Below, in pieces: positions 1-64,000 of a stretch of DNA of 64,000 nucleotides. This DNA is from Lichenostomus cassidix (Eukaryota; Chordata; Aves; Passeriformes; Meliphagidae), in assembly GCA_008360975.2 (NCBI GenBank), contig CM039182.1, forward strand, positions 151,441,858 through 151,505,857, read 5' to 3'. Under the pieces are notes generated by a model. The model saw nothing but the letters and a program-made list of their open reading frames with translations. It had not been told where the DNA came from and made no database searches. Every line of letters begins with the position of its first letter. Position 1 is the stretch's first letter. The position numbers and the translations under genes are program-made.

Positions 1-925
1 AAATTTTGGGGCGGGATCCCTGCAATTTTGGGATGAAATCCCCAAAATTTTGAGATGAAATCCCCAAAATATTGGGAGGGGATCCCTGAAATTTTAGGAT
101 GAAACCCCCGTAATTTTAGGATGTAACCTGTGAAATTTTGGGACGGGATCCCCAAAATTTTGGGATGGGACCTGCAAAATTTTGGGGTGAGACCATGAAA
201 TTTTGGGATGAAACAACCCGAAATTTTGGGACGGGATCCCCAAAATTTTAGGATGGGAACCCCAAAAATTTTAGGATGAAACCCCTGAAACTTTGGGATG
301 GGATCCCTGAAATTTTAGGATGAGACTCCCAAAATTTTGGGGTGAGCCCGCGAAATTTTGGGATGAAAGCCTGAAATTTTGGGATTAAACACCCAATATT
401 TTGGGGTGAGATATCCAAAATTTTGGGATGAGACCCCTGAAATTTTGAGGTGGGATCCCCGAAATTTGGGATGAAACCCCAAAATTTTGGGGCGGGATCC
501 CTGCAATTTTGGGATGGGAACCCTAAAATTTTGGGATGAGACCCCAAAATTTTGAGATGAAATCCCCAAAATATTGGGAGGGGATCCCCGAAATTTTAGG
601 ATGAAACTCCCGTAATTTTAGGATGTAACCTGTGAAGTTTTGGGACGGGGTCCCCAAAATTTTGGGATGGGAACCCCAAAAATTTTAGGATGAAACCCCT
701 GAAATTTTGGGACGGGATCCCTGAAATTTTAGGATGAGATCCCTGCAATTTTAGGATGAAACCCCCAAAATTTTAGGATGAAACCCCAAAATTTCAGGAT
801 GAAAGCCTCTCAAATCTGGGACGAGATCCCTGAAATTTTAGGATGAAACCCCCAAAATTTTAGGATGAAACCCCCGCAATTTTAGGACCAGCACCCCAAA
901 ATTTGGGCACAAAAACCCCCAAAAT
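1..925. repeat. ~20-bp AAAATTTT satellite (block A), unit 1, cut by window edge
   Basis: Tandem repeat of about 19-21 bp with the core AAATTTTGGGATGAGACCCC and many substitutions. Palindromic cores such as CCCAAAATTTTGGG recur throughout. It lies immediately 3' of FOXH1 copy 1 in the minus direction, so it would be 3' UTR or downstream flank. The polyadenylation segment expected further downstream is outside the window. Open frames through it are repeat artefacts. Confidence 0.9.
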
Positions 926-933
926 GTTGGGCG

Positions 934-2430
934 TCACCCTCGCAGCGCGATGTCCCCGGGGTGGCTCAGCCAGACGTCGAAAACGCTTTTATTGGGGGGA
1001 GGAGGAGGAGGAGGAGGAGGAGGAGGAGGAGGAGGAGGAGGAGGAGGAGGAGGAGGCGACGACCCTAAATCCCCCTCGGGGTGCTTTTGGGGTCTCGGGG
1101 GGTTGGGGTGAGGCAGGATTGGGGTCGCCCAGTGTAGGGCCAGGATTGGGGTCACCCCGTTCTGGGCTGGGGGAGCCACGGCGTTTGGGGCCACGGCGGT
1201 GCTGTAGGACGTGGGCAGCTGACCCCAAAGGATGGGCTCCGAGCCTTTTTGGGGTGCTGAGAGAATGGGGTCAGAGCCTTTTTGGGGTGCTGAGAGAATG
1301 GGGTCAGAGCCTTTTTGGGGTCCCCAAATAATGGGGTCAGAGCCTTTTTGGGACACTGAAATAATGGGGTCAGAGCCTTTTTGGGGTGCTGAGATAATGG
1401 GGTCAGAGCCTTTTTGGGATCCCAAAATAATGGGGGATGACATCCCATGGGGTTTAGGGAACTCAAACCCTTTTTGGGATCCTAAAATAATGGGATCAGA
1501 TCCTTTTTGGGATCCCCAAATAATGATGTCAGACCCGTTTTGGGATCCCCAAATAATGGGGTCAGACCCGTTTTGGGACCCCAAAATAATAGGATCAAAC
1601 CCTTTTTGGGACCCCAAAACAATAGGCTCAACCCCTTTTTGGGACTCCAAAACAATAGGATCAGAACCTTTTTGGGACCCCAAAATAATAGGGGATGATG
1701 TTCCTTGGGGTCTGGGGGGTTCAGATCCTTTTTGGGATCCCAAAATAATGATGTCAGACCCGTTTTGGGATCCCCAAATAATGAGGTCAGAGCCGTTTTG
1801 GGACCCCAAAATAATAGGATCAAACCCTTTTTGGGACCCTAAAATAATAGGATCAGACCCTTTTTGGGACCCCAGAATAATAGGGGATGACATCCCTTGG
1901 GGTCTGGTGGGTTCAGACCCTTTTAGGGATCCCCAAATAATAGGATCAGAACCTTTTTGGGACCCCAAAACAATAGGATCAGACCCTTTTTGGGACTCCA
2001 AAATAATAGGATCAAACCCATTTTGGGATCCCAGAATAATAGGGAATGAGGTCCCTTGGGGTTTAGGGGACTCAGACCCTTTTTGGGACCCCAAACCAAC
2101 AGGCTCAACCCCTTTTTGGGATCCCCAGCTGGGCTCCAGCAGCACAGGAGGCGACGACGACCCCAAATCCCTTCCGTCCCCAAACGGGGGATTTTCCCGC
2201 AGGAGGGACGCGATGGAGAAGCTGGAATGGGGCGGGGTGGGGGAGGGGGGGTAGGGACACCCCGAAAGGACGAACGGGGACAGGTCGGGGACAAAGGGGG
2301 TGGCAGTGCCACCTCCTCCCCCCCGAGCCACGGCGGTGTTCTGCAGTTTTAGGGCCGCCGGCGGGATTCGGGTCACGTCCACCGTCCAGTAGTTGCCCTT
2401 GGCTTGGGGTTTGGTGGGGTCTTTGAGCAC
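934..2430 (-). CDS. FOXH1: FOXH1 terminal exon, copy 1 (498 codons plus stop)
   Basis: C-terminal part of forkhead box H1, the nuclear DNA-binding partner that brings activated SMAD2/3-SMAD4 to Nodal/activin target genes. The exon opens after a CCCCCCCAG acceptor (AG at 2432-2431). Exon residues 1-34 match the last strand/wing of the forkhead domain ([22 protein letters not shown]). FSIASLL at residues 71-77 (2220-2200) is an EH1-type Groucho/TLE motif. Next come 24 tandem repeats (20 of 11 aa such as [11 protein letters not shown], 4 of 20 aa), then WGQLPTSYS, polyproline (19 AGG units on the plus strand, 1000-1056), and the SMAD-interaction motif [14 protein letters not shown] before the stop. 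Mammalian FOXH1 shares the WGQLPTSY and PPNKS-DVW-SHP blocks but lacks the repeats. In this copy only, the frame continues through the acceptor to an ATG at 2457. Exons for the rest of the forkhead domain are absent. Confidence 0.88.
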
Positions 2431-3320
2431 CTGGGGGGGAAAGGGGGAGGGTGGCATCCTAAAAGGGCCTGGAATGGCCTGAGATGTCCTAAAAGATCCT
2501 AAAATATCCGAAAATGTCCTAAAATGTCCTAAAATGTCCTGAAATATTTGGGACCCTACAGGGGTGGGAACCCCATTCCTAAAATGTCCTGAAATGTCCT
2601 GAAATGTCCTGAAATATCAAAAAATGTCCTAAAAGATCCTAAAATGTCCTAAAATGTCCTAAAATGTCCTAAAATTTCCTAAAATGTTCTGAAATATCCT
2701 ACAATATCCTCAAATATCCTAAAAGATCCTAAAATATCCTAAAAGATCCTAAAATGTCCTAAAATATTTGGGATCCTACAGGAATGGGAATCCCAAAATC
2801 CCATAGGAATGGGACACCAAAACCCCCAAAATCCCCCAAAATGGGAACCCAAATCCCCCAGAAATGGGAACCCCAAAAACCCCAAAATCCCACAGGAATG
2901 GAATCCCAAAATCCTCAAAATCCCATAGGAATGGGACCTCAAAATCCCATAGGAATGGGACCTCAAAATCCCCCAAATGGGAACCCCAAAACCCCCAAAA
3001 TCCCAAAGGAATGAAAATCCCGAAATCCCATAGGAAGGAGACCCTAAACCCCCCAGAAATGGAAACCCCAAAAACCCCAAAATCCCATAGGAATGGGAAC
3101 CTCAAACCCCTGAGAAACGGGAAACCATTCCTAAAATATCCTAAAATATCCCAAAATGTCCTAAAATGTCCTAAAATATCCTAAAATGTCCTAAAATGTC
3201 CTAAAATGTCCTGAAATATCCTAAAATATCCTAATATATCCTAAATTACCCTAAAATGTCCTAAAAGATCCTAAAATACCCTAAAATATCTTAAAATACC
3301 CTAAAATACCCTAAAATATC
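2431..3320. repeat. 10-bp TCCTAAAATG satellite with AGGAATGGGA... composite, unit 1
   Basis: Intron-like sequence 5' of FOXH1 copy 1. After the polypyrimidine tract come runs of TCCTAAAATG/TCCTAAAATA (2455-2770 and 3126-3320). These flank a composite repeat built from GGGAACCCCAAAATCCCA and TAGGAATGGGA (2780-3125). An ATTTGGGATCCTACAGG junction motif recurs between blocks. No coding sequence was recognised. Confidence 0.85.
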
Positions 3321-3575
3321 TCGGACCCTACAGGGATGGGAACCCCAAAATCCTATAGGAATGAGGCCCCAAACCCTCAGAAATGGGAACCCCAAAGCCC
3401 CCAAATCCCACAAGAAGAGGATCCCCAGACCCCCAGATTGGGATTTCCCTCATCCCAATGACCCCAAATCCCAGGGAACCCCATAAAAACCCCAAATCCC
3501 CCTCAACCCCAAACACCTCACCCTACAGACCCCCAATCCCATCCCCCTCCCCCTTATCCAACCCCCCACAGCGAG
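3320..3575. repeat. ~250-bp low-repeat segment, unit subtype I
   Basis: One of the few non-satellite stretches, with landmarks CAAGAAGAGGATCC near 3411 and TTTCCCTCATCCCAATGACC near 3446. The same segment recurs at 31795-32040 and 40225-40475 but is missing from units 2, 3 and 4. I translated it by eye on the minus strand looking for forkhead helix 3 and found no match, so it is called intronic. Confidence 0.75.
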
Positions 3576-3589
3576 GGATCCCCAAAACC

Positions 3590-5046
3590 CTAAAAACCCC
3601 ATAAAACCCCAAAAAACCCATAAAAACCCAATAAAAAACCCATAAAACCCCAACCCCCAAAAACCTAAATAAAACCCCCATAACCCCATAAAAACCCCAA
3701 ACCCCATAAAAATACCATAAAAACACGAAAAAAACCCATAAAAACACCAAAAAAACCCAAAACCCAAAAAAACCCATAAAAAACCCCATAAAAACTCCAT
3801 AAAAACCCCAAAACCCCATAAAACTCCCAAAATCCTAAAAACCCAATAAAAACCCATAAAAACCTAAAAACCCCAATAAAAACCCCAAAATCCCATAAAA
3901 CCCCAAAATACTATAGAAACCCCATAAAAAACCCCAAAAAACTCCATAAAAACCCCAAAATGCCATTAAAAACCCATAAAACCCCATAAAAACCAAAAGA
4001 AACCCATATAAAGCCCAAAAAAAACCCCATAAAAACCCCACAAAAACCCCCAAACCCCATAAAAACCCCATAAAAATCCTAAAAACCCCATAAAATCCCC
4101 ATAAAAACCCCACAAAAACCCCATTAAACCCCCAAAAACCCATAAAAACCCCAAACACCAAAAAACCCCATAAAAACCCCAAAACCCCATAAAAAATCCT
4201 AAAATCCCCATTAAAACCCCATAAAAAACCTCAAAACCCCATAAAAACATCTAAACCCCATAACAAACCCTAAAAAACCCAAAACCCCAAAACCCCCACA
4301 AAAACCCATAAAAATCACCAAAAAAACCAAAACCCCATAAAAACTTCAAAACCCCAATAAAAACCCATAAAACCCATAAAACCACCAAAACACCCAAAAA
4401 CCCCATAAAAGCCCAAAAACCCCATGAAAACCCCATAAAACTCCATAAAAACCCCATAAAAAACTCAAAACCCATGAAAACCTCATAAAAATCTGAAACC
4501 CCATTAAAAAACCATAAAAATCCCATAAAAACCCCATAAAACCCCCAAAACCCCTTAAAACCCCCAAAATCCTAAAAACCCCATTAAAAAACCCCAAAAC
4601 CCCATAAAAACCCTATTAAAAACTCCAAAACCCAAAAAAACAACCAAAAACCCCATAAAAACTCCATAAAACCCCAAAACCCCATAAAACCCTCAAAACT
4701 CCATAAAAACCCAAAACCCCACAAAACCCCCAAAACCCCATAAAAACCCCAACAAACCTCCAAAAACCCATAAAAACCCTATGAAACCCCCACAAAACCC
4801 CATATAAATCCCAAAACCCCACAAGAACCCATAAAACACCATAAAAACCCCAAAACTCCAAAACCCCAGAAAAACCCCAGAAAAACCACGTCAAAACCCC
4901 AAAACCCCATGAAAACCCCAGAAAAACCCAAAACCCCATAAAAACCCCATAAAAACCCCATAAAACCCTCAAAATCCTAAAAAACTCACAAAAACACCTT
5001 AAAAACCTGTAAAAGCCCCAAAACTGCATAAAAACCCTATAAAAAC
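3590..5046. repeat. CCCCATAAAAA/CCCCAAAA satellite, unit 1
   Basis: About 1.45 kb of C4-A4-5 and C4-ATA5 units (8-12 bp). The minus strand reads GGGGTTTTGGGGTTTTTATG, which fits a G-quadruplex pattern with loops of 4-7 nt and resembles ciliate-type telomere repeats. The minus-strand MGFLWGFYGV-like frames are repeat artefacts. Confidence 0.9.
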
Positions 5047-8035
5047 TGACTGGGATGGACTGGGATGAACTGGGATGGACTGGGATGAACTGGGATGAAC
5101 TGGGAGTGACTGGGATGAACTGGGACAGACTGGGATTGAACTGGGATGAACTGGGAGTGACTGGGATGAACTGGGATGGACTGGGATGGACTGGGATGGA
5201 CTGGGATGGACTGGGATGAACTGGGACAGACTGGGATTGAACTGGGATGGACTGGGATGGACTGGGATTGAACTGGGATGAACTGGGATGAACTGGGATA
5301 GACTGGGATTGAACTGGGATTGAACTGGGATTGAACTGGGCTGAACTGGGATGGACTGGGATTGAACTGGGATGAACTGGGATGGAACTGGGATGAACTG
5401 GGATGAACTGGGATTGAACTGGGAGTTACTGGGATGAACTGGGATGGACTGGGATGGACTGGGATGGACTGGGATGAACTGGGATTGAACTGGGATGAAC
5501 TGGGATTGAACTGGGATGAACTGGGATGAACTGGGATTGAACTGGGATGGACTGGGATGGACTGGGATTGAACTGGGATGGACTGGGATGGACTGGGATT
5601 GAACTGGGATGAACTGGGATGGACTGGGAATGAACTGGGATGGACTGGGATGAACTGGAATGGACTGGGATTGAACTGGGATGAACTGGGATGGACTGGG
5701 ATGGACTGGGATGAACTGGGATGAACTGGGATGAACTGGGATGGACTGGGCTGAACTGGGATTGAACTGGGATGAACTGGGATTGAACTGGGATGAACTG
5801 GGATGAACTGGGACAGACTGGGATTGAACTGGGATGAACTGGGATGAACTGGGATGAACTGGGATGGACTGGGATGAACTGGGATGAACTGGGACAGACT
5901 GGGATGAACTGGGATGAACTGGGATTGAACTGGGATGAACTGGGATGAACTGGGATGAACTGGGATGAACTGGGATTGAACTGGGATGAACTGGGATTGA
6001 ACTGGGATGAACTGGGATGAACTGGGATGGACTGGGATTGAACTGGGATTGAACTGGGATGGACTGGGATGAACTGGGATGAACTGGGATGAACTGGGAC
6101 AGACTGGGATTGAACTGGGATGAACTGGGATGAACTGGGATTGAACTGGGATTGAACTGGGATGAACTGGGATGAACTGGGATTGAACTGGGATGGACTG
6201 GGATGGACTGGGATTGAACTGGGATGAACTGGGATGAACTGGGATGGACTGGGATTGAACTGGGATGAACTGGGCTGAACTGGGATGGACTGGGATGGAC
6301 TGGGATGAACTGGGATGAACTGGGATTGAACTGGGATGAACTGGGATGAACTGGGATGGACTGGGATGGACTGGGATGAACTGGGATGAACTGGGATTGA
6401 ACTGGGATGAACTGGGATGGACTGGGATGAACTGGGATGAACTGGGATGAACTGGGATGAACTGGGATTGAACTGGGACAGACTGGGATGAACTGGGATT
6501 GAACTGGGATGAACTGGGATGAACTGGGATGAACTGGGATTGAACTGGGAGCGACTGGGATTGAACTGGGATTGAACTGGGATGGACTGGGACGGACTGG
6601 GATTGAACTGGGATGAACTGGGATTGAACTGGGACAGACTGGGATGAACTGGGATTGAACTGGGATTGAACTGGGATGAACTGGGATTGAATTGGGATTG
6701 AACTGGGATTGAACTGGGATGAACTGGGATGGACTGGGATTGAACTGGGATGAACTGGGATTGAACTGGGATGAACTGGGACAGACTGGGATTGAACTGG
6801 GATGAACTCGGATGAACTGGGCTGAACTGGGATGAACTGGGATGAACTGGGATTGAACTGGGATGAACTGGGATGAACTGGGATGAACTGGGACAGACTG
6901 GGATGGATTGGGATGAACTGGGATGAACTGGGATGAACTGGGATTGAACTGGGATGGACTGGGATGGACTGGGATTGAACTGGGATTGAACTGGGATGAA
7001 CTGGGATGGACTGGGATGAACTGGGATTGAACTGGGATGAACTGGGATGAACTGGGATGAACTGGGATGAACTGGGACAGCCTGGGATGAACTGGGAGCA
7101 ACTGGGATGAACTGGGATTGAACTGGGATGAACTGGGATGAACTGGGATGAACTGGGATGAACTGGGATGGACTGGGATTGAACTGGGATGGACTGGGAT
7201 GGACTGGGATGGACTGGGATTGAACTGGGATGAACTGGGATGAACTGGGATGAACTGGGATTGACTGGGATTGAACTGGGATGAACTGGGATGAACTGGG
7301 ATGAACTGGGATGAACTGGGATGAACTGGGACAGACTGGGATTGAACTGGGATTGAACTGGGATGGACTGAGATTGAACTGGGATATGAACTGGGATGAA
7401 CTGGGATGGACTGGGATGAACTGGGATTGAACTGGGATGAACTGGGATGAACTGGGATGAACTGGGATGTACTGGGATGAACTGGGATGGACTGGGATGA
7501 ACTGGGATGAACTGGGATGTACTGGGATGAACTGGGATGAACTGGGATGCACTGGGATGGACTGGGATGGACTGGGATGAACTGGGATTGAACTGGGATG
7601 AACTGGGATTGACTGGGATGAACTGGGATTGAACTGGGATGAACTGGGATGGAACTGGGATGAACTGGGATGAACTGGGACAGACTGGGATGAACTGGGA
7701 TGAACTGGGATAGACTGGGACGGACTGGGATGGACTGGGACGGACTGGGATGAACTGGGACAGACTGGGATTGAACTGGGATGAACTGGGATGAACTGGG
7801 ATGAACTGGGATGAACTGGGATTGGACTGGGATGGACTGGGATGAACTGGGATGGACTGGGATGAACTGGGATGAACTGGGATGGACTGGGATGAACTGG
7901 AATTGAACTGGGATTGAACTGGGATGAACTGGGATGAACTGGGATGAACTGGGATTGAACTGGGATGAACTGGGATGAACTGGGATTGAACTGGGATGAA
8001 CTGGGATGAACTGGGATGAACTGGGACAGCCTGGG
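5047..8035. repeat. CTGGGATGAA 10/11-bp satellite, unit 1 (longest array)
   Basis: Nearly 3 kb of CTGGGATGAA, CTGGGATGGA, CTGGGACAGA (10 bp) and CTGGGATTGAA (11 bp). The unit has no stop on the minus strand. Because 10 is 1 modulo 3, all three minus frames read the same SQFIPVHPSS-type peptide for hundreds of residues. This is not evidence of a gene. Confidence 0.95.
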
Positions 8036-8040
8036 CAGGG

Positions 8041-8077
<37 letters not shown>

Positions 8078-8165
8078 GACCCACAATGACACCAACAACG
8101 TCACTGCCTTTGTCACCCAATGCCTTTATTGGCTGCCAGGCTGGGCAGGGACAGCGGGGGGGACC
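8036..8165 (-). promoter_or_regulatory. (TG)17 tract plus AATAAA polyadenylation-type segment, copy 2 side
   Basis: On the minus strand CCAATAAAGG (AATAAA at 8130-8125) is followed within ~30-50 nt by GTTGTTGGTGTC and then a (TG)17 run (8075-8042). That is the layout of a cleavage/polyadenylation site with a GU-rich downstream element. It lies 1.9 kb 3' of the FOXH1 copy 2 stop, so it may end that exon's 3' UTR. The non-TG part appears identical in all six occurrences in the window. Confidence 0.6.
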
Positions 8166-9985
8166 CCAAATTTTGGGGTGGGACCAGGAAATTTTGGGGT
8201 GAGACTGCAAAATTTAGGGTTGAATCGGCAAAATTTTAGGGTAGGACATCTGAAATTTTGGGACGAGAACCCCGAAATTTTGGGGTGAAACTCACTAAAT
8301 TTTGGGGTGGGACCCGCGAAATGTTGGGATGAAACATCTGAAATTTTGGGACAAGACCGTGAAATTTAGGGGTGAGGCATCCGAAATTTTGGGGTGGGAT
8401 CCGCGAAATCTTGGAATAGGAACCCCGAAATTTTGGGATGAGACCACAAAATTTGGGATGGAATCCACAAAATTTTGGGGTGAGACCCGTGAAATTTTGA
8501 GGTGGAATCCCCAAAATTTTGGGATGAGATCCCGAAATTTTGGGGTTGGATTTGTGAAATTTTGGCATGAGACCATGAAATTTTGGGGTGGAATCTCCAA
8601 AATTTTGGGATGAAACCCCCAAAATTTTGGGATGAGATCTGTGAAATTTTGGGATGGGACTCGCAAACTTTTGTGGTGAGACATCCAAAAATTTGGGATG
8701 AGATCGTGAAATTTTGGGGTGAGACATCCGAAATTTTAGGATGAAATGCCCGAAATTTGGGATGAAATCCCTGAAATTTTGGGATGAGATCCCCAAAATT
8801 TTGGGATGGGATCCACGAAATTTTAGGATGAAACCCCCAAAATTTTGGGAAAAGAGCCCCGAAACTTTGGGATGAGAGCTGCAAAATTTTGGGGTTACAC
8901 CACGAAATTTTGGGGTGAGACATCTGAAATTTTGGGATGAGATCTGCGAAATTTTGGAATGAGAAACCCCAAATTTTGGGATGGGAGTTGCAAAATGTTG
9001 GGTTGAGACATCCAAAATTTCGGGATGAGACCATGAAATTTTGGGGTGGAAGCCGGCAAATTTTGGGATGAGACATCCAAAATTTTAGGATGAAACCCCA
9101 GCAAATTTGGGATGAAGCCCCAAAATTTTGGGACGAAGCACCCGAAATTTTGAGGTGAGACCCGCGAAATTTTGGGATGAAACCCCAAAATTTTGGGGCG
9201 GGATCCCTTCAATTTTGGGATGGGAACCTCAAAATTTTGGGATGAGACCCCAAAATTTTGGGATGGGATCCATGAAATTTTGGAACAAAATCCACGCAAT
9301 TTTGGGATGAGATCCACAAAATTTTAGGGTGAAACCACCAAAATTTTAGGGTGAGACCCGCCAAATCTTGGGATGAGAGCCCCGAAATTTTGGGGTGAGA
9401 CCACAAAATATTGGGATGAGAGCTGTAAACTTTTGGGGTAACTCCATGAAATTTTGGTGTGGGACATCTGAAATTTTAGGATTAAACCCCTGCAAATTTG
9501 GGATGGGACCTGCAAAATTTTGGGGTGAGACCATGAAATTTTGGGATGAAACCCCCGAAATTTTGGGACGGGATCCCCAAAATTTTGGGACGGGAACTCC
9601 AAAAATTTAGGATGAAACCCCTGAAATTTTGGGACGGGATCCCTGAAATTTTAGGATGAGACTCCCGAAATTTTGGGGTGAGCCTGCGAAATTTTGGGAT
9701 GAAAGCCTGAAATTTTGGGATTAAACACCCAATATTTTGGGGTGAGACATGCAAAATTTTGGGATGAGACCCCCGAAATTTTGAGGTGGGATCCCCGAAA
9801 TTTGGGATGAAACCCCAAAATTTTCGGATAAGAGCCCCTAAATTTTGGGGTGAGACCTGCAAAATTTTGGGGTGGAATCTGCAAAATTTTGGGGTGAAAC
9901 CCCGCAAATTTAGGATGAAACCCCCAAAATTTTAGGATGAAACCCCCAAAATTTTATGACCAGCACCCCAAAATTTGGGCACGAA
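8166..9985. repeat. ~20-bp AAAATTTT satellite (block A), unit 2
   Basis: About 1.8 kb of diverged ~20-bp units between FOXH1 copy 2 and its putative polyadenylation site. If transcribed from the minus strand, most of the 3' UTR of copy 2 would be this repeat. Confidence 0.9.
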
Positions 9986-10005
9986 AACCCCCAAAATGTT
10001 GGGCG

Positions 10006-11709
10006 TCACCCTCGCAGCGCGATGTCCCCGGGGTGGCTCAGCCAGACGTCGAAAACGCTTTTATTGGGGGGAGGAGGAGGAGGAGGAGGAGGAGGAGGAG
10101 GAGGAGGAGGAGGAGGCGACGACCCTAAATCCCCCTCGGGGTGCTTTTGGGGTCTCGGGGGGTTGGGGTGAGGCAGGATTGGGGTCGCCCAGTGTAGGGC
10201 CAGGATTGGGGTCACCCCGTTCTGGGCTGGGGGAGCCACGGCGTTTGGGGCCACGGCGGTGCTGTAGGACGTGGGCAGCTGACCCCAAAGGATGGGCTCC
10301 GAGCCTTTTTGGGGTGCTGAGAGAATGGGCTCCGAGCCTTTTTGGGGTGCTGAGAGAATGGGGTCAGAGCCTTTTTGGGGTCCCCAAATGATGGGGTCAG
10401 AGCCTTGTTGGGGTGCTGAGATAATGGGGTCAGAGCCTTTTTGGGGTGCTGAGATAATGGGGTCAGAGCCTTTTTGGGGTGCTGAGAGAATGGGCTCCGA
10501 GCCTTTTTGGGGTCCCCAAATAATGGGGTCAGAGCCTTTTTGGGGTCCCCAAATAATGGGGGATGACATCCCATGGGGTTTAGGGAACTCAAACCCTTTT
10601 TGGGATCCTAAAATAATGGGATCAGATCCTTTTTGGGACCCCAAAATAATAGGGGATGAGGTCCCTTGGGGTCTGGGGGGTTCAGACCCTTTTTGGGATC
10701 CCCAAATAATGATGTCAGACCCGTTTTGGGATCCCCAAATAATGGGGTCAGAGCCTTTTTGGGACCCCAAAATAATAGGGGATGACGTCCCTTGGGGTTT
10801 AGGGAACTCAAACCCTTTTTGGGATCCTAAAATAATAGGATCAAACCCTTTTTGGGAGCCCAAAACAATAGGGGATGATGTCCCTTGGGGTCTGGGGAGT
10901 TCAGACCCTTTTTGGGGTCCCAAAGTAATGAGGTCAGACCCTTTTTGGGACCCCAAAACAATAGGCTCAACCCCTTTTTGGGACCCCAAAACAATAGGAT
11001 CAAACCCTTTTTGGGACCCCAAAATAATAGGGGATGATGTTCCTTGGGGTCTTGTGGGTTCAGATCCTTTTTGGGATCCCCAAATAATGATGTCAGACCC
11101 GTTTTGGGATCCCCAAATAATGGGATCAGAGCCTTTTTGGGGTCCCAGAATAATAGGTTCAGACCCTTTTTGGGACCCCAAAATAATAGGGGATGACATC
11201 CCTTGGGGTCTGGGGGACTCAGACCCTTTTAGGGATCCCCAAATAATAGGATCAGAGCCTTTTTGAGACCCCAAAACAATAGGATCAAACCCTTTTTGGG
11301 ACCCTGAAATAATAGGATCAGACACTTTTTGGGACCCCAAAACAATAGGCTCAAACCCTTTTTGGGACCCCAAACCAACAGGCTCAACCCCTTTTTGGGA
11401 TCCCCAGCTGGGCTCCAGCAGCACAGGAGGCGACGACGACCCCAAATCCCTTCCGTCCCCAAACGGGGGATTTTCCCGCAGGAGGGACGCGATGGAGAAG
11501 CTGGAATGGGGCGGGGTGGGGGAGGGGGGGTAGGGACACCCCGAAAGGACGAACGGGGACAGGTCGGGGACAAAGGGGGTGGCAGTGCCACCTCCTCCCC
11601 CCCGAGCCACGGCGGTGTTCTGCAGTTTTAGGGCCGCCGGCGGGATTCGGGTCACGTCCACCGTCCAGTAGTTGCCCTTGGCTTGGGGTTTGGTGGGGTC
11701 TTTGAGCAC
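10006..11709 (-). CDS. FOXH1: FOXH1 terminal exon, copy 2 (567 codons plus stop)
   Basis: Same architecture as copy 1: acceptor before GTGCTCAAAGACCCC at 11709, forkhead wing remnant, FSIASLL, repeat domain, WGQLPTSYS, polyproline, [14 protein letters not shown], stop. The repeat domain is longer, at 29 units (23 of 11 aa, 6 of 20 aa), and the AGG tract has 15 units (10072-10116). The first ~100 and last ~80 residues look identical to the other copies, so all length difference is whole repeats. A TTTTTGAGACC variant near 11264 puts a stop in the antisense frame but is synonymous (GGG TCT for GGG TCC) in the sense frame. There is no start codon of its own, so it would need upstream exons. Confidence 0.87.
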
Positions 11710-12379
11710 CTGGGGGGGAAAGGGGGAGGGTGGGACCCTAAAAGGGCCTGAAAGGGCCTGAAATGTCCTAAAATACCCTAAAATATCCGAAAATGTCCTA
11801 AAATGTCCTAAAATACCCTAAAATGTCCTAAAATATTTGGGACCCTACAGGGGTGGGAACCCCATTCCTAAAATGTCCTGAAATGTCCTGAAATATCTTA
11901 AGATATCCTAAAATATTTGGGATCCTACAGGGATGGGAATCCCAAAATCCTATAGGAATGGGACACCAAAACCCCCCAAATCCCCCAAAATGGGAACCCA
12001 AACCCTCAGAAATGGGAACCCCAAAACCCCAAAATCCCACAGGAATGGAATCCCAAAATCCTCAAAATCCCATAGGAATGGCATCCCAAAATCCCATAGG
12101 AATGAAAATCCCAAAATCCCATAGGAAGGAGACCCTAAACCCCCCAGAAATGGAAACCCCAAAAACCCCAAAATCCCACAGGAATGGGAACCTCAAACCC
12201 ATGAGAAACGGGAAACCATTCCTAAAATATCCTAAAATATCCTAAAATATCCTAAAATGTCCTAAAATACCCTAAAATGTCCTGAAATGTCCTGAAATAT
12301 CCTAAAATATCCTAAAAGGGCTGAGATCCTACAGGGGTGGGAATCCCAAAATCCTATAGGAATGGGAACCCCAAAACCC
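11710..12379. repeat. TCCTAAAATG satellite and composite repeat, unit 2
   Basis: Shorter version of the block in unit 1. It passes directly from GGGATCCTACAGGGGTGGGA (~12330) into the CCCCATAAAAA array. The ~250-bp low-repeat segment present in units 1, 5 and 6 is missing. Confidence 0.85.
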
Positions 12380-14053
12380 CATAAAAAGCCAAAAACCCCA
12401 TAAAAAACTCATTAAAAACCTCTAAAAACCCCATAAAAACTCCATAAAAACCTAAAAACCCCATAAAACCCCCATAAAACTCCCAAAATCCTAAAAACCC
12501 ATTAAAAACCCCATAAAAACCTCATAAAAACCTAAAAACCCCAATAAAAACCCCAAAATTCCATAAAACCCCAAAACACGATAGAAACCCCATAAAAAAC
12601 CCAAAACTCCATAAAAACCCCAAAAAACTCCATAAAAACCCCAAAATGCCATAAAAAACACATAAAACACCATAAAAACAAAAAAACCCATATAAAGCCC
12701 AAAAAAACCCCATAAAAACCCCAAATTCCATAAAAACCCCATAAAAACCCCATAAAAACCCCACAAAAAACCCCAAACCCCATAAAACCCCCATAAAAAT
12801 CCTAAAAACCCCATAAAATCCCCATAAAATCCCCAAACTCCATAAAAACCCCACAAAAACCCCATTAAACCCCAAAAAAACCCATAAAAACCCCAAACCC
12901 CATAAAATCCCCATAAAAACCCCAAATTCCATAAAAACCCCACAAAAACCCCATTAAACCCCCAAAAACCCATAAAAACCCCAAACCCTAAAAAAACCCA
13001 TAACAAACCCCAAAACCCCATAAAAAATCCTAAAATCCCCATTAAAACCCCATAAAAAACCCCAAAACCCCATAAAAACATCTAAACCCCATAACAAACC
13101 CTAAAAAACCCAAAACCCCATAAAACCCATAAAAACCCCATAAAAAACCCCAAAATGCCATAAAAAACCCATAAAACCCCATAAAAACCCCCAAACCCTA
13201 TAAAAACCCCATAAAAACCCCATAAAAACCCCACAAAACCCCACAAAAACCCCACAAAAACCCATAAAAATCACCAAAAAACCCAAAACCCCATAAAAAC
13301 TTCAAAACCCCAATAAAAACCCCAAAAACCATAAAACCACCAAAACACCCAAAAACCCCATAAAAGCCCAAAAACCCATGAAAACCCCATAAAACTCCAT
13401 AAAAACCCCATAAAAACCTCAAAACCCATGAAAACCTCACAAAAATCTGAAACCCCATAAAAAAACCCATAAAACCCAAAACCCGTTAAAAACCCATAAA
13501 AATCCCATAAAAACCCCTTTAAACCCCCAAAACCCCCATAAAAACCCCATAGAAACCCCATAAAAACCCCCAAAATCCTAAAAACCCCATTAAAAAACCC
13601 CAAAACCCCATAAAAACCCTATTAAAAACTCTAAAACCCAAAAAAACAACCAAAAAACCCATAAAACCCCAAAATCCTAAAAACCCCATAAAAACTCCAT
13701 AAAACCCCCAAAACCCCATAAAACCCCCAAAACCCCACAAAAACCCCAACAAACCTCCAAAAACCCATAAAAACCCTATAAAAACCCCACAAAACCCCAT
13801 ATAAATCCCAAAACCCCACAAGAACCCATAAAACACCATAAAAACCCCAAAACTCCAAAACCCCATAAAAACCCCATAAAAACCCCACAAAAAACACGTC
13901 AAAACCCCAAAACCCCATGAAAACCCCATAAAAAAACCAAAACCCCAATAAAAACCCATAAAAACCCCACAAAACCCACAAAACCCTAAAAAACCCACAA
14001 AAACCCCTTAAAAACCTGTAAAAGCCCCAAAACTGCATAAAAACCTTATAAAA
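12380..14053. repeat. CCCCATAAAAA/CCCCAAAA satellite, unit 2
   Basis: About 1.7 kb of the C4A4-type array. Higher-order reuse of longer phrases (for example CCCCATAAAATCCCC with neighbours) indicates local duplications within the array. Confidence 0.9.
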
Positions 14054-14330
14054 ACTGACTGGGATGGACTGGGATGAACTGGGATGGACTGGGATGAACT
14101 GGGATGAACTGGGATTGAACTGGGATGAACTGGGATGAACTGGGATGAACTGGGATTGAACTGGGATTGAACTGGGATGAACTGGGATGAACTGGGATGA
14201 ACTGGGATGAACTGGGACAGACTGGGATGAACTGGGATGAACTGGGATGGACTGGGATGAACTGGGATTGAACTGGGATGAACTGGGATGAACTGGGATG
14301 AACTGGGATGAACTGGGACAGCCTGGGCAG
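14054..14330. repeat. CTGGGATGAA satellite, unit 2 (shortest array)
   Basis: Only ~280 bp of the 10/11-bp repeat, against ~3 kb in unit 1. This is the largest length difference between units and the main reason unit sizes vary. Confidence 0.93.
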
Positions 14331-14332
14331 GG

Positions 14333-14369
<37 letters not shown>

Positions 14370-14450
14370 GACCCACAATGACACCAACAACGTCACTGCC
14401 TTTGTCACCCAATGCCTTTATTGGCTGCCAGGCTGGGCAGGGACAGCGGG
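14331..14450 (-). promoter_or_regulatory. (TG)17 plus AATAAA segment, copy 3 side
   Basis: AATAAA on the minus strand at 14422-14417 with the same GU-rich downstream sequence and a TG run (14367-14334). It is 2.6 kb 3' of the FOXH1 copy 3 stop and is a putative polyadenylation site. Confidence 0.58.
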
Positions 14451-17040
14451 GGGGACCCCAAATTTTGGGGTGGGACCAGGAAATTTTGGGGTGAGACTGA
14501 AATTTTGGGGTGAGACATCCGAATTTTTGGGATGGGACCCACAATATTTTGGGATGGAATCCACAAAATTTTGGGAAAAGAGCCCTGGAATTTTGGGGTG
14601 AGACCATGAAATTTTGGGGTGGGACCACCCGAAATTTTGGGAGGAGACCCCTGCAAATTTGGGATGAAACACCCGAAATTTTGGGATGGGACCCACGAAA
14701 TTTTTGGGTGAGACATCTGAAATTTTGGGACGAGAACCCCGAAATTTTGGGATGGGAGCTGCCAAATGTTGGGGTGAGACATCCAAAATTTTGGGGTGAG
14801 ACATCTGAAATTTTGGGATGAGACCATGAAATTTTGGGGTGAGAGCCACCAAATTTTGGGATGAGACCCCCAAAATTTTGGGATGAAACCTGCGAAATTT
14901 TGGGGCAAGACCCGCAAAATTTCGGGGTGAGATCCACGAAATTTTGGGAAGAAACCCCCAAAATTTTGGGATGAAACTCCTGAAAGTTTGGGGTGAGACA
15001 TCCGAATTTTTGGGATGGGACCCACAATATTTTGGGATGGAATCCACAAAATTTTGGGAAAAGAGCCCTGAAATTTTGGGGTGAGACCATGAAATTTTGG
15101 GGTGAGACATCCGAAATTTTGGGGCGAGACCCCTGCAAATTTGGGATGAAACACCCGAAATTTTGGGATGGGACCCCCGAAATTTTTGGGTGAGACATCC
15201 GAAATTTTGGGATGGGAGCCCTGAAATTTTGGGGCGAGACCATGAAATGTTGGGATGAGAGATCTGAAATTTTGGGACGAGAACCCCGAAATTTTGGGAT
15301 GGGAGCCGCCAAATGTTGGGGTGAGACATCCAAACTTTTGGGATTAAACACCCGAAATTTTGGGGTGAGACATTCGAAATTTTGGGATGGGAGCCGCGAA
15401 ATTTTGGGATGAGACCCACAAAATTTTAGGAGCAGAACCCTGAAACTTTAGGATGAAACCTCCAAAATTTTGGGACGAGAGCCCCTAAATTTTGGGATGG
15501 GAGCTGCGAAATTTTGGGGTGAGATATCCAAAATTTTGGGGTGAAACCACGAAATTTTGAGGTGCGACATCTGAAATTTTGGGTTGGGACCCACAAAATC
15601 TAGAGGTGGAATCCACGAAATTTTGGGATGAGACTGCAAAATTTTGGGGTGGGACCTGTGAAATTTTGGGATGAGACCCCCGAAATTTTGGGGTGAGACC
15701 AAAATTTTGGGATTGGACCCATGAAATTTTTAGATGGGATCGAAATTTTGGGACGAGACTGCGAAATTTTGGGGTGAGATCAGCAAAATTTTGGGGCAAG
15801 ACCATAAAATTTTGGGATGAGAACCTCGAAATTTTGGGATGAGATCCACAAAATTTTAGGGTGAAACCACCAAAATTTTAGGGTGAGACCCGCGAAATTT
15901 TGGGATGAGACATCCGAAATTTGGGATGACAGCTCCGAAATTTTGGGGTGAGATCTGTGAAATTTTGGGGTGAGACATCCAAAAGTTTAGGATGGGAACC
16001 CCGAAAATTTGGGGATGAAACCCCAAAATTTTGAGGTGAGATCTGCGAAATTTTGGGGTGACAGATCCGAAGTTTTGGGATTAAACACCAGAAATTTTGG
16101 AGTGAGACCGCGAAGTTTTGAGATGAAACCCCAAAATTTTGGGACAAGAACCCCAAAATTTCGTGGTGAGACCCCCCCCAATTTTGGGATGGGAGCCGCA
16201 AAATCTTGGGATGAAATCCCCAAAATTTTGAGATGAAATCCACAAAATATTGGGAGGGGATCCCCGAAATTTTAGGATGAAACTCCCGTAATTTTAGGAT
16301 GTAACCTGTGAAATTTTGGGATGGGATCCACAAAATTTTGGGACGGGATCCCCCCCAAAATTTTGGGATGGGAACCCCAAAAATTTAGGATGAAACCCCT
16401 GAAACTTTGGGACGGGATCCCTGAAATTTTAGGATGAGACTCCCAAAATTTTGGGGTGAGCCCGCGAAAATTTGGGATGGAATCTGTGAAATTTTGGGAA
16501 AAGAGCCCCGAAATTTTGGGATGAGAGCCGCAAAATTTTGGGATGGGATCCCTGAAATTTTAGGATGAGACCCCCAAAATTTTGGGGTGAGACCCGCGAA
16601 ATCTTGGGGTGAAACCCCAAAATTTTGGGACGGGGTCCCTGAAATTTTAGGATGAAACCCCAAAATATCTGGGTGAGATCCCCCAATTTTGGGGTGAGAC
16701 TCTGAAATTTTAGGATGAAATCCCAAAATTTTAGAATGAAACCCCCGAAATTTTGGGGCGAGATATCCGAAATTTTGGGATGGGATCCGCAAAATTTTGG
16801 GGCGAGACCATAAAATTTTGGGGTGAGAACTGTGAAATTTGGGATGAAACCCCAACATTTTGGGACAAGAGCCCCTAAATTTGGAGGTGGGACCTGCGAA
16901 ATTTTGGGATTGGACCCCCAAAATTTTGGGATGGGATCGGCAAAATTTTAGGATGAGATCCCTGCAATTTTAGGATGAAACCCCCAAAATTTTAGGATGA
17001 AACCCCCAAAATTTTAGGACCAGCACCCCAAAATTTGGGC
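14451..17040. repeat. ~20-bp AAAATTTT satellite (block A), unit 3
   Basis: About 2.6 kb. Contains a ~480-bp internal duplication: the phrase around 14505-14600 (GAATTTTTGGGATGGGACCC, then a GGAAAAGAGCCC unit) reappears around 14990-15080, so longer tracts duplicate within the array. Confidence 0.88.
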
Positions 17041-17064
17041 ACAAAACCCCCAAAATGTTGGGCG

Positions 17065-18543
17065 TCACCCTCGCAGCGCGATGTCCCCGGGGTGGCTCAG
17101 CCAGACGTCGAAAACGCTTTTATTGGGGGGAGGAGGAGGAGGAGGAGGAGGAGGAGGAGGAGGAGGAGGAGGAGGCGACGACCCTAAATCCCCCTCGGGG
17201 TGCTTTTGGGGTCTCGGGGGGTTGGGGTGAGGCAGGATTGGGGTCGCCCAGTGTAGGGCCAGGATTGGGGTCACCCCGTTCTGGGCTGGGGGAGCCACGG
17301 CGTTTGGGGCCACGGCGGTGCTGTAGGACGTGGGCAGCTGACCCCAAAGGATGGGCTCCGAGCCTTTTTGGGGTGCTGAGAGAATGGGGTCAGAGCCTTT
17401 TTGGGGTCCCCAAATAATGGGGTCAGAGCCTTTTTGGGGTCCCCAAATAATGGGGTCAGAGCCTTTTTGGGACCCCAAAACAATAGGGTCAAACCCTTTT
17501 TGGGACCCTAAAATAATGGGTTCAGACCCTTTTTGGGACCCCAGAATAATAGGATCAGACCCTTTTTGGGACCCCAGAATAATAGGATCAGACCCTTTTT
17601 GGGGTCCCAGAATAATGGGGGATGACATCCCATGGGGTTTAGGGAACTCAAACCCTTTTTGGGATCCTAAAATAATGGGATCAGATCCTTTTTGGGACCC
17701 TAAAATAATAGGGGATGACATCCCTTGGGGTCTTGTGGGTTCAGATCCTTTTTGGGATCCCCAAATAATGATGTCAGACCCGTTTTGGGACCCCAAAATA
17801 ATAGGGGATGACATCCCTTGGGGTTTAGGGGGTTCAGAGCTTTTTTGGGGTCCCAGAATAATAGGATCAGAGCCTTTTTGGGACCCCAAAACAATAGGAT
17901 CAAACCCTTTTTGGGACCCCAAGACAATAGGATCAAACCCTTTTTGGGACCCCAAAATAATAGGGGATGATGTTCCTTGGGGTCTGGGGGGTTCAGATCC
18001 TTTTTGGGGTCCCAAAACAATAGGCTCAACCCCTTTCTGGGACCCCAAAACAATAGGCTCAAATCCTTTTTGGGACCCCAAACCAACAGGCTCAACCCCT
18101 TTTTGGGATCCCAAAATAATAGGGGATGACATCCCTTGGGGTCTGGTGGGTTCAGACCCTTTTAGGGATCCCCAAATAATAGGTTCAGACCCTTTTTGGG
18201 ACCCCAAACCAACAGGCTCAACCCCTTTTTGGGATCCCCAGCTGGGCTCCAGCAGCACAGGAGGCGACGACGACCCCAAATCCCTTCCGTCCCCAAACGG
18301 GGGATTTTCCCGCAGGAGGGACGCGATGGAGAAGCTGGAATGGGGCGGGGTGGGGGAGGGGGGGTAGGGACACCCCGAAAGGACGAACGGGGACAGGTCG
18401 GGGACAAAGGGGGTGGCAGTGCCACCTCCTCCCCCCCGAGCCACGGCGGTGTTCTGCAGTTTTAGGGCCGCCGGCGGGATTCGGGTCACGTCCACCGTCC
18501 AGTAGTTGCCCTTGGCTTGGGGTTTGGTGGGGTCTTTGAGCAC
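17065..18543 (-). CDS. FOXH1: FOXH1 terminal exon, copy 3 (492 codons plus stop)
   Basis: Intact exon with the same conserved ends as the other copies. The repeat domain has 23 units (18 short, 5 long) and the AGG tract 15 units (17131-17175). The order of repeat variants (VEPVGL, FEPIVL, DIIIW types) differs from copies 1 and 2, so it is not a simple recent copy of a neighbour. EH1 and SMAD-interaction motifs are unchanged. Confidence 0.87.
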
Positions 18544-19489
18544 CTGGGGGGGAAAGGGGGAGGGTGGGACCCTAAAAGGGCCTGGAATGGCCTGGAATGT
18601 CCTAAAAGATCCTAAAATACCCTAAAATATCCTAAAATACCCTAAAATATCCTAAAATATTGGGGACCCTACAGGGGTGGGAACCCCGTTCCTAAAATGT
18701 CCTGAAATGTCCTGAAATGTCCTAAAAGATCCTAAAATATTCTAAAATTTCTTAAGATATCCTAAAATATTTGGGATCCTACAGGGATGGGAACCCCATT
18801 CCTAAAATGTCCTAAAATATCCTAAAATGTCCTGAAATATCCTAAAATGTCCTGAAATGTCCCAAAATACCCTGAAATATCCTAAAATGTCCTAAAATAT
18901 TTGGGACCCTACAGGAATGGGAATCCCAAAATCCTATAGGAATGGGACACCAAAACCCCCAAAATCCCCCAAAATGGGAACCCAAACCCTCAGAAATGGG
19001 AACCCCAAAACCCCCAAAATCCCATAGGAATGAGACCTCAAAATCCCATAGGAATGGGACAACAAACTCCTCAGAAATGGGAACCCCAAAACCCCAAAAT
19101 CCTACAGGAATGGAATCCCAAAATCCTCAAAATCCCATAGGAATGGAACCACAAAATCCCATAGGAAGGAGACCCTAAAGCCCCCAGAAATGGAAACCCC
19201 AAAAACCCCAAAATCCCATAGGAATGGGAACCTCAAACCCCTGAGAAACGGGAACCCATTCCTAAAATATCCGAAAATATCCCAAAATGTCCTAAAATGT
19301 CCCAAAATGTCCTAAAATACCCTAAAATGTCCGAAAATATCCTGAAATATCCCAAAATGTCCTAAAATGTCCTAAAATGTCCTAAAATGTCCTGAAATGT
19401 CCTGAAATGTCCTAAAATGTCCTGAAATACCCTAAAAGGGCTGGGATCCTACAGGGGTGGGAACCCCGAAATCCTATAGGAATGGGAAC
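18544..19489. repeat. TCCTAAAATG satellite and composite repeat, unit 3
   Basis: Intron-like flank of copy 3. Two composite blocks with ATAGGAATGGGA motifs lie between runs of the 10-bp unit. The ~250-bp low-repeat segment is absent. Confidence 0.85.
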
Positions 19490-20255
19490 CCCAAAACCCC
19501 ATAAAAAGCCAAAAACCCCATAAAAACCACACAAAACCCCCATAAGAACTCATTAAAAACCCCATAAAACCCAAAAACCCCCCCAAAACCCATCAAAACC
19601 ACATAAAACCCCAAAACTCAATAAAAACCCCACAAAAACCCCATAAAACCCCAAAAAAAACCCCAAAAAACCCATAAAAAACAAAAAAAACCATTAAAAC
19701 CCCAAAAACCCATAAAACCCACAAAAAACCCATAAAAAACCCAAAACCCCATAAAAACCCCAAAATCCCATAAAAACCCAATAAAGACCCCATAAAATAC
19801 ACCATAAAACCTCCAAACCCTAAAAACAAAAAAAAACCCATAAAAACCCCAGAAACCCCATAAAAACCCCAAAATCCTAAAAACCCCATAAAAACTCCAT
19901 AGAAACCCCAAAACCCCATAAAAACCCCAACAAACCTCCAAAAACCCATAAAAACCCAATAAAAACCCCACAAAACCCCATATAAATCCCAAAACCCCAC
20001 AAGAACCCATAAAACCCCATAAAAACCCCAAAACTCCAAAACCCCATAAAAACCCCATAAAAACCCCAAAAAACCCCATAAAAACCCCACAAAAAACACG
20101 TCAAAACCCCAAACCCCATGAAAACCCCATAAAAACCCCAAAACCCCAATAAAAACCCATAAAAACCCCACAAAACCCTCAAAATCCTAAAAAACCCACA
20201 AAAACCCCTTAAAAACCTGTAAAAGGCCCAAAACTGCATAAAAACCCTATAAAAA
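19490..20255. repeat. CCCCATAAAAA/CCCCAAAA satellite, unit 3
   Basis: About 0.77 kb, roughly half the length of the arrays in units 1 and 2. The minus strand is G4T4-like. Confidence 0.9.
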
Positions 20256-20916
20256 CTGACTGGGATGGACTGGGATGAACTGGGATTGAACTGGGATTGA
20301 ACTGGGATGAACTGGGACGAACTGGGACAGCCTGGGCTGAACTGGGATGAACTGGGATGGACTGGGATTGAACTGGGATGAACTGGGATGGACTGGGACG
20401 GACTGGGATTGAACTGGGATGAACTGGGATTGAACTGGGATTGAACTGGGATGAACTGGGATGAACTGGGATGAACTGGGATGAACTGGGATTGAACTGG
20501 GATGAACTGGGATGAACTGGGATGGACTGGGATGAACTGGGTTTGAACTGGGATTGAACTGGGATTGAACTGGGATGAACTGGGATGGACTGGGATGAAC
20601 TGGGATGAACTGGGATTGAACTGGGATGAACTGGGATGAACTGGGATTGAACTGGGATTGAACTGGGATGAACTGGGATTGAACTGGGATGGACTGGGAT
20701 GAACTGGGATGAACTGGGATGAACTGGGATGGACTGGGATTGAACTAGGATTGAACTGGGATGAACTGGGATGAACTGGGATGAACTGGGATGAACTGGG
20801 ATTGAACTGGGATGAACTGGGATTGAACTGGGATGAACTGGGATGAACTGGGATGAACTGGGATGAACTGGGATGGACTGGGATGAACTGGGATGAACTG
20901 GGACAGCCTGGGCAGG
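20256..20916. repeat. CTGGGATGAA satellite, unit 3
   Basis: About 660 bp of 10/11-bp units ending in the shared GGGACAGCCTGGGCAGGGT junction before the CA run. Confidence 0.93.
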
Positions 20917-20917
20917 G

Positions 20918-20952
<35 letters not shown>

Positions 20953-21035
20953 GACCCACAATGACACCAACAACGTCACTGCCTTTGTCACCCAATGCCT
21001 TTATTGGCTGCCAGGCTGGGCAGGGACAGCGGGGG
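20917..21035 (-). promoter_or_regulatory. (TG)16 plus AATAAA segment, copy 4 side
   Basis: Minus-strand AATAAA at 21005-21000, GU-rich downstream sequence, TG run 20950-20919. It is 1.6 kb 3' of the copy 4 stop. Confidence 0.58.
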
Positions 21036-22600
21036 GGACCCCAAATTTTGGGGTGGGACCAGGAAATTTTGGGGTGAGACCAGGAAATTTTGGGGTGAGA
21101 CCAGGAAATTTTGGGGTGAGACCAGGAAATTTTGGGGTGGGACCAGGAAATTTTGGGATGAGACATCCGAAATTTGGGATGAGACTGCAAAATTTTGGGG
21201 TGAGATCTGTGAAATTTTGGGATGAAACCTTGGAAATTTTGTGATGAGATCCACGAAATTTTGGGGTGAGACATCCGAATTTTTGGGATGGGACCCACAA
21301 TATTTTGGGATGGAATCCACAAAATTTTGGGATGGGAGCCCTGAAATTTTGGGGTGAGACCATGAAATTTTGGGGTGAGACATCCAAAATTTTGGGACGA
21401 GACCCCTGCAAATTTGGGATGAAACACCCGAAATTTTGGGATGGGAGCCCTGAAATTTTGGGGTGAGACCAAGAAATTTTGGGATGAGACATCTGACATT
21501 TTGGGACGAGAACCCTGAAATTTTGGGATGGGAGCTGCCAAATGTTGGGGTGAGACATCCAAAATTTTGGGGTGAGACATCTGAAATTTTGGGATGAGAC
21601 CATGAAATTTTGGGGTGGGAGCCACCAAATTTTGGGAAGAAACCCCCAAAATTTTGGGATGAAACTCCTGAAATTTTGGGGTGAGACATCCGAATTTTTG
21701 GGATGGGACCCACAATATTTTGGGATGGAATCCACAAAATTTTGGGAAAAGAGCCCTGAAATTTTGGGGTGAGACCATGAAATTTTGGGGTGGGACCACC
21801 CGAAATTTTGGGATGGGACCCCCGAAATTTTTGGGTGAGACATCCGAAATTTTGGGATGGGAGCCCTGAAATTTTGGGGCGAGACCATGAAATGTTGGGA
21901 TGAGACATCTGACATTTTGGGACGAGAACCCCGAAATTTTGGGATGGGAGCCGCCAAATGTTGGGGTGAGACATCCAAAATTTTGGGATTAAACACCCGA
22001 AATTTTGGGGTGAGACATTCGAAATTTTGGGATGGGAGCCGCGAAATTTTGGGATGAGACCCACAAAATTTTGGGGTGAGACCCACTAAATTTCAGGACC
22101 AGAACCCTGAAACTTTAGGATGAAACCTCCAAAATTTCGGAATGAGAGCCCCTAAATTTTGGGATGGGACCTGCGAAATTTTGGGATGAGACATCTGAAA
22201 TTTGGGACGGGATCCCTGAAATTTTAGGCTGAGACCCCCGAAATTGTGGGGCAAAACCCCCAAAATTTTGGGACAAGAACCACAAAATTTTGTGTTGAGA
22301 CTCCCCCAATTTGGGATGGGAGCTGCGAAATTTTGGGGTGAAACCTGTGAAATTTTGGGGTAGAATCTGCAAAATTTTGGGACGAGAGCCCCAAAATTTT
22401 AGGATGAGACCTTCAAAATTTTGGGATGAAACCCTGAAATTTTGGGATGAGAGCCCTGACATTTTGGGACGAAACCCCAAAATTTTGGGACGGGATCCCT
22501 GAAATTTGAGGCTGAGACCCCCGAAATTTTGGGGCAAACCCCCAAAATTTTAGGATGAAACCCCCGCAATTTTAGGACCAGCACCCCAAAATTTGGGCAC
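21036..22600. repeat. ~20-bp AAAATTTT satellite (block A), unit 4
   Basis: Begins with a homogeneous run of GGGACCAGGAAATTTTGGGG units (21050-21160), then diverges. It resembles block A of unit 3 more than that of units 1 or 2 (shared GAATTTTTGGGATGGGACCC phrase). Confidence 0.88.
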
Positions 22601-22622
22601 AAAACCCCCAAAATGTTGGGCG

Positions 22623-23969
22623 TCACCCTCGCAGCGCGATGTCCCCGGGGTGGCTCAGCCAGACGTCGAAAACGCTTTTATTGGGGGGAGGAGGAGGAGG
22701 AGGAGGAGGAGGAGGAGGAGGCGACGACCCTAAATCCCCCTCGGGGTGCTTTTGGGGTCTCGGGGGGTTGGGGTGAGGCAGGATTGGGGTCGCCCAGTGT
22801 AGGGCCAGGATTGGGGTCACCCCGTTCTGGGCTGGGGGAGCCACGGCGTTTGGGGCCACGGCGGTGCTGTAGGACGTGGGCAGCTGACCCCAAAGGATGG
22901 GCTCCGAGCCTTTTTGGGGTGCTGAGAGAATGGGGTCAGAGCCTTTTTGGGGTGCTGAGAGAATGGGGTCAGAGCCTTTTTGGGGTGCTGAGGGAATGGG
23001 GTCAGAGCCTTTTTGGGGTCCCCAAAGGATGGGGTCAGAGCCTTTTTGGGGTGCTGAGAGAATGGGGTCAGAGCCTTTTTGGGGTCCTGAAAGAATGGGG
23101 TCAGAGCCTTTTTGGGGTCCCCAAATAATGGGGTCAGAGCCTTTTTGGGGTCCTGAGATAATGGGGTCAGAGCCTTTTTGGGGTGCTGAGATAATGGGGT
23201 CAGAGCCTTTTTGGGGTCCCCAAATAATGGGCTCAGAGCCTTTTTGGGGTCCCCAAATAATAGGATCAAACCCTTTTTGGGGTCCCAGAATAATAGGTTC
23301 AGACACTTTTTGGGACCCCAAAATAATAGGGGATGACGTCCCTTGGGGTTTAGGGAACTCAAACCCTTTTTGGGATCCTAAAATAATGGGATCAGATCCT
23401 TTTTGGGACCCCAAAATAATAGGGGATGACATCCCTTGGGGTCTGGGGGGTTCAGACCCTTTTTGGGATCCCCAAATAATGATGTCAGACCCGTTTTGGG
23501 ACCCCAAAATAATAGGGGATGACGTCCCTTGGGGTCTGGGGAGGTCAAACCCTTTTTGGGACCCCAAAACAATAGGATCAACCCCTTTTTGGGACCCCAA
23601 ACCAACAGGCTCAACCCCTTTTTGGGACCCCAAACCAACAGGCTCAACCCCTTTTTGGGATCCCCAGCTGGGCTCCAGCAGCACAGGAGGCGACGACGAC
23701 CCCAAATCCCTTCCGTCCCCAAACGGGGGATTTTCCCGCAGGAGGGACGCGATGGAGAAGCTGGAATGGGGCGGGGTGGGGGAGGGGGGGTAGGGACACC
23801 CCGAAAGGACGAACGGGGACAGGTCGGGGACAAAGGGGGTGGCAGTGCCACCTCCTCCCCCCCGAGCCACGGCGGTGTTCTGCAGTTTTAGGGCCGCCGG
23901 CGGGATTCGGGTCACGTCCACCGTCCAGTAGTTGCCCTTGGCTTGGGGTTTGGTGGGGTCTTTGAGCAC
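22623..23969 (-). CDS. FOXH1: FOXH1 terminal exon, copy 4 (448 codons plus stop; shortest)
   Basis: Shortest copy: 21 repeats (18 short, 3 long) and 11 AGG units (22689-22721). The C-terminal half of the repeat domain is dominated by the [22 protein letters not shown] subtype. Subtracting repeat and AGG codons leaves 179 residues, exactly as in copy 1, so all length change is in whole codon-multiple repeats. The conserved ends and acceptor are intact. Confidence 0.87.
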
Positions 23970-24744
23970 CTGGGGGGGAAAGGGGGAGGGTGGGACCCTA
24001 AAAGGGCCTGGAATGGCCTGAAATGTCCTAAAATATCCTAAAATATCCTAAAATATCCTGAGATGTCCTGAAATATCAAAAAATGTCCTAAAAGATCCTA
24101 AAATGTCCTGAAATGTCCTAAAATACCCTAAAATGTCCTAAAATATCTTAAGATACCCTAAAATATTTGGGATCCTACAGGGATGGGAATCCCGTTCCTA
24201 AAATGTCCTAAAATATCCTAAAAGATCCTAAAAGATCCTAAAATATCCTCAAATATCCTAAAATATTTGGGATCCTACAGGAATGGGAATCCCAAAATCC
24301 TATAGGAATGGGACACCAAAACCCCCAAAATCCCCCAAAATGGGAACCCAAACCCTCAGAAATGGGAACCCCAAAAACCCCAAAATCCCACAGGAATGGG
24401 ACACCAAAACCCCCCAGAAATGGAAACCCCAAAAACCCCAAAATCCCATAGGAATGGGAACCTCAAACCCCTGAGAAACGGGAAACCATTCCTAAAATAT
24501 CCTAAAATATCCCAAAATGTCCCAAAATGTCCTAAAATGTCCCAAAATATCCTAAAATATCCCAAAATGTCCTGAAATATCCTAAAATGTCCTAAAGTGT
24601 CCTAAAATGTCGTGAAATATCCTGAAATGTCCTAAAATGTCCTAAAATGTCCTAAAATGTCCTGAAATGTCCTAAAATGTCCTAAAATGTCCTAAAAGGG
24701 CTGGGATCCTACAGGGGTGGGAACCCCAAAATCCTATAGGAATG
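23970..24744. repeat. TCCTAAAATG satellite and composite repeat, unit 4
   Basis: Intron-like flank of copy 4, made of the 10-bp unit and the ATAGGAATGGGA composite. The ~250-bp low-repeat segment is absent. Confidence 0.85.
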
Positions 24745-26314
24745 GGAACCCCAAAACCCCATAAAAAGCCAAAAACCCCATAAAAAACTCATTAAAAACC
24801 TCTAAAAACCCCATAAAAACTCCATAAAAACCCCATAAAACCCCCATAAAACCCCCAGAATCCTAAAAACCCATTAAAAACCCATAAAAACCTTAAAACC
24901 CCAATAAAAACCCCAAAATCCCATAAAACCCCAAAACACTATAGAAACCCCATAAAACAACGCAAAACCCCATAAAAACCCAAAAAAACTCCATAAAAAC
25001 CCCAAAACCCAAAAAAACTCCAAAACCCCAAAAAACCACAAAAAAACCCCATATAAAGCCCAAAAAACCCCATAAAAACCCCAAACCCCATAAAAACCCC
25101 AAAACCCCATAAAAACCCCACAAAAACCCCCAAACCCCATAAAAACCCCATAAAAATCTTAAAAACCCCAAAAAATCCCCATAAAAACCCCAAATTCCAT
25201 AAAAACCCCACAAAAACCCCATTAAACCCCCAAAAACCCATAAAAACCCCAAACCCCATAAAAACCCATAAAAACCCCAAAACCCCATAAAAAATCCAAA
25301 AATCCCCATTAAAACCCCATAAAAAACCTCAAAACCCCATAAAAACATCTAAACCCCATAATAAAACCTAAAAAACCCAAAATCCCATAAAACCCATAAA
25401 AAACCCATAAAAAACCCATAAAAAACCCCAAAATGCCATAAAAAAACACATAAATCCCCAAAACCCTATAAAAACCCTATAAAAACCCCATAAAAACCCC
25501 ATAAAAACCCCAAAACCCCACAAAAACCCATAAAAATCACCAAAAAACCCAAAACCCCATAAAAACTTCAAAACCCCAATAAAAACCCCAAAACCCATAA
25601 AACCACCAAAACACCCAAAAACCCCATAAAAGCCCAAAAACCCCATGAAAACCCCATAAAACTCCATAAAAACCCCATAAAAACCTCAAAACCCATGAAA
25701 ATCTCATAAAAATCCGAAACCCCATTAAAAAACCCCAAAAACCCAAAACCCCTTAAAAACCCATAAAAACCCCATAAATCCCATAAAACCCCCAAAACCC
25801 CCATAAAAACCCCATAAAACCCCCTTAAAACCCCCAAAATCCTAAAAACCCATTAAAAAAACCCCAAACCCCATAAAAACCCTATTAAAAACTCCAAAAG
25901 CCAAAAAAACAACCAAAAAACCCATAAAAACCCCATAAAACCCCAAAATCCTAAAAACTCCATAAAACCCCCAAAACCCCATAAAACCCCCAAAACCCCA
26001 TAAAAACCCCAACAAACCTCCAAAAACCCATAAAAACCCTATAAAACCCCACAAAACCCCATATAAATCCCAAAACCCCACAAGAACCCATAAAACACCA
26101 TAAAAACCCCAAAACCCCAAAACCAATAAAAACCCCATAAAAACCCCCAAAAAACACGTCAAAACCCCAAAACCCCATGAAAACCCCATAAAAACCCAAA
26201 ACCCCAATAAAACCCCATAAAAACACCACAAAACCCTCAAAATCCTAAAAAACCCACAAAAACCCCTTAAAAAGCCGTAAAAGCCCCAAAACTGCATAAA
26301 AACCCTATAAAAAC
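24745..26314. repeat. CCCCATAAAAA/CCCCAAAA satellite, unit 4
   Basis: About 1.57 kb. It joins the CTGGGATGAA array through the sequence AAAACTGCATAAAAACCCTA that ends this array in every unit, so the junction itself is conserved. Confidence 0.9.
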
Positions 26315-27262
26315 TGCCTGGGATGGACTGGGATGGACTGGGATGGACTGGGATTGAACTGGGATGAACTGGGATGGACTGGGATTGGACTGGGATGAAC
26401 TGGGATTGAACTGGGATGGACTGGGATGGACTGGGATGAACTGGGACAGACTGGGATGGACTGGGATTGAACTGGGATTGAACTGGGACAGACTGGGATG
26501 GACTGGGATTGAACTGGGATGAACTGGGATGGACTGGGATTGGACTGGGATGAACTGGGATTGAACTGGGATGGACTGGGATGGACTGGGATGAACTGGG
26601 ATTGAACTGGGATGAACTGGGATTGAACTGGGATTGAACTGGGATGAACTGGGATGGACTGGGATGAACTGGGATGAACTGGGATGAACTGGATTGAACT
26701 GGGAGCAACTGGGATTGAACTGGGATGAACTGGGATGAACTGGGATGGAACTGGGATGAACTGGGATTGAACTGGGATGGACTGGGATTGAACTGGGATG
26801 AACTGGGATGAACTGGGATGAACTGGGCTGAACTGGGATTGAACTGGGATGAACTGGGATGAACTGGGATTGAACTGGGATGAACTGGGATGAACTGGGA
26901 CAGACTGGGATGAACTGGGATTGAACTGGGATGAACTGGGATTGAACTGGGATGAACTGGGATGAACTGGGATGGACTGGGATGAACTGGGATGAACTGG
27001 GCTGAACTGGGATTGAACTGGGATGAACTGGGATGAACTGGGATGGACTGGGACAGCCTGGGATGAACTGGGATGAACTGGGATGAACTGGGATTGAACT
27101 GGGATTGAACTGGGATTGAATTGGGATTGAACTGGGATTGAACTGGGATTGAACTGGGATGAACTGGGATGGACTGGGATGAACTGGGATGAACTGGGAT
27201 GAACTGGGACAGACTGGGATGAACTGGGATGAACTGGGATGAACTGGGACAGCCTGGGCAGG
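26315..27262. repeat. CTGGGATGAA satellite, unit 4
   Basis: About 0.95 kb of 10/11-bp units. The minus-strand 356-aa and 328-aa frames are low-complexity artefacts. Confidence 0.93.
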
Positions 27263-27263
27263 G

Positions 27264-27298
<35 letters not shown>

Positions 27299-27384
27299 GA
27301 CCCACAATGACACCAACAACGTCACTGCCTTTGTCACCCAATGCCTTTATTGGCTGCCAGGCTGGGCAGGGACAGCGGGGGGGA
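27263..27384 (-). promoter_or_regulatory. (TG)16 plus AATAAA segment, copy 5 side
   Basis: Minus-strand AATAAA at 27351-27346 with the GU-rich element and a TG run at 27296-27265. It is 1.5 kb 3' of the copy 5 stop. Confidence 0.58.
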
Positions 27385-28795
27385 CCCCAAATTTTGGGGT
27401 GGGACCAGGAAATTTTGGGGTGGGACCAGGAAATTTTGGGGTGAGACCAGGAAATTTTGGGGTGAGACCAGGAAATTTTGAGATGAGACCACGAAAATTT
27501 GGGGTGAGAGCCCCAAAATTTTGGGATGAGAACCCGAAATTTTGGGGTTGGATTTGCGAAAGTTTGGCATGAGACCGTGAAATTTTGGGGTGGAATCTCC
27601 AAAATTTTGGGATGAAACCCCCAAAATTTTGGGATGAGATCCGTGAAATTTTCGGATGGGACCCGCAAACTTTTGTGGTGAGACATCCAAAAATTTGGGA
27701 TGAGATCGTGAAATTTTGGGGTGAGACATCCGAAATTTTAGGATGAAATGCCCGAAATTTGGGATGAAATCCCTGAAATTTCAGGATGAGATCCCCAAAA
27801 TTTTGGGATGGGATCCGCGAAATTTTGGGGTGGGACCTGCGATGTTTTGGGGTGGGACATCCCAAATTTTGGGATGAGATCCACAAAATTTTGGGATGAA
27901 ACCCCCAAAATTTTGGGAAAAGAGCCCCGAAACTTTGGGATGAGAGCTGCAAAATTTTGGGGTAACACCACGAAATTTTGGGGTGGGACATCTGAAATTT
28001 TTAGGATGAGATCTGTGAAATTTTGGAATGAGAACCCCCAAATTTTGGGATGGGAGCTGCAAAATGTTGGGTTGAGACATCCAAAATTTTGGGATGGGAT
28101 CCATGAAATTTTGGGACAAGACCCCCGAAATTTTGGGGCGAGACCATGAAATTTTGGGGTGAGACATCCAAAATTTTAGGATGAAACCCCAGCAAATTTG
28201 GGATGAAGCCCCAAAATTTTGGGACGAAGCACCCGAAATTTTGAGGTGAGACCCGCGAAATTTTGGGATGAGACCCCAAAATTTTGGGGTGGGATCTCTG
28301 CAATTTTGGGATGGGAACCCCAAAATTTTGGGATGAGACCCCAAAATTTTGGGATGGGATCCATGAAATTTTGGAACAAAATCCACGCAATTTTGGGATG
28401 AGATCCACAAAATTTTAGGGTGAGACCTGCGAAATTTTGGGGTGAGACCCGCAAAATCTTGGGATGAGAGCTGTAAACTTTTGGGGTAACTCCATGAAAT
28501 TTCGGGGTGGGACATCTGAAATTTTAGGATTAAACCCCTGCAAATTTGGGATGAGACCCCAAAATTTTGGGAGGGGATCCCCGAAATTTTAGGATGTAAC
28601 CTGTGAAATTTTGGGACGGGATCCCCAAAATTTTGGGATGGGACCTGCAAAATTTTGGGGTGAGACCATGAAATTTTGGGATGAAACCCCTGCAAATTTT
28701 GGGACGGGATCCCTGAAATTTTAGGATGAAACCCCCAAAATTTTAGGATGAAACCCCCAAAATTTTAGTACCAAAACCCCAAAATTTGGGCACGA
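27385..28795. repeat. ~20-bp AAAATTTT satellite (block A), unit 5
   Basis: About 1.4 kb. Phrases are shared with block A of unit 2 (for example around 27640-28100 and 8640-9100), suggesting exchange between non-adjacent units. Confidence 0.88.
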
Positions 28796-28816
28796 AACCC
28801 CCCAAAATGTTGGGCG

Positions 28817-30478
28817 TCACCCTCGCAGCGCGATGTCCCCGGGGTGGCTCAGCCAGACGTCGAAAACGCTTTTATTGGGGGGAGGAGGAGGAGGAGGAGG
28901 AGGAGGAGGAGGAGGAGGAGGAGGAGGAGGAGGAGGAGGAGGAGGCGACGACCCTAAATCCCCCTCGGGGTGCTTTTGGGGTCTCGGGGGGTTGGGGTGA
29001 GGCAGGATTGGGGTCGCCCAGTGTAGGGCCAGGATTGGGGTCACCCCGTTCTGGGCTGGGGGAGCCACGGCGTTTGGGGCCACGGCGGTGCTGTAGGACG
29101 TGGGCAGCTGACCCCAAAGGATGGGCTCCGAGCCTTTTTGGGGTGCTGAGAGAATGGGGTCAGAGCCTTTTTGGGGTGCTGAGAGAATGGGGTCAGAGCC
29201 TTTTTGGGGTCCCCAAATAATGGGGTCAGAGCCTTTTTGGGGTCCTGAGATAATGGGGTCAGAGCCTTTTTGGGGTGCTGAGAGAATGGGCTCCGAGCCT
29301 TTTTGGGGTGCTGAGAGAATGGGGTCAGAGCCTTTTTGGGGTCCTGAGATAATGGGGTCAGAGCCTTTTTGGGGTGCTGAGATAATGGGGTCAGAGCCTT
29401 TTTGGGGTGCTGAGAGAATGGGGTCAGAGCCTTTTTGGGATCCCAAAATAATGGGGGATGACATCCCATGGGGTTTAGGGAACTCAAACCCATTTTGGGA
29501 TCCTAAAATAATGGGATCAGATCCTTTTTGGGATCCCCAAATAATGATGTCAGACCCGTTTTGGGATCCCCAAATAATGGGTTCAAACCCTTTTTGGGGT
29601 CCCAGAATAATAGGTTCAGACACTTTTTGGGACGCCAAAATAATAGGGGATGATGTCCCTTGGGGTTTAGGGGGTTCAGAGCCTTTTTGGGGTCCCCAAA
29701 TAATAGGATCAGAGCCTTTTTGAGACCCCAGAATAATAGGATCAAACCCTTTTTGGGATCTGAAAATAATAGGGGATGATGTTCCTTGGGGTCTGGTGGG
29801 TTCAGATCCTTTTTGGGACCCCAAAACAATAGGGGATGACATCCCTTGGGGTCTGGGGAGGTCAAACCCTTTTTGGGACCCCAAAACAACAGGCTCAAAC
29901 CCTTTTTGGGACCCCAAAACAATAGGATCAAACCCTTTTTGGGACCACAAAATAATAGGATCAACCCCTTTTTGGGGTCCCAGAATAATAGGCTCAACCC
30001 CTTTTTGGGATCCCAGAATAATAGGGGATGATGTTCCTTGGGGTCTGGTGGGTTCAGATCCTTTTTGGGGTCCCAAAACAATAAGATCAAACCCTTTCTG
30101 GGACCCCAAAACAATAGGATCAACCCCTTTTTGGGACCCCAAACCAACAGGCTCAACCCCTTTTTGGGATCCCCAGCTGGGCTCCAGCAGCACAGGAGGC
30201 GACGACGACCCCAAATCCCTTCCGTCCCCAAACGGGGGATTTTCCCGCAGGAGGGACGCGATGGAGAAGCTGGAATGGGGCGGGGTGGGGGAGGGGGGGT
30301 AGGGACACCCCGAAAGGACGAACGGGGACAGGTCGGGGACAAAGGGGGTGGCAGTGCCACCTCCTCCCCCCCGAGCCACGGCGGTGTTCTGCAGTTTTAG
30401 GGCCGCCGGCGGGATTCGGGTCACGTCCACCGTCCAGTAGTTGCCCTTGGCTTGGGGTTTGGTGGGGTCTTTGAGCAC
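28817..30478 (-). CDS. FOXH1: FOXH1 terminal exon, copy 5 (553 codons plus stop)
   Basis: 28 repeats (23 short, 5 long) and the longest AGG tract, 21 units (28883-28945). The sense frame is open from acceptor to stop. The antisense frame is interrupted near 29724 by the same TTTTTGAGACC variant seen in copy 2. EH1 and SMAD-interaction motifs are intact. Confidence 0.87.
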
Positions 30479-31794
30479 CTGGGGGGGAAAGGGGGAGGGT
30501 GCGATCCTAAAAGGGTCTGGAATGACCTAAAAGATCCTAAAATACCCTAAAATATCCTAAAATATCTTAAGATATCCTAAAATATTTGGGATCCTACAGG
30601 GATGGGAATCCCGTTCCTAAAATGTCCTAAAATATCCTAAAAGATCCTAAAAGATCCTAAAATGTCCTAAAATATTTGGGACCCTACAGGAATGGGAACC
30701 CCAAAATCCTATAGGAATGGGACACCAAAACCCCCAAAATCCCCCAAAATGGGAACCCAAACCCTCAGAAATGGGAACCCCAAAATCCCATAGGAATGGA
30801 ATCCCAAAATCCTCAAAATCCCATAGGACTGAAAATCCCAAAATCCCATAAGAATGGGACCCCAAAATCCCATAGGAATGAGACCTCAAAATCCCCCAAA
30901 TGGAAACCCCAAAAACCCCAAAATCCCATAGGAATGAAAATCCCAAAATCCCATAGGAATGGGAAACTCAAACCCCTGAGAAACAGGAAACCCATTCCTA
31001 AAATATCCTAAAATATCCCAAAATGTCCTAAAATGTCCTAAAATGTCCTAAAATACCCTAAAATGTCCGAAAATATCCTGAAATATCCTAAAATGTCCTG
31101 AAATGTCCTGAAATGTCCTGAAATGTCCTAAAATATCTTAAGATATCCTAAAATATTTGAGATCCTACAGGGATGGGAATCCCGTTCCTAAAATGTCCTA
31201 AGATATCCTAAAATATCCTAAAATATCCTAAAAGATCCTAAAAGATCCTAAAATATCCTAAAATATCCTAAAATATCCTAAAATATCCTAAAATGTCCTA
31301 AAATATTTGGGATCCTACAGGAATGGGAATCCCAAAATCCTATACGAATGGGACACCAAAACCCCCAAAATCCCATAGGAATGGGAACCCAAATCCCCCA
31401 GAAATGGGAACCCCAAAAACCCCAAAATCCCATAGGAATAGGACCCCAAAATCCTCAAAATCCCATAGGAATGGAATCCCAAAATCCCATAGGAAGGAGA
31501 CCCTAAACCCCCCAGAAATGGAAACCCCAAAAACCCCAAAATCCCACAGGAATGGGAACCTCAAACCCCTGAGAAACGGGAAACCCATTCCTAAAATATC
31601 CTAAAATATCCCAAAATGTCCTAAAATGTCCTAAAATGTCCTAAAATGTCCTGAAATATCCTTAAATTCCCTAAAATACCCTAAAATGTCCTAAAATGTC
31701 CCAAAATGTCCTAAAATAACCTAAAATGTCCTAAAAGATCCTAAAATACCCTAAAATATCTTAAAATACCCTAAAATATCCTAAAACATCTCGG
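30479..31794. repeat. TCCTAAAATG satellite and composite repeat, unit 5
   Basis: Longest version of this block (~1.3 kb), with two full cycles of 10-bp run plus ATAGGAATGGGA composite, evidently an internal duplication. Confidence 0.85.
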
Positions 31795-32040
31795 ACCCTA
31801 CAGGGATGGGAACCCCAAAATCCTATAGGAATGAGGCCCCAAACCCTCAGAAATGGGAACCCCAAAAACCCCAAATCCCACAAGAAGAGGATCCCCAGAC
31901 CCCCAGATTGGGATTTCCCTCATCCCAATGACCCCAAATCCCAGGGAACCCCATAAAAACCCCAAATCCCCCTCAACCCCAAACACCTCACCCTACAGAT
32001 CTCCCCTCTCCCTTATCCAAACCTCCCCACAGCAAGGGAT
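31795..32040. repeat. ~250-bp low-repeat segment, unit 5 (subtype I)
   Basis: Copy of the segment at 3320-3575, with a short deletion near 31998 (CAGATCTCCCCTCTCCC) relative to unit 1. Confidence 0.75.
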
Positions 32041-33833
32041 CCCCAAAATCCCAAAAACCCCAAAACCCCATAAAAACCCCATAAAACCCCATAAAAACTC
32101 CATAAAAACCCCCAAACCTCAAAACCCATAAAAACCCAAAACCCCATAAAACCCCCATAAAACCCCCAAAATCCTAAAAACCCATTAAAAACCCCATAAA
32201 AACCTCATAAAAACCTAAAAACCCCAATAAAAACCCCAAAATCCCATAAAACCCCAAAACACGATAGAAACCCCATAAAAAACCCCAAAAAACTCCATAA
32301 AAACCCCAAAATGCCATTAAAAACCCATAAAAACCAAAAGAAACCCACATAAAGCCCCTAAAAAACCCCATAAAAACCCCACAAAATCCCCCAAACCCCA
32401 TAAAAACCCCATAAAAATCCTAAAAACCCCATAAAATCCCCATAAAAACCCCAAATTCCATAAAAACCCCACAAAAACCCCATTAAACCCCCAAAAACCC
32501 ATAAAAACCCCAAACCCCAAAAAAACCCCAAAACCCCATAAAAAATCCAAAAATCCCCATTAAAACCCCATAAAAAACCTCAAAACCCCATGAAAACATC
32601 TAAACCCCATAACACACCCTAAAAAACCCAAAACCCCACAAAACCCATAAAACCCCATAAAAAAAACCCAAAATGCCATAAAAAACCCATAAAACCCCAA
32701 AAGCCCATAAAAAACCCCAAAACCCCATAAAAACTCCAAAACCTCACAAAAACCCCACAAAAACCCCAGAAAAACCCCCAAATCCTAAAAACCCTATAAA
32801 AACCCCATAAAAACCCCATAAAAACCCCATAAAAACCCCACAAAAAACCCGATAAAAATCACCAAAAAACCCAAAACCCCATAAAAACTTCAAAACCCCA
32901 AAAAAACCCCCAAAACCCATAAATCCACCAAAACACCCAAAAACCCCATAAAAGCCCAAAAACCCCATGAAAACCCCATAAAACTCCATAAAAACCCCAT
33001 AAAAACCTCAAAACCCATGAAAACCTCATAAAAATCCGAAACCCCATTAAAAAACCCATAAAACCCAAAACCCCTTAAAAACCCATAAAAATCCCATAAA
33101 AACCCCATAAAACCCCCAAAACCCCCATAAAAACCCCATAAAACCCCATAAAAACCCCCAAAATCCTAAAAACCCCATTTAAAAAACCCCAAAACCCATA
33201 AAAACCCTATTAAAAACTCCAAAACCCAAAAAGCAACCAAAAAAACCCATAAAAACCCCATAAAACCCCAAAATCCTACAAACCCCATAAAAACTCCATA
33301 AAAACCCAAAACCCCATAAAAACCCCACAAAAACACGTCAAAACCCCAAACCCCATGAAAACCCCATAAAAACCCCAAAACCCCAATAAAACCCCATAAA
33401 AACCCATAAAAACCCCATAAAACCCCAAAATCCTAAAAACCCCATAAAAACTCCATAAAAACCCAAAACCCCACAAAACCCCCAAAACCCCATAAAAACC
33501 CCAACAAACCTCCAAAAACCCATAAAAACCCTAGAAAAACCCCACAAAACCCCATATAAATCCCAAAACCCCACAAGAACCCATAAAACACCATAAAAAC
33601 CCCAAAACCCCAAAACCCCATAAAAACCCCATAAAAACCCCATAAAAACCCCATAAAAACCCCACAAAAAACACGTCAAAACCCCAAAACCCCAGAAAAA
33701 CCCCATAAAAAAACCCAAAACCCCAATAAAAACCCATAAAAACCCCACAAAACCCTCAAAATCCTAAAAAACCCACAAAAACACCTTAAAAACCTGTAAA
33801 AGCCCCAAAACTGCATAAAAACCCTATAAAAAC
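32041..33833. repeat. CCCCATAAAAA/CCCCAAAA satellite, unit 5
   Basis: About 1.8 kb, the longest C4A4-type array. The phrase containing AAAACACGTCAAAACCCC occurs twice (33330 and 33672), marking a ~340-bp internal duplication. Confidence 0.9.
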
Positions 33834-34658
33834 TGACTGGGATGGACTGGGATTGACTGGAATGAACTGGGATTGAACTGGGATGAACTGGGATGGACTG
33901 GGATTGAACTGGGATGAACTGGGATGGAACTGGGATGAACTGGGATGGACTGGGATGAACTGGGATGAACTGGGATTGAACTGGGATGAACTGGGATTGA
34001 ACTGGGACAGACTGGGATTGAACTGGGATGAACTGGGATTGAACTGGGACAGACTGGGATGAACTGGGATTGAACTGGGATGGACTGGGATGAACTGGGA
34101 TGAACTGGGATGAACTGGGATTGAACTGGGATGAACTGGGATGAACTGGGACAGCCTGGGATTGAACTGGGATGGAACTGGGATGAACTGGGATTGAACT
34201 GGGATGAACTGGGATGAACTGGGATGGACTGGGATTGAACTGGGACAGACTGGGATTGAACTGGGATTGAACTGGGATGGACTGGGAGCGACTGGGATGG
34301 ACTGGGATGGACTGGGATTGAACTGGGATTGAACTGGGATGAACTGGGATGAACTGGGATGAACTGGGACAGACTGGGATGAACTGGGATGAACTGGGAT
34401 GAACTGGGATTGAACTGGGATGAACTGGGATGAACTGGGATGAACTGGGATTGAACTGGGATGAACTGGGATTGAACTGGGATTGAACTGGGATGAACTG
34501 GGATGGACTGGGATTGAACTGGGATGGACTGGGACAGACTGGGATGAACTGGGATGAACTGGGATGAACTGGGATGAACTGGGATGGACTGGGATGAACT
34601 GGGATTGAACTGGGATGAACTGGGATGAACTGGGATGAACTGGGACAGCCTGGGCAGG
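33834..34658. repeat. CTGGGATGAA satellite, unit 5
   Basis: About 0.83 kb of 10/11-bp units with CTGGGAGCGA and CTGGGACAGA variants. Confidence 0.93.
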
Positions 34659-34659
34659 G

Positions 34660-34698
<39 letters not shown>

Positions 34699-34784
34699 GA
34701 CCCACAATGACACCAACAACGTCACTGCCTTTGTCACCCAATGCCTTTATTGGCTGCCAGGCTGGGCAGGGACAGCGGGGGGGA
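34659..34784 (-). promoter_or_regulatory. (TG)18 plus AATAAA segment, copy 6 side
   Basis: Minus-strand AATAAA at 34751-34746 with the GU-rich element and a TG run at 34696-34661. It is 3.0 kb 3' of the copy 6 stop, the largest spacing. Confidence 0.57.
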
Positions 34785-37705
34785 CCCCAAATTTTGGGGT
34801 GGGACCAGGAAATTTTGGGGTGAGACCAGGAAATTTTGGGGGGAGACATCTGAAATTTTGGGGTGGGACCAGGAAATTTTGGGGTGAGACCAAGAAATTT
34901 TGGGATGGGAGCGTGAAATTTTGGGGTGAAACCACCCGAAATTTTGGGACGAGACCCCCAAAATTTTGGGGTGAGACATCCGAAATTTTGGGGTGAGATC
35001 CACAAAATTTTAGGATGAAACCCCCAAAATTTTGGGAAAAGAGCCCCGAAATTTTGGGATGGGAGCTGCGAAATTTTGGGGTGAGACATCCTAAATTTTG
35101 GGATTAGAGCCACGAAATTTTAGGGTGGGACATCCGAAATTTTGGGACGAGACCGTGAAATTTTGGGGTGAGACATCAAAAATTTTGGGTTGAAAGCCCC
35201 AAAATTTTGGGAAAAGAGCCCTGAAATTTTGGGGTGAGACATCCAAAATTTTAGGATGAAACCCCTGCAAATTTGGGATGAGATCCGCAAAATTTTGGGA
35301 CAGGATCCCTGAAATTTTGGGATGAGACTGCAAAATTTTAGGGTGAGACCTCCAAAATTTTGGGGTGACAACACAAAATTTTGGGGTGGGACCCGTGAAA
35401 TTTTGGGATGAAACATCCAAAATTTTGGGATGCGATCCACGAAATTTTGAGGTGAAACCCCTGAAATTTTGGGGTGGGATATCTCAAATTTTGGGGTGAC
35501 ACTACAAAATTTTGGGGTGGGACCTGCAAAAATTTGGGATGAAACCCCAAAATTTTGGGATGCGATCCACGAAATTTTGGGGTGAGAGCCGAGAAATCTT
35601 GGCATTAGAACCCCGAAATTTTGGGGTGGGACCATGAAATTTTGGGGTGAAATCCCTGAATTTTTGGGTGAGAACCCTGAAATTTTAGGATGAAACCCAC
35701 AAAATTTTGGTATGAGACATCTGAAATTTTGGGATGAAACCCTGAAATTTTGGGACAAGAACCTCAAAATTTTGGGGTGAGATCCCCCAATTTTGGGATG
35801 AAACCCCAAAATTTTGGGACGGGATCCACGAAATTTTAGGATGAAACCCCCAAAATTTTGGGAAAAGAGCCCCGAAACTTTGGGATGAGAGCTGCAAAAT
35901 TTTGGGGTAACACCACGAAATTTTGGGGTGAGACATCTGAAATTTTGGGACGAGAGCCCTGAAATTTTAGGATGGGATCCCCAAAATTTTGGGGTGAGAC
36001 CCGCAAAATCTTGGGATGAAATCCCCAAAATTTTGAGATGAAATCCCCAAAATATTGGGAGGGGATCCCTGAAATTTTAGGATGAAACTCTCGTAATTTT
36101 AGGATGTAACCTGTGAAATTTTGGGACGGGATCCCCAAAATTTTGGGATGGGAACCCCAAAAATTTAGGATGAAACCCCTGAAATTTTGGGACGGGATCC
36201 CTGAAATTTTAGGATGAGATCCTCAAAATTTTGAGGTGGGACATCTGAAATTTTGGGGTGGGATCTGTGAAATTTTGGGATGAAAGCCCAAAATTTTGGG
36301 ATGAGACATCCGAAATTTTGGGATGAGACATCCGAAATTTTGGGATGGGACCTGTGAAATTTTAGGATGAAACGCCTGAAATTTTGGGACGGGATCCCTG
36401 AAATTTTAGGATGAAACCCCCCAAATTTTGGGGTGAGACATCTGAAATTTTAGGATGAGAACCCCAAAATCTTGAGGTGTAAACCCCAAAATTTTGGGAT
36501 GGCACATCCAAAATTTTAGGATGAAACCCCTGAAATTTTGGGGTGAGATCCGCAAAATTTTGGGACGAGAGCTGTGAAATTCCGGGATGGGATCCCCAAA
36601 ATTTTAGGATGAGATCCCTGCAATTTTAGGATGAAACCTCCAAAATTTTAGGATGAAACCCCCAAAATTTTGGGGTGTGACATCTGAAATTTTGGGACAA
36701 GAACCCCAAAATTTTGGGGTTGGGATCAGCAAAATTTAGGGACAGGATCCCCGAAATTTTGGGATGAAACTTCCGAAATTTTGGGACAAGAACCTCAAAA
36801 TTTTGGGGTGAGATCCCCCAGTTTTGAGGTGGGATCCCCGAAATTTGGGACGAAACCCCAAAATTTTGGGACGGGATCCCTGGAATTTTAGGCTGAGACC
36901 CCCAAAATTTTGGGGTGAGATCCACGAAATTTTGGGATGAGAGCTCTGAAATTTTGGGATGAGATCATGAAACTTTGGGGGGAGATCTGAGAAATTTTGG
37001 GACGAGAACCCCGAAATTTTGGGGTGAGATCCCCCAATTTTGGGATGGGATCCCTGAAATTTTAGGATGAGATCCTCGAAATTTTGGGACGAGACATCCA
37101 AAATTTTGGGTCAAAACCGTGAAATTTTGGGATGAGATCGTGAAATTTTGGGCTGAGACACCCAAAATTTTGGGATGGGGTCCACGAAATTTTGAGGTGA
37201 AACCCCTGAAATCTTGAGGTGGAATCTGCAAAATTTTGGGATGAAACCCCAAAATTTTGGGATGAGACCCCAAAATTTTGGGACGGGATCCCTGCAATTT
37301 TAGGATGAAACTGTGAGAATTTGGGATGAAACCCCCAAAATTTTGGGACGGGATCCCTGAAATTTCAGGATGAAACCCCCAAAATTTTGGGGTGAGACCC
37401 GCAAAATCTTGGGATGAAATCCCCAAAATTTTGAAATGAAATCCCCAAAATATTGGGATGAGAGCTCTGAAATTTTAGGATGAAACTCCCGTAATTTTAG
37501 GATGGAACCTGTGAGATTTTGGGACGGGATCCCCAAAATTTTAGGATGGGAACCCCAAAAATTTTGGGATGAAACCCCTGAAATTTTGGGACGGGATCCC
37601 TGCAATTTTAGGATGAGATCCCTGCAATTTTAGGATGAGATCCCTGCAATTTTAGGATGAAACCCCCAAAATTTTATGACCAGCACCCCAAAATTTGGGC
37701 ACAAA
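34785..37705. repeat. ~20-bp AAAATTTT satellite (block A), unit 6
   Basis: Longest block A at ~2.9 kb. Contains several reused phrases of 100 bp or more, such as the ATGAAATCCCCAAAATATTG tract (36035 and 37435), also seen in unit 1 (~555) and, with one change, in unit 3 (~16233). Confidence 0.88.
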
Positions 37706-37725
37706 AACCCCCAAAATGTTGGGCG

Positions 37726-39402
37726 TCACCCTCGCAGCGCGATGTCCCCGGGGTGGCTCAGCCAGACGTCGAAAACGCTTTTATTGGGGGGAGGAGGAGG
37801 AGGAGGAGGAGGAGGAGGAGGAGGAGGAGGAGGAGGCGACGACCCTAAATCCCCCTCGGGGTGCTTTTGGGGTCTCGGGGGGTTGGGGTGAGGCAGGATT
37901 GGGGTCGCCCAGTGTAGGGCCAGGATTGGGGTCACCCCGTTCTGGGCTGGGGGAGCCACGGCGTTTGGGGCCACGGCGGTGCTGTAGGACGTGGGCAGCT
38001 GACCCCAAAGGATGGGCTCCGAGCCTTTTTGGGGTGCTGAGAGAATGGGGTCAGAGCCTTTTTGGGGTGCTGAGATAATGGGGTCAGAGCCTTTTTGGGG
38101 TGCTGAGAGAATGGGGTCAGAGCCTTTTTGGGATCCCCAAAGAATGGGGTCAGAGCCTTTTTGGGGTCCTGAGATAATGGGGTCAGAGCCTTTTTGGGGT
38201 CCCCAAATAATGGGGTCAGAGCCTTTTTGGGGTGCTGAGAGAATGGGGTCAGAGCCTTTTTGGGATCCCCAAATAATGGGGTCAGAGCCTTTTTGGGACT
38301 CCAAAATAATAGGATCAAACCCTTTTTGGGATCCCAGAATAATAGGGGATGACGTCCCTTGGGGTTTAGGGGGTTCAGACCCTTTTTGGGATCCCCAAAT
38401 AATGGGGTCAGAGCCGTTTTGGGACCCCAAAATAATAGGATCAAACCCTTTTTGGGACCCTAAAATAATAGGATCAGAGCCTTTTTGAGACCCCAAAATA
38501 ATAGGGGATGACGTCCCTTGGGGTCTGGGGGGTTCAGACCCTTTTAGGGATCTCCAAATAATAGGATCAGAACCTTTTTGGGACCCCAAAATAATAGGGG
38601 ATGACGTCCCTTGGGGTTTAGGGGACTCAGACCCTTTTTGGGACCCCAAAACAATAGGATCAGACACTTTTTGGGACCCCAAAATAATAGGTTGAGGCCC
38701 TTTTTGGGACCCCAAAACAATAGGGGATGACATCCCTTGGGGTCTGGTGGGTTCAGACCCTTTTAGGGATCCCCAAATAATAGAATCAGAACCTTTTTGG
38801 GACCCCAAAATAATAGGGGATGATGTCCCTTGTGCTTTAGGGTGTTCAAACCCTTTTTGGGACCCCAAAACAATAGGATCAAACCCTTTTTGGGATGCTG
38901 AAATAATGATATCAGAGCTTTTTTGGGACCCCAAAACAACAGGCTCAGACCCTTTTTGGGACCCCAAACCAACAGGCTCAACCCCTTTTTGGGATCCCAA
39001 AACAATAGGATCAAACCCTTTTTGGGACCCCAAACCAACAGGCTCAACCCCTTTTTGGGACCCCAAACCAACAGGCTCAACCCCTTTTTGGGATCCCCAG
39101 CTGGGCTCCAGCAGCACAGGAGGCGACGACGACCCCAAATCCCTTCCGTCCCCAAACGGGGGATTTTCCCGCAGGAGGGACGCGATGGAGAAGCTGGAAT
39201 GGGGCGGGGTGGGGGAGGGGGGGTAGGGACACCCCGAAAGGACGAACGGGGACAGGTCGGGGACAAAGGGGGTGGCAGTGCCACCTCCTCCCCCCCGAGC
39301 CACGGCGGTGTTCTGCAGTTTTAGGGCCGCCGGCGGGATTCGGGTCACGTCCACCGTCCAGTAGTTGCCCTTGGCTTGGGGTTTGGTGGGGTCTTTGAGC
39401 AC
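37726..39402 (-). CDS. FOXH1: FOXH1 terminal exon, copy 6 (558 codons plus stop)
   Basis: 29 repeats (24 short, 5 long) and 15 AGG units (37792-37836). Contains unusual unit variants ([19 protein letters not shown]). The sense frame is intact and the antisense frame broken (38488 and beyond). The acceptor, forkhead wing remnant, [16 protein letters not shown] and [14 protein letters not shown] match the other copies. Confidence 0.87.
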
Positions 39403-40224
39403 CTGGGGGGGAAAGGGGGAGGGTGGGACCCTAAAAGGGCCTGAAATGGCCTGAGATGTCCTAAAAGATCCTAAAATACCCTAAAATATCCTAAAATGTC
39501 TTAAGATATCCTAAAATATTTGGGATCCTACAGGGGTGGGAACCCCATTCCTAAAATGTCCTGAAATGTCCTAAAATGTCCTAAAAGATCCTAAAATATC
39601 CTAAAATGTCCTAAAATATTTGGGATCCTACAGGAATGGGAATCCCAAAATCCTATAGGAATGGGACACCAAAACCCCCAAAATCCCCCAAAATGGGAAC
39701 CCAAACCCTCAGAAATGGGAACCCCAAAACCCTCAAAATCCCACAGGAATGGAACCCCAAAATCCTCAAAATCCCATAGGAATGGGAGCCGAAATCCCGT
39801 AGGAAGGAGACCCTAAACCCCCCAGAAATGGAAACCCCAAAATCCCGAAAATCCCATAGGTAGGAGACCCCAAAATCCTGTAGGAATGGGACACAAAAAC
39901 CCCCAAAATCCCAAAGGAAGGAGACCCCAAACCCCTGAGAAACGGGAACCCATTCCTAAAATATCCTAAAATATCCTAAAATGTCCTAAAATATCCCAAA
40001 ATGTCCTAAAATACCCTAAAATGTCCAAAAATATCCTGAAATATCCTAAAATATCCTAAAATATCCTAAAATATCCCAAAATGTCCTAAAATGTCCTAAA
40101 ATGTCCTAAAATGTCCTGAAATATCCTAAAATATCCTAAAATACCCTAAAATACCCTAAAAGATCCTAAAATACCCTAAAATATCTTAAGATACCCTAAA
40201 ATACCCTAAAATATCTCGGACCCT
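39403..40224. repeat. TCCTAAAATG satellite and composite repeat, unit 6
   Basis: Intron-like flank of copy 6. The composite includes GTAGGAAGGAGACC variants not common in other units. Confidence 0.85.
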
Positions 40225-40475
40225 ACAGGGATGGGAACCCCAAAATCCTATAGGAATGAGGCCCCAAACCCTCAGAAATGGGAACCCCAAAGCCCCCAAA
40301 TCCCACAAGAAGAGGATCCCCAGACCCCCAGATTGGGATTTCCCTCATCCCAATGACCCCAAATCCCAGGGAACCCCATAAAAACCCCAAATCCCCCTCA
40401 ACCCCAAATCCCTCACCCTACAGACCCCCAATCCCTTCCTCCTTATCCAATCCACCCCCCCCCACAGCGAGGGAT
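40225..40475. repeat. ~250-bp low-repeat segment, unit 6 (subtype I)
   Basis: Third copy of the segment at 3320-3575. It is nearly identical to unit 1 up to ~40430, then diverges in the C-rich end. Confidence 0.75.
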
Positions 40476-40928
40476 CCCCAAAACCCTGTGAAAACCCCAT
40501 AAAACCCAAAACCCATAAAACCCAATGAAAAACCCATAAAAACCCCAACCTCCCAAAACCTAAAACCCCATAACCCCATAAAACCCCAAAACCCCATAAA
40601 AACCCCAAACCCCGTAAAAATACCATAAAAACACGAAAACCCATAGAAACACCAAAACCCAAACAAAAAAAAAACCCATAAAAAACCCCATAAAAAACCC
40701 CATAAGAACCCATAAAACCCCATAAAAACCCCAAAACTCCAAAACCCCATAAAAACCCCACAAAAACCACGTCAAAACCCCAAAACCCCATGAAAACCCC
40801 ATAAAAACCCAAAACCCCATAAAAACCCCATAAAAACCCCATAAAACCCTCAAAATCCTAAAAAACCCACAAAAACACCTTAAAAACCTGTAAAAGCCCC
40901 AAAACTGCATAAAAACCCTATAAAAACT
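40476..40928. repeat. CCCCATAAAAA/CCCCAAAA satellite, unit 6 (short)
   Basis: Only ~450 bp. Its right end shares the ATAAAACCCTCAAAATCCTA phrase with the unit 1 array, fitting a deletion of the middle of a longer array. Confidence 0.9.
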
Positions 40929-43523
40929 GACTGGGATGGACTGGGATGAACTGGGATTGACTGGGATGAAATGGGATGGACTGGGATTGACTGGGATAGA
41001 CTGGGATTGAACTGGATGAACTGGGATGGACTGGGATAGACTGATTGAACTGGGATGAACTGGGATTGAACTAGGATAGACTGGGATGTAATTGGGATGA
41101 ACTGGGATTGAACTGGGATGAACTGGGATTGAACTGGGATTGACTGGGATGGACTGGGATGGATTGGGATGGACTGGGATTGAACTGGGATGGAATGGGA
41201 TGGACTGGGAATGAACTGGGATTGACTGGGATGGACTGGGATGGACTGGGATGGATTGGGAGTGACTGGGAGTGACTGGGAGTGAGTGGGATGGACTTGG
41301 ATGGACTGGGATGAACTGGGATGGACTGGGATGAACTGGGAGTGAGTGGGATGGACTGGGATTGGACTGGGATTGACTGGGATTGACTGGGATTGAACTG
41401 GGATGGACTGGGATTGACTGGGATGGACTGGGATGGACTGGGATGAACTGGGATGGACTGGGATGGACTGGGATTGAACTGGGATTGACTGGGATGGACT
41501 GGGATTGAACTGGGATGGACTGGGATTGACTGGGATGGACTGGGATTGAACTGGGATGGACTGGGATGGACTGGGATGAACTGGGATTGAACTGGGATGG
41601 ACTGGGACAGACTGGGATTGAACTGGGATGAACTGGGATTGAACTGGGATGGACTGGGATTGAACTGGGATTGACTGGGATTGAACTGGGATGGACTGGG
41701 ATTGACTGGGATTGAACTGGGATGGACTGGGATGGAACTGGGAGTGGGAGGACTGGGATTGACTGGGATGGACTGGGATTAGACTGGGATGGACTGGGAT
41801 GGACTGGGATTGAACTGGGATGGACTGGGATTGAACTGGGATGGACTGGGATGGACTGGGATTGAACTGGGATGGACTGGGATGGACTGGGATGGATTGG
41901 GATTGACTGGGATGGAACTGGGATGGACTGGGATGGACTGGGATTGAACTGGGATGAACTGGGATGAGCTGGGATTGAACTGGGATGGACTGGGATTGAA
42001 CTGGGATTGAACTGGGATGAACTGGGATGGACTGGGATGAACTGGGATGGACTGGGATTGACTGGGATTGAACTGGGATGAACTGGGATGGACTGGGATT
42101 GACTGGGATGAACTGGGATTGACTGGGATGGACTGGGATTGAACTGGGATGAACTGGGATTGACTGGGATGAACTGGGATGGACTGGGATTGAACTGGGA
42201 TGAACTGGGATGGACTGGGATTGAACTGGGATGAACTGGGATGAACTGGGATTGAACTGGGATTGAACTGGGATGAACTGGGATGAACTGGGATGGACTG
42301 GGATTGAACTGGGATTGGACTGGGATTGAACTGGGATGAACTGGGATGAACTGGGATGAACTGGGATTGAACTGGGATGAACTGGGATGGACTGGGATTG
42401 AACTGGGATGAACTGGGATGAACTGGGATGAACTGGGATGGACTGGGATTGACTGGGATTGACTGGGATTGACTGGGATTGGACTGGGATTGAACTGGGA
42501 TGAACTGGGATGGACTGGGATTGAACTGGGATGGACTGGGATGAACTGGGATGGACTGGGATGGACTGGGATTGAACTGGGATGAACTGGGATGAACTGG
42601 GATGAACTGGGATGGACTGGGATGGACTGGGAGGGACTGGGATGAATTGGGATGGACTGGGATGAACTGGGATTGAACTGGGATGAACTGGGATGAACTG
42701 GGATGAACTGGGATTGAACTGGGATGGACTGGGATTGAACTGGGATTGAACTGGGATTGACTGGGATGAACTGGGACAGACTGGGATGAACTGGGATGGA
42801 CTGGGATGAACTGGGATGGACTGGGATGAACTGGGATGGACTGGGATGAACTGGGATGAACTGGGATGAACTGGGATGAACTGGGATGGCTGGGATTGAA
42901 CTGGGATGAACTGGGATGAACTGGGGACTGACTGGGATTGAACTGGGATTGAACTGGGATGAACTGGGATGAACTGGGATGGACTGGGATTGACTGGGAT
43001 GAACTGGGATGGACTGGGATTGAACTGGGATGAACTGGGATGAACTGGGATGAACTGGGATGGACTGGAATGGACTGGGATGGACTGGGATTGAACTGGG
43101 ATTGAACTGGGATTGAACTGGGATGAACTGGGATGAACTGGGATTGAACTGGGATGAACTGGGATGAACTGGGATGGACTGGGATGAACTGGGATTGAAC
43201 TGGGATGAACTGGGATGAACTGGGATGAACTGGGATGGACTGGGATGGACTGGGAGGGACTGGGATGAACTGGGATGAACTGGGATGAACTGGGATTGAA
43301 CTGGGATGAACTGGGATGAACTGGGATGAACTGGGATTGAACTGGGATGAACTGGGATTGAACTGGGATTGAACTGGGATTGAACTGGGATGAACTGGGA
43401 CAGACTGGGATGAACTGGGATGGACTGGGATGAACTGGGATGGACTGGGATGGACTGGGATGGACTGGGATGAACTGGGATGAACTGGGATGAACTGGGA
43501 TGAACTGGGACAGCCTGGGCAGG
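40929..43523. repeat. CTGGGATGAA satellite, unit 6
   Basis: About 2.6 kb. The left ~600 bp is more diverged (TAGGATAGAC, GGGAGTGAGTGG and similar variants) and the right part homogeneous. That is the usual pattern of an array homogenising from one side. Confidence 0.93.
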
Positions 43524-43524
43524 G

Positions 43525-43563
<39 letters not shown>

Positions 43564-43649
43564 GACCCACAATGACACCAACAACGTCACTGCCTTTGTC
43601 ACCCAATGCCTTTATTGGCTGCCAGGCTGGGCAGGGACAGCGGGGGGGA
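43524..43649 (-). promoter_or_regulatory. (TG)18 plus AATAAA segment, copy 7 side
   Basis: Minus-strand AATAAA at 43616-43611 with the GU-rich element and a TG run at 43561-43526. It is only ~370 nt 3' of the copy 7 stop, so copy 7 would have by far the shortest 3' UTR. Confidence 0.6.
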
Positions 43650-43980
43650 CCCCAAATTTTGGGGTGGGACCAGGAAATTTTGGGGTGGGACCAGGAAATT
43701 TTGGGGCGAGACCATAAAATTTTGGGGCGAGACCATACAATTTTGGGGTGAGAACTGTGAAATTTGGGATGAAACCCCAACATTTTGGGAGAAGAGCCCC
43801 TAAATTGTGGGGTGGGATCTGCAAAATTTTGGGATTGGACCCCCAAAATTTTGGGATGGGATCGGCAAAATTTTGGAATAGGAACCCCAAAATTTTAGGA
43901 TGAAACCCCCAAAATTTTAGGATGAAACCCCCGAAATTTCATGACCAGCACCCCAAAATTTGGGCACAAAACCCCCAAAA
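43650..43980. repeat. ~20-bp AAAATTTT satellite (block A), unit 7 (short)
   Basis: Only ~330 bp of the ~20-bp repeat between the copy 7 stop and its AATAAA segment. Confidence 0.88.
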
Positions 43981-43989
43981 TGTTGGGCG

Positions 43990-45793
43990 TCACCCTCGCA
44001 GCGCGATGTCCCCGGGGTGGCTCAGCCAGACGTCGAAAACGCTTTTATTGGGGGGAGGAGGAGGAGGAGGAGGAGGAGGAGGAGGAGGAGGAGGCGACGA
44101 CCCTAAATCCCCCTCGGGGTGCTTTTGGGGTCTCGGGGGGTTGGGGTGAGGCAGGATTGGGGTCGCCCAGTGTAGGGCCAGGATTGGGGTCACCCCGTTC
44201 TGGGCTGGGGGAGCCACGGCGTTTGGGGCCACGGCGGTGCTGTAGGACGTGGGCAGCTGACCCCAAAGGATGGGCTCCGAGCCTTTTTGGGGTGCTGAGA
44301 GAATGGGGTCAGAGCCTTTTTGGGGTGCTGAGAGAATGGGGTCAGAGCCTTTTTGGGGTGCTGAAAGAATGGGGTCAGAGCCTTTTTGGGATCCTAAAAT
44401 AATGGGGTCAGAGCCTTTTTGGGGTCCCCAAATAATGGGGTCAGAGCCTTTTTGGGATCCCAAAATAATAGGGGATGACATCCCATGGGGTTTAGGGAAC
44501 TCAAACCCTTTTTGGGACCCCAAAATAATAGGGGATGACATCCCTTGGGGTCTGGTGGGTTCAGACTCTCTTTGGGATCCCCAAATAATGATGTCAGACC
44601 CGTTTTGGGATCCCCAAATAATGGGATCAGAGCCTTTTTGGGGTCCCAGAATAATAGGTTCAGACACTTTTTGGGACCCCAAAATAATAGGGGATGACAT
44701 CCCTTGGGGTCTTGTGGGTTCAGACCCTCTTTGGGATCCCAAAATAATGATGTCAGACCTGTTTTGGGATCCCCAAATAATGGGGTCAGACCCGTTTTGG
44801 GACTCCAAAATAATAGGGGATGACATCCCTTGGGGTCTGGGGGTGTCAGACCCTTTTTGGGGTCCCCAAATAATGATGTCAGACCCGTTTTGGGACCCCA
44901 AAATAATAGGGGATGACATCCCTTGGGGTTTAGGGGGTTCAGAGCTTTTTTGGGGTCCCAGAATAATAGGATCAGAGCCTTTTTGGGACCCCAAAACAAT
45001 GGGATCAAACCCTTTTTGGGACCCCAAGACAATAGGATCAAACCCTTTTTGGGACCCCAAAATAATAGGGGATGATGTTCCTTGGGGTCTGGGGGGTTCA
45101 GACCCTCTTTGGGATCCCCAAATAATGATGTCAGACCCGTTTTGGGATCCCAAAACAATAGGCTCAACCCCTTTTTGGGACCCCAAAACAATAGGATCAA
45201 ACCCTTTTTGGGACCCCAAAATAATAGGGGATGATGTTCCTTGGGGTCTTGTGGGTTCAGATCCTTTTTGGGATCCCCAAATAATGATGTCAGACCCGTT
45301 TTGGGATCCCCAAAGAATGGGGTCAGAGCCTTTTTGGGGTCCCCTAATAATAGGATCAGAGCCTTTTTGGGACCCCAAAATAATAGGGGATGATGTCCCT
45401 TGGGGTCTTGTGGGTTCAGACCCTCTTTGGGATCCCCAAATAATGATGTCAGACCCGTTTTGGGATCCCCAAATAATGGGGTCAGAGCCTTTTTGGGGTC
45501 CTGCAATAATAGGGGATGACATCCCTTGGGGTCTGGGGGGTTCAGAGCCTTTTAGGGATCCCCAAATAATAGGATCAAACCCTTTTTGGGACCCCAAAAT
45601 AATAGGGGATGAGGTCCCTTGGGGTCTGGGTGGTTCAGACCCTTTTTGGGATCCCAAAATGATGGGGTCAGAGCCTTTTTGGGATCCCCAAATAATAGGA
45701 TCAGACACTTTTTGGGATCCCAGAATAATAGGGAATGAGGTCCCTTGGGGTTTAGGGGACTCAGACCCTTTTTGGGATCCCCAAATAATAAGA
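43990..45793 (-). CDS. FOXH1: FOXH1 terminal exon, copy 7, 5' end lost in assembly gap (at least 600 codons)
   Basis: Rightmost copy and therefore the first met by minus-strand transcription. The C-terminal end is standard (13 AGG units at 44056-44094, [14 protein letters not shown], stop). The repeat domain is the longest seen and stays open to the last sequenced base before the N run, so the acceptor, forkhead wing and EH1 motif are not visible. It is rich in 20-aa units and NGSDIIIWG variants. If upstream FOXH1 exons exist on this chromosome, they should lie in or beyond the gap on this side. Confidence 0.82.
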
Positions 45794-46293
45794 NNNNNNN
45801 NNNNNNNNNNNNNNNNNNNNNNNNNNNNNNNNNNNNNNNNNNNNNNNNNNNNNNNNNNNNNNNNNNNNNNNNNNNNNNNNNNNNNNNNNNNNNNNNNNNN
45901 NNNNNNNNNNNNNNNNNNNNNNNNNNNNNNNNNNNNNNNNNNNNNNNNNNNNNNNNNNNNNNNNNNNNNNNNNNNNNNNNNNNNNNNNNNNNNNNNNNNN
46001 NNNNNNNNNNNNNNNNNNNNNNNNNNNNNNNNNNNNNNNNNNNNNNNNNNNNNNNNNNNNNNNNNNNNNNNNNNNNNNNNNNNNNNNNNNNNNNNNNNNN
46101 NNNNNNNNNNNNNNNNNNNNNNNNNNNNNNNNNNNNNNNNNNNNNNNNNNNNNNNNNNNNNNNNNNNNNNNNNNNNNNNNNNNNNNNNNNNNNNNNNNNN
46201 NNNNNNNNNNNNNNNNNNNNNNNNNNNNNNNNNNNNNNNNNNNNNNNNNNNNNNNNNNNNNNNNNNNNNNNNNNNNNNNNNNNNNNNNNNNNN
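45794..46293. other. Assembly gap, exactly 500 N
   Basis: A round-number N run, so gap size is undefined. It truncates FOXH1 copy 7. The flanks differ sharply: GC-rich coding repeat on the left, AT-rich unique DNA on the right. The distance and even the adjacency of the two sides are not established by sequence. Confidence 0.99.
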
Positions 46294-47852
46294 ATTTTTA
46301 TCTAGAAAAATAAAATAGATTTATTCAGAGCTCTAAACTTCACTTGGTAATAAATTACAGAGGACAGGCTGCAGAAAAAGGAGGATCTCAATTCAGTACA
46401 GTAATGATTCATCCTCCAAGGAAAAAAAAGAAAAATCTTGCAAAAAAGAACAGCTAGGAGCTTGCATTATGTAAGTGAGATTAACCACATTTTCTTCATA
46501 TTTGAAAAATATTTTCTTCAAATATTTGTGAACAACAGGCAAAGAAAATTCAGTTCTTGAGCTGGTCCTTGCACCCTTCACACATAAACAGCATTATAAA
46601 GGTGCAAGAACCTCAGCAAACACATTTTTTAATAGCTAAAACATGCATTTTGTAGTTTTTGCATGGGATATATTCTGTTTATTAAGGCTATTGTGCAAAA
46701 AAGATTCTCAGCCACTGAGGGTGTTTCTGTGATTCTGTTAAAATTATTAATATTCCTAAAGTTTAGCAGGCCTTTGGGAGGTTTTTGAAAAAGAAATTAT
46801 GCTTGTGGTTCACCCTCAGTGTGTCCACAGGGCCTGTGATGAGAGAATAAATGAGAGAATATGCATTGCAGTTTAATTTAAAATAGATGAATATTTTTAA
46901 ATGGCACAAAGCTTGGTGCAGAAAGTGCAAAAAAAAAAAAAAAAGAGGCACCAATCACTTAATTTCTTGTTGTCAGATAAATGCTGCAACTTGTAAGAAA
47001 AATCAAAGTCAAAACAATTATGGAGCTTTTTCAGTATCAGACCACTGTAATTTCAATTAATTACGATTTCATTTCTGAGCTTCCACTCTTGAAATTGCTT
47101 AAATTATTTCTATTTTTAAGACCACAAGCATTAATTTTCTATTTTAATATTTGAGACTCGATTATAGGAAAGAGTTCAAACTGTGAATATTTTAACATTG
47201 TTTGGAATTCTAACAAGTGCTGTCAGGAAGGCAGTTATTGCTATTTAGGGACTTCAAAATAAAACAAATTTAAAGGCAAAGATAAAACTGTTTGAATAGT
47301 GAAAGTTAAACTGATAGAAACCAGGATTCTGTCTAGAATTAATTATTTTGCATTTGAACACTCTTCAAGTTATCAATAACTTTCTCTTCCAGGCAACTGG
47401 GATGACATTTCCATGGAGATTTGGATTGAAATTACTAACCCTGGGAATTTTTCAACTCTGGGAATTCTTCAGACATTCCACATGCTCCACCTGGAATATA
47501 TTTGCTTCTTCAGGGTTTGAGTCATAAATCCTGAGTAAATGAGAAAAGAAAAAATGCTGATTAATATAAACTGACTGTTAATATCAACTGACAGTTAACA
47601 GAAATGTAGACTAGATGAAAAATCTTTTTTTTTTTTTCCCTACTAGAGTAGAATTAGGCATCAGGAAGTCTATAAATCCAGTATATTTGAGGTTAGAATC
47701 CAGAGTTTTTTGCAATATAAATTGGATTCTTTTACACAATGGTTACTATTTCATTGCATATCCTAAAAAGCTAGCCACTGGCATTCACCTCACTTAAATC
47801 TCCTGAAAAATGTGACATTCCAGGTGACACAAAGCAGGGAAGTAAGAGCAGC

Positions 47853-47930
47853 TTTCCTGAAATTTCTCCTGAAATTTAATAAATTTCTCCTGAAATTTAA
47901 TAAATTTCTTCCTGAAATTTAATAAATTTC
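47853..47930. repeat. ~21-25-bp tandem repeat (CTCCTGAAATTTAATAAATT)
   Basis: Three to four imperfect copies of TCTCCTGAAATTTAATAAAT, too short for array dynamics to be inferred. Confidence 0.85.
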
Positions 47931-48367
47931 AGAGCCCTAAGGTTATTTGAGCAGATTGTGATGCATCACTTGTATGTAATAATGAATGGAGTTTTATTAT
48001 TATATAAACTCTTCAAGAAGTTTATATAAGAATAAAACACTATTTTTTAAACACTACCTTAAAAGTATTAAGTGAAGAGTAAAAAACCAAAAACCTGACC
48101 TTTATGCAGTTTTAACTATCTTATTTTAAATAGTCTGCCCTCTTTTCATCTTCTTGTTTCCACATGTAAACAAAGGTGCAGGATTTGAAATGTCAGCATC
48201 AAACCAGATTTTCCAAATCCAAAACCACATTTTGAGTCCAACAGGGTGGGCACTGAGCAAAACTCAAATATTACATTAAAGCAAAAATATTTGTGTTTTT
48301 GTGACCTAACTTTGGTATAACATTTACCATGTGAATCCATCCTTATCTCCTGACAACTATTTCTACT

Positions 48368-48431
48368 ATCAGCATGTTATTTATATCCAAAATTTAAATA
48401 TCAGCATGTTATTTATATCCAAAATTTAAAT
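48368..48431. repeat. Perfect 32-bp tandem duplication
   Basis: The unit beginning ATCAGCATGTTATTTATATC occurs at 48368-48399 and again at 48400-48431 with no visible difference, so the duplication is recent. Confidence 0.92.
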
Positions 48432-49284
48432 CCTCCAACCATCCATCACTTGTAGGTGTTGAAAAATTTCAGGTATTGCTGGTCTCCAGGTTTATCTCCT
48501 TCCAATGAAAACTTGTGGAAGAAACTACCATTCTCTCTTTGTTATGAATATTCATACTTTCACTCAGGATTCCTTCAAGAAATTTGTTTTTATTGCACCA
48601 TCCTGTGTCTTGCATACACGTCCAAGGAATGTCCCAGAGGAACACAATGTCACAAGTTCTACACAACAGAGGGCAAGGTGCCTTTTCACCCTGATCAGAT
48701 AACTTGGGAACTGCTGGCAACACCAAGACATCCAAAATAACAAGGAAAAATAATATCCAAGAGTGGGATAGGAATGGGATTCAAATGAGGAAACATTTCT
48801 GGAGGAGGTAAAGCTGTGGATTGTGTTCTCTACAGATCAAAAAACAGTTTGTGTGAAGAATTTCCTAGAAATGGGGATAAATTCTGCCCATTCTTATGAA
48901 ATTCAAGCCCTGAAAACACCTTAGAAATTCAGTTTTTCCTATCAGGAAAAACTAAACTCCTCTCCAGGAGTAGAGCAAAGCAGATTTCTAAGCCCCTTGT
49001 TCCTAGAACATGGGTGAGGATGTTTCTAAAAGATTTCTGCTTTTAGAAAACAAAAAAAAACACCAACAAAGGTGTTTGATTCATTCTGTACTTCAGCAAG
49101 CACAAACTCTGTTATTCTTGCTTCACATTAAATTCTTTCCACTTGAGATTTTTTGGATTAATCCAATCCTCCAAGCTCCTTTCAAACAGTCCACAGGAAC
49201 CAGTCTGCTCCAGTCTGTGTTTATGGAAGGCAATTTGAAGAGCAGCTACTTCATTTGTACCTCGGAATTCCCTGGCCTCACTTT

Positions 49285-50085
49285 TCGTTCCACAAAAGCA
49301 TGCAGTTGCAAAAACAAGAGCCTGGCACGAGGAATTTTATTATTTATTTCCAGTGCCACCATCAAAATGAGGAATGAACTCTAATTTGTTTATACTTCAC
49401 TCCTCAACAGAACAATTATTTATAATTATGCTCCAAAGTTCCTCCATTTGATTTCCTATCTATCAGAAAAAAGGCTGGGAAATCCCTTAAAAATCACTTT
49501 TTAAATTAGTATTTTCTACAAAAGACTTGCAGGACATTGCAGTCCTTGCAGGACTCTTCGTTCTACAAAAGCATGCAGTTGCAAAAACAAGAGCCTGGCA
49601 CGAGGACTTTTATTAATTATTTCCAGTACCACCATCAAAATGAGGAATGAGCTCTAATCTCTTCATTCTTCAGCAGAACAATTATTTATAATTATGCTCC
49701 AAAGTTCCTCCATTTGACTTCCTATCTATCAGAAAAAAGGCTGGGAAATCCTTTAAAAATCACTTTTTAAATTAGTATTTTCTACAAAAGCCTTGCAGGA
49801 CATTGCAGTCCTTGCAGGACTCTTCGTTCTACAAAAGCATGCAGTTGCAAAAACAAGAGCCTGGCACGAGGACTTTTATTAATTATTTCCAGTACCACCA
49901 TCAAAATGAGGAATGAACTCTAATCTGTTTATATTTCATTCTTCAACAGAACAATTATTTATAATTATGTTCCAAAATTCCTGTTTTTCTATCAGAAAGC
50001 CCCGCAGAAGGCTGGGAAATCCTTTAAAAATCACTTTTTAAATCAGTATTTTCTACAAAAGCCCTGCAGGACATTGCAGGGATAT
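49285..50085. repeat. Three tandem copies of a ~266-273-bp unit
   Basis: The landmark ACAAAAGCATGCAGTTGCAA starts at 49292, 49565 and 49831. The intervening sequence (GAGCCTGGCACGAGGA, then CAGTACCACCATCAAAATGA) is conserved. Copy 1 is the most diverged at its left end and copy 3 has a deletion near 49983. It may derive from a mobile element, but no terminal structure was seen. Confidence 0.9.
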
Positions 50086-52190
50086 GCAATGGGCATAAAA
50101 GGGATGAGTTTAGCTCCTGCCAGGTGTTTTTGCAAGCTCTGAAAACACAAAAAACCTGTGGCAGGACATCCCCCCAGCACGGAGTGAATTATCTGCTCTG
50201 CCCATCAGCTGGTGCATAGCTCCAGGACATTCTCCCCCCAGGAGAAGTGATGAAATCACTCAGGTTGTCACCTGCTGGTGAATTATTGTCCCTCTCTGGC
50301 GCCAGGGGTAAAACTCTCAATAAACAAGTGGGGGTAAGAATACAGAATTCTAGAAATTCCTGACTGAGAGGCCCTGTTTTGCAAATTAAAAAAGCTGCAC
50401 GAATTTGGAGGTAGAAGCTTCTCCCTGGAAATGTGCAGGGAATTTCTCCTGCAGCTTGGATGTGAGTTATGTGGTTATTTTCTTGAGAATTGAGAGGAAA
50501 AATTCATCAATTTGGTGGTAAATCCACTGAATCTTAAGCTGTACTTTGCTAGCTGTAATATTGTGAACTGTATTTTTTATCCATCATTAGTCCCTTGTGG
50601 TTTATTCCTGTGTAAAGTCTTATGTCAGTTAGTTTTATATCTATTAATAAATAATTGACCCAATAAAGCTACTGCCTGCCTGATTTACCTAAGCTCCCAT
50701 CTCCATTTGTAACAAAATCTCAATCACAACTGGTTTTCTTTGCTATCCTTTCATCCAAAACCAGTCAGCAGCACTAAAATACTCTTTTCACGCTGAAAAG
50801 ATTTACTGAAGCTTTTCAAACTTTTTATTTTTCTGTTCTTCTCAAGGTGAACTTGAGTTGACTTTGCAGTTCACAAAATAAGACTTGGGCTGCATCACAT
50901 CCTAATTCAATAACTCAGTAGATTTATTTAAAAATGAACCAGTTCACTTCCTACATAATATCCCTGCTGTTATTTAAATAACATGCTCTTTCAGTCAAAT
51001 GGGACAGCACAGACTTGAACAGTCTTCTCCTCAGGATACTCAGAAGTATCTCCTGGACTGTTTAAAAGCTTACCCAGGAGAAAAAAAATACCAGAAATAT
51101 CACCACACAAACCCAGCTTTAAAATTCATCATTTTTAACAATCCGCAGAATTTCACCACAATAGATTCTTCTCAAAATAAAATTGAAACATCAAATTTAT
51201 AAAGAATTAGAAAGAAACTCTTACAAAACAAGGCTTCTTCTCATCACCACCATCCACAGGACAGCAGAGGGCTCTCATCCCCAGAGTCAAGAACTGGCAG
51301 CTGTTGTCTAAATCACATTTTAATCAGATTTAAGTGCACAAATCACTAGTAAAACTTGGACTTGAGCAAAGGTGAAATTGGAACCAGTGGTCTCAGAAGC
51401 AGCACTGCACCAAGCTAACTGTCTGGGCTGCCAGAGAGATGAATTTTTTCCATAGATTGGTACCAAGAGGTTAATGAACTGCACTAATTACAGCAGTAAT
51501 TGTCACAATCAAGACCTGGATATTGGTTGCTGCTGGTAAATGCAAACACACAACTTTATGTCTCTGTGAAGAGGATAAGACAGATAAATGTATCATATTA
51601 AACATAAAATAATACAGTCTAAAGTACTTAGCAAGTCCCTTTAAATGAACATTTAAAACTAAACTGAATGCAGTTTCTTAAAAATCATGGGCTGAGAGGA
51701 ATAAGCCTCTCTGTAAGAGTGGCTTATTATTATTATAATATAATTCATAATATAGAATTCATTATTATATAAAGGAAACCTTCCACCCAAAATGAATGAT
51801 GTCAGTGATGGAGGAATACATCAGCAATCCAAATCACCTAAGATGCCAATTCACTAGTAAAACTGAAGTCCTATCTCAAAGAAATATTGACAGTTATACG
51901 AGTCCATTACACTAAATCCACATTTATAATATTCTCTTAAAAAAAGAAGTCATGACAGAGTATATACTGAGTGCATCCAGCTTACCAAGTTTGATTTCAA
52001 CCACCTAGTTCAGATCAGGCTTCAGAAATCTTCTCCTTTCTCTACCTGCTGTAGAAAATAAGGAAAAAAAGCAAAGTTACATAAGTATTAAGTCTGAGTG
52101 AAGAGTGTTGTATTAAATAAACTTTAGCCCCGTCAGAAAAGCTGGAATTGAGTGGGGACAAGGAGGAGGAATCAAAACTGAGGGGGGAAA
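50086..52190. other. Intergenic DNA, no gene recognised
   Basis: Mostly AT-rich. A segment at 51680-51800 (AATCATGGGCTGAGAGGAAT, then CCACCCAAAATGAATGATGT) also occurs in MAPK15 intron 1 (56405 and 56820), so it belongs to a dispersed repeat family. TGGCGCCAGGGG near 50298 is only faintly like a retroviral primer-binding site and was not called. Confidence 0.6.
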
Positions 52191-52194
52191 CCCA

Positions 52195-52372
52195 ACCAAG
52201 CATCATTTAATCTCAGCATGGTTAATTGGAAGGGACTTTAAAGCTCATCCAGTCCTATCAACACCTTCCACTAGACCTTGAACACCTCCAGGGATGAGGA
52301 ATCCACAGTTTATCTGGGAAATCCCATTTCAAGCCCTCACAGCGAAGGATTCCAGGATTTCTTCCCAACATC
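52195..52372 (-). mobile_element. CR1 LINE 3' fragment
   Basis: Shows the standard bird CR1 3'-end text in reverse orientation: TTGGAAGGGACTTTAAAGCT, then CCTTCCACTAGACC, CCAGGGATGAGGAATCCACA and GATTTCTTCCCAACATC. No coding capacity remains. Confidence 0.75.
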
Positions 52373-52845
52373 TGATGCCTGATGGGTTTTTTGTCCTTTT
52401 GCATTATACTTTTATACCCTTTTTATACACTTTACATCCTTTCCTATTCCTGTACTTTAACTCCCTGTATCTTAGCCCCACATGTTTATAATTCTTATAC
52501 TCTAGCCTAGTTCAGAATTCTTTGGAGAAGACGAAACATCCCCAAAATCTCAAGAACATGAGGCACCAACCTTGAACAGAGCCTCATGCGTGGAATATGT
52601 TTTTGTAAACTAAATTGTAGCCTTTTTGGGGAGAGGTAATTAGAATAAGGGGGAAATTACTTCATTTGTTAGGTGTCTTATTGGGGAATTTTAGATAGGT
52701 ATGCTAATTGGTGAGGTCCATAAATTGTATACACGTAGTATTGGCTCTCTCTTTTTGTCGTGGTGCACCTGGGATCCTATTAAACCAAGGTAATACCCTT
52801 TTCCCTATACTGCAGTGTCTGCATCTCAATTTTTACCGGCATTTT
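52373..52845 (+). mobile_element. Probable LTR-derived insertion between two CR1 pieces
   Basis: AT-rich ~470-bp segment separating two CR1 fragments. Its right end has a CCTATTAAACC polyadenylation-like element, a CTGCAGTGTCTGCATCTC stretch and a TTTTACCGGCA terminus, as expected of the R/U5 side of a retroviral LTR. Exact ends and target-site duplication could not be fixed, so family and boundaries are tentative. Confidence 0.4.
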
Positions 52846-53035
52846 AAGCATCACCTTGAACACCTCTAGTGATGGAGCAGCCACAGAAATCCACTGGGAA
52901 ATCTGGGAAAATCCACTCCAGGCTCTCACCACCCTCACAGCGCAGGATTCCACGATTTCTCCCCAACATCCCATCTAACTCTACCCTCCGGCAGTGAAAA
53001 ACCACTCCCCCTCGTCCAAAACCCTTTTTCCAGCA
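52846..53035 (-). mobile_element. CR1 LINE 3' fragment
   Basis: CACCTTGAACACCTCTAGTG, then GGCTCTCACCACCCTCACAG and GATTTCTCCCCAACATCCCA, matching the CR1 3' region on the minus strand. It ends just before the GC-rich MAPK15 promoter. Confidence 0.75.
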
Positions 53036-53141
53036 ATTCTGGAGCTCGGAAAAAACTACAATTTCGCCTTAGATTTTCTCCCTCAGAGCTCCCGGCTGAG
53101 GCGGTCACAGCGCCCCTTAGCGGAGCCGCAAGCAGGGGAGC

Positions 53142-53152
53142 TGCGCATGCGC
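53142..53152. promoter_or_regulatory. NRF1-type site TGCGCATGCGC
   Basis: Perfect palindromic match to the nuclear respiratory factor 1 consensus, 44 bp upstream of the start codon. NRF1 sites are typical of TATA-less CpG promoters near the start site. Confidence 0.7.
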
Positions 53153-53157
53153 GGCGC

Positions 53158-53171
53158 GTTCCCATGGCAAC
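53158..53171. promoter_or_regulatory. RFX X-box GTTCCCATGGCAAC
   Basis: Imperfect inverted repeat matching the RFX consensus (half-sites GTTCCC and GGCAAC around AT). RFX factors switch on ciliary genes, and MAPK15 acts at basal bodies/cilia, so the site makes functional sense. It ends 24 bp before the MAPK15 ATG, so it may sit within the transcribed leader or at the start site. Confidence 0.72.
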
Positions 53172-53195
53172 GGGCGCCAACAGGGAGGCGCCGCC

Positions 53196-53199
<4 letters not shown>
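53164..53199 (+). promoter_or_regulatory. Possible 11-codon uORF overlapping the MAPK15 start (ATGA)
   Basis: The ATG inside the X-box (CCCATGG, a fair Kozak context) opens MATGANREAPP and stops at TGA 53197-53199, overlapping the main ATG at 53196 by one frame step. If transcription starts upstream of 53164, this would govern initiation at the main start. If it starts later, the frame is not in the mRNA. Confidence 0.35.
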
Positions 53200-63984
<10,785 letters not shown>

Positions 63985-64000
63985 GTGAGTAGCTTCACTT

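What the first reader, a model, noticed from the sequence alone, without database searches (positions are those of the whole stretch)
934..45793. FOXH1 last exon amplified seven times in a 45-kb higher-order repeat
Seven minus-strand blocks carry FOXH1-specific sequence ([43 protein letters not shown]), separated by 5.6-9.1 kb. Only the last exon with its flanks is repeated. FOXH1 is a single-copy developmental gene in the vertebrates I know of, so a megasatellite built around its SMAD-binding exon would be new.
Basis: partly seen in the sequence, partly recalled or inferred. Interest (0 to 1): 0.92.

Follow-up and report, generated by a model that had tools for sequence, protein, structure and literature searches.

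The report
Seven tandem FOXH1 last exons
A stretch of vertebrate, probably bird, DNA carries seven tandem copies of the last exon of the embryonic control gene FOXH1, all with an open reading frame and, wherever the sequence lets one see them, intact splice and RNA-end signals, packed in satellite DNA; it looks like a larger form of the exon stuttering known on tiny bird chromosomes.

Summary
Seven minus-strand FOXH1 last-exon copies lie at 934-45793, 5,558-9,072 bp apart; the seventh is cut by a 500-N gap. The repeat is a complete terminal-exon module: identical 23-nt acceptor tract (6 of 6 copies showing it), open frame with an in-frame 33/60-bp coding minisatellite (7 of 7), stop, 22-bp-satellite 3'UTR, and an identical AATAAA plus GT-rich block (6 of 6 in view). 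Spacers are other satellites with one shared junction. Exons for the forkhead helices were not found. Unique exon sequence is invariant (588 bp), yet 92 of 121 minisatellite unit alleles are private to one copy, which argues against assembly of one locus; no reads were available. Older minisatellite variation looks constrained (pN/pS 0.42), the newest does not (15 synonymous, 31 nonsynonymous, p = 0.28). Best reading: a real exon array grown by recombination between satellites, akin to 'exon stuttering' of chicken dot chromosomes and to amplicons such as HINT1W. Whether more than one exon is used is unknown. The genome search did not complete and the host is unidentified.

The parts
934..2430 (-). 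FOXH1 terminal exon copy 1 (coding part, 498 aa + stop); its poly(A) module lies outside the window
10006..11709 (-). FOXH1 terminal exon copy 2 (567 aa + stop)
17065..18543 (-). FOXH1 terminal exon copy 3 (492 aa + stop)
22623..23969 (-). FOXH1 terminal exon copy 4 (448 aa + stop)
28817..30478 (-). FOXH1 terminal exon copy 5 (553 aa + stop)
37726..39402 (-). FOXH1 terminal exon copy 6 (558 aa + stop)
43990..45793 (-). FOXH1 terminal exon copy 7, open to the gap; 5' part and acceptor not seen
1228..2100 (-). in-frame 33/60-bp coding minisatellite of copy 1 (23 units); others: 10288-11379 (28), 17347-18213 (22), 22893-23639 (20), 29117-30148 (27), 38008-39072 (28), 44266-45792 (37, cut by gap)
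8044..8201 (-). poly(A) module of copy 2: AATAAA (first base 8130) followed by (GT)n; identical block in copies 3-7 with AATAAA at 14422, 21005, 27351, 34751, 43616
8131..10005 (-). 3'UTR of copy 2, mostly 22-bp satellite; lengths from stop to AATAAA in copies 2-7: 1875, 2642, 1617, 1465, 2974, 373 bp
2431..8041 (-). spacer between exon copy 1 and the poly(A) module of copy 2: CCTAAAATAT (10-bp), a 24-bp family, AAAACCCCATA (11-bp) and ACTGGGATGA (10-bp) satellites; order of the 10-, 11- and 10-bp satellites is the same in 6 of 6 spacers in 250-bp bins (24-bp family flagged in 3 of 6)
4964..5048 (.). 85 bp before the shared junction (11-bp satellite to ACTGGGATGA satellite); in the other spacers it ends at 14057, 20258, 26316, 33835, 40929
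45794..46293 (.). scaffold gap, 500 N
59338..62607 (+). protein-kinase exons (MAP kinase; MAPK15 by recall) on the far side of the gap; further exons at about 53.2 and 56.9 kb read by eye and by recall only

Best explanation
The feature is a real head-to-tail array of at least seven copies of a complete FOXH1 terminal-exon module. The module has a splice acceptor, an exon encoding the end of the forkhead domain, the EH1-like motif, a variable minisatellite linker and the SMAD-binding tail, then a stop, a satellite 3'UTR, a poly(A) signal and a GT-rich element. One founding duplication joined the satellite downstream of the gene (ACTGGGATGA) to the satellite in the intron before the last exon (AAAACCCCATA) (inferred from the shared junction). 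Further copies arose by unequal recombination or copying errors between these satellites, and conversion keeps the exon bodies alike (inferred). In use, exons 1-2, which lie outside the window, would splice to the first acceptor they meet, normally the copy nearest them. The other copies would be a reserve that is mostly silent but can replace the first by recombination (inferred, not shown).
For: Seven copies, one strand, 5.6-9.1 kb apart. 354 bp from the acceptor identical in 6 of 6; WGQLP block (174 bp) and coding end (60 bp) identical in 7 of 7; 23 nt before the exon and a 158-bp AATAAA/GT block identical in 6 of 6, while the 17 nt before those 23 have 4 variable columns and the next 80 have 34. 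On the minus strand of the array the only YAG sites with at least 95% pyrimidine in the 20 nt up to the Y are the six exon starts, and AATAAA occurs only at the 6 poly(A) modules and the 7 NK codons of the SMAD tail. The same junction is present in 6 of 6 spacers, one with a single-base difference. Coding minisatellite: 0 of 159 anchor spacings break the frame, against 108 of 327 in the adjacent 3'UTR satellite; 0 stops in 7 arrays; pN/pS 0.42 among 84 distinct 33-bp units, lowest of six frames. Spacers 2-4 lack a block of about 200 bp that spacers 1, 5 and 6 share, as expected if neighbours arose from each other.
Against: No reads, transcripts or relatives could be examined. Exons 1-2 are not in the window, so no complete gene is shown. 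The acceptor of copy 7 and the poly(A) module of copy 1 are not in view. The most recent minisatellite changes are not depleted of amino-acid changes (15 synonymous, 31 nonsynonymous, p = 0.28; minimum-spanning-tree version 15 to 33, p = 0.33; absence of new stops has probability 0.14 without selection), so present selection on each copy is unproven. An antisense frame of the minisatellite is nearly as open, with pN/pS 0.50. Invariance extends to synonymous sites and to the noncoding poly(A) block, so it is not evidence of protein-level selection, and consensus polishing could cause part of it.
Confidence: 0.68

Rival explanations
1. Silent macrosatellite: the exon copies are passengers in a satellite array that is cut off from FOXH1 exons 1-2 (another chromosome, W or germline-restricted), and a normal FOXH1 gene exists elsewhere.
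For: Exons 1-2 absent from the window; recent minisatellite changes look neutral; chicken dot and W chromosomes hold large tandem gene arrays (PMC9974502 passages).
Against: Frames are intact, with no frameshift or stop in 185 units, and so are the 6 acceptors and 6 poly(A) modules in view. The neighbour beyond the gap is a MAP-kinase gene that I recall as lying in the same chromosome region as FOXH1 in humans (recalled, not tested).
Confidence: 0.2
2. Assembly over-expansion or haplotype concatenation: one or two real exon copies were strung out into seven by the assembler.
For: 500-N gap at the array edge; exon bodies identical; 89% of the array is tandem repeat by TRF, which is hard to assemble.
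Against: No two copies have alike minisatellites: 121 unit alleles among 185 units, 92 private to one copy; longest run of identical units is 1 to 4 in the 21 pairs. Two haplotypes of one locus could give two such arrays, not seven. Sequencing noise would be expected to break the frame; it did not.
Confidence: 0.12
3. Tandem copies of whole FOXH1 genes whose exons 1-2 decayed or were lost in assembly.
For: Each unit in view has a complete 3' end.
Against: Six spacers are sequenced without N, are mostly satellite with a less repetitive block of about 200 bp in 3 of 6, and hold no forkhead-helix match better than E = 5.4.
Confidence: 0.03

Closest known systems
Sequence stuttering / exon stuttering on chicken dot chromosomes (PMC12954441; abstract and outline, section 7 part 1 of 2, section 9 part 1 of 2 and search passages seen)
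   Same: Local tandem expansions fill introns; exon sequence with its splice site is copied into the intron; repeat blocks of tens to hundreds of bases; coding exon kept intact.
   Different: There a lateral part of an exon is copied into the intron, and the authors saw no case where repeat blocks cross into exons. Here a whole terminal exon with 3'UTR and poly(A) signal is the unit, units are 5.6-9.1 kb, and the exon itself holds an expanded coding minisatellite. FOXH1 has 0 mentions in that main text.
Avian tandem gene amplicons: HINT1W (5,648-bp unit, 52 copies) and OR29G (386 intact copies) (PMC9974502; search passages seen)
   Same: Coding sequence amplified in many copies in repeat-rich parts of bird chromosomes; the HINT1W unit is kilobase-sized and tandem.
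   Different: Complete genes are amplified there; here only the terminal exon.
Exon-bearing VNTRs such as LPA kringle IV-2 (recalled)
   Same: A 5-6 kb unit with exon sequence in a variable tandem array inside one gene.
   Different: LPA units are internal exons that add up in one protein; the units here end in a stop and a poly(A) signal, so copies would exclude one another.
Alternative terminal-exon clusters such as mod(mdg4) and lola of Drosophila (recalled)
   Same: Several complete last exons could share one 5' part.
   Different: Those exons encode different domains; here the copies differ in linker length and sequence. Use is not shown.
D4Z4/DUX4 and RS447/USP17 macrosatellites (recalled)
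   Same: Open reading frame in every unit of a macrosatellite.
   Different: There the unit carries a whole ORF, not one exon of a spliced gene.

Membership tests
FOXH1 (terminal exon) | FOXH1-specific wing 2 region after the forkhead core | tested here: met
   copy 5 ORF matches three solved FOXH1 chains, best 6e-21 over residues 16-94
FOXH1 (terminal exon) | EH1-like motif (FSIKSLLG in mammals) | tested here: met
   FSIASLLR in 6 of 7 copies, the seventh being cut by the gap; mammalian motif in PMC1939712 passages
FOXH1 (terminal exon) | SMAD-interaction tail (motif recalled) | tested here: inconclusive
   tail peptide present in 7 of 7; a 20-residue PDB query of it gave 0 matches at E 10; PMC6824466 passages showed no motif sequence
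FOXH1 (complete gene) | exons encoding the forkhead helices | tested here: not met
   no match in the window to residues 1-60 of the forkhead query better than E 5.4
avian exon stuttering | repeats of a coding exon's edge with its splice site next to that exon | tested here: met
   acceptor and exon repeated, 6 of 6 in view
avian exon stuttering | location on a dot microchromosome of a bird | not testable with these tools
   genome search unreachable in 9 of 9 tries
avian exon stuttering | only fragments of exons are copied, repeats do not cross into exons | tested here: not met
   exon through poly(A) signal repeated; minisatellite inside exon
macrosatellite / ampliconic array | head-to-tail units of one orientation with a shared junction | tested here: met

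The most novel reading that the evidence does not exclude
FOXH1 in this animal is a gene with seven or more interchangeable terminal exons that are spliced alternatively, giving Nodal/SMAD transcription factors that differ in the length (448 to at least 600 exon-encoded residues) and sequence of the linker between the repressor (EH1) motif and the SMAD-binding tail. Satellite recombination reshuffles this repertoire between individuals.
Probability: 0.13. Interest if true: 0.88.

Novelty: new variant of a known kind. Interest (0 to 1): 0.62.

Why it matters
It would show that exon stuttering can grow into arrays of whole, signal-complete terminal exons in an essential embryonic regulator, a gene otherwise known as single-copy (recalled). 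It offers a direct test of whether satellite instability on small chromosomes feeds protein diversity, and a natural case of concerted evolution acting on exon bodies while the minisatellite inside them diverges.

Tried and rejected
Tried and dropped: (1) Pfam on two exon ORFs, 0 families. (2) A fuzzy-anchor indel control scored 43 spacings of the coding minisatellite as frame breaks and 243 of 481 in the 3'UTR satellite; the anchors slid by a base, as the clean unit parse and translation show, so both were redone with exact anchors (0 of 159 and 108 of 327). (3) The block of about 200 bp in spacers 1, 5 and 6 was looked at as a possible exon 2: I saw no forkhead reading in six frames, and elsewhere in the array it has only partial matches of 25-64 bp. 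(4) Exon identity as proof of purifying selection was rejected: about 158 synonymous sites are invariant too, and so is the noncoding 158-bp poly(A) block; homogenisation, recency or polishing must contribute. (5) Post-duplication selection on each exon: not supported. (6) Five avian CR1 hallmark strings: one hit in the window (54306), no help with the host. (7) Rfam: 0 families. (8) A short tail peptide against PDB: nothing. (9) A structure prediction was not run: the linker is repetitive and I expect it to be disordered, and no alignment could be built.
Full report
What is there. The 5' peptides appear in 6 of 7 blocks, because the seventh runs into a 500-N gap at 45794-46293. The blocks are FOXH1: the ORF of copy 5 matches three solved FOXH1 chains, best E = 6e-21 (a fourth row is a poly-proline match at 0.078), covering the end of the forkhead region and the EH1-like motif. 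PMC1939712 lists FSIKSLLG for mammalian FoxH1 (passages); here it is [11 protein letters not shown]9701222 describes the order DNA-binding domain, EH1 motif, SMAD-interacting domain, and an unusually long wing 2 (passages). That order is seen here, with the first part missing. That the last peptide is the SMAD-interaction motif is recalled.

The repeat is a complete terminal exon. The exon starts at an AG after the tract CACCCTCCCCCTTTCCCCCCCAG, identical in 6 of 6 copies. In the 45.8-kb array the only minus-strand YAG sites with at least 95% pyrimidine over 20 nt are these six starts. Downstream of the stop comes a 22-bp satellite of 373 to 2,974 bp (6 copies), then AATAAA followed by (GT)n, in a block of 158 bp identical in 6 of 6 copies. 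AATAAA occurs on this strand only there (6) and in the NK codons of the tail (7). I read this as the poly(A) signal and its GT-rich element (inferred). The acceptor of copy 7 and the poly(A) module of copy 1 are out of view.

The coding minisatellite. Between the EH1-like motif and WGQLPTSYS the exons hold 20 to 37 units (the longest is cut by the gap) of 11 or 20 residues, commonest form near [11 protein letters not shown]. In 7 copies 185 units were parsed: 139 of 11, 39 of 20, and 7 of 10 that are the last unit parsed one residue short. There is no stop in 7 arrays, and 0 of 159 exact-anchor spacings break the frame, against 108 of 327 in the 22-bp satellite just behind the stop (an earlier fuzzy-anchor version was faulty). 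Diversity by codon position is 0.15, 0.16 and 0.31, and pN/pS among 84 distinct 33-bp units is 0.42 in the reading frame, against 0.50 to 1.29 in the five others (units are not independent, and one antisense frame is close at 0.50). So the linker was probably translated and constrained for some time. For the newest changes, private alleles one step from an allele of another copy (46 of 92), I count 15 synonymous and 31 nonsynonymous, no different from chance (p = 0.28; a spanning-tree count gives 15 to 33, p = 0.33). Selection on each present copy is therefore not shown.

How it grew. Between each poly(A) module and the next acceptor lie satellites: ACTGGGATGA, then AAAACCCCATA, then CCTAAAATAT, in that order in 6 of 6 spacers at 250-bp resolution, with a 24-bp family flagged among the last in 3 of 6. 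The junction between the first two is the same in 6 of 6 spacers, one with a single-base difference. This points to one founding duplication, probably joining 3' flank to the last intron (inferred). The 85 bp beside it align without gaps and have 8 variable columns, against 0 of about 158 synonymous sites in the exon bodies (Fisher p = 1.8e-4). The junction DNA is itself satellite-like and may take variants from its neighbours. A further block of about 200 bp is present in spacers 1, 5 and 6 and absent from 2, 3 and 4 apart from partial matches, with 4 variable columns of 209. Neighbouring copies thus share history. Minisatellites are scrambled: 121 alleles among 185 units, 92 private, and no pair of copies (21 pairs) shares more than four units in a row. 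Nearest units in other copies (mean distance 1.61 per other copy for 33-bp units, 4.10 for 60-bp) are no farther than within a copy (1.88 and 5.41), so the copies do not have long separate histories. Identical exon bodies with scrambled interiors fit recent amplification plus conversion with a very unstable minisatellite; consensus polishing of the assembly could add to the identity.

Is it real? Over-expansion of one locus would give copies of at most two haplotypes. Here 7 of 7 minisatellites differ and none is broken in frame. I put artefact at about 0.12. Copy number is a lower bound: the left edge of the window is still in the array's 22-bp satellite and the right edge is a gap. Beyond the gap lie kinase exons on the plus strand: Pfam Pkinase above its cut-off in 2 of 7 ORFs tested and below it in 3 more, and one exon matched MAP kinases best in the PDB; the name MAPK15 is recalled. 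That DNA differs in composition (31-39% G+C at 47-52 kb), has 14% tandem repeat against 89% in the array, and shares no blastn match with the array at 1e-5. The join is a scaffold join and proves nothing about true adjacency.

Mechanism. Shown: acceptor-exon-poly(A) modules in tandem, open frames, one shared junction. Inferred: growth by unequal recombination or copying errors between satellites; conversion among exons; default use of the copy nearest exons 1-2, because its acceptor and poly(A) signal come first; the remaining copies as a reserve. Not shown: any transcription, any splicing from exons 1-2, the host, the chromosome.

Comparison. PMC12954441 (abstract, section 7 part 1, section 9 part 1, passages) describes sequence stuttering in chicken dot-chromosome genes: repeats fill introns and can copy the edge of an exon with its splice site; the authors saw no case where repeat blocks cross into exons, and FOXH1 is not mentioned in the main text. 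PMC9974502 (passages) describes HINT1W in 52 tandem copies of a 5,648-bp unit on W and OR29G in 386 copies on a dot chromosome. The present array lies between the two: the unit size of an amplicon, but only a terminal exon, with stuttering-like satellites around it. In ten searches (six naming FOXH1, several listing only their top rows) I saw no report of a FOXH1 exon array; most subscription papers are not in that library.

Verdict. New variant of a known kind, interest 0.62, with alternative terminal exons of FOXH1 as the bold reading (probability 0.13).

Noticed in passing
59338-62607 (+), possibly from 53121: Plus-strand exons of a MAP-kinase gene (MAPK15 by recall) beyond the gap, head to head with FOXH1 if the scaffold join is right.
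   Followed up: partly
53282-54152: GC-rich minisatellite with periods of 18 to 210 bp, in what I take to be intron 1 of the MAP-kinase gene.
   Followed up: no
44261-45793 (+): The antisense strand of the FOXH1 minisatellite of copy 7 is also open over more than 500 codons.
   Followed up: partly
43616-43990: Copy 7, nearest the gap, has by far the shortest 3'UTR of the six in view (373 bp against 1.5-3.0 kb) and the longest minisatellite; it may be the ancestral or the used copy.
   Followed up: no
3296-3513, about 31800-32050, 40191-40408: A block of about 200 bp is present in spacers 1, 5 and 6 and missing in 2-4, splitting the units into two types.
   Followed up: yes
49280-50079: Three tandem copies of a 266-bp unit, 90% matches by TRF.
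   Followed up: no
56105-56452 and 56527-56867: Tandem duplication of about 350 bp, 92% identical, in the DNA around the MAP-kinase gene.
   Followed up: no
998-1056 and the same place in other copies: In-frame (TCC)n poly-proline tract before the SMAD tail varies from 11.7 to 21.7 triplets in the five copies listed.
   Followed up: no
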